Part shown: positions 1 through 64,000 of the stretch, piece after piece
How the letters are laid out: every line of letters starts with the position of its first letter
Numbering within the stretch: position 1 is the stretch's first letter
Assembly (NCBI GenBank): GCA_030710605.1
Contig: CP092863.1
Location: 144,857,372-144,921,371 of the forward strand
DNA: 64,000 bases
From: Cordylochernes scorpioides
Lineage: Eukaryota > Arthropoda > Arachnida > Pseudoscorpiones > Chernetidae
Direction of reading: 5' to 3'
Translations under genes and position numbers: made by a program
The notes under the pieces: model-generated
What the model was told of the DNA's origin: nothing
The model's database searches: none
The model's input: only the letters and a program-made list of their open reading frames with translations

Positions 1-171
1 TTTCTGAGAACTTGTTATAACCCTATATTGTTACTTAAAAAAAAACCTTTTTGATACACCTAATAGTAATATTTTATAATTTGGTTTTAAAATATCATAA
101 TTTACAACTATCTCATATAAATTATACTTAATTCTACCTCATTTTTCAGTTGAACCATTCTACCTCATTGA

Positions 172-513
172 ACCATTAGGAAATTAAATAATAAAATCTA
201 CACTGATTGTGAACGCTGCGTTGTTGTAGATCGGTTTCTGGTGAAACAATGCCAGAAATGTCTGAAATTTAACCCCACCCACAAAACGGCAGAATGCCCT
301 AACACCCCAATATGCAGGACATGTGGAGTTCAGGGAGTTCATGATTGCTCGGGAATTCCTAATGTTTTCAATTGTCACAACATCCTAAGAATAAAAATAG
401 GCCCTCACCACACAGAGCAAACTCAAAGGAATGTCCTATGTAAAAAACATCAAATAGAAAGAATAATTGAAAGAACAAGTTATTTCCCACTGAATAGTCA
501 AGTAACTAACTAG
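172..513 (+). pseudogene. LINE ORF1 C-terminal zinc-knuckle fragment
   Basis: An open stretch with no convincing start codon encodes the end of a LINE ORF1 (gag-like, RNA-binding) protein. Two Cys/His knuckles are visible: CQKCLKFNPTHKTAEC, then CRTCGVQGVHDC, followed by a basic tail. In intact R1-type elements ORF1 is several hundred residues long; the upstream part is missing here, so the copy is 5' truncated or too decayed to read. It sits directly before the endonuclease start at about 528, as expected for ORF1 followed by ORF2. Confidence 0.7.
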
Positions 514-527
514 TACTATTAGTACTA

Positions 528-1215
528 TTGTATATAATGCAAGCTCCATTAATTAAGTGTGTGCAACAAAATTTAAGAAAAAGCATAAACGCAACAAATG
601 AGCTCCTGGCTCAGATAGCTAACGACCCACCAGACATATTATTTATCCAGGAGCCCTACACAGTGAACAATGTTGTTATCTTTGGCGGAGACGAGCATTC
701 AGTTTTAACAGCAAAAGGAAACAAGATAAACTCGGCAACAATAATTTTAAATAAAGGATTAAAATACAATAAGATAGATCAATTCACCAACTCATTTTGT
801 ACTACAAGCTCAATACTTTTATCAAAGTCAAATATTATTATAGCGAATTTTTACATTCTCCCCAATTCTTTTTCAGAAAACCCATCAAAAGTTTATTGAG
901 GAAATTTTGGAAACTTTCAAAATTCAACCGATTCTGCTTTGTGGGATTTTAACTCTAGGCATCCCGTCTAGTATGATCGAAAGACAAACTCAAATGGTCA
1001 CAAACTTCATTCAATAGTGAACCAACACAATCTCTTCGTCCATAATATTAAAACTACAACGTGTCGTAATTCTAGCGTGATCGACTCACTATCTCCAACA
1101 GAAATTCAATCAGTCTATTAAAAAACTGGAATACATCCATAATGACGGACACCTCCGATCACGTGACAATAACCTACGAGATCGTTAGTAAATACAACAG
1201 TCATATAGACGGATA
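528..1215 (+). pseudogene. LINE ORF2 AP-endonuclease domain, frameshifted
   Basis: N-terminal endonuclease domain of the LINE polyprotein, which nicks target DNA. The first frame runs to 899 and contains the QxN and FIQEPY motifs. The DFNSRHP motif is readable near 942-965 only after a one-base shift, and TSDHVTITY (the SDH motif) appears near 1150. The domain order matches apurinic-type endonucleases of R1/Jockey LINEs. Stops and frameshifts make it non-coding today. Confidence 0.7.
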
Positions 1216-1888
1216 TAAATCAACGTGGAAATTCAGCGAAACTGACGCAAAACTGGAATGCATTTTATGAAAATTTTCCTCCCCCGAATTGCTAAGCCTC
1301 GTGGATGAGGCAAACCAAATAAAAAATTCCGAAAGTGTAGATAGAGGCTGTTTTAAAACTCACAGATATTATCAGTGAAGCAGCTTACGCATCCCTCAAG
1401 TTAAAATCAACCATTCAACCAATCAACCAACAAGTCAAATTCAAGTGGTGGACGAATAAACTTGAAAAAATGAAAAATGATTTTAATTATATAAGAAATT
1501 TATTCTATCGCGCGAGGCAAAATAATTAATGAAAAAAATTTTAAAGCTGCTCGTAACAAATATAATAAAGCCATTAACAGGGCAAAATTTAAAAGCTGGA
1601 GATTCTTTCTCGAAGAAAACGAATCAACTAATCCTTTTGGGAACACTTATAAAACATTCAAAACTTTAAAAGCATCATTCAACACAACAGCGATTCCATT
1701 GATAGACAACGCACTGGATTTTGCTAGGACTTCAAAAATGGAAAGTTTATTGAACGATCTTTTCCCGGACGATGATATTTCTTCCGAGGAGGAACTTCAC
1801 AAAGCAACTAGATATTACTCGCCAATTTACAATAATAGAAACAAAGTGATCATAAGGCCTAAAAGATATTGAATCAATTATTGTATTA

Positions 1889-3515
1889 TTGAAAAATAAG
1901 AAAGCACCTGGATCAGATAATATTAGCAATAATATGATAAAATACGCCTACCCTAGGATTTCCATAATCCTCCTTCAAATATTCGAAAAATGTATAAGTT
2001 TGGGATATTTCCCAGATTATTGGAAAAACTCTTTTGTGAAAATCATTCCTAAAGTAGATAAAACTAGTTATGATGTTAGTAAAAGCTACAGACCAATTTC
2101 CTTGCTATCAAACATTTCATAAGATTTCGAAAATATAATTAAAAAATAAACTTACTACCTTTTATGACGAAAACAATTTGATGAGTCATAGACAACATGG
2201 CTTCTCCAGGCATAAATCAACAATTACTGCTATGAAAGAGCTGACTGAAACTATTCTGGAACACAAGCAAAGAGAACTGACGGCGTTGATCGCAGTGGAC
2301 TTATCAGGGGCTTTTGATAATGCATGGTGGCCAGCTATAATAAATAGAATGGATTTAGACAACGTTCCCAGCTCTCTGATTCAAATCATCCAATCCTATT
2401 TGAATAATAAAAGGACAGTTTGTCTGTCATACGGTGGCAAAACGGTCTCCAAAAACCTTTCTAAGGGATGTCCTCAGGGTAGTCCACTGTCACCGTTATT
2501 ATGGAACATCTTGCTAAACGATATTTTAATGAATTTTAAATCAACAGACGCTGAAATTATTTGCTACGCGGACGACATCTCTATAATATGTTGGCATTAT
2601 AATTTAGAGGGTCTAAAAACTGAGTTAGTGAACACCCTAAACTATGTCACTCAATGGTGTCGCTCAAACAAGTTAAAAATAAATCCAGAAAAAACAAACT
2701 TGATTCACTTTCATAATTTCCATAGGTTCCAGTTGGAATTTCAAAAAACCGTCATAAAGCCTTCAAATGATATCAAAATTTTGGGAATGAAATTATCTAA
2801 TCACAGGTTCAGAACAAAAATAAATTTCACCCCGCACATCAATGAGATTTTGCATAAAGCGCATCGCATGAAAAATCTGCTTTTTTCCCTCAGCGGCAAA
2901 ATATGGGACATAAACTCTAATAAAAGGTTAATTTTGTATAAGACGCTAATTAGACCTATTCTAACATATGGAGCTGAAATTTGGTTTTACCAAATAAATA
3001 ACCGCTGTAAACAGAAATTAAATTCGATGCAATACCAAATTGTTCTTTGGGCTACTAGATCGTTTAAAACATCTTCCTCAAATTGTGTCCACTGTCTGGC
3101 AGAGATCCCATTCCTGACTGATTTTATCGAATCAAGATTGATTAAATATGAATTGGACCAACTAAGCGAGGAAGACCAACGAACGTTCAGTCCACATTCT
3201 CCTTCAATAATAAATGGATTTTTAAGAACAAGAATGGAAGATATGTTTTCTAATACAAGTGATCACTTTCGTCTCTTTTTCCCTTTGGGCATTCCAAAAT
3301 ATTTCCGCCCTGACTTTTACAATGTGCAATTCGTTACTGGTCATGGAAATTTCGGAGATTTTCTGTTTCGAATAGGAGCTATAGACGATCCGGGATGTTT
3401 ATGTGGAAAGAGAAAGCAGGATTCCAGTCATCTGCTTCTTGAGTGCCCAATCTTCCAGAACTACAGAAACCCGGGAAAACATCGAATACAAGGATCTTTT
3501 TATGTTTGTAAATAG
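1889..3515 (+). pseudogene. LINE ORF2 reverse transcriptase and C-terminal domain
   Basis: Reverse transcriptase of the LINE, in two pieces in different frames (1889-2122 and 2178-3515). Motifs in order: KAPGSDNI, YRPISLL, QHGFSRHKS, AVDLSGAFDNAWW (first catalytic Asp), GCPQGSPLSPLLWN, and CYADDISII with the YADD catalytic pair. The longer piece keeps 445 codons and ends in a Cys/His motif (CLCGKRK...HLLLECP) typical of R1-like C termini. The residues needed for catalysis look intact, but the upstream frameshift breaks the polyprotein. The region between the endonuclease and 1889 is the decayed linker. Confidence 0.85.
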
Positions 3516-3744
3516 AAAGGACTCGTATTTTAAATTTAGAAAATTCTGTAAATATATTTATGATTTTCTCTCTTGGTTAAAAAAACCTTATTTTATTCCT
3601 ATTTGTATATTTTTGGTTTGTTTATTTTGTTGGTTGTGATGTAAAATCAAGAATGATTTTAATGTCCTCTTTCTTATCTTTTCAAATCTTGTAATTATTA
3701 TTTTTTTTTTTTGTAATATAGTATCTGAATTTAGTGTTGTTATT

Positions 3745-3803
3745 GACGCAAGCATCCCTTGTAGGGATATCGCGTCTGATTTGATAAATAAATAAATAAA
3801 TAG
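3745..3803 (+). other. LINE 3' UTR hairpin and repeat tail
   Basis: GACGC (3745-3749) pairs with GCGTC (3772-3776), and ATCCCT (3754-3759) pairs with AGGGAT (3763-3768). A short AAAT-type microsatellite tail follows. The same hairpin with changed but still paired bases occurs in the other LINE ends of the window (see findings). Confidence 0.6.
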
Positions 3804-3869
3804 CTTGCTATACTGACATTATACTCTCAATTCGACATCAAAATTTTCTATAAATTTCTATAAAAATTA

Positions 3870-4760
3870 TGAAACCTTTATATATATATTTGTTCTGGAA
3901 AAGGAGCAATCCATACTTAATTCATTAGATAATAAAAAGGCATATATTGGCAAATAAATATTTTATTCAATCCATTATATGTCTTTTTATTTTCTAATAT
4001 TCAAGTACTTGTCATATATATACATATAATAAATGTCTTAAATATAATATTTATACCTTTATTTATCTTCTATAAGATAACAAACACATTTTATAATCAC
4101 TTTTAACAAAACAACAACAACATAAAGAAAACAAACGAGAAAATAAATATCATTAATGGAAGCTTTGAAGATTGCATCGTATCATTGACAATAAATTTGA
4201 AGGCCAATTTAACCGAAAGATGAAAATAAAAGTTCAATACATCAGAGATTATGAACACAAAGTATATGACGCTCATTTGTCCTTGTATTCCCGTGGGACA
4301 TTTAGGCCTAAATAGCTGGGACATTATCGGCTGTAGTTGCCTCAAGTCCCTAGGGACACTCCCCTCTACTTCTTCTTTAATTTTGATGAGAGCACAAAGC
4401 TCTTTTAAAACGATTTTATTTCTTTTGGTCACTTTTGTGGCTTTCTACTTTTTTCATCTATTTTTAGATGTTTTGATAATAGAGAAATCCATAAATATAT
4501 CTTTGATTAAAAAGACATATATTGGATCAAAATATCATTTATTTTACCAATATTTCAGTTGGCTGAACGCCAACCTTTATCAAGGTGTTATAACATTCAA
4601 ATGTGTCAACTACAAACTCAGCGCCACATAAAACGTCAACAGAATTAAGTTTTAAAAAATATTTTGTTATATTCAATGGGGAGAAAAATTTACATATATA
4701 TATATTCATATTATGGTAAAATAAATGATATTTTGATCCAATTTATGCCTTTTTATTTAA
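3870..4760. repeat. Penelope-type terminal repeat pieces and an unassigned segment
   Basis: About 4500-4700 holds a repeat with GTTGGCTGAACGCCAACC, also present at 11.5-11.84 kb; a shorter arm lies at 3890-3990. The layout (a GGATCAAAATATC block, an inverted GTTGG/CCAAC pair, then CTTTATCAAGG) resembles the terminal repeats of Penelope-like elements, by analogy with the piece at 8.34 kb that is attached to Penelope coding sequence. Between them, 4250-4400 is less AT-rich and open on the minus strand for about 100 codons, with no recognisable motif. Confidence 0.4.
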
Positions 4761-5229
4761 AATTTTAGATGTGTAACATCCTTTGTATTTATTTATTTAT
4801 GTTAAATATTTAATTATTCTCTGATTTTTTTCTTCATAATTAGGTAGTCGGTAACACTGGACTTTATTTTTTTCTCTAATTCTTCATAAGTTATTTTTTT
4901 TGTTTATATTATTCATGGTTAACCTCATATACTAAATTGTATTGGAAAGGACAAAATTTTCCTGTAAAGAGAACCAAGAAAGTTATTAAACTTCTTTATG
5001 AGCACGACCTCCAAAATCTTGTCTAATTTAGACTAATAAAAGGATATGTAAAAAATAAAATGGTTAACCATGTTGTAATATATTAAATAGTAAAAAAACA
5101 AAGTATTTTAACTATCTCTTATTTATAAATAGGAAACGTTAAAACAAAAATAAAATCTTTGAAATAATTATATTAAGAAGGTAGGTATATCGATTTTTAA
5201 ATAATTAAAATTCCCAATTATAAAACTAC
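4760..5229. other. AT-rich DNA, nothing recognised
   Basis: No coding signal, RNA gene or named repeat seen. Confidence 0.5.
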
Positions 5230-5404
5230 GATAAGTATGAAAAAATGGCATCATCTCCTTATCGTGCGACTGAAAGTTGCTGATGGATTGCGCTATAATT
5301 AAAAATCAACGAGAATAGTTGATATTTAGTCCTATAGATGGCGCAAGCCATCAGCAACTTTCAGTTACACGATAAGGAGATGATGCCCTTTTTTCATACT
5401 TATG
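5230..5404. mobile_element. Fold-back element, family A
   Basis: Inverted arms of about 70 bp containing CATCTCCTTATCGTGC on the left and its complement on the right, with ATGGCGCAAGCCATCAGC next to the centre. It has no coding capacity and no hammerhead in this short copy. Other copies: 27.6, 29.98, 53.6, 56.46 and 61.5 kb. Confidence 0.75.
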
Positions 5405-5635
5405 TACAATAAGTAGTAACTTAGAAATATTATATTGAATTAAATAAACACAATCCAAACTACTTTTATTTACTTATCCTAAGTATACGTGGTACAGGCC
5501 ATGATAATCATATTTTTCTTATATAAAAAACATTGCCAAAAATCAAATTGAAAGATAGGACTTGAAAAATTGAAAATGTTAAAATGTTGGCGTTGATTCC
5601 GATATATTATTTTATGCGAAAATGTTTATATAATA

Positions 5636-5950
5636 CTAACCGAATGACCCGGTCAACGCCCGGGTTTTACCCGATTAAATGCTTTTATTCAAATACTATT
5701 CGTTACAATTATAAATTGGCGCCGTGGATGTCATTCTTGTATAATATATAAATGAGTTTTAAAAATCGTAAAAAAAAAGAAAATGCATCGGCCGGGAATC
5801 GAACCCGGGCCGCCCGCGTGGCAGGCGAGCATTTTACTACTGAACCACCGATGCTTATGAGAAATGGCCATATATGGGTATTTATTCCATTCACAAAAGC
5901 AAACGGTGACAGAATTGATTGTTGATTATGACGCTGATAACTGTATATAT
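5636..5950 (-). mobile_element. Helitron-like insert with a tRNA-Gly copy
   Basis: On the minus strand the insert ends with a GC-rich hairpin followed by TCATTCGG and TTAG, a slightly decayed Helitron 3' end (hairpin then CTRR). The same end with intact CTAG is found at 59.6 and 26.2 kb. The neighbouring duplicate at 6.73 kb lacks this segment, so it serves as an approximate empty site. The 5' end is not pinned. A tRNA-Gly-like gene lies inside. Confidence 0.5.
5785..5855 (-). tRNA. tRNA-Gly (GCC), possibly a pseudogene
   Basis: The minus strand reads as a complete cloverleaf. Acceptor arms GCATCGG and CCGATGC pair, the anticodon loop CTGCCAC gives GCC (glycine), and the T arm with GGTTCGATTCC (B box) is perfect. 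A run of T follows the gene on the minus strand, as a Pol III terminator. Compared with the usual animal tRNA-Gly-GCC the D arm reads AGTAGTAAAATG instead of AGTGGTAGAATG. These two changes remove G18 and the C13-G22 pair, so function is doubtful. It sits inside a Helitron-like insert, which suggests a captured or passenger copy. Confidence 0.8.
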
Positions 5951-6059
5951 TAATAATTTACAAACACTAATTTATTTACCTATATCCAGGACTTGGAACT
6001 AGAATTTTTGGTTTAAGAAGGAAGAAGCTTTATTCATTCAAGACTTAAATTGAGAATTA

Positions 6060-7145
6060 AACATTCAACACACGAATTATTCTATTTTCAAATATAAAAC
6101 AAAGTTCTACTGTCTTTACTGCCATGAAAAAATATTGATAGGGCTTGACTTATCAGTGGTGAACCCTCCCAGCGTTTTCGCCAATTTAAGTAGAAGTTTA
6201 ATTTATATGTGAATAGAAACATTCGCGTCTTAATGTCTTTATTCGTTATATATAGTTGGCGTGTTATTTCTTTGTATTAATCTGAAGGTGTTTTTAATTA
6301 ATGATTTTATTTAATCATACAAACATTACAATTATAACATAATAAAAAGAAAAATAATGGGAAATACAGCAATTAAATTATATATGTGCTATCGAACAGC
6401 TACAACAACATCAGCGTAGACAAAAATCAATAAAAATGTCATCAATGATAATAAGCTTGGAAATTAAATCCAACATAATACAAGTACATGTGTTGCAGGT
6501 CATGATAATTTTTTTCATTTTATAAATCTACTAGGCGCTTTATCAAAATATTTGCGTTTATTACAAAGGAAACAAACAAAAAAAATAACAAAATAGATCA
6601 TGATAATCATGTTTTCTATATGAAAAACATTACCAAAAATATCAATTTAAAATATAGAAATTGAAATATTGAAATTTTTTAAATGTTGATTTTGATTCCG
6701 ATTTAATAGTTTATGCAAATATGTTTATATATTATAATTTAGATGCACGAATTTTTTCACCTACATCCAGGACTTGGGACTAGAATTTTTGGTCAAGAAG
6801 AAATAAGCTTTATTCATTCAAGACCTAAATCGATAATCAAACATTTAACACACGAATGTTTCCCTTTTCAAATATAACACAAATTTCTACTGTCCTTACT
6901 GCGATTAAATAATATTGGTAGGGTTTGGCTCATCAGTGGTGAACCCTCCAAGCGGTTTCGCCAATTTAATCTACCAACATAATCTTTTAGAACTGTAGAA
7001 TTACATATATTAATATTTGCATAGAACAATCCTCTTCAGTAAACAATAAGTTTAAGGCCAGTTAGACCCGCTAAGAGGATTCAACACTGATGAGCCAAGC
7101 CCTCCCAATAATTTTATCTTCGCAATAAGGACAGTAGAAATTTTT
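6060..7145. mobile_element. Three family C fold-back pieces
   Basis: Copies at about 6080-6200, 6850-6985 and 7040-7145, the first two in minus and the last in plus orientation. Each has the sequence TCTACTGTCCTTACTGC on one side and a core with CTGATGAGCC and GGCGAAACC (read in family orientation). The first copy carries a core mutation (CTGATAAGTC). No coding capacity. Confidence 0.6.
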
Positions 7146-7149
7146 CTTT

Positions 7150-8147
7150 GTGTGTCATGCGACGCATTGGCAGGTGATAAATTCACTATTTCCGTCCGAT
7201 ATAATATTATGGCGCCGATATATCGACGATATATTCTGTATCTGTCCCGAAACCCAAACCAATACAATTCTGGAAAAGCTGAACAGTTACCATCCTGACC
7301 TGGGTTTCACCTGTGAAAAAGAAACAAACAATAGCCTGCCTTTTTTAGATGTAAAATTCATCCGTATAGAGAATAAATTCCAAACAACCGTTCACTATAA
7401 ACCATCTTTCAACCCCGACTATATCCGTTTTTCCTCCTATTGCCCTCTCAGCCATAAAATCAATACCGTGAAGACCCCTTACCAAACGTGTCCATAGCCA
7501 CTGCTCACTTCAGACCTTCAAAACAGAAGAGACCCAGAACATCTTAAGGAATCTAAAAACCTGCCAATATCCTTTATAATTTATTTTAAGACATTTCCAT
7601 AGCCCGTCTGAAATGCGAAATCCCCCAGTTTACAAATCTATTTGTAGTTATTCCCTACTCACCTGTATCCATATCAATAGCCCGTCATCTGAAAACATTC
7701 GGCGTTAAAACCTTCTTCTGCAACTCACCCAGTTTAAGTTCACTACTAAGAAACCCTATAACAAAAAGCAATAGCCTTAATTATCCTTCCAATATTAAGA
7801 ATGCCATATACTCTATAGAATGCAACGATTGCAGAACCAAATACGTAGGTGAAACAAGTAGAAATTTAAATATAAGATTATCAGAACATCAACGAAATAT
7901 CGAAAACCAGGACAATAGATCTCTAGTATATCATCATGTAAGATAAACAGGCCATTCCTTCGCACTATCCAAACCAAGAACCCATTATTCCAAAACATCC
8001 CCAATAAACAACAGAGACTCATCATAGAATCCATAATATCAAGAAAGCACAATAGCATTAACAGAAGAATAGACATTCCGGAAGTTTATAATATAGTATT
8101 CCCTGAGCTCACCTCAAATCATCCAAATACAGAAATCGTCTCAGAAT
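7150..8147 (+). pseudogene. Penelope-like element: RT C-terminus and GIY-YIG endonuclease
   Basis: A 5'-truncated Penelope-like polyprotein. Near 7200 the translation reads WRRYIDDIFC, the Penelope form of the RT catalytic motif. It is followed by LPFLDVKF and YCPLSHKINT, which are typical of the Penelope thumb. At about 7795-7940 a GIY-YIG endonuclease core is readable: AIYSIECNDC then KYVGETSRN and SEHQ. The first frame stops at 7497 and later parts need frameshifts, so the copy is dead. The reading ends with a stop at 8145-8147, then a 3' region with a Penelope-type terminal repeat. Clade assignment rests on the RT/GIY-YIG combination, which is specific to Penelope-like elements. Confidence 0.85.
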
Positions 8148-8689
8148 AGCAGCGGTGGGAACCAAGTAGACATCTAATAATGATAACTACAACCTATGTA
8201 TTCCTTGATTCCTTGGTTTTTTCTAGTGGCCTATATTTATTCATTTGTTTGTCCTCTTATTAGATATATATATTTAAAAAATATTTTGTCTCAATTTGTA
8301 TAATAGTGAATATGTTTGAAAATAGAGCAATCCATATATCACAATATTTAAAAATGCCTATTTTGGATCATAAAGTTTTTATTTCCGATATTTCGTGTGG
8401 CAACTCGCCAAACTTCCTCAGGGAACAAAATCGCTTTTGAGAAGCTCGCGTATCAATTCGCAAGTTTTTACAACCGCTATAAAATTTAAATATCTAGAAT
8501 ATACAATATACAGGCCTATAAATATAAATATTAATAATAATATAATATGTAAAATATTAATATATATAGAGAATAAATAAATATATACATTTAAAATAAA
8601 CGAAATGAAAATCAGTAATTTGTTATATATATATGTATAGTAGTGGGCTATATGGTTTTAAATTGTAAGTATAATTGAGGAATGTCTAT

Positions 8690-8985
8690 TTATCGGTTGA
8701 TACTGTTTTTATCTTCTATTGAGGTCCAGCTTTCTAGAGAACGTCTTGAATGTTTATCCTTGATATTTTGATATACTATTTCTGTTGAGTCGAAATTTGG
8801 TATGTGGTCCTGTTTCAGTGCGTGGTCTACTAAAAGGGAAAGAGGGCTATAGTTTTTAAGGGCTGTCCGGTGTTGATTGGTTTTTTCTTCCGGAGTTTTT
8901 CCTTCTCTCCTATGTATGTAGCGGGTATGTATGAGGTTGGAATTTTGACTGTTGTTTGGGTTATGCCCAATAGCCAATCTCAGAA
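8690..8985 (-). pseudogene. Penelope-like GIY-YIG C-terminal fragment (inverted copy)
   Basis: The minus strand encodes the same C-terminal region as the plus copy at 9.1-9.4 kb, including TNQHRTALKNYSPLSLLV and LESWTSIEDK. Part of the GIY-YIG core that is present in the plus copy is missing here. It therefore lacks a complete endonuclease and is a relic. It overlaps nothing else and is the left arm of the inverted pair. Confidence 0.7.
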
Positions 8986-9061
8986 ATTATACTGCACACT
9001 TAGTACAGCTACGGCATTGAAAGAATCAGCAGAACCCTCAATAAATATAACATCAAGACCA

Positions 9062-9446
9062 TATACCAGACACCATCCAACTTAAAAACACTTATCCACC
9101 ATCCCGATACCAAACATAACACAAACAACAGTCAAAAATCCAACCTCATCTACAGAATCCCGTGCCGATCTTGCCCAGCTACATACATAGGAGAGACAGG
9201 AAAAACTCTGGAAGAAAGAACCAATCAACACCGGACAGCCCTTAAAAACTATAGCCCTCTTTCCCTTTTAGTAGACCACGCACTGAAACAGGACCACATA
9301 CCAAATTTTGACTCAACTGAAATAGTATATGAAAATATCAAGGATAAACATTCAAGACTTTCTCTAGAAAGCTGGACCTCAATAGAAGATAAAAAACAGT
9401 ATCAACCGATAAATAGACATTCCTCAACTATACTTACAATTTAAAA
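9062..9446 (+). pseudogene. Penelope-like GIY-YIG endonuclease fragment
   Basis: The translation across about 9070-9445 gives the C-terminal endonuclease of a Penelope-like element: NLIYRIPCRSC, then TYIGETGKTLEERTNQH, matching the GIY-YIG layout with the conserved Y, G, R and H/N positions. It continues with SLLVDHALKQDH and LESWTSIED to a stop just before the 3' UTR. The upstream RT is absent, so it is a 5'-truncated copy. It differs in sequence from the fragment at 7.15-8.15 kb, so two Penelope lineages are present. Confidence 0.75.
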
Positions 9447-9740
9447 CCATATAGCCCACTGCTATACACGTATATATGTATATATATGGCAAATTGCTGA
9501 TTTTCAATTCGTTTATTTTAAATGTATATAATTACTTATTATATTATTATTAATAATTATATTCATAGGAATGCATATATTGTAGATTCTAGATATTTAA
9601 ATTTTATAGCGGTTGTATATACTCGCGAATTGATACGCGAGCTTCTCAAAAGCGATTTTGTTCCCTGAGGAAGTTTGGCGAGTTGCCACGCGAAATATCG
9701 GAAATAAAAACTTTATGATCCAAAATAGGCATTTTTAAAT

Positions 9741-10667
9741 AGTTAATATATAAAAATAATATTTTTATATCTTCATAAAAATATGTAAAATAGTATCCGA
9801 TTATATTTAACTCGTGTTCTATTGGCGTATCATTATACCATGTTTTCTCCTGTAGAAGGGCGTACGTACCCGAAAGCTAGAGAATAATAAAAATGTTTTG
9901 AAAAGACATTTTCACTGGAGAAATGATTGATTTTACTCAATATTCATGTAAATATTATTTTATAGAATAAATTATTTCATTAACTATATATATATATGTG
10001 TGGTACATTATTTCTCTATATATAAATGTAAAATATATTAAGAAAAATAATAGAATATTCTTAAAATATAAATTTTAAAATTACCTTAAAATTAGTTTAT
10101 TATAAAACATAATTCTTCTATAACTAATATATTCCTTGAAGAAAAAATTGGCAAACCTGGAAAAAAATAGTATTTTTCGAATACATTATATAAATGAATA
10201 AATCATTTTAAGAATGTTTCTTGTCTTTATTGATTTTTCAATAACGTATTTTTTCATATTGATTATGAATTTATTCAGTTTTTTTTTTTTCAGAAAAGCA
10301 AACATTTACCTACCTAATATACTTTGAAATTTGTGACCAACATCGATTGGAAAAGATGATGATAATGCTTCTATGAATTTTTTGTTTTTTTTTTACTTAG
10401 AGATTTTCTTCTCTTTTTCTTAACTTTTAATATATTAAATTAATGAATATATAATAGACTATAGTTATATCTTGTGTATTATAATTAATGTATATTAAAT
10501 TTTAATTGTTGTTTAATATATATTAAAATATTTATGAAGTTTATATTTTATAGTTTTCTAAAGTTTAATATAATTTAAGTTTTAAATGATTTATTTTATA
10601 ATGAATTATAATGTGAAGTTTTTCTAAAAATATAATATTTTGTGATGTTTAGTTTTCACATATTCTT
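9741..10667. other. AT-rich DNA, nothing recognised
   Basis: Long runs of A and T with no coding signal, RNA gene or shared repeat seen. Confidence 0.5.
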
Positions 10668-10873
10668 ATCATATTTAAGCCTTAAAAAGTGATCGTTTGT
10701 AAAAAAAATAAAAGAAAATTCCAGAATTCCAAGAGTTGGACTTTATTTTGACGGTTTTCTCTAGTTCGGGTTAAGTCCTTTTAGATTGTACAAATTACAG
10801 ATTGTACAAATGGGTTAATCTTGGCCTGTTATTCTGTAATAAATATAAAGATTAACTTTACATAGAGGACTTA

Positions 10874-11098
10874 CATTCATGGACAAAACTTAAGGAAGTG
10901 TAAAGTATTTGATGTCGCTGGTCGTTATTTAAATTCTTGACTATAGAAAGCACGCAGATTAAATACCTTTTTAAGATCGTTTTTTTTATTATGATCATAA
11001 ATGGTTCTTTAACCATCGCGCCCTCTATAGTCAAGAATTAAAATGACGACCAGCGACATCAAAGATTTTACACTTCTTTAATTTTTGTCCATGAGTGT
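10874..11098. mobile_element. Tc1-like MITE (same termini as M123 elements)
   Basis: Inverted termini starting CATTCATGGACAAAACTTAA and a left flanking TA. The arms continue through TTTGATGTCGCTGGTCGT and CTTGACTATAGA. The same terminal sequence borders the 123-bp minisatellite arrays elsewhere in the window. Confidence 0.65.
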
Positions 11099-11130
11099 TG
11101 ATGGCGCGTTATAGCCTTATGTTTTATATA

Positions 11131-11402
11131 TACACCAATACTTCGCTTTGCGTCGTTTCGTTTTGCGTTTTTTTAGAAGTTGCGTCGCTGCTTAATTTTT
11201 ACTGATTTTCACTGTGCGTCGTTAGATTTTCGAAGTTGCGTTGTTTTGGATTCGAGTTTTTATTATTATTTTTTTAATTTTCTTTCCTAAAATATGGCAA
11301 CATCTTTGTTTTTGATTGCGCCATGCCATCAAAATTTTATTTTCATTTGCGTCGTTTTTTTTTTCGGAACGTAACCCCGACGCAAAGCGAGGTATGGGTG
11401 TA
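11131..11402. mobile_element. MITE with 25-bp inverted termini
   Basis: The left end TACACCAATACTTCGCTTTG is matched in reverse complement at the right end with two differences, both continuing into GCGTCG. The flanks read TA on each side. No coding capacity; class unknown. Confidence 0.6.
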
Positions 11403-11444
11403 TATCCTTAATCAAACACTGGTTAACCGATACTATTGCAAATA

Positions 11445-11860
11445 TTAGGTGAAATGGTATTGGAAAAATATATTTTACATTGGTATTTTAATTGAAAAAG
11501 AGCATATAGTGGATCAAAATATCATTTATTTCACCAATATTTCATTTGGCTTAACGTCAAACATCTTTCAAGGTATTATAACATATTTAATGTGTGTCAA
11601 CAACAAATCAGCGCCACATAACATCAATACATTTTTTTAATATATTCTATATTTGAATAAAAAAAGCAAATCTTGGATCAAAATATCATTTAATTCACCA
11701 ATATTTCAGTTGGCTGAACGCCAACCTTTATCAAGGTATTATAACATATTTAATGTGTGTCAACAACAAACTCAGCGCCACATAACGTCAATAGAATTAA
11801 GTTTCAAAAATATTTTGTTATATTTTCAATGGGGAGATTCTAATTTATATATTGTAATTT
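11445..11860 (+). repeat. Two Penelope-type terminal repeat copies in tandem
   Basis: Copies at about 11505-11640 and 11670-11850, each with GGATCAAAATATCATTTA, an inverted GGCTGAACGCC-type pair and CAGCGCCACATAA. They are related to the copy at 4.5-4.7 kb. Confidence 0.5.
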
Positions 11861-12122
11861 GTAATTTGTACAATATAAAAGGACTCAACCTAAACTAAAG
11901 AAAACCGTCAAAATAAAATCCACCTCTTTGAAATTAAGTTTTTTTTTTTTTTTTACAAACGACCACTTTTTTTAGGCTTAAATATGATAATAATATGAAA
12001 AAATTAAACTATATTATATATATTTTTATAGAGATGTTATATAACCCATTATATTGTGTAAAATTTGGTAATGGTGTTGGATAAATATATTGTGGTTAAC
12101 GTTGTTTATTATTTCTGTGCAG

Positions 12123-12404
12123 TGCGGCCGTTCATTGAGAGGTTCCAATTTCCGGGGTCCCTACAAGAGGGGCAGAGGTTCTCCGTGCTGTGTTCTGTCA
12201 CCCGTGGGGACAGACCTGTAGAGATACGGTGGAGTAAAGATGGACGTCCGCTAGGAGACCCGGGTGTACGGGCCGTAGCTGTAGCGGAGTTTTCATCATC
12301 GCTGGTGTTCGAGGCCGTTCGTCCTCATCATCGGGGAAACTATACATGTCGTGCTTCCAACAGGGCAGGGTCTGTGGCTCATTCAGCTTCCATGGTCATT
12401 CACG
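12123..12404 (+). CDS. Ig-domain exon, Dscam Ig7-like
   Basis: A single 282-bp exon of 94 codons encodes one whole immunoglobulin domain. It is bounded by a 3' splice site (TTATTTCTGTGCAG, AG at 12121-12122) and a 5' splice site (CACG then GTAAGT at 12405). It begins and ends in phase 1, so it can be skipped or swapped without a frameshift. The domain shows the canonical disulphide pair and core Trp: VLCSV, then EIRWSKDG, then HRGNYTCRASN. The opening VRPFIERFQF and the VTRGDRPVEIRW stretch resemble the exon-9 (Ig7) variants of arthropod Dscam, in which this domain is one exon. This assignment is by eye. GC content is far above the flanks, as expected for constrained coding sequence. Only one such exon is visible, so no array of alternatives can be claimed. 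It could also belong to a short Dscam-like gene whose first Ig is Ig7-related. Confidence 0.85.
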
Positions 12405-12539
12405 GTAAGTTCTTCTTATAAACTCTCTTTTTCTGCCAGAACTATAAATATGTCGGGAAAAATTATTCGTAGAATAGAAAGATCCTTCATTACTTAAAGG
12501 TATAAAACAATAAAATAAGGACAAGAGATCAAATAATAT

Positions 12540-12665
12540 GTACTTTTTAAAATTATCCCTAGTACACGTGGTACAGGCCATGATAATCATGGTGGGTAGT
12601 TAGCGACTGCTTTTACTGTGAGCGCACCACATGTCTATACATGTGAAAAGCAGTTCGACTATGTA
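12540..12665 (-). mobile_element. tRNA-derived SINE, 3' part, inverted
   Basis: Matches the body and tail of the SINE at 25.8, 33.6 and 47.2 kb in reverse: CACGTGGTACAGGCC, CATGATAATCATGGTGGG and ACATGTGAAAAGCAG. The tRNA head is missing. Confidence 0.65.
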
Positions 12666-12756
12666 CATTTGTAATTCCATTCAATTGATTTTCTATTCAC
12701 GGCCTAAACTTATTATATAAATATATGTATAGACAAATGTAAAGACATACATGTAT

Positions 12757-12806
12757 GACAGCGTAAGTGTCCCTAGGGAGACATAGCGCTTTAAATTGAA
12801 ATAAAT
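12757..12806 (+). mobile_element. LINE 3' tail, strongly truncated
   Basis: Only the 3' hairpin (AGCG...CGCT around GTCCCTAGGGAGAC) and an AAATAAATAAAT tail remain, like the ends at 3.75, 48.7 and 54.6 kb. Confidence 0.6.
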
Positions 12807-12809
12807 AAA

Positions 12810-13524
12810 TTATATGTACATCAGCAGCTCTCACGCCGGCCTGCCCTATCCAATAAACGCTAGCCAATTAACAATCCAACAAGGCTGTGCTATATAGACA
12901 AATATGTAAATTAACATAGATAATACTAAAATCCTGTTCAAATCACATGAGTATTTTTTTTTTTAATTTCAATTTTAAGTGCTATGTCCCTCAAAGGATA
13001 CATGTATGCCTTTAAATTTGTCTAAACATATATATATGTGGCAATATCGTTGCGGAATTTCTTGTTGTTGGATGCGAATGGTGATATTTGATTGAAGCGC
13101 AGCCGTTGAGTGGAAGTTGCAGCATACAGTTAGGAATAATCAGGACACGTGATTGTTTTGAAAATAAAAGGCAACTGGATTGGAGGGAAGAAGGTTTGAG
13201 AAGGAGCGGGTTTGATTGTTCCTTATCTGATCTCATGGCGGTGATTGACATAGCTATGAGCTGAGCTGAGAGAGAGATCTCTAGAACAGATGTTACCTTG
13301 GTGGGAGCAAGTCGAAGGCTGATCCGAACTCGGTGGGAGCCAAGTCGCTACTGCAGGTGTTGTTCCTATGAGAGCGAAAACCTAACTGACCATCCTTGCC
13401 TTTCGATTTAACACCAAGACTCCGTTTCTCTATGATTGGTCGAGAGATGATCACATGCTTTTCCCCTATTGGTTGACCTATTTAGATGCTATCTTTTGAT
13501 TGGCCCGCGGCTTTCCTTGATGAA
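12810..13524. other. Mixed non-coding DNA with several CCAAT-like boxes
   Basis: Less AT-rich than its flanks. ATTGG occurs repeatedly between 13430 and 13520, as in promoter or LTR U3 regions. It might be part of the 3' side of the minus-strand gypsy element at 15.7-18.6 kb, but no LTR pair can be shown because the partner would lie across the gap. Confidence 0.25.
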
Positions 13525-13735
13525 AGCTGTGGTCTGCTTGATAGGAAGTGTCGAGTGCTATTTTGACTTTATTTACTTCCGTGTTATCAAATACGTCCTA
13601 TCTTGGGTCGGAAGTATGGGGTGTCTCTATACTAATATAACTTCTGTGGCTATTGGATACGTCCTGTTTTGTCAGGAAGTATTGAGTGTATCTTGGCTAA
13701 AATAAGTTCTGCGGTCACTAGAGACGTCCGGTCTC
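13525..13735 (+). repeat. Degenerate tandem repeat, about 66-bp units
   Basis: Three diverged units share an ATACGTCCT block, an AGGAAGT block and a TTCTGTGG block. Confidence 0.5.
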
Positions 13736-14159
13736 TGCCCCTGCAATATTGACACAGGGGTGCCCAGAATAGTCGTGCCAGCCTTAGGTCTACTTCCTAT
13801 ATCTTAATGCTACTTGCTTCCCTCCAGTTACCTTGTTCTTTATTAAGTCTTTGAAAATCATACATGGTACATACATAGTGGGTCGGGGTTGCATTTAATT
13901 ATATACAAATTATGACAGATGCGCCCCCTACATGTGAAGAATTCAAGAAGGGGTTAGCCTGAGAGAATTCTGTAAAATGAAAAATAATTTTGTGGGAAAA
14001 TTAGTTGTAGGTATTGAGGGGCTATATACAAGCATTGCTGGTGACATAAGTAAGATAGAATGGGGTTGATGATATAGGTTGAGTATAATTAATAGAAATC
14101 AAAAAATTTTTTAATTGTAAGAAATCAATGAAGGTTATGGTACATAGTGGGTAAAACAA
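13736..14159. other. Nothing recognised
   Basis: No gene or named repeat seen between the two tandem arrays. Confidence 0.4.
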
Positions 14160-14770
14160 AAAAATGCGCCTAAACGAATTCTACTCGAGATAAGAAATGA
14201 TATCGAGGGAGTTCTATTAAGGCTTTTGAAATCCAATAAAATAATATAAAAATAGTTGAATGAAATCAAAATTGAATGTGTTTGGTTGAAAAAGAAAAAT
14301 ATTTTGTTGCATGGTGACAAAGACAACTGCTTAGTTACTTTTTTGCTCGAATTCTGAGAAAAAGGAATCGAGGAAATTTCATAAGGTGCTTTGAAATCAA
14401 AACAAAATGAAATAAGAAGTTGAATGAAATCAAAATTGAGTGTGTTTGGTTGAATGGTGAGAAAAAAAAAAGAAAAATGCCTAACCATATTCTAGCTCGA
14501 AATTGGGAATGAAATCGAAGGAATTCTATTAGGTCTTTTGAGAAATCAAAAATAAAAATAAAATAAGAGTTTTTTGAGCGAAATCAAAGTTGAGTGCTTG
14601 GTTGAATGGTGAAAAAAAAGGAAAAATGCCTAATTACTTTTTTTGCTTGAATTTTGGAAAGGAATTCGAGGAAATTTCATAAGGTCTTTTGAGAAATCAA
14701 AATAAAAATAAAATAAGAGTTGAACGAAATCAAAGTTGAGCGTTTGAAAAAAAAATGAAAAATAAAAAGG
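14160..14770 (+). repeat. Degenerate tandem repeat, four units of about 150 bp
   Basis: Units begin near 14160, 14325, 14475 and 14627. Each contains a GAATTC-type block, a TTTCATAAGGTCTTTTGA-like block and GAAATCAAAGTTGAG. It is probably part of the untranslated region of the neighbouring gypsy element, but that is inference. Confidence 0.5.
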
Positions 14771-15668
14771 TTTCAACAACAAAGGGTGATTTAATGTTTT
14801 TAGTTTAATCGAAAACCAGTGGGTTTTCGTTGATAATTGAGTTGTGGCAATATAAGTCAAGTGGTAAATAGAATGATAATTGATAAGTGAAAATGATAAT
14901 ATAAGTTAATTGGTAAATAAAATGATAGTTAATGATTAAAATTGATAATAAGTTGAATAAATTGCTAAATTGATTAAACATTTATATTTTTAATTGAGAG
15001 AAAATAATGAAAATGATTGATATGAAAAATAAGGTGTATTGGTTTGAACCCTATGGTATCTACATGCCCTGATCTACATGTATTGGTTGCTCCATTTTGC
15101 CCTATAAATGTTTTACTTGCTCAATTATGCCCTATAAATTTTTTGTCTCGTCTGTAGCGACACTTAGGTGAAAAACGTGATTCTAGTCCTCAAGTGCGTT
15201 TATGCTGTGTGTACAGGAGACATGGAAATCTATATAACCTTTATGTGTAATTTTTCGTCTTTGTGTGTGTGTTGTGAAAAAATGTTAGAAGTCTGTTGTG
15301 TAAGAAATGTGTGAGTTAGTTCTATGTGTTGTCTCGTGGATGTGGAGTTGGTTGGTAAAAATCGATATGTAGACTCGAACTGGAATCAAAATCGGTGGCA
15401 TAGCGAGGTTCCCAGTTGACCTCAATAGGGGATCTTCTCATTGTAATTAGAGATACGGAAGTGGGGTGTGTCGGGCAAACGAGAGGGAATGAAATTGGAG
15501 ATCGGACGAGGGCGCTCCGCTTTGTTTACCGAGGCCGAATTTATCGCTGCGAACTACACTTCCGTCGGGGTGTCTCAAATTCTCGTTTCCTGCCGTCTAT
15601 TTATTTTTGGTGCGGCTCGGGGCTTGTTTTTGGAGTACGGCTTCTCCGACATTGTTTGGTCATTTTTT
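14771..15668. other. No gene; probable 3' flank of the gypsy element
   Basis: Contains two near-identical TGCCCTATAAAT blocks at about 15098 and 15130. The stretch 15440-15660 is less AT-rich and open on the plus strand without any recognisable domain. Confidence 0.35.
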
Positions 15669-16661
15669 TCAGTTACTGCTATCTCTTCGGAGTTTATTTA
15701 GATTTTCTGCGAAGATGGTTCCTAAAATTATGAGAAGTTTTATAAATGCTTGTCCACAATGAAAAACTGTTTGTCCAAAATTAAAAACTACCTCTTGTAA
15801 TTCGAAGATTTTCTGATCGGGCATAGCATAGATAAACAAGTACTTAATGAATAAAATTGGAATACAGTTGTACGGTAGAACTAATAAACAAAGGATAAAA
15901 ATCAGATGAAAGATAGGATATTGTCCCATGTTCGTCCACAATTTTGTAACTGGGGACTCTGAAATATTGGCTTGAACCTTATGAATTGTAGAATTTGAAT
16001 GATTGGTAGGTTCGCAGTTCTCCTGTTTGATATCTTTAGGGAGTGGTGTGATATGATTGAGCTGGTTGTCAGGTTTGCAGTTTTTAACGTCGGGGAAGAG
16101 TGATGTAAATCGTCTTGTTGCAAAAATGGCAGGGTCTAAATGCTTGAAAGGTTCGCTGCTGGTGGGTTTGAACCTTACTGACTCTGTTGGGAATAATTCG
16201 GGTGTTAAATGTTTGAAAGGAAACGTGTAATTGGGGTTGTGCTTTATATGATAGGTGTTAACGGCGGGTGGTGATATATAATGGATTTTTTCTGTATACA
16301 GTTTAAGTTTGTTGACGTGGATTGTGTCAGTATCTCTTTGAAGTGGTTGATTTGGTCGATCTATGCGGACCACATTTGGTGAAATAATTTCTAATATTGT
16401 GTGAGGTCCTGTGAAATATGGCGCAAGTTTCCCTGTATTTGGGTGGTGATATAATTTTACTAACACTAGATCACCTACTTCGAAATGTGGTTGCTTGTGT
16501 CGTTGGTCATAAGTGTTTTTGTCTTGGTAAATGTTTGTTTTGTGTGCGTGTGTCGGTATTTTTACGTGAAGGTTGGTTGTATTCATCGATTCTTCTAGCG
16601 AATCGGCAGGTGGGGGCAGGTTTTTACCTGTTTTGCGATGTCTTGTGTCATGTTCTGCCAA
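15669..16661 (-). pseudogene. Gypsy integrase C-terminal domain with hydrophobic tail
   Basis: A 330-codon open frame. The first third is a gypsy integrase C-terminal domain: YDQRHKQPHFEVGDLVLVKL, then HPNTGKLAPYFTGPHTILEI, then HVNKLKLY. The middle is low-complexity, rich in Thr, Asn and Pro. The end has a strongly hydrophobic run (FHLIFILCLLVLPYNC) and a second one near the C terminus. These look membrane-spanning and may be the remnant of an extra 3' ORF fused after integrase; that is inference. The integrase DDE core that should precede it is absent, so the protein could not integrate DNA. Confidence 0.65.
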
Positions 16662-17122
16662 TAATATTGTGCTGAGATGAGTCTCGTCATCTTGGAGATG
16701 TTTGGGTGGTGGTGTTGTGTGTGTACGGACTTAAGAAGTCCGGTTGTAAATGAACTTGGGACTATAGTTTTAAGTACTCCTTTTCGGGAGACGGTGCGCA
16801 GTTTATTGTGATCCATAGTTACGCGAGATTTTCTCGGTGGAGAAGACTGTTGGCTCTGTATGAGTGGCGCATCTAGAAAGCCACAAAATGGGATACGAGT
16901 TCCAACGCCCGTTTCATATTGTTGTACTCCATTTATGCTACGGACCTCATATTCGTATCTTGACAATCTTAACCTCCATCGAAACAATCTGCCTGACGGA
17001 GCTTTGATCTCTTTCAACCACTGCAATGCGGGATGGTCAGAAAATATTGTAAACTTTCTGCCATTTAGACAGGTGCGGAAATTATCCACACTTTCCACAA
17101 TGGCTAGGCATTGTAGTTCCAA
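16595..17122 (-). pseudogene. Gypsy RNase H and integrase zinc-domain fragment
   Basis: The frame opens inside RNase H (ECLAIV-type motif read as LQCLAIVESVDNFR), with TIFSDHPALQWL and GRLFRWRLRLSRYEYEV, both standard for Ty3/gypsy RNase H. It then runs into an H2C2-like segment (HPNISKMTRLISAQYYW) whose final Cys pair reads CPHLPI, so one Cys is lost. The next domain should be the integrase core, but the sequence jumps to the integrase C-terminal region, so about 200 residues are deleted. Confidence 0.75.
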
Positions 17123-17391
17123 GTCTGAATAATTTCGCTCGTGACTACGTAGAGATCGGCTGAAATGTTGAACGGTGTATGTCTTCCCATCAGGGTAGAC
17201 TTGTTAAGAACGCCTGTAATGCTGAATGTTGAGGTGTTACAGTACACCTGGCATGGCAGACCTTCCTGGTAAAGGTGTAATGTGGGGTGTGTGGTAAGGT
17301 TTTCTTTCAGGTTAGTGAACGCTTTCTGGCATTCGTCATCCCAGACCCACATGATATCCTTTTTTAGAAGGTTGATAAGTGGCGTCCGCAA
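17104..17391 (-). pseudogene. Gypsy RT-RNase H connection fragment
   Basis: Encodes PLINLLKKDIMWVWDDECQ followed by the start of RNase H, in which the usual DAS motif is changed (YCNTSTFSITGVL). It overlaps the next fragment in another frame, which shows a frameshift between the two parts of RNase H. It connects upstream to the final residues of the 17364-18590 frame (RKALRSFLKAVNAY), the end of the RT connection domain. Confidence 0.7.
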
Positions 17392-18590
17392 GCGGGCGTG
17401 GTCCGGAATGAACTCTTATAGGCGTTCACAGCTTTTAGGAAAGATCGCAAGGCTTTTCGATTGTGTGGTTGTTTGGTGGCGTGAATTTTTTCTATGTTTT
17501 GTGTAGACGGGATGATTGTATTATTCTTAACGGTTGTGCATGCGCTTATTTGTCGTTGTTGTTGTCTTTTGGCGTGCGTGTTGCGTGTGTTGTGCGGATT
17601 GTGTGTGTTACCGTTGTGTGACGACGTATGGGTGCGCGTGTTGTGAGGTACATTTGCGTGTTTATGGCGTTGCGAAGTATGGTCATGTGTGGATTTTGTG
17701 TGGTAAGTGGGTGAGCTGTGTCGGTGTACGGACACTTTTTTGGGCATTATTGGAATTGTAGGTTGGAGTCGTGGTGGCTTTACATGTTGTGGGCATATAG
17801 TACTGGTAATTGGGTTGAGTGAAAAGTTGTGTGGTGTGATTTTATAATGGTGGCATGTAAATATTTGGGGTTTGGGCAATGAATGCAGGCAAGGTTTTCC
17901 ATGTGTGAAAGCTTTGGGTGCTGTGCGAGTCCTTTGGGACAGGTTTTGGCCTAGCCCGTGCTTGCATTCATTTGATACATGTTTAAAGTGGTAGATAGTA
18001 TTAGACAATGGGACGCCAAGTTGGAAAATAGTGCCGCGATTATAATTTAGTTTTAATTTATATTGATAAAGGGTTTTTAAGGTAAGAACTCCAAATGGCA
18101 AGGATGCATTTACCACGTGGAAGTTCTCTCTACGGGTTATTTGGCCTATTGTCAGAGGGAAAGTTAAATGTCCTATTATTTTCGTAAAACTATTTAGGGT
18201 GGATAGATCAAGGGAAGGTTTTTTAATACTTAAATTGGGAAGTTGTGCTTTTAATCTATTGTATAAATGATACGGCAATATGTTCGAACCTGCGTCTGGT
18301 TCAATTAGAAAGGTACATGGTAGGTCCTGGGTCAGATACAAGTCCAAAGTCAATTTGATGGTGTCATTGGGTGGATTGCCTACCTTAGTCTCGAAAAGTC
18401 TCCATTGTGGCGTCTTCGCTTGGTGTGGCTGGCTTGGAATATCTGTTGGACCGGATCGGGACCTTTTGCACTGTCCGCGCGATTGAAAGGGAAATCTAGT
18501 CATTTGTACTGCTTCCATTCGAGTGGATCGCGTTGTCGGTACACTGGGTCCGTGTCGCGTGGGTTGCTTCCGTGTGTACTGGTACGGCAT
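17364..18590 (-). pseudogene. Gypsy protease-region ORF lacking RT
   Basis: A 408-codon open frame. Residues about 75-190 resemble a retroviral-type aspartic protease region; the active-site motif reads EPDAGSNILP rather than the usual DTGS. RT would be expected next, but residues about 270-370 are instead a His/Thr/Asn-rich low-complexity stretch, and the frame ends in an RT-connection motif (RSFLKAVNAY). The whole catalytic RT is therefore missing although the frame stays open. No signal peptide or other domain is seen. The right end lies about 40 bp from the N gap. Confidence 0.6.
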
Positions 18591-18628
18591 GGCGGGTGGC
18601 GACTCCTCGGTGGCGTCAGGTTGTTCGG

Positions 18629-18728
18629 NNNNNNNNNNNNNNNNNNNNNNNNNNNNNNNNNNNNNNNNNNNNNNNNNNNNNNNNNNNNNNNNNNNNNNNN
18701 NNNNNNNNNNNNNNNNNNNNNNNNNNNN
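18629..18728. other. Assembly gap of 100 N
   Basis: Exactly 100 N, the conventional placeholder for a gap of unknown length. Order and orientation of the two sides rest on scaffolding only. Confidence 0.95.
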
Positions 18729-19490
18729 TATGGGTCACCGATGTAGAGCCTGTCTATCAGTTAAAGGCGATCACACCCCATATTAACAACAATATCCAAG
18801 ATATATATGCACTGACTGCAAGAAGATCAGTTTGACTGGCTAATTTGCATAAAATACGTGTTCGATTTCTTTGATTTCGGGTATTTTAATCAATAATGAA
18901 ATAATAAATTTGTGTATAAAATTTCATTGATAAATGTTCGATAATATTTGAGATATATGAAAAAGATATGCTGTTCCTTTAATTTTGCGGGCCAGTGTAT
19001 GCTATGTAAATATAGTTTTTTTAATAAACAAATTCTAAATAATATGCAAATATATTCTTTATATAAGTGAAAATGCAATCTTTCGAGTATGTTCTTCTTC
19101 AACATGGAAATTATTTATAATCGCCAACCAGAAAACATATTTTTATATAGTTAAATAAAATAATTATATACATAAAATCATGGGTTTATAAGCAACACTT
19201 ACTTCTTGTCTATATACAACAAGTTACAATTTAAGTTACAAAGTTTCTTAAACAAATGCCATTCTTAAACATCGGTTTAACCAAAATTCTAAATAGAAAG
19301 ATGATTGATCATAATTGGAATCGATAGTAACTGGGTGTTTGCCAGTTGGCATCGTGTACTCTGTAATTATCTCCATTTTTATTAATTAATTGTCTTTTGG
19401 GTTATTTTTGGAATAAGATAGTTTTATCTCTTATATGGAAACATCTCTGTTGACTTCCCACGTTCAGTGGTTGCATTTTTTTTATCAAAA
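18729..19490. other. AT-rich DNA, nothing recognised
   Basis: No coding signal or shared repeat seen. Confidence 0.5.
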
Positions 19491-19494
19491 TATG

Positions 19495-20085
19495 AAACTA
19501 TTATAGACGCCTATGATTCTTTTTAAAAATAAATAATTTCTACTTCCTTTACTGCAATGGAAAAATTAATGGGAAGGTTCACTACTGATGAACCAGGCCC
19601 TTACATAAATTTTTCCATTGCAGTAAGGGCAGTAGAAATTGTTTATTTTTAAAAGAATCATACGGGCCTATAATAGTTTCGAATTTTGATAACAGATGGC
19701 GCGCTAATGCATTAGAAACATTTGTGTTAATTCCACTCATCCAGTTTATCTTGTTTAATCCCTAACATGTTTTCTATTTGATTATGTAGAGATAATACGG
19801 ATTGGAGAAATATAAACATATTTTACTATGAAAGGATTTAAAAGCACGAATGTTTCTTTTATACATAAAACAAACTTCTACTGTCCTTACTGCGATGGAA
19901 AAATATATTAGGAGGACTTGGCTCATCAGTGGTGAACCCTCCCAGCGGTTTCGCCAATTTAATCACCAGACCGCTTCTCAGAGCTCTAATACTGTATTGG
20001 ACGATTCTGCTTATATTTATGATATACTGAAAGGTGGAATCCTAGAAATATTTTTCAAGAAAACTATGGACATAAGCTTATAAGG
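19495..20085. mobile_element. Two family C fold-back elements
   Basis: The first (19495-19715) is a near palindrome with outer arms containing TGATTCTTTTTAAAAATAAA and ACTGCAATGGAAAAATT. The second (19835-20080, minus orientation) has TCTACTGTCCTTACTGCGAT, GGCTCATCAGTGGTGAACCC and a tail with CAGAGCTCTAATACTGTATT shared with the copy at 61.9 kb. Confidence 0.65.
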
Positions 20086-20965
20086 AAGTAGAATTCCGAT
20101 ATTATTTATCTCTTTCGGAGAAATATAAAGTATTTGTTTACTTCACTTGTCTATAGGTCGTGATGAATCTTCTTTAATATCTAACATGTGTTTTATATTT
20201 GAATGTGTATTTATAATACGGATGAAATAGAAAGGCATAATTGACTATTTAAAATAGATATTGATTTATAGTCAACAGTCAAAATTGAAACGTTTTAAAT
20301 TGGAAATGTCGACATCAAACATTTACTCCACTGAAGGACGTTAGGAATTCATCAGCTGTCACAAGCCACCTTAAGGTTAGACAATTGTTATCCATTTGAG
20401 CTCTGAAAGATTTTTATTGTAATATAGTGATTGAAATATATTCATGAAATATTGATTTTTAAAATTATTCTGTAATTTATCAAGATATAGCATAAACATA
20501 CGAAGATTTCAACATGTGATTTTTTTGTGGAGTTTTATCTTTGTTTTTTTCAACTTTTTTTTACAAATGGGCAAGTTAAAAAGAAGAAGAAAATAGAAGA
20601 AGCTGCCATCAAAAAAAAAAAAAAAAAGATAAATAGTCGATAAAAGAGCTCTTTGATTTAAATAAATAACAATAATGATGATATAATAATAATAATAATA
20701 ATAAACATTTGTTTTTTCTTCAAACATACGAAGACAGACGTACACTTTATTTAACTTTATTAACATCCTATAACAGGATATCCCAAACTAAGGGATATTT
20801 GCGTCAATACATTTCTTTACATCATAACAAATTAGCTATATACAAATAGAAAGGTCAAGGAGATAGACTTGCATTGTACCGAAATATTGGATTTCTAATT
20901 AAATGTTCAAATTTATTTTTTTATCAAAAATATTTCGCTTAATTAATATATATCTAAAAACACAC
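20086..20965. other. AT-rich DNA with a possible minus-strand LINE tail
   Basis: At 20770-20800 the minus strand reads GACGCAAATATCCC, a short loop, then GGGATAT, like the LINE 3' hairpin but with the outer stem unpaired. ATA microsatellite at 20680-20705. Nothing else recognised. Confidence 0.35.
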
Positions 20966-21540
20966 TCATGTATGTGTGGGAACAAAACTTAAGGAAGTGG
21001 AAAGTGTTTAATATTGCCGATCGTCTTTTTTTTAAGGAGACAGAGGCTGTTCACACTTGGTTATCTCGTGTGTCTTCAATAAAGGTCACTGTAATATCTT
21101 TCAGAGTTATTTTCAGAATCCCGATATACATGCTGAAAGGTACAACTTCTTCAAGTTTTGTCCATGAGTGTATACACACTTGGTTAACTCGTGTGTCTTC
21201 AATAAAGGTCACTGTAATATCTTTCAGAGTTATTGTCAGAATCCCGATATACATGCTGAAAGGTACAACTTCTTTAAGTTTTGTCCATGAGTGTATACAC
21301 ACTTGGTTAACTCGTGTGTCTTCAATAAAGGTCACTGTAATATCTTTCAGAGTTATTGTCGGAATCCCGATATACATGCTAAAAGGTACAACTTCCTTAA
21401 GTTTTGTTAATGAGTGTATACACACTTGGTTATCTCGCGTATCCTCAATAAAGTTCACTATTATACCTTTTAGAGTTATTGTCTGAATCTCTATATACAT
21501 GGTAAAAGGTACAACTTCCTTATGTTTTTTCTCATGAATG
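20966..21540 (-). repeat. M123 element: 123-bp minisatellite within Tc1-like ends
   Basis: About four units in minus orientation, each with AACTTCCTTAAGTTTTGTCC, CTTGGTTATCTCGTGTG and AGGTCACTGTAATATCTTTC. The left end reads ACAAAACTTAAGGAAGTGG, the terminal sequence of the MITE at 10.87 kb. Confidence 0.8.
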
Positions 21541-23027
21541 TAGATTTCTCTTTAGTAATTATAGTTTCGAATAAACTGAATTAGAAAATGTTTCTAATAA
21601 ATTCTAGTAATCATTACTGTCAAAAAAGTGAAAATACTAAATTCTTCAAAACGTTCTACTTTTCTGTAAACAAATACACAAAAAAAACACTTAAAAAACA
21701 CTAAATACTCAATAAATCAATAAGAGAAATCAATCAGAAAGTCAATAAAAATAATATTTACTTCTCCAAATGAAATCACGAAATCGTTTTAAACTTTTTT
21801 TTACTAAGCCGGAAAATAAACTTTAAAAAATTCTAAATCGCTCTAAAGAAAGCAATCTTTAAGACGGTAGTTGCTGCTAATGACTTTAAAATAATCTCCT
21901 TTGAAAACATCCAATTTAAAATAATGTTGAAACAAGCTTTTATAGCTTTTTAAAGATGGAATAGTAGAGTTTAAAAATGGGGGGAAAACACACTTTTCTA
22001 ATTCACTCGGAATACTCTCTGTACCTAACGGCAACTAAGGTTGTTTAAATTGAAAGGAAATAAATCATTTGATGAAATACCTCTAAAAAAACGGTATTGA
22101 AGATTATTACAATTTATTAAATTGTCTTTTAAAAGAGATAATTTTGAAATAAATTGTTTTTGGGGGATGTGTATTTTTAATAAAGATTATACACACCCTA
22201 TTTTATAACGGTACAATAGTTTTTAATTACCTATTTGACATTCGTTTGTAATATTATTATTTTTTTTAATCTTGTGTTTATTAGAGTAAAATATGATGAT
22301 GATGATCGATAAAAATAAAATTTCATTTTGAATTCCCAGTAGATAAATAAGTAACAATCTACATATTTTGTTATCTATTTTACTGTAACTATTTCAAACA
22401 ATATCTTTAATTTTGAATTTATTAATATTTATATATTTCTGTGTGTTGTTGTAGCAAATTTAATTTTTGAAGTTTTTATTAAATAGAGAGTAGTGTTTTT
22501 TTTATTAAATATCACACTTTGTTTTTTAATAACTTGATTTTTCTAGTTTAATTACTAAGAGTTTTGAAAGAGAACAATTCTTTCTCGATTTTTAATCCGT
22601 ATAAAAGAAATATTTTTATTTTTTCATATTCCTTTGACATGTTTTATAAAATAATTGTAATTTATATTTATTACTGAACACTAAGTACACAAGATATCTG
22701 TAATAGGTTCCAGGATTTTAAAAAATCCATCTTTGTTTGGAATAGATAATATACAAATCAGAAATAATTTAAGATTTATATTTTCTGGAAAATCGAGCTA
22801 ATTATAGAGCATATGAATTTTTAAAATATATATTTTTTACTTCTTCTTTTCCTCACATGTTTTATTATGAAGAATCATATGCGTCCAAAATAGTTCAAAT
22901 TTAAGATAACAGATGTTTCTTGTTTATATTTTGTTTCATGTTTAGGGTATATATGCAAATATATTTAAATAGCAAATATAAATATAATCTAAGTATATAT
23001 TGAGGACCAGCATATACTTTCAATATA
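21541..23027. other. AT-rich DNA, nothing recognised
   Basis: No gene or RNA seen. A short family C-like scrap (GAATCATATGCGTCCAAAAT) lies near 22875. Confidence 0.5.
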
Positions 23028-23206
23028 CAGTTAAACCTGTCTATAGCGCCCCCTCTAAATAGCGCCTCCCTCTCTATAGCGCCCGATTTTAAATACGTAT
23101 TACGATGCGATTTACATTAAAAGTCACCTGCCTATAGCACCCCCCCTCTCTATAACATCTTATTTTGGTGATTCCCTAGAGGGGGCGCTATAGACAGGTT
23201 TAACTG
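23028..23206. mobile_element. MITE with CAGTTAAACCTGTC termini
   Basis: 179 bp with inverted termini starting CAGTTAAACCTGTCTATAGC, flanked by TA on both sides. The terminus type and TA duplication fit the pogo/Tigger branch of Tc1/mariner (inference). Confidence 0.75.
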
Positions 23207-23890
23207 TATAATCAATAATATCCTATATAAAAAATATTAGAGTGACATTAGAAAAAGGATGAAGGTATCTTTAAAGTAACTAAAATACAAAATGCCATCA
23301 AAGATAAAACAATGGTAACATATAGTATGTAACATTCTATTTGAATTGCTCCTTTACTTTTCCTAAATGGACTGGAGAACAATGGACAACAAAAGAATTA
23401 AAGTAGGAAATAATTCTTACAGATATAGAAATTCCAAATTGTAGGTAGAAAGTTTAACTATATTTAAACGTTATCACAGTGTAAGAAGAACGTTTAATTA
23501 TTTTAAAACGCGTTATATTTTGCTGTTGTATAATTGACAGATGAAAATAAATGGTAAAAGTGTTCCAGATCTCAATACGCCTTCATGGAATTGATGAATA
23601 AAATATTTAACTTTCCTTTTATCTCTTCCTTCTATCTCTGACAGATATATTTATGAGGCTATCTGGAAATATTTCACAGAGGAGAACCTAGCTAAACATT
23701 CAAAATAATATAAAATTAGCAAGTTATTTGATTGTATTCTACTATATAATTGGTAAATTATTATTATATCATGTTACAATTTTGCATATACCTGAATAAT
23801 CTTAATTATTAGTCTGAAAAAATATATTCATATTATTTAATATTATATATATATGTGTGTAGATGGAATTTTGCCGGGAAGAAATTGATC
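23207..23890. other. AT-rich DNA, nothing recognised
   Basis: No coding signal seen. Confidence 0.5.
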
Positions 23891-23993
23891 TAAAGAGACA
23901 AGGGTCGCCTCTCTCGTCAAAAATAGACGTCTAAAACCAGATGCCTGGTTTTAGACGTCTATTTTGACGGGAGTGGCGACCCTTGTCTCTTTA
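23891..23993. repeat. Compact palindrome of about 100 bp
   Basis: Arms of about 48 bp, outer part TAAAGAGACAAGGGTCGCC, inner part TAGACGTCTAAAACCAG, around a 4-nt centre (ATGC). The arms are almost identical, so it is recent or maintained. It lies directly before a family B piece. Confidence 0.7.
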
Positions 23994-24039
23994 TATATAT
24001 GTGTGTGAAAAATTAATAGAAAAAATAAAAACTAGTGGA

Positions 24040-24125
24040 ACAGCGCTTTCACTAGCGCTCTGCCATCTAAAAAACCCATGTGCTCGTGGTCAGGGTATGC
24101 CATATTTGTTTTTGATATATATATG
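24040..24125 (+). mobile_element. Family B arm, partial
   Basis: Contains GCGCTCTGCCATCTAAAAAA, TGTGCTCGTGGTCAGGGTAT and the terminal TTTTTGAT block. No hammerhead. Confidence 0.6.
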
Positions 24126-24149
24126 TCATAATATATGCTCTTCCAGGAT

Positions 24150-24410
24150 TAATAAAACAACCCTACAGTCAACGAGAGAGAGATGGGCAGCTAAAGCGAG
24201 ACACTTTAGACATCACGACATTCCAAAGGGGCGGCAAAAGGGGCCCGCCCGTCAACACCTGGGGACTATTTTGGTAGTCGGGGGGTGACCACACAAGGCA
24301 GTCGTTCAGCGGACAGCGCTCTCGCTCCCTCTCTCTCTCGGATGGCTTCCAGATTCCTCTTCCAACTCGTCGTGTGATGATTTCTCTCCTCACCACATTA
24401 TTACCACTAT
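24150..24410. other. GC-richer segment, unassigned
   Basis: Unlike its flanks it is GC-rich, with GA/CT runs. Both strands are open for 70-90 codons but no domain is recognised. It could be an exon, a promoter-proximal region or an old repeat. Confidence 0.25.
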
Positions 24411-25784
24411 ATTGTCACATATATTTATTATAAAAGAAATTTGACCTTTTTTTGACACATATGATTCTTTTTTTTTTAAGATATTAATTTTCAACTGCCC
24501 TTTACTGTAATGATAAATTAGAAAGTTGTTTAAACTGATTAGATTGAAGGTTATATTCTAGACTAGAATACACACTTTAACAGTAGAGGACGGTTTACAG
24601 TCTTTTAAAAAAAGCACCTCACTTCTCAATAAATGCATCAAATAGTGCATTGATTAACACATAAATACAATAATTCTTCCAGCGAATATCTCTTTTTATT
24701 GATAAATAAGATGCATACTTTTGTATTTTTTCTATTTGGTTTAATCTAGCTAAAATAAATTAGACACAGTCAACGAGCCAGTGTTTATATATTTCAAGAT
24801 AAAACGGGGGAATATACTTTATGCTAAATGTATTTATTGAATTCAAGCATAGTATTTCCACCAGTATCTCACCATTGTTTTAATCATTTTTGTTGGTCTC
24901 TCGATTATTGAGTTTTACGTTGATTATGATGATGTATTCAATAGAAAGCATGACTATCATTGAATTAAATAACCATCAAATTTAGATAATTATATAACTT
25001 TTAACCCTTTAATCGGTTTGATGTGACTTGACGCTCTTTTTCTCCTTGAAAAAAATCTAATGAAAATTAATTAATTGTATATTAAAGCGCATATTCTGTT
25101 GCATTGTGTTTAATATGTTTGTATGAATCATAAAAGCGTCCGTTAAAAATAATTTAAAGAATAGTTTGATGTCTTTTAAAGGATAATATTAATCAGGAAT
25201 GACCTTGAAAACGGCCGGCACCTAAAGGGTTAATATAAAAATAAATTCAAAAACATGTTGTTAAAACAATATTTTGATATTAAAAGTCGCTTTTCTATTG
25301 ATATTTATCATATATTATAAAGATATAAAAGGGGAAATTTAAATTATTTCTCTAAAATTATAATATTTTACAGCCTACTTCATAAATATTTTTATATAAC
25401 CTTTGAAAAAATGTTTAATATTGAAAATTGAAGGATACCACAGTGAAAGTCTGAGAAATGAAGAATGTAAATCAAAGAAACAAGAGATATGGACCACAGA
25501 TAAATCCGTGGATTCAGCGGTCAGCTAAATGGACTCAGGGACCTCCAGGGGGTGGGAACGGGGACAGATTGGTTGGCTAGATCCCTGGGGACATGATGGA
25601 ATTGGACTCTGCAGGACTAATTGCCTTCGTCAGCTTGGTGCGGTAGAAATCTGTTCTGGGACTTCCCTAGACATCTATCTAGCCCTCTCTACTCTCTCAA
25701 TTTAGATGGAGATGTACATACGCTAAATTTCTGTGAAAAATAGACACTTTGGTTAGTTAGCAATTTTTTAACTATTCTAAATAG
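24411..25784. other. Mostly AT-rich DNA; less AT-rich patch at 25430-25700
   Basis: The patch contains GGGACCTCCAGGGGGTGGGA and similar purine-rich stretches but no open frame of note. Confidence 0.35.
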
Positions 25785-26095
25785 TGGGTCGATGGAAGGA
25801 TGGTCTAAACCGTTGGTTTTCGACCGCTATGATCCGGGTTCGATTCTCGCATTGGGCACTTTTTTTCTGATTTAAAAAAATGCTCCAATGGTCCCCGATT
25901 TTTGCAGAAGTCCAATCCCACCAGTGAATGCAAGTAACCAAACGGTGTTCTGGCACATTTGTAAGTGTAAAGTCAAACTTTTTCTCACATGTATAGACAT
26001 GTGATGTACATACAGTAAAAGCAGTCACCTACTTCTACCCACCATGATTATCATGGCCTGTACCAAGTGTACTAGGGATAATAAAAAAGAAGCAT
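25785..26095 (+). mobile_element. tRNA-derived SINE, full length
   Basis: The tRNA-like head has an A box region (GATGGTCTAAACCGTTGG) and B box (GGTTCGATTC). The body contains AACCAAACGG and ACATGTATAGACATGTGATG, and the tail CATGATTATCATGGCCTGTA is followed by GGGATAATAAAAAAG. Copies at 33.6 and 47.2 kb align over the whole length. Confidence 0.8.
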
Positions 26096-26109
26096 TTCCA
26101 ACATATTAA

Positions 26110-26270
26110 TCATCATTTGTGAAACCGCTGAGAGGGTTCACTACTGATGAACCAAGCCCTCTCATTCAATAACATTTATCATCGCATTAACGACTGTATA
26201 GATAATATACTATGACTAGCCGAATGACCCGGGCAACGCCCGTGTTTTACCCGACTGTAGATGTTACAAC
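26110..26270. mobile_element. Family C piece followed by a Helitron-like 3' end
   Basis: 26115-26205 is a family C core in plus orientation (GTGAAACCGC...CTGATGAACC). At 26216-26255 the minus strand has CGGGCGTTGCCCG, TCATTCGG and CTAG, an intact Helitron-type terminus. Confidence 0.55.
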
Positions 26271-26849
26271 GGTGATCCTTAGTCCTTAGAACTATATATA
26301 TTAATTAATAATAATTATTATTATCATTAGATAATGATAATGATCATAATGATGATGCGCGCGCATCCGTGACAGCGGCCGATGAGGAATGAGGAATTGA
26401 GGAAAGACGGTCGTGACTATATACTATGATATATGTAAAAAGGTTAACACATTACCAAAATATTAATCGTTACAAATAATGTATTATATATGGCCAAAAT
26501 GTCTATTTTTCACAGAAATAGGAATGCCGACCAGGCAACTTCTATCTTCAGCATTCTCTAAATATTAAATTTCCTCTCATTTTGAAATGCTATTGATTCT
26601 TTTCTATGACATTTAAACCAATTAACGAATAGCCACGGATTGAAATAGATTATTAACTAGATTATAGTTTGATGAAATAGATTGTAATTGGCATACACAC
26701 ATTACAATAGCTTTGTACTTAAGTCTGGTCATCTACAAACAATGACAAAGTACAAAGTACATATTAAGAATGAATTATATTTCCTAGAAGACAACTCTAT
26801 AAATTCGACTAACAGATAGCCCCGCTTGATTTTATATAAACCCATTGTT
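26271..26849. other. AT-rich DNA, nothing recognised
   Basis: Near 26525-26560 a short block (GAATGCCGACCAGGCAACTT) resembles the edge of the Penelope-type repeats at 29.7 and 54.7 kb. Confidence 0.4.
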
Positions 26850-27115
26850 GTTGTTTTCTTCTGGCCCGCACAAACCTTTTGTAAATATGTGAATATTTTT
26901 GGTCGTAGTGGTACAGCCTACTCCACGCTGACGAGCGCCAAAAGCGCGAAACGCGTTCGTGGATGGCTTTTCTTGATTTATCAAGAAATTGGGTTCGCCA
27001 AATATCAGGGAACAGGCTAAATCAATGTTTAGTTGATTTCTGTTCCACCAGATGGCGCTCTGCCTTTTGTAAAGCACATGTGCTCCTGGTCAGGATATAC
27101 CATTTTTATTTTTGA
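26850..27115 (+). mobile_element. Family B element with intact hammerhead
   Basis: Plus orientation: GGTCGTAGTGGTACAGCC, hammerhead, TTTCTTGATTTATCAAGAAA hairpin, GGCTAAATCAATGTTTAG, then the arm GATGGCGCTCTGCC...AGCACATGTGCTCCTGGTC and TTTTTATTTTTGAT. The left arm is missing. Confidence 0.75.
26922..26963 (+). ncRNA. Hammerhead ribozyme, family B (intact core)
   Basis: 42 nt. Stem I TCCACG/CGTGGA is a perfect 6 bp; core CTGACGA; stem II GCGC-CAAAA-GCGC; core GAAA; then CGCGTT with cleavage triplet GTT. The 15.1-16.1 stem (ACGCGT) is self-complementary with no loop, so a dimer is likely needed. All conserved hammerhead positions are present. Confidence 0.85.
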
Positions 27116-27574
27116 TATGTAAATACATATTCAGGTTTTTATTTTATTTTCGTCTTTAAGCCTCAAGTCAGGTGTTTCATTCTCAATTTGTTTTAACATC
27201 TCAATTAAATCAAATAGTGATTTTAAATTGTTCTTATTATAATTTCTACGACTGAAAAACCATTTGGCAAAATGTTCATGTATTCATTCCGAAAAAAAAA
27301 TTAAATACTAATATAAAGCAATAACGCGCCATCTATAAATAGAAAAATGAAAGGATTTAAGCAAAAATGATTCTTTTATACACAAAACAATCTTCTGCTT
27401 TCCTTACTGCGATAATAAAAAACTAATCTCAAAATATTATAACATTCATAGGACTATTGTAAAACGACATTTGAAAATTTACCCGCATGTGTTTCTTTAC
27501 ATTACATAGACAATGTGAAAAAAATAGTAAAAATGTGATATTTTACTGGGATAAGGTGGATAAATTATGAAAAA
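27116..27574. other. AT-rich DNA with a family C scrap
   Basis: 27330-27425 contains GCGCCATCTATAAATAGAAA and CTTTCCTTACTGCGATAA, a partial family C element. Nothing else seen. Confidence 0.4.
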
Positions 27575-27735
27575 AACATCTCCTTATCGTGCAACTGAAA
27601 GTTGCTTGTGCAATCTATCGGAATAAATATCAACTCTTCTCGTTGATTTTTATTTATTTCAGAATTGACCAAATACCCATTCTTAATTAATCAAGAAAAT
27701 CTAACACATATAGTTATAATATAATGCGGCTTATG
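27575..27735 (+). mobile_element. Family A fold-back, one arm plus body
   Basis: Left arm CATCTCCTTATCGTGCAACT, then AATAAATATCAACTCTTCTC, then the body block ACCAAATACCCATTCTTAAT shared with the copy at 30 kb. The hammerhead segment and right arm are missing. Confidence 0.6.
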
Positions 27736-28025
27736 ATTGTAAAACGACATTTGAAATACTATCCCGCATGTGTTTCTTTTCAACGAAAATTCTAAATCTA
27801 TTTCAAGGAGAAATAGATTTTGAATTTTCGTTGAAAAGAAACACATGTGGTATAGTATTTCAAATGTCGTTTTACAATCATAAGCCGCATTATATTATAT
27901 TGTATTATAAATTACTTTATGTACAAAAGGTTAGAAATAATCGTTATTTCTCCTTGAAATAGATTTTAATTTTTCGTTGAAAAGAAACACATGCGGTATA
28001 GTATTTCAAATATCGTTTTTACACA
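27715..28025. repeat. Long near-perfect palindrome (fold-back D)
   Basis: Arms of about 90 bp around a centre near 27806 share TGCGGCTTATGATTGTAAAA, CGACATTTGAAATACTAT and GTGTTTCTTTTCAACGAAAA. A further partial arm follows to 28020. Scraps occur at 45.6 and 60.6 kb. Confidence 0.7.
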
Positions 28026-28033
28026 TATATATA

Positions 28034-28337
28034 TATTTATATAATAAGACTTAATTTGAATATTTAATAAGAGTTTTTATTTATTCAATATTTTGATGGA
28101 CCAATCGTCCATCTTTTACAAGACCTTTTGTTTTGAAAGTCGCGAGCTTCAGGTGAGCCATAGACGTCTTACAAGCAATAAGCTTTTAATACGTCCATGG
28201 CTCACCTGAAACACACGACCTGCTGTGTGCTTCAAAAAAAAAATGAAAACCTCGTAAAAGATGGATGATTTGTCCATCGAAATATTTTAGAAAAATGAAA
28301 AACTCCTATTAAAATTCAAAATAAGTCTTATTATATA
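28034..28337. repeat. Imperfect palindrome of about 300 bp (fold-back E)
   Basis: Arms of about 135 bp share TATATAATAAGACTTA, GATGGACCAATCGTCCATCT (itself hairpin-like) and AGGTGAGCCATAGACGT. Single copy in the window. Confidence 0.65.
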
Positions 28338-28365
28338 AACATATATATTATGAATTGCTCTATAT

Positions 28366-28745
28366 TCAGAAAACATATACTATATAATACGAATTTTGTA
28401 AAATAAACGAGAAATAGAATATAGATAGAATAAATTCTACATAAAATGTGATATCTATTTCTATAAAGAAATGTGAGTCTAATCCGAAAGATATCAATAA
28501 TATTGGAGAAAATCCTGGTAGGGCTTCGATTAAAATATTCAGAAGAATTTGGGGAGCAAGCTTCTGTGATTCCAGGATAAAACGATCGGCAACACTGAGA
28601 GTGTTTCGATAACTAAGGAAAAATTCAGCAACCCTGGGGACCACCTCCCATACATCACCCCGAACTCTATTAAAAGAACCTTATCAGAAATTCCAACATT
28701 TTCCTTAATTTGTTGTGTGTACGATCTCCCAAGTTATGCTTGACC
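28366..28745 (-). other. Coding-like segment, unassigned
   Basis: On the minus strand two overlapping frames are open across about 28540-28730. One gives VVPRVAEFFLSYRNTLS then ILLNILIEALPGF; the other gives YTQQIKENVGISDKVLL. Composition is closer to coding than the flanks, but no domain is recognised and no splice sites are convincing. Confidence 0.25.
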
Positions 28746-28844
28746 TGACAAAATTATTATTTTTTGGTATGTTTTTCTTTTTTGGTTCTTTTTTATATTT
28801 CTGGGTTGGATTGATTGGTGTAGTTTCTTTCTTTTGAGTTGTGT

Positions 28845-29530
28845 AAGAAAGTTGCATAGGTGTCATAAAGATAGATCTGTGTAAATAATTATAACCTCAA
28901 TTGTATATTAGCATTAACTAATAAACCCCAATTTTATGATATAACTATATTACAGTGTCATGAAGATAGAACTTTGTATCAAAGTATAACCTCAATTGAT
29001 ATTAGCATTAACTAATAAACACTAATTGTATGATTTAAATTTATTATAGTGTCATACATGTATTATACATAGGTGTTATAAACATAAGTATTTGTATCAA
29101 ATTATAACCAATAGTATATTAGCATTAACTAATAAACACTAATTTTATTATTTAAATGTATTATAGAGTGTCATACATGTATTATACATAGGTGTTATAA
29201 AGATGGATCTTTGTATCAAATTATAACCTCAATAGTATATTAGCATTAACTAATAAACAACAATTTTATGATTCAAATTTATTATAGTGTCATACATGTA
29301 TTATACATAGGTGTTATAAAGATAGATCTTTGTATCAAATTATAACCTCAATTGTATATTAGCATTAACTAATAAACACTAATTTTATGATTCAAATTTA
29401 TTATAATGTTATACATATATCATACATAGGTGTCATGAAGATAGATCTTTGTATCAATTATAACCTCAATTGTATATTACCATTAACTAATAAACACTAA
29501 TTTTATGATATAACTGTATTATGGTTTTTT
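28845..29530 (+). repeat. Tandem repeat, about 119-bp units
   Basis: Six occurrences of GCATTAACTAATAAAC-type blocks at 28911, 29005, 29122, 29243, 29362 and about 29480 (first unit spacing shorter at 94 bp). Each unit also has TCATACATGTATTATACATA and TCTTTGTATCAAATTATAAC. Confidence 0.8.
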
Positions 29531-29735
29531 GTATTAAAAGAAACTTCGGCCAATAAATATTTTTATTACCTCGACGTTTCGACAAAAAGTCAAGTTTGCA
29601 AGGACTAAACATTCTTCATATTTTATTATCTTTTTGTCGAAACGTCGAGGTAATAAAAAGATTTACTGACCGAAATATCTTTATTTTCAATGAATATGAA
29701 TGCCGGCCAAGCAGCCTCTATCTTTATGTTAACTG
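29531..29735. mobile_element. Penelope-type repeat pair with decayed hammerheads
   Basis: Two copies in inverted orientation share TTGTCGAAACGTCGAGG and AATAAAAA. Both keep the GAAACGTC part of a hammerhead, but CTGANGA is lost in each. The right edge (GAATGCCGGCCAAGCAGCC) matches the edges at 54.7 and 59.1 kb. Confidence 0.6.
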
Positions 29736-29975
29736 TATTATAGATTTTAGTTTTAAGAGACACTTCGGACAGTAAATGTTTTTTTCTCTTGACGTTTTGA
29801 CATAATTATTTTGTTCACGTCAGAAACAAATAAAAGTTAAGGAATTTGTCAATGTGTTATGTTTCTATTATACATTTATAACGTCTTGATAAATGCTTTA
29901 ATTATATTTTAACAAGAAAATATATTGTGAAAAAATAGTACAAAAGTGATATTATACTGGAATAAGGTGCATAAA

Positions 29976-30261
29976 TTAAGAAAAAGGCATCTCCTTATCG
30001 TGTAACTGAAAGTTGCTGATGGCTTGCGCCATCTATCGGAATAAATATCAACTATTCTCGTTGATTTCTAATTATTCCAGAATGAGGGCCAATAGCCCGA
30101 AACGCGTCCGTTGGTTAGCTTTTCTTGATTAAACAAGAATGGGTATTTGGCCAATTCTGGAATAATTAGAAATCAACGAGAATAGTTTATATTTATTCCG
30201 ATAGATGGCGCAAGCCATCAGCAACTTTCAGTTGCACGATAAGGAGATGCCTTTTTCTTAA
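29976..30261. mobile_element. Family A fold-back, full length with degraded hammerhead
   Basis: Arms of about 100 bp (GGCATCTCCTTATCG and its complement) flank a body with a degraded hammerhead at 30078-30108: stem II GGGC-CAATA-GCCC, GAAA, CGCGTC. The first core strand reads CAGAATGA instead of CTGANGA, so this copy should not cleave. The body continues with TTTTCTTGATTAAACAAGAA as in family B. Confidence 0.75.
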
Positions 30262-30554
30262 AGAATATATTATTTTATTAATTGATTATCACGTTTTATG
30301 TTTATATTACCCAGTAAACTTCCCTCTTTGCTTAGAGTTTTTTCAGATATATTTATGTTTAATAGTCATTCAAAATGTCCTCGAATTGCTTCCAAACACA
30401 ATCTAAGTCTTTTAGGAACACTTTGATAAACACGAGCACTTAAATCCGCATCGAGAATAATAAAATATTTTTCTAATGCAATTTTTATTTGCTTTAAAAT
30501 ATTGAGTTTTAGATAGTTTTCGGCTTTATATACCGTAATTATTAATATTTATAA
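30262..30554. other. AT-rich DNA, nothing recognised
   Basis: No gene or named repeat seen. Confidence 0.4.
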
Positions 30555-30900
30555 AAGGATAGATTTATTCGCATTATAAAGTCTAGCGAAGGGGGGAGAA
30601 GTCCGACCACACCTCCCTGCGGTCCCCCCTGGACCCTTGGAATATCGACCAAATTCTGGTTCCTTTCCAAGGTGACTAACGTGGCAACGGCACCTATTTT
30701 CCAATGAAGAGCCCCAAGATAGTGGATATTGCTTCTTCTGTGATGGAGATGTATGGAGACATCTAAGACTCTTCTTTGGACACGACAACAACAACAAGTC
30801 TAGCGAAACCGCTTGAGGGTTCATCAATGATGAGTCAGGCCTTTCCCATAGTTTAACAAAACGGTAAGTCGAGTAGAAACTTGTTTTATTTAAAAAACAA
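30555..30900. mobile_element. Family C element interrupted by a retroposed segment
   Basis: The family C core (GCGAAACCGC, ATGATGAGTC) at 30790-30845 is split by a GC-rich insert at 30591-30795. The 12 bp AAGTCTAGCGAA occur on both sides of the insert, a target-site duplication. The insert ends in a CAACAACAAC tail, as in LINE-type retroposition in plus orientation. Its end encodes a Cys/His stretch (GYCFFCDGDVWRHLRLFF) that could be the C terminus of an unknown LINE. Confidence 0.6.
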
Positions 30901-31171
30901 AACATTTTTCATGTCTCTATAAATTGTTTTCAGAGTTAAACTGTAGCGTTATCAAAATTTACATCAATTTCAGAAACGATTATATACTTATAAAAAAATG
31001 TTATTTTAAATATATAATTATTAAATAAAAACTCGTTTTTTTTATTTCTATAAAGGTTTATTTACGTTACAAAAATATTCTATATAAGTTTCTAACTTCC
31101 AAAATACATTTTTATTGAAGTTAGAAAAGTTTTGTCCACAATTTCCGTGTTTTTTTATTTTTTTATTCTAG

Positions 31172-31289
31172 GACATTTGGCGAGGATTTTGCAGGGTTGC
31201 TAAATTGCCATTTTAACGACACAATTTCCGAGAAGGGTGCCCTGCCAAATGACATGAAAATCATTATTAGTGACAAAACCAACCCTTAA
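31172..31289 (+). CDS. Possible terminal coding exon, unknown protein
   Basis: A strong pyrimidine tract (about 24 nt, mostly T) ends in CTAG at 31170-31171, followed by an open frame of 38 codons to TAA at 31287-31289. It begins TFGEDFAGLLNCHFND and ends KIIISDKTNP. Codon composition stands out from the AT-rich surroundings. No domain is recognised and no upstream exon can be identified, so this is a candidate only. It could be a chance frame in an old repeat. Confidence 0.3.
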
Positions 31290-32160
31290 TTATTAAATTT
31301 CACGCTTGATTACCTAAAGCTTTTGATGTTGTTAATTTTTTTTATTTAAGTTTTCGCGTCGATTTATTGATTTGTTTCCAATTCACTTCATTAGAATGTT
31401 CAATTTGTTCTGTTATGTATCCATTTATAAATTTTTCTCTCTTTTTAATATAAATTCTCTTTCCATTACACTTTTCTAATTTGAAATTGTCAGGTTTTAA
31501 AGTTACTATGGTTGAGTGGTTTTTAACTTGTAATGTTAGTGTGTGTGTAATTGAAGTTTATTGAAATTGATTTTTGGTGAATAGTGTTGCTGATGACAAA
31601 TTGATTTTATGTAACTGGTTTTATCGTTTTAATTCTGAAAAAATATAAATATCGATATTATTGAGTTTTTTTATTTGTGAGTTTTATTAATTAAGGATTA
31701 TAAAAAAAAACATTAGATGAAGGAGTGAAGACTATTTTCTTATCTAAAATAATAATAATAATAAATTGATAAAGAGAAAGCAATCTCTCGAAATATTTTG
31801 AAAGAAAAAATTCTTTACAGATCCAAGTACGCCCTTTTATATACACTAAAAATAACTTTTGTGGGAAATATACTTAAATCAATGTAGTAAAAGGGGCACC
31901 TTTCTTTTTAATTAGAAATTAGAACGATACATTATTTGTAACAATTATTTTTCTATAAATTCAATTGTCATCTATCCATAAAATTTGTCACAAATATATT
32001 TACTGGCAATGTGTTTCTGTCATCTATCAATAATATTTGATGATACAATTGAAAGGAAACACATTGCCAGTAAATAAAATTGTTACAAATTAATATTTCG
32101 GCAATGATTTTAACTTTTTTTATATACAAGTATATCATGAATATTATATTTAAAGACGTT
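31290..32160. other. AT-rich DNA with one small fold-back
   Basis: 31990-32090 is an inverted repeat with ATTTACTGGCAATGTGTTTC and its complement. Nothing else recognised. Confidence 0.45.
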
Positions 32161-32345
32161 AATGTGATGATAAAAGTTATTGAATGAGAGGGCTTGGTCC
32201 ATCAGTAGTGAACCCTCTCAGCAGTTTCACAAATGAAGATTAAATTGGTGAAAACTCTAAGAGTGTTCACCACTGATGAGCAAATCCCTCTCATTCAAAA
32301 TCTTTTAACATTGCAATAAGATCTGTATACTTGATATTTGTGTGT
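32161..32345. mobile_element. Family C elements, head-to-head pair
   Basis: A minus copy (GGTCCATCAGTAGTGAACCC, TTTCAC) and a plus copy (GGTGAAAACT, CACTGATGAGC) meet near 32232, both with outer GAATGAGAGGG-type arms. Confidence 0.65.
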
Positions 32346-32435
32346 GATGATTTATATGAAAAATAAAAACATTGATGAAATCAATTGTTAAAAAATTTAT
32401 AGATTGACGACAAATAAATTAATACATGCAATATA

Positions 32436-33373
32436 CAAGGTGGGATCAATAAATAAGGTGAATTATAATTTATTAAAAAAATAAGAACGATATTAAAATT
32501 TAGGGCTTAATTTATTCAAAATAATCACCTTGGCTTTCTATACATCGTCTCCATCGTTCTGGCAACTTGTAAATACCCTCTTTATAGGCACTCTTAGGAA
32601 GCGTGTGAAAAGATCTTGCACCACTTTCTGGACATCTTCATCCGAGTCAAATCGCTTTCCCTTTAACTCCTTCTTTAGTAGTCCAAAAGGAAATAGTCAG
32701 AGGGGGCTAGGTCTGGACTATATGCAGGATGTTCTAAAACTTCAAAACCTAATTTAATGATTGTAGATACAGTTTTACATGATGTATGCGGCCTTGCATT
32801 ATCATGAAGGAAGAGAACACCCTTACTAAGCTTTCCTCTTCTTTTGTTTCCTATACCGGGCTTTAGCTTATTTACAAGAATGTCACAATAAAGGTCGCTG
32901 TTCATACGTTACCTATGGTAAAAATGGATATTTTTCTATCCTCCAAAATCAAGTTTTCAAAACGCATTTATCGTGCTCTTGGCGTCGCTGTAACACTTGG
33001 TCGTCCAGGTCGCTCAATATCGGTACATGTAATTCGTCCATTTTTTGAACTCGTTAACCTATTTATAAATGTTTTTTGAGACAAACAAGACTCGCCATAG
33101 ATATTTTTGATTCTTTGGCATATTTGAGATGTTTGAATACCTTCTGCATTCAAGAAACGAATAACTGCACGTTGTTCAATGTGGTGCAATCCTTCAAGGG
33201 AGCTTCCATTTTAGTTTATTTATAAGTCTCGCGCCGCGCATGGGAAAAAAAGAACAGAACACCTTAAATAGTCTCTCGATGTTATATTTTAATATTCTGT
33301 GGTTTAAATTATTTTTGCTTTTTTAAATTTTTAATAAATAAGATAATTCACCTTATTTATTGATCCCCCCTTG
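32436..33373 (-). mobile_element. mariner element, internally deleted
   Basis: 938 bp with inverted termini beginning CAAGGTGGGATCAATAAATA, matched at the right end, and TA on both sides (32434-32435 and 33374-33375). Typical mariners are about 1.3 kb, so several hundred bases of transposase are missing. Confidence 0.9.
32675..33215 (-). pseudogene. mariner transposase remnant
   Basis: The N-terminal part (33189 to 32968) reads as the mariner helix-turn-helix domain: EQRAVIRFLNAEGIQTSQIC, then KTFINRLTSSKNGR. The C-terminal part (32905 to 32675) contains the second and third catalytic Asp region: FLHDNARPHT, then HPAYSPDLAPSDYFLL, the DD34D pattern of mariner. The middle, including the first catalytic Asp, is deleted, and the first codons are out of frame with the rest. 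It is therefore a non-autonomous copy that could move only with transposase supplied elsewhere. Confidence 0.85.
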
Positions 33374-33572
33374 TATTATATGTATCACCCTATTAAGAAT
33401 CTTTACTCATGGTAAATATAAATGAGAGCGCCACACACAACACCAGTGTTGACAAATTCAGACAAAAGCCAACAACCAGTATACCATGGTTTCAGGATAT
33501 GGCCCTCATCAGTACAGGGACGGCTTAAATGTTTTTTAAATCAATTTGGTCCGTTCTACGATGCAATGAGGG

Positions 33573-33885
33573 GGTAGGTGGAAAGATGGTCTAAACCGTT
33601 GGTTTTCGACTGCTATGACCCGGGTTCGATTCCCGCAATGGGCACTTTTTTATGATAAAATAAATGCTCCAATGGCTCCCTATTCTTGCAAAAGTCCAAC
33701 CCCACCAGCGAGTGCAAGTAACCAAACGGGGCTCTGGCACATCTTTAAGTGCAAAGTCGAACTGGTTTTCACATGTGTAGACATGTGGTGTACTTAAAAT
33801 AAAAGCAGTCGCCTACTTCTACCCACCATTATTACCATGGCCTGTACCACGTGTACTAAGGATAATAAAAAAAAAGAAGAAGAAT
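33573..33885 (+). mobile_element. tRNA-derived SINE, full length
   Basis: Same layout as at 25.8 kb: GATGGTCTAAACCGTTGG, GGTTCGATTCCC, CACATGTGTAGACATGTGG, GGCCTGTACCACGTGTAC and an A-rich AATAAAAAAAAAG tail. Confidence 0.85.
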
Positions 33886-34289
33886 ATATACATATTGTGG
33901 TCATTTCACGATAACATGAATGGTATTGGGCTATATATCTATATATTTGTTTAAGAATAGGTTGTTTAAAAACCAAAACAAATTCGAAACCCAAATAATT
34001 TTTAATTAAAGATTTATAATTTAGCTTATATACAACACAGTCCAGTTTAGATTTTAACTAAATCTATTTTTAAGCAGTGATTTTTGAAAATAAATATTTA
34101 AAGCATTGTTTCAATCTGTCAACACGGCCAATTCAGACGACACGTGTACTTTTCTCCTTTTCCCAGTAAGCAGGAATTATTTTAGCCTTAATATACAATA
34201 CAAATACCAATTAATTTGTATTTTATCACTCAAATGTAAGTATATATATAAACCTATACCTATTCTTTAACCCGATACTTAAATAATAA
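33886..34289. other. AT-rich DNA, nothing recognised
   Basis: No gene or named repeat seen. Confidence 0.45.
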
Positions 34290-34819
34290 TTCAAATATGC
34301 ACTCATAGACAAACCTTAAGGAAGTTGTACCTTTCAGCATGTATATCGGGATTGAGACAATAACTCTGAAAGATATTACAGTGACCTTTATTGAAGACAC
34401 ACGAGATAACCAAGTGTGTATACACTCATGGACAAAACTTAAGGAAGTTGTACCTTTTAGCATGTATATCGGGATTCAGACAATAACTCTGAAAGATATT
34501 ACAGTGACCTTTATTGAAGACATACGAGATAACCAAGTATGTATACACTCATGGACAAAACTTAAGGAAGTTGTACCTTTTAGCATGTATATCGGGATTC
34601 CGACAATAACTCTGAAAGATATTACAGTGACCTTTATTGAAGACATACGAGATAACCAAGTGTGTATACACTCATAGACAAAACTTAAGGAAGTTGTACC
34701 TTTCAGCATGTATAACGGAATTTAGACAATAACCCTGAAAGATATTACAGTGACTTTCATTGGAGAAACACGAGATAACCAAGTGTATATACACTCATGG
34801 ACAAAACTTAAGGAAGTTG
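34290..34819 (+). repeat. M123 minisatellite, left part
   Basis: Units exactly 123 bp apart (measured from repeated CTCAT positions at 34424, 34547 and 34670). It is broken by the copia element and continues at 38288. Confidence 0.9.
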
Positions 34820-36991
34820 TGTTGAATATATGAATTCAATTTTAGACTTTAATATTTTATAAAATATTGTCACTGAATAATTATTTTAAATATTCTGTGG
34901 TCTATCATCATTAATATTTGCATAGTTATCACTCCTCACGATTCTTATATATTATTACTTGTAAATAAATTAACAGATATAGTTTTGCATTTTTAATAAA
35001 CTATTTTCAATTACTAAAATCGTTTGTATTAATTTCTAAAATAATATAAAACCTAAAACCATTCTAACAGTGGCAGCATAAAGCGTGGTTATAACTTAAA
35101 ATCTAAAATCGTAAAAATAAAAATGGCTGCTGTTATGGAAGATATTTCGATTATAGATAAATTAAAAGACTCTGAAAATTTTGATATTTGGAAATTTCAA
35201 ATTAACATTATTTTTGAAGCTAATAATTTAATTGAAATAATAAATGGTAAATTGTGTTTTAAAGATCAAAAGGATGAAAAAGAAAAAAACGCATGGATAA
35301 TAAAAGATGCTAAAGCCCAAAAATATATTATTTCGAGCATCGATAAAACGATATTAACACAAATAATACATTGTGAAAATGCCAAATCAATGTATGACAC
35401 AATATGCAGAATATTTGAAAGAGATGATGAACAATTAAAATGTAAGTTGCTACAAGAATTTCACACTTATAAATTTGATAAAAATGTAGACCTTGTAGCC
35501 AATATAAGTAATTTAAGAAATTTGGTTTTTAAACTCAATAATCTAAAACAGAACTTTGATGACAATATTGTTATTTCAAAGATTTTAACAATTTTGCCAG
35601 AAGAATATTATTATTTTTGTACTGCTTGGGAGTCAACTGGAAAAGATGAAAAAACTATTGAAAATCTAATATCAAGATTGACCACTGAAGAAATAAGAAG
35701 AAATAGACAGAGCCAACCAGAAGACCGAGTGGCTATGAATGCAACAAAACAAAAGGTATGTTTTACTTGTAATAAACCAGGACATATATCTAAAAATTGC
35801 ACCCAAAGAAAATTCTGCAAATTTTGTAAAAAAACTAACCATGAAGAAAAGGACTGTTTCTTTAAGAACAATAGTAAACCTGCTGCTAAAGTAAACAAAG
35901 AACAATGCAGAATATGTAAAAAGTTTAATCATAAAGAAAAAGACTGCTATTTCAGGAACAAAGAAAAGCAACCTTCCATTGCTTTCATTGCTGAACAAAG
36001 AGAAGAATATGATAAAAAATCATCAGTCACTTTCATTGTTGATAGCGGATCCACCTGTCACATGATTAATGAAGAAAAGTTGCTTGATCATCAAAAAAAG
36101 TGTGATGTGAACATCAATGTTGCCAAAAAAGAAGAAGGTATGAGAGCAAAAACTTCAGGACAATTTAAGGGGAGACAATGTAACCTAAATGAAGTAATAT
36201 TTGTGCCTGAATTATCAAAAAACCTTTTGTCAGTGAGCTCAATTGTTAACAACGGAGGAGAAGTAAATTTTAAAGGTGATAAAGTGACAATTTTGAAAGA
36301 TGGAAAAAAAGTTCTAGAAGGAGATCAACTTGAAAATGGACTTTATGCTGTAAATATTGAACAACATTTTTCAAAGCAAAATGACTCGAACCTTACCTTA
36401 CCAAGTGAAAACAAAACCCAAGAATGGCACAGAAAATTGGGACACATTGGGATGCAGAATCTAAGAAAACTTGAAAGTTTGGTTGAAGGTATGGAGCTTA
36501 ACAAATTGGAAAAAACAGGAAAATGATGTGTGCGAAATTTGCATCATGGCAAAGCAAACTAGGAAGTCATTTGGAAATGAAAGATCTAGAGCTACCCGAC
36601 CTTTGGAAATTGTTCATACTGATTTGTGCGGCCCAATAGAACCCTTAACACATGATAATAAGAAATATATAATGACATTTTTGGATGATTATACACATTT
36701 CTGTTATGTGTATTTGCTCAGCAATAAATATGAAGCAAAATAATATATTAAAGAATATGTAAATGAAGTGGAAAGATTCTTAAATGCGAAAGTGTCAAAA
36801 TTAAGGTGTGATAATGGCGGTGAATATGCCAATACGCAAGTTAAAGAATGGTGCAAAATGAAAGGAATAATACTTGATTTTACAATTCCATATACTCCAC
36901 AATTGAATGGAAAAGCAGAAAGGTTGAATCGAACTCTGATTGAAAAAACCAGAGCACTTTTGCTGGATTCCAAATTAAATAAGGAAATGTG

Positions 36992-37025
<34 letters not shown>

Positions 37026-38287
37026 CCACAAGAGTCGCTGCCTATTTAATCAACAGAAGCCCTTCAAATACAGTACAAACAACACCAGCACAGATGTGGT
37101 TTGGAAGAAAGCCTAATCTTTCTAATGTAAAATTATTCGGGAGTGAAGTGTATGTCAAAAAATTGGGAAACCTAAAAAAATTGGATAGTAAAAGTGAAAA
37201 ATATTCACTTATCGGATACAGTGGAAATGGATACAGATTGTGGGACATGCAGAAAAGAAGGATTATAATTGCAAGAGATGTGGTGTTTACAGGAAAACTA
37301 ACAAATGAAATGACCAGTGTCATTCAGCCAAGATACAGAGAAGATTTGGATTCTGAAATAAAGGAAAGTCAAGACACTAAAATGGAATTGGATACCCATG
37401 ATAAACCACAGAACTCGACCAATTCAAAATATATGTTAAGGAATAGAGAATATATCAATAGACCTGAAAGACTTAAAGATTATGAAGTGTTGAATTCTGT
37501 TCCTGAAGAAAAATAGGATTGTTAACATACAATGAAGCTGTAACCGGAGTAGACAAAGAAAACTGGGTAAAAGCAATACAGGAAGAAAAAGATTCATTGA
37601 AGAAAAATGAAACTTGGGATTTTGTAAATGCTGAAGAAGTTAAAGGAAAGAAGATACTCAGTTCTAGATGGATATTCAAGATAAAGGATGGTGGACATTA
37701 TAAAGCAAGACTTGTTGCTAGAGGAAATGAACAAAATGAACTTACAAATGAAACCATACTTGCTAAACTAAATATTGACAACCAAAGTGCAATGACTTTA
37801 ATGAAGACAGGACAAATGAACAGAAAGACAAAACATATAGATGTTCGATATCATTTTTTGAAAGATCAGATAAGAGAAAATGTTGATGTTCAGTTTTGCC
37901 CAACCCAAGACCAAGTTGCTGATATCCTAACCAAGCCTCTGCCAAAGGAAACTTTTGAAAAACACAGATCTTCACTGCTGCAGATGATGTTTTGATGGAG
38001 TAATTAAAACTCTAAAACATGAATTCAAGAAGGAGTGTTGAATATATGAATTCAATTTTAGACTTTAATATTTTATAAAATATTGTCACTGAATAATTAT
38101 TTTAAATATTCCATGGTCTATCATCATTAATATTTGCATAGTTATCACTCCTCACGATTCTTATATATTATTACTTGTAAATAAATTAACAGATATAGTT
38201 TTGCATTTTTAATAAACTATTTTCAATTACTAAAATCGCGTATGTATTAATTTCTAAAATAATATAAAACCTAAAACCATTCTAACA
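34820..38287 (+). mobile_element. Ty1/copia LTR retrotransposon, defective
   Basis: LTRs at 34820-35069 and 38036-38287 start TGTTGAATATATG and end CCATTCTAACA. The 5-bp target duplication AGTTG lies at 34815-34819 and 38288-38292, inside an M123 unit. A purine-rich tract (AAGAAGGAG) precedes the right LTR. The LTRs differ at a handful of positions, for example an extra CG-type change near the end, so the insertion is not brand new. Confidence 0.95.
35123..37995 (+). pseudogene. copia gag-pol polyprotein, frameshifted, RT core deleted
   Basis: The first frame (35123-36526, 467 codons) carries the gag region, three Cys-rich knuckles (CFTCNKPGHISKNC, CKFCKKTNHEEKDC, CRICKKFNHKEKDC), the protease motif VDSGSTCHMI and the pre-integrase HRKLGH motif. 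A frameshift near 36500 leads into integrase: CEICIMAK, HTDLCGPI, then CDNGGEY and NGKAERLNRT, giving the D-D-E triad. A single TAA interrupts it at 36741-36743. A GA microsatellite at about 36990-37024 sits inside integrase and shifts the frame. The RT N-terminus (YNEAVTG, SRWIFKIKDG, KARLVARG) joins directly to the RNase H end (KTKHIDVRYHFLK, DQVADILTKPLP). The catalytic RT and most of RNase H are thus deleted. Confidence 0.9.
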
Positions 38288-38750
38288 AGTTGTACCTTTT
38301 AGCATGTATAACGTGATTCAGACAACAACTCAGAAAGATATTACAGTGACCTTTATTGGAGAAACACGAGACAACCAATATACACTCATAGACAAACCTT
38401 AAGGAGGTTGTACATTTTAGCATGTATAACGTGATTCAGACAATAACTCTGAAAGATATTACAGTGACCTTTATTGGAGACACACGAGATAACCTAGTGT
38501 GTATACACTCATGGACAAACCTTAAGGAGGTTGTACATTTTAGCATGTATAACGTGATTCAGACAATAACTCAGAAAGATATTACAGTGACCTTTATTGG
38601 AGAAACACGAGACAACCAATATACATTCATAGACAAACCTTAAGGAGGTTGTACCTTTTAGCATGTATAACGTGATTCAGACAATAACTCTGAAAGATAT
38701 TACAGTGACCTTTATTGGAGACATACGAGATAATCTAGTGTGAACAACCT
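38288..38750 (+). repeat. M123 minisatellite, right part, with terminus
   Basis: About four units continuing the array split by copia. The right edge runs into GTCTCCTTAAAAAAAA, CAGACGATATCAAAGACA and GAGTG, matching the inverted terminus of M123 elements. Confidence 0.85.
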
Positions 38751-39542
38751 CTGTCTCCTTAAAAAAAAAAAAAACAGACGACAGACGATATCAAAGACAT
38801 TCCCCTTTATGAGTGTAATAGCTCTTTATAAACACAATATTTTATTCTTTCTCTGCCATTTTGAAGGATAATAAATATACCACGTCATTTTTCATCCTTG
38901 ACAGGTATTCACAAGAAGCCAACAAAAAGCGACAATATTTTCTGATAACAAAAAACATCCTGATAATAACATAACAGACGATAAACTTGAAATAATTGTA
39001 AAGAGAATTCAAACCAACGTTTGAATCTGGCGTCAGAACTTACAATAATCACCCTAACATTATTTGTCCTTCCAATTTGTAAACAAATAAACCATCTTTA
39101 TCTCATTATTTTCACTAATTTAAAATAAAATTTATTATATCGTTTATTTCACCGTATCCAGACACAATTTGATTATGTGCGAATTAAATTTATAAAAAAG
39201 AAGAATTGAAATAAATTGTTGATAAAAAGTGCAATATCATTACGCTTTGTAAGCTAAATTGATTTGAATCTCTCGTTTTGAATTTTAAAAATGTTTTTTT
39301 TTTCACACATTTATGTTTATTTCTTTCAATCCGGGAATAAATAGAGAGCTATATGGGAAGAATTAAAGGATATTTAAATTGAATTACTTTGTTTTTTATT
39401 CGTTTAAAATGGCATAATTAACCTATTTAGGGAATGTAAATTCTAAATTAAAAAGGATAAGGCCTTTAATTTACGATTTAATAGTTATACACTCATTGAC
39501 AAAACTTAAAGAAGTTGTATCTTTTATGCAACTATATATGAA
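38751..39542. other. AT-rich DNA, nothing recognised
   Basis: A lone M123-like end (CTCATTGACAAAACTTAAAG) lies at 39490-39515 just before the gypsy LTR. Confidence 0.45.
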
Positions 39543-39958
39543 TGACATAATAAAAATCATATTTTTATTATTCATTAATATAATTATAATTTAAATAATC
39601 ATAGAATTAACACAGAGTTAATTTTTTAAAATCCTTAACAAAAGGAGTACAACGCAATGTTGTTTTTTGTTTATACTTAGAATATCATATAGAATTGTAT
39701 GTATGAAAACTGTTTGTTCTTAAAAATATAATCATTAAAATAAATTCAATTTTGGATATAAAGTTATCATTTCAATTCAATCCACGACTGCATGAATGAA
39801 TTGGTAACGTACCTAAAATACATATTTTTTTACGACATCTTTATTAATAGTCGACAGGATGTATTTTAACCCTGTGCGAGAAGAATTTCAATAGATTTCA
39901 AAGCCATATATTGCAACTAAGATATTTGGGAAAAGATATAGATAAAAGAATAGCAATT

Positions 39959-41110
39959 ATGGAAGTCGAAACTTTAATTAAGAAATTAAAAAGGATAAAA
40001 AAATGTATAAAAGGCATTGAAGAAAATATCGAATCCATTGTGTCTATGGTAGATGTAAATGCAACGAAATGCAAACTAGAGTATGCAAATAATGATTTGA
40101 TGAAAATGAGTGATATTTTCTTGCAGCAACTTGAAGATGATGAATTGAATGACGAAGTGGAAAATTGCATAGATAAGTGTATAAGATTAAAGTGTGAATT
40201 GGATTTAAGGCATAATGGGCAAGAAACATCTGAGAAAAAAGTAAATTTACATGTTAAAATGCCTAAACTTGAATTGCCAACTTTCGATGGTAGATTAGAA
40301 TCATGGCTTTCATTTAAGGATCTATTTTTTTCTGCGGTTGGTTCTAACTCACAAATACCTAATATTGAAAAGTTACAATATTTAAAAGGCCAACTGAGAG
40401 GCGAAGCCCTAAGACTGGTAAACGCATTTCCAATTACAGCCGATAATTATGTTGAGGTTTGGCAAACCTTATTAACAAGATATGATAATCCAAAGGATCT
40501 GATTTTCACCCAAATAGATAATGCATTAAGATTACCAAAGTTAGCCGATGACAACCATAAGTCAATGTTTAAACTTCTAGATAGTTGCAACGAGATAGTA
40601 AGAACAGTGAAGGTATTAGGTTACCAAATCGATAGTTTATCTGATGTGTTTCTCGTCAAGATCATACAAGATAAGCTTGATAAAACCACAAGAAAACAGT
40701 GGGAATTGCAGAACAACCCAAGGGTTGTGCCTTCAAGTAAGGATTTAATGGAATTTCTAGAAATTCACGCAAAAAGCTTGCAGAATTTGCCAAATAAAGA
40801 TGCAAATGTGGAGGAGTCATCTATTAAAAGGGAAACAGCCCCAAGAATGGAAGTACAACAAAAGCAATGGGGACATCCAGGAAGAAGCCCTATGGACTAT
40901 AGTTCTAAAAGACGCCCCTGCCGAATTTGCCTAAACAGGGGACATGCCGGACGCTTCCATCCTGAGAATAGGTGCTGGTTTCGGGAGAAGGCCGTACAAG
41001 CCTCCCCAGCTGCAAGCTTCATGTCCGTGCCGTCTCGATCCATGGATACCTTGACGCAGACAACAGCCCCTTCGAGCGAATGCCGACCAGCTCCGCCTCA
41101 ACACTCCTGA
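39959..41110 (+). CDS. gypsy element gag
   Basis: About 384 codons from the first ATG in frame. The N-terminal third is Lys/Glu/Ile-rich and probably helical. Residues about 100-290 contain KMPKLELPTFDGRLESWLSF and LKGQLRGEALRLV, the DUF1759-type capsid pattern best known from Bel/Pao elements. A Cys/His knuckle-like motif (CRICLNRGHAGRFHPENRC) lies near the C terminus, followed by a Ser/Pro-rich tail. It ends with TGA at 41108-41110, after which the same frame stays open into pol. It forms the retrotransposon capsid and is part of an element that may recently have been active. Confidence 0.85.
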   Translation: MEVETLIKKLKRIKKCIKGIEENIESIVSMVDVNATKCKLEYANNDLMKMSDIFLQQLEDDELNDEVENCIDKCIRLKCELDLRHNGQETSEKKVNLHVKMPKLELPTFDGRLESWLSFKDLFFSAVGSNSQIPNIEKLQYLKGQLRGEALRLVNAFPITADNYVEVWQTLLTRYDNPKDLIFTQIDNALRLPKLADDNHKSMFKLLDSCNEIVRTVKVLGYQIDSLSDVFLVKIIQDKLDKTTRKQWELQNNPRVVPSSKDLMEFLEIHAKSLQNLPNKDANVEESSIKRETAPRMEVQQKQWGHPGRSPMDYSSKRRPCRICLNRGHAGRFHPENRCWFREKAVQASPAASFMSVPSRSMDTLTQTTAPSSECRPAPPQHS

Positions 41111-42481
41111 CGCCAAGGTCTGTATATAAATCTAAATGTGAATAATAACAGTATTGTAGCTCTCATGGATACTGGCTGTACCTTCTCTATAATTCCTCAA
41201 CATATGATAGATAAGATTCAACCAAACTATGTTGTTTTTAATAATTTACCTCTTATTAAACAGACATCCGGTATGCTAAATATAAATTCAAAAATTAATG
41301 TTAATACAACTATAGGATCTATTACTAGAGATATTGATTTTTATTCCTCTGATATTGATTTGCCATATGTATTGCTTTCTTTACACCATATAAGATTATT
41401 TAAATTAGACATTGATTTTCAAAGTTTTACAATTACTCAATTTGGTAGAATTCTTAATGTTAATTACCATAACCCTAATAATAATAATTGTACACATCAT
41501 AATGTGATTCCTTTATTTAAATCTATTATTCCTCCTGATGAAAATGATTTTAGAAATTTTAATAGTGTAGAATTTGATGAAAAACTTTCACCATATGAAA
41601 AATCTGATTTAATTAAATTAATTAAGGAAAATAAGGAAGCGTTTGCTGCCCATAAAATGGATATAGGACATATTAAAGCAGATCCAATTAGAATTAAACT
41701 TACCTCACAAACACCTATTTCATTAAAGCCTTTTAGACCTTCCTTCTCGGACAACATTGAAATTAAAAGACAGATTGAGGAACTTTTAAAATATAATGTC
41801 ATTAGACCATCTTATTCCTCCTATGCATCCCCTGCTATGTTGGTGAATAAGCGAAATGAAGGTAAAATTCGACTAGTAATAGACTACAGAAAATTAAATG
41901 ATATAATAAAAAGAGATTCTGAGCCCATACCAAGAATAGATTCTATATTAGATAAGCTTTCAGAAGCTAATATCTTCACTACACTAGATCTTTTATCAGG
42001 TTATCACCATTTAGATATACACCCAGATGATAAAGAATACACAGCTTTTACTACCACTCACGGACTTTACGAATTTAATAAATTATCTTTTGGATTAAAA
42101 AATAGTCCAAGTCAATTCCAAAGAGTTTTAAGGCAAATTTTAAATAAATATGATGTTGATTTTTGCATGAATTACTTCGATGACTTCATTATATTTTCAA
42201 ATAATTTTCAGGAACATCTGACCCATTTAAAAGTAATTTTAGATATTTGCATAAAGGAAAATATTAAGCTAAAACTAAGTAAATGTAAATTCGCTACTTA
42301 TCAGATTTCTTTTCTAGGATATGAAATATCAAACCATCAATTTTCACCCAGCACTAATAATATAGAAACGATTAGAAAATTGAATTCCCCAAGGAATAAA
42401 AAGGATTTACAACGAGTTTTAGGATCTATTAACATTTATTCAAAATTTATCCCTAATTATGCTAACTCAGACTCCCTTTGA
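41111..42481 (+). CDS. gypsy element pol: protease and reverse transcriptase
   Basis: In frame with gag across a single UGA. The aspartic protease motif reads ALMDTGCTFSIIP. RT motifs follow: KIRLVIDYRKLNDI, FTTLDLLSGYHHLDI (first Asp), LSFGLKNSPSQFQRV, and CMNYFDDFIIF with the FDD catalytic pair, then KLSKCKFATYQISFLGYEIS. This is a Ty3/gypsy-type RT. The frame ends at 42479-42481 in the RT connection (KFIPNYANSDSL), where a one-base indel near a CCCTTT run throws it off. Catalytic residues are all present. Without the indel it would continue directly into the next frame. Confidence 0.85.
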   Translation, partial: RQGLYINLNVNNNSIVALMDTGCTFSIIPQHMIDKIQPNYVVFNNLPLIKQTSGMLNINSKINVNTTIGSITRDIDFYSSDIDLPYVLLSLHHIRLFKLDIDFQSFTITQFGRILNVNYHNPNNNNCTHHNVIPLFKSIIPPDENDFRNFNSVEFDEKLSPYEKSDLIKLIKENKEAFAAHKMDIGHIKADPIRIKLTSQTPISLKPFRPSFSDNIEIKRQIEELLKYNVIRPSYSSYASPAMLVNKRNEGKIRLVIDYRKLNDIIKRDSEPIPRIDSILDKLSEANIFTTLDLLSGYHHLDIHPDDKEYTAFTTTHGLYEFNKLSFGLKNSPSQFQRVLRQILNKYDVDFCMNYFDDFIIFSNNFQEHLTHLKVILDICIKENIKLKLSKCKFATYQISFLGYEISNHQFSPSTNNIETIRKLNSPRNKKDLQRVLGSINIYSKFIPNYANSDSL

Positions 42482-43860
42482 ATAATTTGTTGAAAAAAGA
42501 TGTAAAATGGAAATGGGATGAAGAATGCGAAACCGCATTTTCTAAATTAAAAAATATGATAACCTCAAAGCCTATATTAGCTATCTATAATCCCAAATAT
42601 CCTATACACCTTTACACGGATGCTAGCCAAGAACAGATCGGATCTATCCTAAAACAAGAACAACCCGATGGGCTTTTAAAGCCAATAGCGTATAGAAGCC
42701 GTAGAATGACATCTTATGAATCAAACTATTGTGTAACTGAGCAAGAATGCCTTGCTATTATTGATGCTGTGGATTTCTTTTTACCCTACTTAGATGGCGT
42801 GCATTTCACCATCCATACAGACCATGCTTGTCTAAAGTATTTGAAGAACATAAAGAACCCAAAAGGACGATTATTTAGATGGAGCTTAAAGCTCTCAATG
42901 TTTGACTTTGAGATAAAACACATAAGAGGAACTGAAAATAAAGAAGCTGATTTTCTCAGCAGATACCCCATAGCTCATTTTGTTTCTGACCCAGAACTAA
43001 AACAAGCTCAATTTGATGATAACATCAATGATAGGAAATATACTAAATTTAATGGACTTTTAACAATAAAGAAAAAAGGATTAATCAAAAGTGTTGTTCC
43101 ACCATCATTAAGAGAAAAAGTATTAATAAGAGCTCATCAAGATTACGGCCATATAGGAGTATCTAAAATGTTAAATCTAATTTCCCCTATCTATTATTGG
43201 CCCTACCTAATTCAAGATATTTCTAATTATGTAAAACACTGTGAGGTGTGTCAACTCAATAAAATATCTCACCAGAAGAAATTTGGTCTGTTGGAAAGTC
43301 TCCCCCCAGCTAAGGATCCTTTTGATCTTGTGTCTATAGACACAGTAGGTGGACTAAATTACTATAATTCCACAAAGAAATTCCTTCACATCATCGTAGA
43401 TCATGCTACTAGATACATTTGGGCTTTCCCCTCAAAAAGTCAAACTACTGACTCATATATAAATTGCCTAAACAAAATTTTTCAAATACAAAAACCCAAA
43501 CAATTTTTAAGTGACAGGGCACCATCATTTACTTCACCAAGATTTAGAAAATATTTGATTAACAATAACATTAAACAATTATTGACTTCATCATCAAGAC
43601 CTCAGTGTAATGGGTTAAATGAACGACTTAACCAAACCATAATAACCAGGTTAAGATGTAAATTCAATAACTTGAAAGGAAAATCAATACCATGGACGAA
43701 ATTGTTAGATTCAGTACTAAATGAATATAATAATACTCCCCATTCCATAACAGGCTATACTCCTACTTACCTTTTGTATGGTAAGCTCCCTTATGATCCC
43801 CCCCGTAAAAGAATCAGAATTTTACCCCCCTATAGACACTGCCAGAACAAATGCCTATAA
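42478..43860 (+). CDS. gypsy element pol: RNase H and integrase
   Basis: 460 codons continuing the polyprotein in another frame. RNase H: LYTDASQEQIGSIL, TEQECLAIIDAVDFF, TIHTDHACLKYL, ENKEADFLSR. The zinc domain H-H-C-C reads HQDYGHIGVSK and HCEVCQLNK. The integrase core shows SIDTVGG, FLSDRAPSF and GLNERLNQT (D, D, E). The frame is lost near 43797-43804 at a run of seven C, where the next frame takes over. The domains are complete, so this is a nearly intact enzyme interrupted only at its ends. Confidence 0.85.
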   Translation: MNNLLKKDVKWKWDEECETAFSKLKNMITSKPILAIYNPKYPIHLYTDASQEQIGSILKQEQPDGLLKPIAYRSRRMTSYESNYCVTEQECLAIIDAVDFFLPYLDGVHFTIHTDHACLKYLKNIKNPKGRLFRWSLKLSMFDFEIKHIRGTENKEADFLSRYPIAHFVSDPELKQAQFDDNINDRKYTKFNGLLTIKKKGLIKSVVPPSLREKVLIRAHQDYGHIGVSKMLNLISPIYYWPYLIQDISNYVKHCEVCQLNKISHQKKFGLLESLPPAKDPFDLVSIDTVGGLNYYNSTKKFLHIIVDHATRYIWAFPSKSQTTDSYINCLNKIFQIQKPKQFLSDRAPSFTSPRFRKYLINNNIKQLLTSSSRPQCNGLNERLNQTIITRLRCKFNNLKGKSIPWTKLLDSVLNEYNNTPHSITGYTPTYLLYGKLPYDPPRKRIRILPPYRHCQNKCL

Positions 43861-44236
43861 TAATACATTAAAATTTCATCAGATAAATAAAATTAGATAT
43901 GATCAACATTATCAACCTTCCACCTTTAAAGTAGGCGATAAAGTTTGGTTACAAACCTTTTACCATCCAGATAACCGAAAATTAATGCCTCCAATGTCTG
44001 GGCCATTTACAATCTTAAAACAGATATCCCCAGTCAATTATGAAATTGATAAACCCCAATCTAATTTAGGAAAAACTACCATGGTAATTCATTCATCCAA
44101 ATTGAGGCCATACTACCCAAAAGAAGGATTTGAGTTAAAACTGACAAAAAGTAAAATACCCACTTTAGAGAAAAAACCAAGCCAACAAGTGGCACCTAAG
44201 GTACTGAAAAGTAGAATCCCTCTTCTTACTAAATAA
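43778..44236 (+). CDS. gypsy integrase C-terminal domain
   Basis: Continues integrase after the C-run frameshift: YDQHYQPSTFKVGDKVWLQT, then MSGPFTILKQISPVNYEI and HSSKLRPYYP, the GPF-type chromatin-binding C terminus of gypsy integrases. It ends in a Lys-rich tail with repeats of SxIPxLxKK character and a TAA about 700 bp before the right LTR. The overlap with the previous frame around the C run makes an assembly or true indel the simplest explanation. Confidence 0.8.
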   Translation: MVSSLMIPPVKESEFYPPIDTARTNAYNNTLKFHQINKIRYDQHYQPSTFKVGDKVWLQTFYHPDNRKLMPPMSGPFTILKQISPVNYEIDKPQSNLGKTTMVIHSSKLRPYYPKEGFELKLTKSKIPTLEKKPSQQVAPKVLKSRIPLLTK

Positions 44237-44942
44237 TGGTAGGGAAATCTTAATATAAATAAGACAATACCAAAAATAACTACGCCTAAAAATTTAGCCT
44301 TGAGAATATAATTTTTTGTGCACACATAAGATATAACTTGACACTTTTCTTTTCAATTGTTGTAAATATTTTACATTTTGATTTTATTTGTTGAGAAATT
44401 CACTCATATGATTCTATATATTTTCCCTCACAAATTTTATATGGAACATTTCATATTCGAACATTCTTTTTTTTTAATGTAAATAATAAAACTTCATGTG
44501 TAAATATTTTTCATTATGTGGAAATAACCCATTATTTTATGTTTTTATTCTGATCAAACCAAATAAATGTGAAACAAGATGTTGGATACCACTCGTCATT
44601 ATGAGAAATAAATTTGTGATTTTCAAAGATATATATTTTTTTGGCATGTGGCAAAATACCTTTTGAATCTTGAGAGCCTGAGAAGGCCTACTCAATTCAT
44701 GAGGTAAATCCCCTTATGAATTATAGGAAGGAGACACCTATAAATTCAAATAAGATTGGATAGTTTTCAGCTACTGTCAAACAAAGGTACAAATAAGAAT
44801 ATGTAGAATGAATAAAGAGAATCATTGATATAGTTTCAATTGGTATCCTCCATCTTAATTGATAATCTATGTAAATAATAATGATACTTTTTTTTTTTAC
44901 TTTGAAAATTACTCCCTAATTTTTATCCTTGGAGGGAAGAAA
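44237..44942. other. gypsy 3' untranslated region
   Basis: No further ORF between integrase and the right LTR; no env-like gene. Confidence 0.6.
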
Positions 44943-45237
44943 TGACATAATAAAAATCATATTTTTATTATTCATTAATATAATTATAATTTAAATAATC
45001 ATAGAATTAACACAGAGTTAATTTTTTAAAATCCTTAACAAAAGGAGTACAACGCAATGTTGTTTTTTGTTTATACTTAGAATATCATATAGAATTGTAT
45101 GTATGAAAACTGTTTGTTCTTAAAAATATAATCATTAAAATAAATTCAATTTTGGATATAAAGTTATCATTTCAATTCAATCCACGACTGCATGAATGAA
45201 TTGGTAACGTACCTAAAATACATATTTTTTTACGACA

Positions 45238-45720
45238 TGTATATATATGTTGTAAGGATAAATTTGAGTATGTTTATGATATTGCAGTATTTTATGATAT
45301 TGTTTTTGCAGTCGTGGTAAAAATAATAAAATATACTTTGAATGACAATTTGCTTCAATTGTTCTAATAGACATAATAAAGAAAGAAATACCTGACTAGA
45401 GGCGTGAGAAGAAAATAAAAGATTACATTTTTACATATCTACAGAAAGAGCTGGTCAACAGGAAACATCAACAATAAGTTTATATAGGGGAAAGCTGCGA
45501 CATCTGGCGATCGACTTTACAGATCAATTCTATCTGGGAATTATAATTTTAAAATATAATATAATTTTTATATAAAACGAAGTTTGACAAGCTTGACCGT
45601 AAATGTTTCTTTTGAACGAAAAATCGTAATTTATTTTGAGAAGAAATAACGACTATTTCTATCCTTAGGGATGAAGTATGAAAGGATAAATATATATAAA
45701 TAACATATATATATATTTAT
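45238..45720. other. AT-rich DNA with a fold-back D scrap
   Basis: 45598-45690 matches fold-back D and the scrap at 60.6 kb in reverse (TTTCTTTTGAACGAAAAATC, CTTAGGGATGAAGTATGAAA). Confidence 0.45.
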
Positions 45721-46200
45721 TATTAAAAATAAAGAAGGCATCTCCTGACCACGAGCACATGTGCTTTTTAGATGGCAGAGCGCCATCTAGTAAAAAGCAC
45801 ATGTGCTCGTGGTCAGGAGATGCCTTCTTTATTTTTAATATCAACACCTGACCCACTTATATTTTATTTTTCCTATTGTTTTTTTTTCATGTGTTAAGCG
45901 TCTTTATGAAAATTTGGCCTTAAATACCCATTTCTTGATTTCTCAAGAAGCCATTGGGACCAAACATATTTTTGGTCGCAGTGGTTACAGTCTACTCCAC
46001 GCTGACGAGCGCCAACAGCGCGAAACGCGTTCGTGGATGACTTTTATTGATTTATCAAGAAATTGGGTTGGCCAAATATCACGGAGCAAGCTAAATAAAC
46101 GTTTAGTTTATTTTTGCTCCACTAGATGGCCCTCTGCCATCTAAAAAGCACATGTGCTCGTGGTTAGGAGATGCCTTTTTTATTTTTAAAATATATATAT
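45721..46200. mobile_element. Family B: compact palindrome plus hammerhead unit
   Basis: 45721-45840 is a 120-bp almost perfect palindrome made of two B arms (GAGCACATGTGCTTTTTAGA and complement). A full B unit follows: CACCTGACC, the TTGATTTCTCAAGAA hairpin, the hammerhead, the TTGATTTATCAAGAAA hairpin and a third arm. Confidence 0.85.
45996..46037 (+). ncRNA. Hammerhead ribozyme, family B (intact core)
   Basis: Stem I TCCACG/CGTGGA, CTGACGA, stem II GCGC-CAACA-GCGC, GAAA, CGCGTT. It differs from the 26.9 kb copy only in the stem II loop (CAACA for CAAAA). Confidence 0.85.
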
Positions 46201-47225
46201 GTCATAATTTGTATAATGCCCAAGAGATATTATTTATTTTCACCATAATTAGAATGTTAGAATGTATATACGAATTTACCCCCTATATATCTGTACAAAA
46301 TAAATCTGGGACCCAGCGCGCGCGGGTGAAGGCTACGGCATGCCGCCGTGTGCGCGCGCGCACGAGTTTGGAACAAGTTTTTTTTTTTTCGAAGTATACA
46401 TGCACAACGGCTGCCACCTTCCATTCGACCACGACGGATACGACATATATATATTTCCAATTTTAGGTTATGCAATATATATTTATTGTTTTTTATACAC
46501 AAACGCAAAAAGAAATGATGAGCTAACACTTGGTATTTTGCTATTTTTATTGAATAAAGAAACTTTTTACACACACAATTATTTCGATTGATATATTGTT
46601 TTAAATCCTATGCAATTATTTCACAACAAAAGCAAAAAATAAATGCTAAACAATTATTTAAAGAATTTTTTATAAATTAACATTGAATAGTTAAGTGTAA
46701 GGAATTCATAATTTTAATGTAAATCCAAAACCTGCGTGAGTTACTCCTGGAGAGAAAAGCTGAAACACGCAAAAACGAAAGTGAAATCGATTTTTCTTAT
46801 TTTTCAGTTTTTTTTTTAATCTAAATTTTAGAAAACTACGTACATTTCTTTTAAGAAAAATACATAGGTACTAGAAACCCTCATATATAGAAGTTGTTGA
46901 GTGTTTTTTTGACAATTTATTCAAATGTAATTCCTCATTTCTAGGATATAAGGTAACAAGACCCTATTTTGAATAAATAAATAATTTGTGAGGCCTTTGT
47001 TCCAACGCTGTTACCGAAAAGGCATGTATCAATTTCATTTGTATATCTGAATATGTACAATATATATTTATTTATCATATATATATTTTTGCTTAATTTT
47101 CAGTATTTTTTAAAATTTATATTTCGAAAAGGCTATATACATTCTTTTAGTAGAGTTTATAGATTCTGAGTACTTTGCACAACTGCCAAGTGTTTTTATA
47201 CCGCAATTTATATGTATAAATTGGG
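46201..47225. other. AT-rich DNA with a CpG-rich patch
   Basis: 46310-46450 is GC-rich with CGCGCGC runs. Nothing coding is recognised on either strand. Confidence 0.4.
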
Positions 47226-47545
47226 GGGGTCGGTGGAAGGATGGTCTAAACCGTTGGTTTTCGACCGCTATGACCCGGGTTCGATTCCCGCATTGGGCGC
47301 TTTTTTTTTCTGATTAAAATAAATGCTCAAATGAACATCGATTCTTGCGAATGTCCAACCCCACCAGCGAGTGCAAGTAATCAAACGGGGCTTTGCAGAT
47401 TTGTAAGTGCAAAGTCGAACTACTTCTCATATGTGTAGACATGTGGTCACTTACTGTAAAAGCAGTTGCCTATTTGTGCCCACCATGGTTATCATGGCCT
47501 GTACCACGTGTTCTAAGTATGAGCAAAAAAAAAAAAAAAACATTA
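47226..47545 (+). mobile_element. tRNA-derived SINE, full length
   Basis: Same head, body and tail as the copies at 25.8 and 33.6 kb, ending in a run of about 16 A. Confidence 0.85.
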
Positions 47546-47664
47546 AAAAGGACATTTTGTTCAGATGTAATTCTACAAGATTTATATATATATATAAACG
47601 TTCAAATATATTCTAAATTAGTTTTAAATATTCTAGATAATTATAATAATTTTTAGCGCTTTGC

Positions 47665-47775
47665 CAACTGTTTTATTTTTTTTTTGCTTCTGACGAGGAC
47701 AAAAGATTTTTGTCGAAACGTCGAGACAATAAAAAGGATTTACTGGCTGAAGTATCTTTAATTTTAGGAATTTAA
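47665..47775 (+). mobile_element. Penelope-type repeat with hammerhead
   Basis: A single plus copy of the repeat seen inverted at 29.6 and 54.8 kb; continues AATAAAAAGGATTTACTGG and GAAGTATCTTTA. Confidence 0.6.
47687..47725 (+). ncRNA. Hammerhead ribozyme, Penelope type
   Basis: CTGACGA (47690-47696), a 7-bp stem II GACAAAA-GAT-TTTTGTC, GAAA, CGTC. Stem I is short (CTT with GAG, one wobble). One extra G lies between CTGACGA and stem II, so activity is uncertain. Confidence 0.6.
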
Positions 47776-48314
47776 ATTTAAAAAAATTCTCTATCTTGTT
47801 ATATGAAAACATTTATTCGCCAATTTTATCTTAAATATGAATATTTATATACCTTTTGCTCTCGCATATTTTTACGTAATTAACAAAATTAAAATAACGT
47901 TTTTAGACTAATTAAACAAAGAATAATTTAAGTTGTTTTTCTTTGGTTCTACCTTAAAATATCACATTATAGGTTGTTGTGTGTTCTGTTAATTATATTC
48001 ATTTATATAATTTACATAAATCTAATTAACTATAAGAAATTTAATTTAGAATATACTATTCCATTTTAATTATATATATGCTAGAGAGAGAGAATATAAT
48101 AGTATTTATTTCAATGGCTATTTATATTAAAATGAACGCATTATCGCGCCACCTGTTGTAAGAAATTTTAACTATTTTGACATGTAGGATTCTTTTGAAA
48201 CAAAGAAATTGTCAACTACTTTTATTGCAATTATTAATTAATAAATGATACAGACGTCCAATTAAATTTTCTATATATATTAAGTCTGTTTTCTCAATTG
48301 TAATTATAATCAAG
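47776..48314. other. AT-rich DNA with a family C scrap
   Basis: 48125-48240 has CGCGCCACCTGTTG and GGATTCTTTTGAAAC, a worn family C arm. Confidence 0.4.
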
Positions 48315-48795
48315 AATTCCTAACTATGTTCAACCCAACTTCTATAACGTTCAATTCTTTTACTGGACATGGTGACTTCAACACATATTTGTTTAGAATT
48401 GCCAAAATTGATTCACCTGCATGCACTTGTGGAAACGAAAAACAAACCCCTGAACACCTTCTGATAGACTGTCCATTAACTTCAGATCTAAGGGAAGAAA
48501 ACCAACTTTACCTGACTAATATAAAACAAAATGCTTGCAATAAAGACCAATACATTAAGTTTAATAGATTCTGCAGGATGTATATTTCAAGGCGAAAGTA
48601 TTGACTGTACATATTTCAAGCTACTATTTCTAATTACTATATGCAAAATTTGACATCGAACGTGTAATTTTCATACTTCCCAATGTTCAATTGTGTTAAT
48701 TGTAAATAATTTAAGTTATACACGCAATTATCCTAATTGTGGATATGGCGTGTCTTTCCCAACTGTTAAATAAATAAAATAAATAAATGATAAAA
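48315..48795 (+). mobile_element. R1-type LINE, 5'-truncated
   Basis: Encodes only the polyprotein C terminus (48326-48604): NSFTGHGDFNTYLFRI, CTCGNEKQTPEHLLIDCP. It is followed by the 3' hairpin (48720-48753, ACACGC/GCGTGT) and an AAATAAATAAAT tail. Related to, but clearly diverged from, the copy at 0.2-3.8 kb. Confidence 0.8.
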
Positions 48796-49301
48796 TTATT
48801 AATTATAAAGGTTTAGCATAAATTTAGTATAATATTTAAATGATGTATAATTTGCTATATCTGATAAATTGACGTTGATTCACTTTATTTTCAGATTACA
48901 ATCTAGAAAACCAAAAGATCAGTTATTTACTCTACAATTTTACCTTTCCTCTGAAATATACCAAGTTATTGAGGTGTTTATCTAAGAAGCTTTGAGAAAC
49001 TTTATCTGAGTATTATCAACACTCTCCAACTTGATGTCTTATTAAAATAAAAAGGTAATATTAATGCCCTACTTGTGAAATGTTAACGTTGATATATTAG
49101 GTTTTCTTAAATTAAATATAGAAATTTAAGATATGAAGTCTCATGAAACTTTGAAAGATGTTGTATGCGTCTAGCTCTGTAAATAACTTGACAGGTTGCA
49201 TTGTTCTAAAATCATGTACATTTTTATTTGTTCTTTTAATTTATGTAAATATATATTAAAAATAAAGAAGGCATTTCCTTACCACGAGCATATGTGCTTT
49301 T

Positions 49302-49332
<31 letters not shown>

Positions 49333-49334
49333 TA
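48796..49334. other. AT-rich DNA, a lone family B arm and a TA microsatellite
   Basis: 49255-49300 carries AAAAATAAAGAAGGCATTTC and GAGCATATGTGC, a single worn B arm; about 49300-49332 is (TA)n. Confidence 0.5.
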
Positions 49335-49800
49335 TCACTGGATAACGTTACCAACAACAATTGATGCGATTAAGCCGAGCATCGAAGATCAAACGCCCAC
49401 TATATGCCAAAAGACATGACAAGGTGATCTATCAGCACGACAACGCTCGGCCACATGTTGCAAAGGTTGTCAAGGAGACTTCGAAGGCGCTTCAATGGGA
49501 TGTCCTACCCCACCCGCCGTATTCACCAGACATTGCTCCTTTAGACTACCACATTTTCTATTCGATGACACATGGCCTGGACGAGCAGCACTTTACTTCT
49601 TAAGAAGAGGCGAAAAATTGGGTCGATGTTTGGATCGTCCTCAAAAGACGAGGAAATTTTTTGACGCGGAATCCGTATGCTGCCTGAAAGATGGGAAAAA
49701 GTCGTAGCTAAAGATGGACAATACTTTGAATGAAATATATTGCACTGATTTCTCTGAATAAAGCTTCGAATTTATAAAAATATCCCTCAAACTTATTTGT
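49335..49800 (+). pseudogene. Tc1/mariner transposase C-terminal fragment
   Basis: The translation from 49361 shows VIYQHDNARPHVAKVV, then WDVLPHPPYSPDIAPLDYHI, the second and third catalytic Asp region of a Tc1/mariner transposase. YSMTHGLDEQHFTS follows, then, in a shifted frame, EKLGRCLDRP-type remnants and KMGKS. The N-terminal two thirds, with the DNA-binding domain and first catalytic Asp, are missing. It belongs to a different lineage from the mariner at 32.4 kb, as judged from the PHPPYSPDIAP and HGLDEQHF sequence. An AATAAA lies downstream (about 49760). Confidence 0.8.
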
Positions 49801-50289
49801 ACGCCAATATATAAAAGAAGTGAAATATATAATAAAGTTAGGTCAGCCAGCTAAAACGAGTGAGGCTTCCATCCTTTATTCAAACAGCTTGCTACGTCGT
49901 TCTGGTAACGCGAATGGACAAGATTCTCAGTAGTCAATCCGCAGGTCTTGTCATAAAACACAGTCAAAAACAAGCTTTGCCAGATACCGTCAACACCTAA
50001 GACCAGACAGAAGGCTGAAAGAGCTGAAGGAAGTCCTGGCTAACATTGTTAGGAACCAAGCTCCAAAAGATGTATTACACGACGTTTCATTCATTCTTTA
50101 CAAGGTGGAAAGTATAACACGAGAAGTTTAACTCTTCTGTTTATATATAAATAATGATCGAATTGTAGAGAGGTCGGTAGAGCATTGGTATAACCCGTTG
50201 ATTTGACATTGCCAAGACCAGGGATCGAATACCGCTTTGCACATTTTTTTTTTCTGTAAGGCTATATAACGCCCCTTATATATATAAGA
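49801..50289. other. Unassigned DNA with a tRNA-like scrap
   Basis: 49840-50110 is less AT-rich, but no domain is recognised. 50165-50250 resembles a tRNA-derived head (GGTAGAGCATTGG, GGGATCGAATACC), perhaps a second SINE family. Confidence 0.3.
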
Positions 50290-50595
50290 ATTAAAATCTT
50301 CTAGCACGAATGTTTCGAATAAAACAAATTTCTACTAGAGGGGCTTGGCTCATCAGTGATTAACCCTCACTAAATATTTATTTTATTATTTTATGATGCA
50401 GTAGCGCGCCATCTGTTATGAAAATTTGAAACTATTATAGACGCGTATGATTATTTTTAAAATTAAACAATTTATATCTCCCTTCATGTAATGTCATTCA
50501 TTTTTCCATTGTAGTAAGGACAGTAGAAATTGTTTAATTTTCAAAATAATCATATATTTCTATATTAGTTTTGAATTTTATTATTTCTCTTACTA
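50290..50595. mobile_element. Family C elements
   Basis: A truncated minus copy (GGGGCTTGGCTCATCAGTGA) is followed by a near-palindromic C arm pair centred near 50495 (GTAGCGCGCCATCTGTTATG, AAGGACAGTAGAAATTGTTT). Confidence 0.6.
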
Positions 50596-51059
50596 TAAAT
50601 CTGTATGTGACATATATATTAATATATGAAGTTACAAAAATGTATATGAGTGTTTACCACAACCAGTAACATACTTAATAAAGATAATATTAAACAAACA
50701 CTCTGTCTCTCAATGACCTCATAAAAGTTAATTCATTAAAAATGTCGCTTCCATAATTAGAAATTTCTACAGAAAAATGGCCACGGAGGACTACCCCGCA
50801 TAATCCCTGTCAAATTTTTTTCTACTGCCTCCTCCTCTTGCCAATATTGGAAATTTTAGCTTCCCATTGAGGTAAATTAATATCTTAAAAATTGATCGGG
50901 TTTTAATTAAAATATTATTAGGCCGTTTTCAATTTGTTAATTAATGAACCTATTAAAAATAAACTTCCGATAAAATAAGGTTAGCCAACACTTTGATAAT
51001 TAATAAAGATATTTCTACTTTTTACAATAGATAGGTTTTATAGTGAATAATTAAAAAAT
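50596..51059. other. AT-rich DNA, nothing recognised
   Basis: No gene or named repeat seen. Confidence 0.45.
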
Positions 51060-51690
51060 ACACTCATTTAGACAAAACTTAAGAAAGTTGTACCTTTTAA
51101 GATGTATACCGGGATTCAGACAATAACTATGAAATATATTACAGTGACCTTTATTGAAGGCCAACGAGATAACCAAGTGTGTATACACTCATGGACAAAA
51201 CTTAAGGAAGTGTTACCTTTTAGCATGTATATCGGGATTGAGACAATAACTCTGAAAGATATTACAGTGACCTTTATTGAAGACACACGAGATAACCAAG
51301 TGTGAACAAAACTTAAGGAAGTTGTACCTTTTAGCATGTATATCGGGATTGAGACAATAACTCTGAAAGATATTACAGTGACCTTTATTGAAGACACTCG
51401 AGATAACCATGTGTGTATACACTCATAGACAAATCGTACAATTTAGCATGTATATCAGGATTCAGAAAATAACTCGGAAATATACAAGTATTACAGTGAT
51501 CTTTATTGAAGAAACACGAGATAACCAATATACACTCATGGACAAATTAAAGGAAGTTGTACCTTTTAGCATGTATATCTGGATTCAGACAATAACTCTG
51601 AAAGATATTAAAGTGACCTTTATTGAAGATACACGAGATAACCAAGTGTGAACAAAATTGTCTCTGTCTTCTTGTTTAAGTTTTGTCTAT
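51060..51690 (+). repeat. M123 element, about five units
   Basis: Same unit as at 34.3 kb with some internal deletions. The right end passes into GTCTCTGTCTTCTTGTTTAA and AGTTTTGTCTATGGG, an inverted terminus. Confidence 0.85.
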
Positions 51691-53294
51691 GGGTTTAGAT
51701 CTGTATTTCAAATAGGAGGTATTGAAGTTAGTTATCAATACTCCTGTAAAATTGCATCAAGATCCAAAAGCTCAAGAAACAAAAATAAGAAGATTTCTAC
51801 AGTACACCTATCCCCCTGTATAATTTTAACCAAAGAACATAATTTATATATATAGAGAGATATATTACACACACGGCTATGTATTTCATATAAATACATA
51901 TAATATGCCAATTATATATGCATATCTGAGCATATTAAGTCAAGCTAATAAATGGGGAACTATGTAATTAATTAACAGAACTTAATTGCCAATATGGAGA
52001 GCGTGTAATTTGGCTTGTAATCAATTTGTGATCAAATCAATTTCAGTATGACGCTGTTTGTGAAACATTGTCCACACAACAATAGCCCTTAATGACATTT
52101 CCCCGGGATTTATTGATGGACCCGGGATGCAAATTCAACTCTAACTAATATACATATTTACCCTTATAGGTATTTGGGAAGAAGCTACCAATAAACAAAA
52201 AAATGTAACACAAAGGTAACCTCTCCTTTTAAAAATGCATTTGAATTGTACATTTGGGTTTGTCTGTCCAGTGCATAATTTTAATGTAGTGATGAAGAGT
52301 ATGTAAATACACCTGTTTATGTAAATTAAGACATGAATCCAATTTCATGAGTTCTCTCATAGGATGTTATTAAATCGAAGTTGTCCTTCTACTGATGAAG
52401 GTCATAATCCGAAATGATGGTATGAAGTTTGGCTTTTAGTCTGAATTTCCCAAATGTGATGTTTTGAGACATATTATCACAATCGTTGCATATTACACTA
52501 GCATGATAAATAAAAATATTTATGGAATTCTAAAGGAAAAGTCGTCGAATCATTGCTGCTAATTTGACCTATCAATAACTCAATACCTTTAGGACTAATT
52601 CGTGAAATCAAAACCACTAAGTAAAACCTGGAAACTTAATGCTCTTAATAAAAATTAACCTATGCCTCTTTTTGTACATGAAAAACTTCTTTTCCGCAAC
52701 TAAAAATACTTCCATCAACAAGGAAATATATTGTAAATTATTGTAAAATCTAAAAATAGCTATTTCAAAATAAAGAACGAGCTTAAAAGACTATCAAATT
52801 CATCAGGACAATGTAAGACCTTACACCGCGCAACAGACATTGGCTCAAATTTCCAGAAATAGATGGACTTTGATGTCTCATATACAAATCAAATATATAT
52901 ATATATATATATATGAATAACTGAATAATATAATATAATAATAATCTTTTACAGATGATATTAAATAGAAAACACACCACAGGCTGTGGCTATATTTGAG
53001 AGAAAAATCATTTATTTAGACCTTCTCCTAAACATTATTTTAGACGTTCCGACATCACGCTGTTAACATTTTCAAAAAAGATTATTTGCATAATTCCTAT
53101 TTGGAAACATGTAATGAATGATCTTTCAGCATGTAGAATGTGCACAGGGCCCCGATATATATTTTAAATACAATATCATTTATAACTTAACTTCTATTAA
53201 GTATTATTTAAATAGCTTCCTTTGAAAATGATAACAGTGCATGGTCGAAGTTTCGGTTCATTTAAAAATTAAATTACATATTCATAGTTGATAT
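51691..53294. other. AT-rich DNA, nothing recognised
   Basis: No gene, RNA or shared repeat seen apart from a TA microsatellite near 52890-52912. Confidence 0.5.
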
Positions 53295-53500
53295 TAAAAA
53301 GAAAGCATATCCTGACCACTATCATATGGACAGTTTATAAGACAGACGCCATCTAGTGGAACAGAAATCAATTAACGTTGATTTAACCTGTTCACTGATA
53401 TTTAGCCAACGTTTAGTTGATTTTTGTTCCATTAGATGGCGCTCTTCTATCTAAAAAGCTCATGTGAGCGTGGTCAGAATATGCCTTTTTTATTATAATA
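53295..53500. mobile_element. Family B fold-back lacking the hammerhead
   Basis: Left arm AAGCATATCCTGACCACTA, GAACAGAAATCAATTAACG; right arm GTTTAGTTGATTTTTGTTCC, GAGCGTGGTCAGAATATGCC. The centre with the ribozyme has been lost. Confidence 0.65.
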
Positions 53501-53589
53501 CTAAAACTTTTTTTTGTATTTTTATACATAATTATATTTGAAAAATAGTACAAAAAGTAAATTTTTACTTGGATCAGGTGAATAAATTG

Positions 53590-53725
53590 AGAAAAAGAGC
53601 ATTTCCTAATTGTGTAATTAAAAGTTGCTAATGGTTTGCGCCATCTATGACATTTTCTTCCGATAGATGGTGCAAACAATCAGAAACTTTCAGTTGCACG
53701 ATCAGTAAAAGCTTTTTTTCATATT
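53590..53725. mobile_element. Family A fold-back, short form
   Basis: Arms with TTGCGCCATCTATGACA and TTCCGATAGATGGTGCAAAC around a very short centre. Confidence 0.6.
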
Positions 53726-54334
53726 TATATTTATATATTCTTACAATCTATATATAAAAACATTCACTTCAATAAATTAAAAACGTTTTATCTATTTAAG
53801 TAAATGTAACACAAACGACATTTATATAAAAAAAACACAAGAAATGCCAACATAGAATTCCATTTACAATGAATAATGATTGTAGGCCATCAATTTCCTT
53901 TAATATATCTTGGCTTTAAACGCCATAAAAAGACCATTTTTTGTGTGTGTGATACGTTAAATAATAAAAAAGCGTCCAAATCTAAAGGAATTTCCATTTC
54001 TCCATTCAAGTGTAAATAACTGTCATTTATGAAGGATTAGACTTTATCATAATTGATGGCAAAAATTCTCTTTGTTTACATCCCAGGATGATGTATCTGG
54101 TCTAATTAATTTTATTCTTGCCTAGATAACACTCTGAAATCTGGAACAGATAACTCGGTAACGTATTTTTATATTATTTTCTTTATATTATCTTAATCTT
54201 ATTATATATTAGTTTGAATTCCACGCATATAGAACATTATGTATGTAGCTGTTGAGTTTCAAAACACTCAACGCTCTATTGTTTTCTTAAAATAAAGGAA
54301 AACAAAATTATCTTATAACCACAGAAATTTCAAA
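53726..54334. other. AT-rich DNA, nothing recognised
   Basis: No gene or named repeat seen. Confidence 0.45.
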
Positions 54335-54705
54335 AGTTTTTTTAAACAGAATAAAGGCAGTGGAGGATTCAAGTTGCTTTTGTGGTTTTGAGGAACAAAC
54401 CGCAAGACATCTACTGATCGATTGTCCAGCATTTCAAGATTATAAAATGAACTAGTTGTTTATGAACTTAACGATTTGATTTCCGTAAAATATCATATTT
54501 AAAGTTCAATTCATTTTGTAAATACATTCTAAACTTTCTACAAAATCTGGATCTCTAATGTTTTCATGCGTTGAATAATGTAAATAATATATGTAAATAA
54601 ACTTTTCTCCTTGTTTGGCGCAAGTATCCCTTGCGAGATATAGCGCTTTGGAAATAAAATATTTGTAATTGTAATTGTAATTGTAATTGTAATCTTATAA
54701 CAAAT
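54335..54705 (+). mobile_element. R1-type LINE, 5'-truncated, with TTGTAA tail
   Basis: A C-terminal remnant (SSCFCGFEEQTARHLLIDCP) ending in a stop, then a 3' UTR with the hairpin at 54617-54647 (GGCGC/GCGCT) and a (TTGTAA)n tail, a different tail repeat from the other copies. Confidence 0.75.
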
Positions 54706-54711
54706 ATTTCT

Positions 54712-54970
54712 AACTATAGAGGCTGCCTGGCCGGCATTTATAGTTCTTCAAATAAAAGATACTTCGGCCAGTAAATCTTTTTTATTGTCTCGACGTTTCG
54801 ATAAATTTCTTTTGTCCTCGTCAGGAGGCGAACCAAAATTAAAACTTTTGGCAAAAGGCTGTCTGGTCAAATGTTTTAATTTTTGTTCGCTTCTAACAAG
54901 GACAAAAGATTTTTGTCGAAACGTCGAGATAATAAAAAGATTTTACTGTTCGAAGTGTCTTTTTTTTTAA
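54712..54970. mobile_element. Penelope-type repeat, inverted pair
   Basis: A minus copy (54720-54835) and a plus copy (54870-54965) share GACGTTTCGA/TCGAAACGTC, CTTCGGCCAGTAAATC and GGACAAAAGA. The plus copy has a ruined core (CTAACAA). Confidence 0.65.
54789..54827 (-). ncRNA. Hammerhead ribozyme, Penelope type
   Basis: On the minus strand: CTC, CTGACGA, GG, an imperfect stem II with one mismatch, GAAA, CGTC, GAG. Stem I CTC/GAG is fully paired here, whereas the 47.7 kb copy has a G-U pair at one position. Confidence 0.55.
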
Positions 54971-54984
54971 GAAACATTTCTAAG

Positions 54985-55050
54985 ATAATTAAATTGAAAT
55001 TTTGAAAAGAATTATGAATGCTTGGCTCATCAGTGTGAACCATCTCAGTA
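54985..55050 (-). mobile_element. Family C core, partial
   Basis: GCTTGGCTCATCAGTGTGAA only; arms not recognised. Confidence 0.45.
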
Positions 55051-55076
55051 ATATCAGTACACGCTTGTTCGGCGGT

Positions 55077-55112
<36 letters not shown>

Positions 55113-55335
55113 CACGCAAAATCGTGAAGCGTTCCATATCAGTAATTTCACCATATTAATCCAACACAGATCTACATTAGATTACTTAGAACTAATAATA
55201 ATAATTCATTTATTTTTCAAAAAGGTTACAAGTTTTTCTCTAAAAAGTGTATCGAATGGTCAGTCTATTTACATATTTTTATTTACAACTTCAATAAATG
55301 ACAACAGTAAAAGTAAACAAAGATATTTACATTTG

Positions 55336-55605
55336 TTATCTTGACTCCTGGTCAGTGCTGTGACCCTTGCCGTTATGGTCCCCTGATGTCCTGCAGCTCT
55401 CCAGCAGTCTTTCTATGGTCTCTCCTGGTGGTTCCTCGATAAGATGGTCCCCTGTCCTTGATCCATTCTATTCTGTCAGGTCTCCTGTCATCTGCTCTAG
55501 GTCGTTCTCCTGGATCTCTTCTATGGTCGTCGTATCCCTGTGCTCCATGTCCGGTGTTCCACCTTCCTCGTCATCACATGCCAGCTCCCTACATTGTTCC
55601 AACAA
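55336..55605 (-). pseudogene. Acidic coding-like frame with one stop, unassigned
   Basis: Minus-strand frame of about 90 codons with no ATG at its start and a single in-frame TAG at 55468-55470. Before the stop it reads QCRELACDDEEGGTPDM and IEEIQENDLEQMTGDLTE; after it GDHLIEEPPGETIERLLES and a stop at 55336. The high GC and the Asp/Glu-rich, in-frame character on both sides of the stop suggest former coding sequence. It could be a mutated exon, a retrotransposon tail, or a C terminus plus chance extension. No domain is recognised. Confidence 0.3.
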
Positions 55606-55864
55606 TCAATAATAATAATAATAATAAACTAGAACAGATATAAACAATACAACTATTGTATGTTGCTTCTATAGTATCTGTACTTGAAGTCTTGGTGATG
55701 GTATTTTAACGACACTATGTAAATATGTTTTTATAATTGTAGATATTTTACATATTTCAGCTTCACGTGACCCTGTTCTACTTAACAATTAGAAAGTTAG
55801 GATAAGTTGATAATTGTATAATTCACACCTTCATTAAAAAAAGTAATATTAACAACAAAGTTTT

Positions 55865-55990
55865 TATTTTTTCAAATAAAGCAATCTTCTTACTGCCCTT
55901 CTTACTGTTATGCAAATAAAACCATTGATGAGACAAACCCTCCCAATAAATTTCATAGCAGTGAGAAAAGTATAAACTCTCTTTATTTGA
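55865..55990 (+). mobile_element. Family C element, diverged
   Basis: Contains CTTACTGCCCTTCTTACTG, CCATTGATGAGACAAACCCT and CAGTGAGAAAAGTATAAA. Confidence 0.5.
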
Positions 55991-56459
55991 TTCGACATGT
56001 CAAACATTCATGCTTAAAGGATTTGTACTCTGATATTGAATATAGATAAGAAATCAAGGCTCATAGAAAGTTCCATATTTTCAATCAAGGTAACACCACC
56101 TATTCTAATGAACCTCGATCCTTAAGATAATTATTGGATCGTTTTTGAAGACAACTCTCAGATTTATAAAATTAATTTATTAAACTTTAAACATTTTTAG
56201 ATATAGAGAGAGTTAATTACCTCGTATTTAAGGCAACAAAAGAATCATCTAATTTACATACATCGTTCTAACCAGATTCAACTTGTGTAAAACAGACGAC
56301 AAATCAAAAATAAACAAATTAATAATAGAGGGTAAGTTCTTATTTTTTACAAGCTTTCACACTCAAAGAATATTCAACTTATTGCTTCAATAATCTACTG
56401 AAAATTGTGAGACATAGCGCTACACTGTTGTGACCACTCCCACTACATAGTAGAATTGT
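55991..56459. other. AT-rich DNA, nothing recognised
   Basis: No gene or named repeat seen. Confidence 0.45.
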
Positions 56460-56690
56460 AAAAGAAAGGCATCTCCTTTAATTAAAATTTGCTGATGGCT
56501 TGCGCCATCAATCGGAATATATATAATTATTCCGATAAAATATGGTACATTGTGGAGCACATGTGCTCTTCAGAAGGCAGTGCGCCATTTGTTGGAACAG
56601 AAATCAACTAAACCTTGATTTAGCCTGTTCTCTGATTTTTTTTAATTTCAACACCTGACCTTTTTATCTTTTATTTTTTTCTATCGTTTT
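56460..56690. mobile_element. Chimeric family A / family B fold-back
   Basis: Starts as family A (AAGGCATCTCCTTTAATT, GCTTGCGCCATCAATCGG) and passes near 56545 into a family B arm (GGAGCACATGTGCTCTTCAG, GAACAGAAATCAACTAAACC). It ends with the B outer block (CACCTGACC, TTTTTATCTTTTATTTTTTT). The end lies about 30 bp from the Ig4-like exon and supplies much of its pyrimidine-rich upstream region. Confidence 0.7.
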
Positions 56691-56721
56691 ATCATGGTAC
56701 ATTGTGTTGTTGGATGTACAG

Positions 56722-56985
56722 AGCCGCTATCTGTGGAAGTCAGACCCTCCAAGTTGACGGTAGACGCGGGTTCCACGGCTATATTCAACTGTACGGTGAG
56801 AGGCGGCCCAGCTGCCGTAGAGTGGGCACGGGACCTCACCCCGCTGAGACCCTCGACTCGGATCAGGACAGGACCGTCCTCGCTGGAGATAGGTCCGGTG
56901 GCTCGCTCCGACCGTGGTATGTTCCAGTGCCGGGCTTATGGCGAGAGAGGATCGGCGCAGGATTCTGCCCAGCTTTCTATTGGAG
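56722..56985 (+). CDS. Ig-domain exon, Dscam Ig4-like
   Basis: A single 264-bp exon (88 codons) encodes one immunoglobulin domain between a 3' splice site (GATGTACAG, AG at 56720-56721) and a 5' splice site (TTGGAG then GTAAGT). Both ends are in phase 1. Domain signature: AIFNCTVRGGPAAVEWARDL, then SDRGMFQCRAYGE (Cys-Trp-Cys with DRGxFxC). The opening PLSVEVRPSKLTVDAG and the ending SAQDSAQLSIGG fit the Ig4 domain of arthropod Dscam, which begins PLS... and ends in a LxGG stretch. The assignment is by eye from family knowledge. The exon is very GC-rich compared with its neighbours. It belongs to a cell-surface adhesion/recognition protein of the Dscam type. It lies downstream of the Ig7-like exon on the same strand, the reverse of the order within one Dscam gene. 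Confidence 0.85.
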
Positions 56986-57035
56986 GTAAGTTTTACTTAA
57001 CATTTACATATATAACCTTCTTTATATATATATAT

Positions 57036-57340
57036 ACATATCAAAAATAAAAATGGCATATCCTGACCAGGAGCACATGTGCTTTTCAGAAGGCAGAACG
57101 CCATCTGGTGGAACAAAAATCAACTAAACATTGATTTAGCCTGTTCCCTGATATTTGGCCAACCCAATCTTTTAATAAATCAAGAAAGGCCATCCACGAA
57201 CGCGTTTCGCGCTTTTTGGCGCTCGTCTGCGTGGAGTAGGTTGTACCACTGAGACCAAAAAGATATTTTGGTCCCAGTAGCTTCTTGAAAATCCAAGAAA
57301 TGCGTATTCAAGGCCAAACTTGCGTAAATACGCTTACCAC
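57036..57340 (-). mobile_element. Family B element, minus orientation
   Basis: Starts 50 bp after the Ig4-like exon: ATCAAAAATAAAAATGGC, GACCAGGAGCACATGTGC, GGAACAAAAATCAACTAAAC, TTTGGCCAACCC, then a hammerhead in reverse and the GACCAAAA blocks. It adjoins the next copy head to head. Confidence 0.8.
57193..57235 (-). ncRNA. Hammerhead ribozyme, family B, one core mutation
   Basis: Minus strand: TCCACG, CAGACGA (U4 changed to A), GCGC-CAAAAA-GCGC, GAAA, CGCGTT, CGTGGA. The U4 change in the catalytic core should strongly impair cleavage. Confidence 0.8.
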
Positions 57341-57811
57341 ATGAAAATAAACGAAAGAAAAATAAAGATAAAAAGATCAGGTGTTTAAATCAAAAATAAA
57401 AATGCATATCCTGACCAGGAGCACATGTGCATTACAGAAGGCAGAACGCTATCTCGTGGAACAGAAATCAACTGAACATTGATTTAGCCTGTTCCCTGAT
57501 GTTTCTTGGTTTTTCAAGAAGCTACTGGGACCACAAAACACCTTTTTGGTCGCAGCAGTACAGCCTACTCCACGCTGACGAGCGCCAAAAGCGCGAAACG
57601 CGTTCGTGGATGGCTTTTCTTGATTTATCAAGAAATTGGGTTGGCCAAATATCAGGGAACAGGCTGAAATTATGTTTAGTTGATTTCTGTTCCACCAGGT
57701 GGCGTTCTGCCTTCTGAAAAGCACATGTGCTTCTGGTCGGGATATGCCATTTTTATTTTTGATTTCTACACCTGATATTTTTATCTTTTATTTTTTCTTT
57801 CGTTTTTTTCA
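57341..57811 (+). mobile_element. Family B element, full length, with intact hammerhead
   Basis: About 470 bp. Left arm from ATGAAAATAAACG through ATCAAAAATAAAAATGC to GATTTAGCCTGTTCCC, centre with the hammerhead, right arm back through GGGAACAGGC and TTTTTATTTTTGAT to CGTTTTTTTCAT. The arms are about 160-180 bp, so the element is mostly palindrome with the ribozyme near the middle. Confidence 0.85.
57569..57610 (+). ncRNA. Hammerhead ribozyme, family B (intact core)
   Basis: TCCACG, CTGACGA, GCGC-CAAAA-GCGC, GAAA, CGCGTT, CGTGGA: identical over 42 nt to the copy at 26922-26963. Confidence 0.85.
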
Positions 57812-57829
57812 TATATACATATGTGATAA

Positions 57830-57950
57830 AACAATAACAAATAAAAATATAAAAATTCTCAGGAAGCCTCTGGAACCAGATTTTGGTCGTAGAGGTATAA
57901 TCTGCACCAAGCTGAAGAGGGCCAAAAACCCGTAACGCGTCAAGTCAAAG
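57830..57950 (+). mobile_element. Family B/A-like remnant with decayed hammerhead
   Basis: GATTTTGGTCGTAGAGGTA is followed by CTGAAGA (57912-57918), GGG-CCAAAAA-CCC, GTAA (for GAAA) and CGCGTC. Stem I no longer pairs. Confidence 0.6.
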
Positions 57951-58054
57951 TTAAAGACCTTCTACTTCATCAGGTTTTGTCCAGGAGTGTAATAATTATC
58001 AAAAGACAATTATAAAACTATAAGAAACTTTAAAATGAGTAATTTTGTAGAATT

Positions 58055-58320
58055 TTTGACGTGTATATTTCTTTAGAAAAATCAAATTTCTACTGCCCTT
58101 ACTGAAATGATAAAATAATAGGAGGGCCTGGCTCATCAGTGGTGAACCCTATTATATAAAATGGTAGATTAAACTGGCGAAACCGCTGTGAGGGTTTACT
58201 ATTGATGAGCCAGGTCTTCTCATTATTTTTATTATTTCTCATTATTTTATCATTGAAGTAAGGGTAGTAGAAATTCAATGTATTTTTGAAAGAATCATAC
58301 GTGTCTAAAATAGTTTAAAT
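58055..58320. mobile_element. Family C pair, head to head
   Basis: A minus copy (GGCCTGGCTCATCAGTGGTG) and a plus copy (ACTGGCGAAACCGC, TTGATGAGCCAGG) lie between outer arms with TTTCTACTGCCCTTACTG and its complement. Confidence 0.7.
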
Positions 58321-58610
58321 TTATTAAAACAAGATAAAGAAACATTTGAAAGATGAAGTGGAAAAGTGGTTAGGGAGAAGTTAGGGAGGAAAATAGTAAA
58401 TCTAGCCATGGGAACCCAATCTCTCACTTTCCACTATCTATCTTGACTGAAGGTCTTATCAATGCCCTTCCTGGTAATGGCTTTTGACTTTTTCTACGAT
58501 ATCGGAGTTCCTTTTTTTTGGCAAATCTATCAATAGTTCTTCCTGTTTGGTAAATAGTCAAATAACCAGAGAAATATATTTATATTGATATATTCATAGA
58601 GACTCTTGGA
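58321..58610. other. Nothing recognised
   Basis: No gene or named repeat seen. Confidence 0.4.
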
Positions 58611-59030
58611 CACAAAACTTGATTTCATATTTTGATATCGCTGGTCTTTTTTTATTTTTACCGTGATTTGAAAAGTACTCTCCTTGACAAAATTTAAGGA
58701 TGTGAATGGTCTTTGATACGCCGTCATCTATATATATATTTTTTTTTTGAAAGAGACAGAAGTTATTTTGTTCACACTCTTGTGGTTATCTCGTGTCTTC
58801 AATAAAGGTCACTGTAATATCTTTCAGAGTTATGGTCTGAATCCCGATATACATGCTAAAAGGTACAACTTCCTTAAGTTTTGTCTATGAGTGTATACAC
58901 ACTTGGTTATCTCGTGTGTCTTCAATAAAGGTCACTGTAATATATTTTAACGTTCATGCTATATACATGTTATATACTAACATGCTAAATGGTACAACAT
59001 CCTTAATTTTTGTGCATCAGTCTATATTTC
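58611..59030 (-). repeat. M123 element, minus, about two units with terminus
   Basis: Left terminus with ACAAAACTTGATTTCATATT and ATATCGCTGGTC; two units of the minisatellite follow from about 58790. Confidence 0.75.
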
Positions 59031-59140
59031 TTCAAATTAAAATACTTCGGCCAGTAAATTTCCTTTTAAAAAGTATTTACTGGTCAGAGTATCATTAATT
59101 TGTAGAAATATGAATTCTGGCGAGGCAGCCTCTATTTTTA
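59031..59140. mobile_element. Penelope-type repeat pair, internally deleted
   Basis: ATACTTCGGCCAGTAAATTT and its near complement flank a short centre; the edge TGGCGAGGCAGCCTCTAT matches 29.7 and 54.7 kb. The hammerhead segment is lost. Confidence 0.5.
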
Positions 59141-59499
59141 CGATAATCATATAGCGTATATATAGCGTATGTCTGTCTGTATGTCCGGTATACAAATTCG
59201 CAGTAGTTCACTAATTCAAACCAAAATTTCCATACATAGGTAAAAAAATACGGGGAAGACGATAGGCTATTTATAAATATATATAAATCAATTATTAAAA
59301 CTATATAATTTTAGTCAGAAAATGATGATAACGATGTTTGATTATCAGATACAAAATTATATCGGGAAAAATTCCAAAAAGCAGAGACCACGGGTGACAC
59401 CAGTTCATTATTTTGTACGCAGGAACAAAATTATAACAGAAAAACATGCATTCGAGCAGAAAAAAAAAGCCAGATCATCTTTCTATAAAAATATCGCTT

Positions 59500-59635
59500 C
59501 TCAGACACAAAGTTTGGAGCGGGACGTTTCACAAGAGTGACATCCACGGCGCCAATTTATAATTGTAACGAATAGTATTTGAATAAAAACATTTAATCGG
59601 GTAAAACCCGGGCGTTGCCCGGGTCATTCAGCTAG
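59500..59635 (+). mobile_element. Helitron-like 3' end
   Basis: GTGACATCCACGGCGCCAAT through GGGTAAAACC to a perfect 7-bp hairpin (CCCGGGC, GTT, GCCCGGG at 59607-59623), TCATTCAG and CTAG (59632-59635) followed by T. This matches the minus-strand insert at 5.6-5.9 kb from the GACATCCACGG block onward. Confidence 0.65.
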
Positions 59636-61499
59636 TATGGTATATAGAGAGAGTAAACAATATTTTTTAACATTTCATCTCCAATATCAAAATTTAAAAT
59701 ATATTATTCAAACTTTAATTCTCTCCACAGGCTAATTATTGAATTATATTAATATGTAATATCCAATCTTTGTATAATTAAATAGAGAAAGTTTTTGGCC
59801 AAGCTCATCTTAAGTTTATTGCAGTTAACGTTCGTATAACTATCGTCTAATAATATTTATTTAAAATAAAAGTGGCGGTAATTCTTTATTTCATATTTAA
59901 TTTGTTATTTGTGTTGATTTACTGACATACTGGACGTTCATACACACCGCTTAGATACAATAAAAAATAGAAAAATGTTCCCCAATAAGTCAATATACCA
60001 ATGGCACTTGTTCCTCCACCTTTTTTTCCTCTCTCTAGGTCTTCATCTGAGGTCATTACTGCAAACACCCAAATGATTTTTATTGATCAACAATTCAGTG
60101 ATTTTATATATTATTTTTTCTATATATCGTGATACTTTGTATAATTATATAATAAAATTTCCTAGATTATATATATTTTTTATTCTTTCACTAAATAATA
60201 ATATTTTCAATATATTAAAGTGGGTGTTCTCTTAGAGAAATTAATTTTATAAAATATATAAAAAAGGAGTGTTTTTAGAAATAATATTCTAAAAAATAAG
60301 TTTCAAACCGTTTTGATTTTTAATTAAATAAATTAATGTTTTTAAAAAAATGTGTGGGTCGAAGAAACATCGAGGACCATAAACGTTTATAAAAAGAGCG
60401 ATGAAGTCTTGACAAATTGAATTTATAAATATCTATATTATCGGCCCTTATGATAAAAAGTATGGGTAGCCTATTGAACATGGCATCTGCCCGGTAAACG
60501 GAACACTGTGGTTTCGTTTCCCAACTCTGGACACTTTTTTTTCCGTTTATCATTACTCTTCACAATTCATCCTTTCATACCTCATCCCTAGGGTTAGAAA
60601 TAATCGTTATTTCCTCTTAAAATAAATTTCGATTTTTCGTTTAAAAATTTCGTTTTACAATCACAAGCCGCATTATATTATATTGTATTATAAAAAGTTA
60701 TATTAAATATTTAAAAAAGAAACTTATTTCTATATTTCTCTGAAAAAACTGATGATTTTCATCTCGATTCGATAAAAAGAATAAATTTATTGAATACAGT
60801 TACAATATTATACTATTCATACAATTAATAATAAAACACAATAGGTTTTCATTCCTTAAATAGAATCATTTATTCAAAATACCATTATGTTATTCTAGCT
60901 GTCATATAATCACCTTTGAATCTTTCCTTAAAAAAAAAAAAAAGGAATTCCGAAAGTATTTTCTTAATGCCGTCTGGAGAGTTTAAAATCCCCGTTGGTG
61001 ATTTTGAGCCAAATAAACGGAAAAAACATTATAAAATTGAGGGTTCGATTCCCAAGCGTAATTATATTTATTGGCATTGGTCCTTTGGGAGGAGAAAAAA
61101 CCATCCCACTACTGAGGTTTCGACATGGAATCTGTTTTTCCCAACAATATAAATTGCTAGACGGTAAAGCCCTCTTTACAGGCGTTGAAAAATAGTGGTT
61201 GTTCTTTCTTCTTTTTTATTTTTATTGAAGTTGTGTGTATTTTGTGAGCATTTTTTCCTGATAAAAAACAACTTTGTATATTGACTACTGACTAGATAGT
61301 TGCATAATCTTTATTAGAATATTTGTCTTGTATTTTATTTTTTTTAAGAATAAAAATATAACGAATTTTTCGACCGAATGTTTTTGGATCTTAATCTAAA
61401 ATATCAAGATAATCAATCGTCAAATATTTTCTACTTCTTATTTAAACTTCTATTATTCATTATTAAAAGGTTATTAAATGTTTCGATGATTAACAAAGA
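59636..61499. other. AT-rich DNA, nothing coding recognised
   Basis: 60575-60695 is a fold-back D scrap (TTAGAAATAATCGTTATTTC, AAGCCGCATTATATTATATT). Nothing else seen. Confidence 0.45.
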
Positions 61500-61620
61500 T
61501 AGAGATAATGGGTATTCGGCTGAAATTCTGGAATAGTTAATAACAATGATTAGTTTTATATATTCCGATAGATGGCGCAAGTTATCAGCAAATATTAATT
61601 GCACATTCTGGATATGTTCT
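61500..61620. mobile_element. Family A fold-back, right half
   Basis: GGGTATTCGGC, AATTCTGGAATAGTTAATAA, TTCCGATAGATGGCGCAAG: body and right arm of family A. Confidence 0.55.
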
Positions 61621-61864
61621 TTCTTAATTTATAAACCATTCCTAAGTTCAATTTTATTTTATACGACTTTTGTAATAAATATTTTGAAATAGTTGTATAT
61701 TATATAAAACGTTCATTGAAGGATTATATATATTTTATTAAAGGCAGAGTAAGCATATCCTAAGCCTTTTATTTTCAATTTTTCTATTATATTTTACAAA
61801 TATATGTATATATATTTTACTGTGATTAGTATAAGTTGAATGAACACCTGGAGTAATGCTTTAT

Positions 61865-62210
61865 AAGAAAAAGAAGCATAAAACACGAATGTTTCTTTTT
61901 AAAACAAACTTCTACTGTCCTTACTGTTATTAAAAACCTTTGGGAGAGCTTGGCTCATCAGTGGTGAACCCTCCCAGCGGTTTCGCCAATTTAATCTACC
62001 AGACCGCTTCTCAGAGCTCTAATACTGTATTGGATCATTCTGCGTTTATATGCTATACTGAAGGATGGAATCTTAGAAATTTTATCGAATCAAACTATAA
62101 ACATAAGCTTTTAGGAGAGCATAATTACCTATAAATATATTTTCATCTGAATAAGGTAAGTTGAAGTTTGATTTATGTTTAAAAGAAGCATTCGTGCTTT
62201 GATGCGTCTA
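61865..62210 (-). mobile_element. Family C element, full length
   Basis: Outer arms with CACGAATGTTTCTTTTT and AAAAGAAGCATTCGTGC. Core GGCTCATCAGTGGTGAACCC and GGTTTCGCC; interior block CAGAGCTCTAATACTGTATT shared with 19.98 kb. About 340 bp. Confidence 0.7.
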
Positions 62211-62316
62211 TTTATCATTTATAAAGATAGGAACGTTATCTCATATAAATAATATTTTATCAGAAGAAAGGAATACAGTTGTAAGGTAAAAATTCTCTTA
62301 TAGTAATAATCTACAG

Positions 62317-62606
62317 TAACACACACACAGAGACTCACTCCTGAGGGCGATGTGGACATAGAAAAGTTACTCATTCGATTGAAGGATCGAGAATTCCTGC
62401 ACTCCATATATAACAAGAATAATGTGGTCAGGATGGATATCGCGGTCTATTACGAAGAAGAAACGGAGCACCTCTTCGGGCTACTCACGCCTGAAGACAA
62501 GATTCCTCTCGACAAATTCTTCGACATTATCATCAAACATGTTCCGAACATGAACTCCCCAAATTGCAGGGATCTGTCTAGATTCAAGGCGGCTTTAAGC
62601 TCCTGA
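62317..62606 (+). CDS. Terminal coding exon, unidentified protein
   Basis: An open frame of about 96 codons runs from a plausible 3' splice site (ATCTACAG, AG at 62315-62316) to TGA at 62604-62606, followed by a polyA signal at 62716-62721. It begins THTQRLTPEGDVDIEKLL, continues VVRMDIAVYYEEETEHLFGL and LTPEDKIPLDKFFDIIIK, and ends RDLSRFKAALSS. It is charged and globular-looking, with no signal peptide or membrane span. GC content and codon use differ sharply from the flanks, as for a real host exon. The frame opens only at 62310, so the exon cannot extend much further upstream. I do not recognise the family. No upstream exon of the same gene can be identified in this window. It is not an Ig or fibronectin domain, so it is unlikely to be Dscam. 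Confidence 0.65.
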
Positions 62607-62715
62607 TCCGGACGTGCCCTCGGAGAGGCCTACGTCGATTGTAAATATCTCTCTTCATTCCTACCATTATTATTTGCTTATAACTCCCTTTGAGTGTAAA
62701 GATTGACGAGATGTC

Positions 62716-62721
62716 AATAAA
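62716..62721 (+). terminator. PolyA signal AATAAA of the terminal exon
   Basis: AATAAA 110 bp after the stop codon, followed by the T/GT-rich stretch GTTGTTTAATTGTC, as expected for cleavage and polyadenylation. Confidence 0.6.
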
Positions 62722-62749
62722 GTTGTTTAATTGTCTAATTTTCACACAC

Positions 62750-63784
62750 ATATTTTGTTTTTCTTTACTAATAAGGTTTGGAACTTGAAATTCTCATGAG
62801 GTGAACGAAAATTGCTGAAGAAATTGTACAAGAAGATAATATTCAGTTATAATTATCCACGCTGCGCGCGTTTGTTTTTGTAAATATTTCTGGTAGGATA
62901 AAGTCGATATTTTATTAAGCCCGTTGAAGAGCGATTATCGCTTTGAAGCTATCATTTTTTATATTAAGAAACTCATTGTGAAAAAATATTTTGTAATTTT
63001 TTAATTTTTTTCACAATTTTATCATGAACAATAAGATAATAGTATTAATTTGAATTACCAACAAATATTTAAATTCCAGAACTTTTCTTAAACTAAATAA
63101 TGATCTTAGAAATTTATAAAAAGTATATATAATTAAATGTATTAATATTAATGGAAAATGTAATCAATTCTATAATAACTACAAACAAAAAGGGTTTTTC
63201 TAATTGGAAATAATAAATATTATATTAGAAAAACAAATATTAAATATCTCAAATTTTCTTAAATACATTTGTATAAATTATAATTTAATTGTAAAATACA
63301 TTTAGGAAAATAAAGCTACAATCAACCAATAATGTATTTAATTCAAGACTTTACAGTGACTCGCTTGTCTACTCTCTTCAGCGGAATGTATATTTCAGGG
63401 GTAAATACATTATTACAACAGAAATACAAATATTTCTAATTATATATATATATTATTATAAAACAGCTTCAATAACGTATTTCTTTAATATGTTAATGTA
63501 ATGAAACGACAAAGCAATCTATTCCAATAGTTAATTTAAAGCCCTCCATCCTTACAAAAATTACGTAATTTTACGAATTCTGTTTAAAATAACTAGATAT
63601 TTCTGATAGGAATCCAAATTATAGTTATTAAATATGAGGCTTGATCAGAAATATGAAGTGGAATGAAAACCTTAATTTGTATTTAAAAATATACAATCAA
63701 ATTTGAGCAATATTCTTTTTCCTTCAAGCCATTATATTTGTGATACAAAGTTGAATATAACAAACAGTTGAGTATAACAAAATT
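62750..63784. other. AT-rich DNA, nothing recognised
   Basis: No gene or named repeat seen. Confidence 0.5.
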
Positions 63785-64000
63785 GGACAAACCTTTTGGA
63801 GGTTGTACCTTTAAGCATGTATATCGGGTTTCAGACACCAACTCTGAAAGATATTACAGTGACCTTTATTGAAGACATACGAGATAACCAAGTGTGTATA
63901 CACTCATAGACAAAACTTAAGGAAGTTGTATCTTTCAGCATGTATATCGGTATTCAGACAATAACTCTGAAAAATATTACAGTGACCTTTATTGAAGACA
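63785..64000 (+). repeat. M123 minisatellite, runs out of the window
   Basis: At least 1.7 units (TTGTACCTTTAAGCATGTAT, ACAGTGACCTTTATTGAAGA) continuing past the right edge. Confidence 0.85.

Follow-up and report, generated by a model that had tools for sequence, protein, structure and literature searches.

The window, i.e. the whole 64,000-nucleotide stretch of pseudoscorpion DNA analysed here, holds a short repeat family with motifs that resemble hammerhead ribozymes. The question this locus raises is whether these motifs are genuine hammerheads, what kind of element carries them and which enzyme could have moved it.

Hammerhead motifs and their relatives

The preliminary description placed three hammerheads on the plus strand, and all are as described, with an intact core, stem I, stem II and GUU triplet: c1 (26922-26963), c2 (45996-46037, with loop II reading CAACA) and c3 (57569-57610) match the hammerhead pattern exactly. 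These are the three matches in the window to a 36-base pattern in which the 5-base loop may vary, which none of 100 dinucleotide shuffles matched even with up to three mismatches tolerated. Sequence, pattern, a model of our own and the Rfam HH9 model (below its gathering score) all identify the three copies. In c1, stem I is formed by 26922-26927 and 26958-26963, followed inwards by the core (26928-26934), stem II (26935-26938/26944-26947), GAAA (26948-26951), a CGCG loop (26952-26955) and the triplet GTT (26955-26957), with cleavage predicted between 26957 and 26958. The open-ended stem I has 6 bp and the paired stem II 4 bp; beyond a TAC/T internal loop, stem I continues in an outer extension of 4 bp (AGCC/GGCT). 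The term intact suits the core, the triplet and the first two stems, but overlooks that stem III (GAAA-CGCG-TT) is minimal, consisting of a single A-U pair that closes a palindromic CGCG loop. This pair is kept in all five distinct rows.

A fourth copy, c4 (57193-57235, minus strand), does have the one core change attributed to it, a T-to-A substitution at position 4 that turns CTGACGA into CAGACGA, and is damaged further by an additional A in loop II and by two broken pairs that weaken the outer part of stem I. The conserved core CUGANGA ... GAAA is intact in the other three of the four copies. Two more degraded versions are present: c5 (57896-57941, plus strand) has GTAA instead of GAAA and no 3' strand of stem I, and U2c (30085-30123, plus strand), from a sister family U2, retains only the 3' half, with stem II GGGC/GCCC, and sits within a head-to-head insert at 29987-30250. 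The NUH cleavage triplet is GUU in c1-c4 and GUC in c5 and U2c (GTC in the DNA).

The base-pairing pattern and sequence support assignment of the motif to the type I hammerheads, for which self-cleavage is predicted. Since stem III is minimal, a single copy may cleave poorly. In c1-c4 the DNA shows no break where cleavage is predicted, hence their RNA template was either uncut or re-joined at this position.

In the covariance-model check proposed earlier, run here on the window, none of the Rfam hammerhead families was found at gathering threshold, but Hammerhead_HH9 (RF02275), the best-scoring hammerhead family, was matched below threshold in all four copies (30.4, 30.4, 26.3 and 26.1 bits, against a gathering score of 52, which is a family cutoff and no definition of a hammerhead ribozyme). 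E values were 0.0014 to 0.032 for the window search and 5.9e-6 when the search was restricted to 281 bases around c1. The repeat shares with HH9 the stem order, the UAC internal loop and the A-rich loop II, and the UAC/U internal loop and loop II align to the model as candidate loop 1 - loop 2 elements; in contrast, stem III of the model has three pairs. An Rfam search with U2c gave eight matches up to E 10, none of them a hammerhead. Candidate hammerheads in repeats at 47690, about 54890 and 54824 were rejected, as they consist of the motif only, with no Rfam hammerhead at these places.

By description only, the motif is like the axolotl HHR_Amex1, which has a one-pair helix III and a palindromic tetraloop, as here, although the host is in this case an arthropod. 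This hammerhead resembles those of newt satellite DNA and cleaves poorly as a monomer and better as a dimer (PMC7229834). Hammerhead pattern searches of prokaryote genome contigs and, with stem I fixed, of viral contigs returned no relatives; a looser pattern gave one match in viral contigs, apparently an unrelated hammerhead-like motif. No relatives were found in phage records, and within the collection of papers searched none contains 'hammerhead ribozyme' together with 'chelicerat'.

Conservation and folding of the unit

Conservation of the ribozyme in worn copies had been read as a sign of function. Among the four copies, the hammerhead is indeed where the repeat is best conserved, with 3 of 43 columns variable compared to 44 of 183 in the remainder (one-sided Fisher 0.0075, assuming independent columns), and all of the 7/184 windows of hammerhead length that are equally conserved overlap it. 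The excess is also seen in the three of six pairwise comparisons that omit c4 (Fisher 0.005 to 0.025, uncorrected), but not in the three that include this damaged copy (0.10 to 0.38). Compensatory changes are also present: two of the 15 hammerhead pairs are affected, one in stem II and one in stem Ib, the outer extension of stem I, where c2 has a pair altered on both sides from C-G to U-A. When all 65 pairs of the unit are considered, 6 are altered on both sides, a number reached in 1 of 500 shuffles (shuffled mean 2.2), with slid controls giving 0 to 3. Although drawn from few copies, these changes fit selection on RNA structure.

Energy folding is ambiguous, giving the motif no clear preference. 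The isolated 42-mer prefers an alternative fold of -15.7 kcal/mol compared to -12.5 kcal/mol for hammerhead stems I and II; in 64-mers of c1-c3 both stems fold, yet core bases also pair; and an RNAalifold consensus of the four copies did not recover the hammerhead, placing a different hairpin over it. Energy-folding programs leave the tertiary contacts of hammerheads unmodelled. The unit as a whole is predicted to be strongly self-paired, with z scores of -8.0 and -5.1 for the 344- and 345-nt units and none of 100 shuffles as stable in either case.

These two full units, which contain c2 (344 nt) and c4 (345 nt), carry one type I hammerhead each. The GC content of four pieces of the unit, two of them partial, is 0.39-0.45, with 0.31 for the window. 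The longest stop-to-stop frames lying mostly inside the unit encode 101 aa (c2) and 73 aa (c4), too short for a reverse transcriptase plus endonuclease and for the ORF of a Penelope-like element, and the ~345-nt unit RNA is probably non-coding. A tRNA-type SINE with a Pol III promoter was considered and rejected, the unit having no B box (the best B-like match has three mismatches); an A-like box with one mismatch is present, and, counting both strands, the window has 159 and 184 boxes of this quality for the two spacings. At the unit junction, an A/T-rich loop lies between GGTCAGG and CCTGAYC.

The non-LTR retrozymes of animals have units of 170-400 nt, low GC and highly self-paired RNA (Cervera and de la Pena 2020, PMC7229834). 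The repeat fits these elements in size, GC and self-pairing, and further shares with them the type I hammerhead and a putative Penelope-type element in the genome. Judged by a single type I hammerhead in a unit of 150-450 bp and by GC below 50%, it is retrozyme-like on both counts, and is probably a further member of the animal hammerhead retroelements already known. It differs in that most invertebrate retrozyme hammerheads have a stable helix III (PMC7229834), and in that published retrozymes form tandem arrays, from dimers to large multimers, whereas the copies seen here are solo, partially tandem or head to head.

Layout of the insertions

Seven insertions of the main family were delineated. 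I1 (24055-24116, plus strand) and I4 (49255-49301, minus strand) are 3'-end fragments of the unit. I2 (26888-27117, plus strand) is a 5'-truncated unit carrying c1, for which no inverted arm was found. I3 (45722-46190, plus strand) starts with an inverted 3' end (45722-45791), followed by a direct partial 3' end (about 45793-45839) and the full unit with c2 (45844-46187), such that both outer ends are 3' ends. Neither I5 nor I6 contains a hammerhead: I5 (53293-53498) consists of two 3' ends head to head, while in I6 (56555-56693) an inverted arm (unit 229-315) faces the unit start (1-45) and the outer ends differ from the common 3' end. The composite I7 (57040-57941) comprises a full minus-strand unit with c4 (57040-57384), a minus-strand partial 3' end (57389-57504), a plus-strand unit with c3 (57502-57763) and a diverged plus-strand 5' part with c5 (57768-57941). 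The latter is 68% identical to the c4 unit and may be an older, separate copy.

Head-to-head arms are present in four of the seven insertions (I3, I5, I6 and I7), and a clear partial tandem in two (I3 and I7), with a possible further one in I6. The 3'-facing outer ends coincide at one site in 8 of 11 cases; on the inner side the arms stop at different places in the unit (positions about 85, 222, 229 twice, 252 and 276). This layout is not specific within the window, inverted layouts being common there (19 of 31 inverted-repeat rows outside the families studied). The window contains no direct tandem of two intact hammerheads, the sole direct pair being c3-c5 with its broken c5; therefore, no locus in the window could release a monomer.

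Target duplications, for which retrozyme-like means longer than 4 bp when present, were sought in 19 boundary sets, some with rough boundaries: six of the seven main insertions (I7 twice), six sets of family U2, five of the CTGACGAGG family and one of an element coding for a GIY-YIG domain. A clear duplication was found in one set only, that of the hammerhead-free I6 (13 bp, ATGGTACATTGTG, at 56542-56554 and 56694-56706). I2 lies between two direct copies of the 8-bp TGTAAATA (26880-26887 and 27118-27125). With p about 0.057, as estimated with 300 random pairs, this is at chance level across 19 tests; I3 and I4 are AT microsatellite. No target duplication was found for I5 or for the GIY-YIG element (p about 0.11), and none was significant in the six U2 sets or the five CTGACGAGG sets, the boundaries of the latter probably being too short.

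A shared circular template within single insertions is not supported by the similarity of their pieces: those of I7 resemble one another no more closely than they do pieces from another insertion (0.932 for c4-c3, both in I7, compared to 0.957 for c4-c1). When 5' ends were checked, no main-family insertion began at the predicted cleavage site. The likeness of c5 to the unit ends at this site, and U2b begins about 4 nt past it; we estimate that one such coincidence among about 14 boundaries is unsurprising.

Mobilisation and competing explanations

On balance, the observed hammerhead pairing pattern, conservation, covariation, unit size and folding, and insert layout are probably best explained by a non-autonomous, non-LTR retrozyme-type retroelement. 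We infer cleavage, dimerisation, the circle and the enzyme in the following cycle. Transcription of tandem source units at another genomic locus would yield multimers, in which hammerheads would pair via the palindromic ACGCGU strands of stem III and be cut after GUU as dimers. An RtcB-type ligase would join the ends to give a circle, or part of the multimers would remain uncut. Copying by a reverse transcriptase of Penelope type, equipped with a GIY-YIG endonuclease, would then start internally, in the A/T-rich junction loop GGTCAGG/CCTGAYC, and nicks on both strands of AT-rich DNA would lead to head-to-head, partly tandem inserts.

A fragment at 8334-9751, with a plus-strand ORF at 9004-9444, encodes a GIY-YIG match (E 0.00037, 21.2 bits, cutoff 22.6) and belongs to what we take to be a Penelope-like element (PLE). 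The fragment and an inverted copy of it are arranged head to head, with both 3' ends facing out, a layout also seen among the inserts of the hammerhead family. Published PLE insertions contain an inverted pLTR, partial tandems and duplications of 8-10 bp, with head-to-head forms commonest, and nicking and extension of both strands, with an internal start of reverse transcription, are known for a PLE protein (PMC3846280, PMC11167929). The repeat resembles PLEs in the inverted partial copy, partial tandem and short target duplication (one case here), but lacks their reverse transcriptase/endonuclease ORF. The hammerheads of PLEs have been characterised as minimal, without helix III or loop contacts; no cross-mobilisation between PLE families was seen, and the enzyme and cis sequences are taken to be co-adapted (PMC3846280, PMC11167929). 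Both LINEs and PLEs have been named as possible helpers of retrozymes, PLEs being strong or likely candidates as the two groups coexist and both have type I hammerheads and tandem copies (PMC7229834). The Penelope link of the repeat is suggestive. The fuller proposal, of a Penelope-type parasite whose hammerhead-made circular or multimeric RNA is copied by a PLE reverse transcriptase from an internal junction stem-loop start onto both nicked strands, is tentative; if true, it would settle by what machinery animal retrozymes are mobilised and account for the head-to-head inserts. The insert layout is a further type of evidence on the enzyme that moves retrozymes, and could be counted genome-wide; with this repeat, a dimer-type hammerhead like those of amphibians would also be present in an arachnid.

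That the motif is merely a short sequence arisen by chance or convergence, and no ribozyme, is highly improbable: the missing gathering-level Rfam match and the other hairpin in the consensus fold are consistent with it, but the complete core in three copies, the shuffle result, the sub-threshold HH9 match in four of four copies and the covariation argue otherwise. A fossil hammerhead, functional in an ancestral element and now inactive and passively copied, would account for the core base lost in one of four copies, for the incomplete c5 and U2c, for the minimal stem III and for templates uncut or re-joined at the site; we regard it as quite unlikely given the excess conservation and the compensated pairs of stems Ib and II, albeit both in few copies.

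Both of these concern the ribozyme, and two others the mode of transposition. The inverted arms in four of seven insertions could represent the terminal inverted repeats of a fold-back or MITE-type DNA transposon, moved by transposase cut-and-paste and containing the hammerhead. Many further palindromic repeats occur in the window, and with a single clear target duplication its length cannot be called variable. Fixed terminal inverted repeats are not what is observed, given variable inner arm ends, c1 without an inverted arm and I6 ending elsewhere; together with the partial tandems in I3 and I7 and the covarying RNA structure, this makes such a transposon rather improbable. The retrozyme-type element could instead be moved by a LINE-type reverse transcriptase, its head-to-head arms resulting from twin priming or nested insertions. 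This variant is unlikely, even though LINEs are among the named helpers, a LINE-like RVT_1 ORF is present at 2139-3515, and c5 is much more diverged than c3 within I7, as nesting would predict. Twin priming inverts the 5' part, whereas the outer ends of I3 and I5 are both 3' ends, and the GIY-YIG element has the same layout.

Sequence and pairing of the hammerhead motif

Three hammerhead copies, c1 (26922-26963), c2 (45996-46037) and c3 (57569-57610), were found on the plus strand by sequence and pattern search exactly as the preliminary description had claimed. The hammerhead pattern with up to three mismatches gave three matches in the window and none in 100 shuffles. The motif consists of stem I TCCACG, core CTGACGA, stem II GCGC-CAAAA-GCGC, GAAA, a CGCG loop, the GTT triplet and the stem I return CGTGGA, in that order. 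The 6 bp originally given for stem I proved too short, with four extra pairs (AGCC/GGCT) located past a TAC/T internal loop, while stem III, absent from that account, is a single A-U pair below the palindromic CGCG loop. The axolotl motif HHR_Amex1 has the same stem III form, and is described in PMC7229834 as cleaving itself weakly in isolation and far more efficiently in dimeric constructs. According to a review by the same group (PMC7761336), a stable helix III is possible in most type I motifs of invertebrate genomes. Hammerheads in short animal repeats are already known, and the present repeat is a further member of that kind.

Rfam models applied to the whole window at gathering thresholds revealed no hammerhead match, with only a tRNA and a U6 passing. 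The best sub-threshold hammerhead family was Hammerhead_HH9 (HH9), scoring 30.4 bits for c1 and c3, 26.3 for c2 and 26.1 for the damaged fourth copy c4 (57193-57235, minus strand) compared to a gathering score of 52 (E-values for the window of 0.0014 to 0.032). The lack of a covariance-model hit, named beforehand as counting against a ribozyme, thus holds in the strict sense only, because HH9 matches to all four copies exist below gathering. A covariance model built from six pieces of the window recovers those six by construction, and beyond them yielded a weak match at 33464-33528 (minus strand, 17.6 bits, E 0.007), followed by 11 rows of lower score. Energy folding of the 42-mer hammerhead alone favours an alternative structure; the 64-mers of c1-c3 do form stems I and II, along with additional pairs in the core. 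RNAalifold on four pieces placed a different hairpin over the hammerhead and did not recover it. The hammerhead reading, which is probably right, is based on sequence pattern and covariation, not on energy folds.

Across four copies in the window (226 columns), 3 of 43 hammerhead columns vary compared to 44 of 183 elsewhere (one-sided Fisher 0.0075, treating columns as independent). The hammerhead is the most conserved stretch of its length; 7 of 184 windows reach that minimum, all of them overlapping it. In pairwise comparisons, uncorrected Fisher values were 0.005 to 0.025 in the three without c4 and 0.10 to 0.38 in the three with c4. In two of the 15 hammerhead pairs both bases are replaced: a pair of outer stem I in c2, and a pair of stem II in c5 (a decayed hammerhead at 57896-57941, plus strand) and in a 3' hammerhead half at 30085-30123 (plus strand) within the sister family U2. 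This count was matched in 116/500 shuffles and the covariation score in 13/500. When all 65 pairs of the unit are considered, 6 have both bases replaced, compared with 2.2 on average in shuffles (1/500 shuffles as high; slid controls 0 to 3). This supports selection on the fold but falls short of proof, since it draws on four sequences only and on a structure assembled from the c4 fold, RNAalifold hairpins and the hammerhead.

The repeat unit and its insertions

Two full units are present, of 345 nt (57040-57384, minus strand) and 344 nt (45844-46187, plus strand). Both fold as RNA far better than shuffles (z -5.1 and -8.0; 0/100 shuffles as stable in each case), and in four pieces, including two partial ones, GC content ranges from 0.39 to 0.45. 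Stop-to-stop frames located largely within the unit reach at most 101 aa (c2; 45839-46144, plus strand, spanning the unit and its hammerhead) and 73 aa (c4). The c4 frame similar to the 101-aa frame ends earlier, at 69 aa, and the 101-aa frame is probably due to chance. No Pol III B box was found in the unit; an A-like box with one mismatch occurs, such boxes being common in the window.

The main family forms seven insertions: I1 (24055-24116), I2 (26888-27117), I3 (45722-46190), I4 (49255-49301), I5 (53293-53498), I6 (56555-56693) and I7 (57040-57941). Head-to-head arm pairs are seen in four of these (I3, I5, I6 and I7) and a clear partial tandem in two (I3 and I7), while a short T-rich stretch ahead of the unit start in I6 may be a third partial tandem. 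On their inner side, the arms stop at differing unit positions (about 85, 222, 229 twice, 252 and 276). Of the 3'-facing outer ends, 8/11 stop at one site with the run TTTTTATTTTTGAT or a variant, the exceptions being I6 at both ends (near unit positions 315 and 45) and I7 at its right end. There, the diverged piece c5, which may be an older, separate copy, terminates at the predicted cleavage site.

Target duplications were sought at 19 boundary sets, with I1 left out. I6 has a clear 13-bp duplication (0/300 random pairs as long). The 8-bp direct repeat at I2 (p about 0.057) is at the level expected by chance among 19 tests, the I3 and I4 candidates are AT microsatellite, and none was found at I5, I7 or the boundary sets of other families. 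The flanks look AT-rich, but with a GC content of 0.31 so does the window overall. Within 56555-56986, I6 is situated shortly upstream of an exon for an Ig domain (I-set; titin, DSCAM and DCC as best PDB matches), to whose pyrimidine-rich tract it seems to contribute.

Likeness to Penelope-like elements and possible mobilisation

In PMC3846280 (Arkhipova and co-workers), Penelope-like elements (PLEs) are described as inserting in the form of a pLTR next to which an inverted partial pLTR lies, most frequently head-to-head among inverted arrangements, and also as partial tandems; in the examples considered, the duplications measure 8 to 10 bp. There, pLTRs sufficed to integrate a host gene in trans. 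The present insertions combine a Penelope-like layout with a putatively dimer-type hammerhead in an arachnid, a point of interest that can be tested genome-wide. Taken together, the varying arms, the partial tandems and one copy that lacks an arm speak against a plain MITE. The likeness to PLEs is not to be over-read: inverted layouts are common in the window, as 19 of 31 inverted-repeat rows fall outside the hammerhead, U2, CTGACGAGG and GIY-YIG families, to which the other 12 are assigned. One of those 19, 4502-4761, weakly matches the GIY-YIG element.

This GIY-YIG element and an inverted copy of itself (8334-9751) are arranged head to head, their 3' ends pointing outward, and no target duplication was found at the boundaries. 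Its ORF fragment (9004-9444) scores 21.2 bits in Pfam, just below the 22.6 cutoff, and the sole protein match is from the pseudoscorpion Cordylochernes scorpioides (64% over 73%). The ORF is presumably Penelope-like rather than from another GIY-YIG element. A CTGAGGAAGTTTGGCGAGTTGCCACRCGAAA motif resembling a degenerate hammerhead occurs near both outward ends, at 8421 (minus strand) and 9665 (plus strand).

We lean towards a non-autonomous element of the retrozyme kind, with hammerhead-processed RNA mobilised by a Penelope-type reverse transcriptase. In the likeliest scheme, transcripts would come from a tandem source locus at another place in the genome, hammerheads acting as dimers via the ACGCGU palindrome would cut the multimers, and the unit RNA would be ligated into a circle and copied by the PLE enzyme. 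PMC7229834 reports that an RtcB ligase circularised other retrozymes in vitro. A more specific and rather doubtful version is a Penelope-type parasite, in which hammerhead-made circular or multimeric RNA would be copied from an internal start in the junction stem-loop, on both nicked strands. GGTCAGG and CCTGAYC, or variants of them, enclose a loop that would contain the common 3' end in a tandem or circular RNA (stem-loops of -7.5 to -13.0 kcal/mol in four junctions folded, one of them joined in silico), a position that would suit internal initiation. PMC11167929 states that purified anole PLE protein cut and extended both strands and initiated reverse transcription inside its RNA, with unprocessed RNA taken as the dominant substrate in vitro. 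Copies c1-c4 run continuously through the predicted cleavage site, and templates would therefore have been uncut or re-closed there; an unprocessed RNA template is the simpler reading compared to circles. Similarity among the I7 pieces does not exceed that between different insertions, and hence does not demonstrate a circular template. Our confidence in both the retrozyme-kind element and the parasite is lowered because only a single target duplication holds up, the hammerhead was not recovered by consensus folding, and PMC3846280 reports that PLE families of one genome showed no cross-mobilisation.

Other repeats in the window

The sister family U2 (5252-5382, 27577-27705, 29987-30250, 53599-53712, 56469-56532 and 61507-61616) is head to head in three of six places and keeps half a hammerhead in one. 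Another family (29524-29697, 29729-29848, 47641-47780, 54736-55000 and 59028-59116) is head to head in 3/5 places, its fuller copies carrying a CTGACGAGGACAAAAG...GTCGAAACGTCGAG motif that we take to resemble minimal PLE hammerheads; Rfam at two of these places gave no hammerhead. Palindromic repeats at 6843-7182, 19482-19692 and 58040-58323 contain CTGATGAGCC (or CTGATGAACC) but lack a proper stem II. Outside the window, a separate hammerhead-like motif in an IMG/VR contig (11527-11556, minus strand) scores 24.6 bits with RAGATH-1 and 20.9 with Hammerhead_3, both below gathering.

The U6 snRNA-like sequence at 55057-55143 (plus strand, 45.8 bits) lacks 23 model positions internally and is probably a pseudogene. 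Spiders and C. scorpioides head the named matches to a Ty3-type polyprotein (best 120 of 143 matches); among those listed, one C. scorpioides protein shows 96% identity across 48% of the query. A 185-bp palindrome (27715-27899) is 94% self-complementary.
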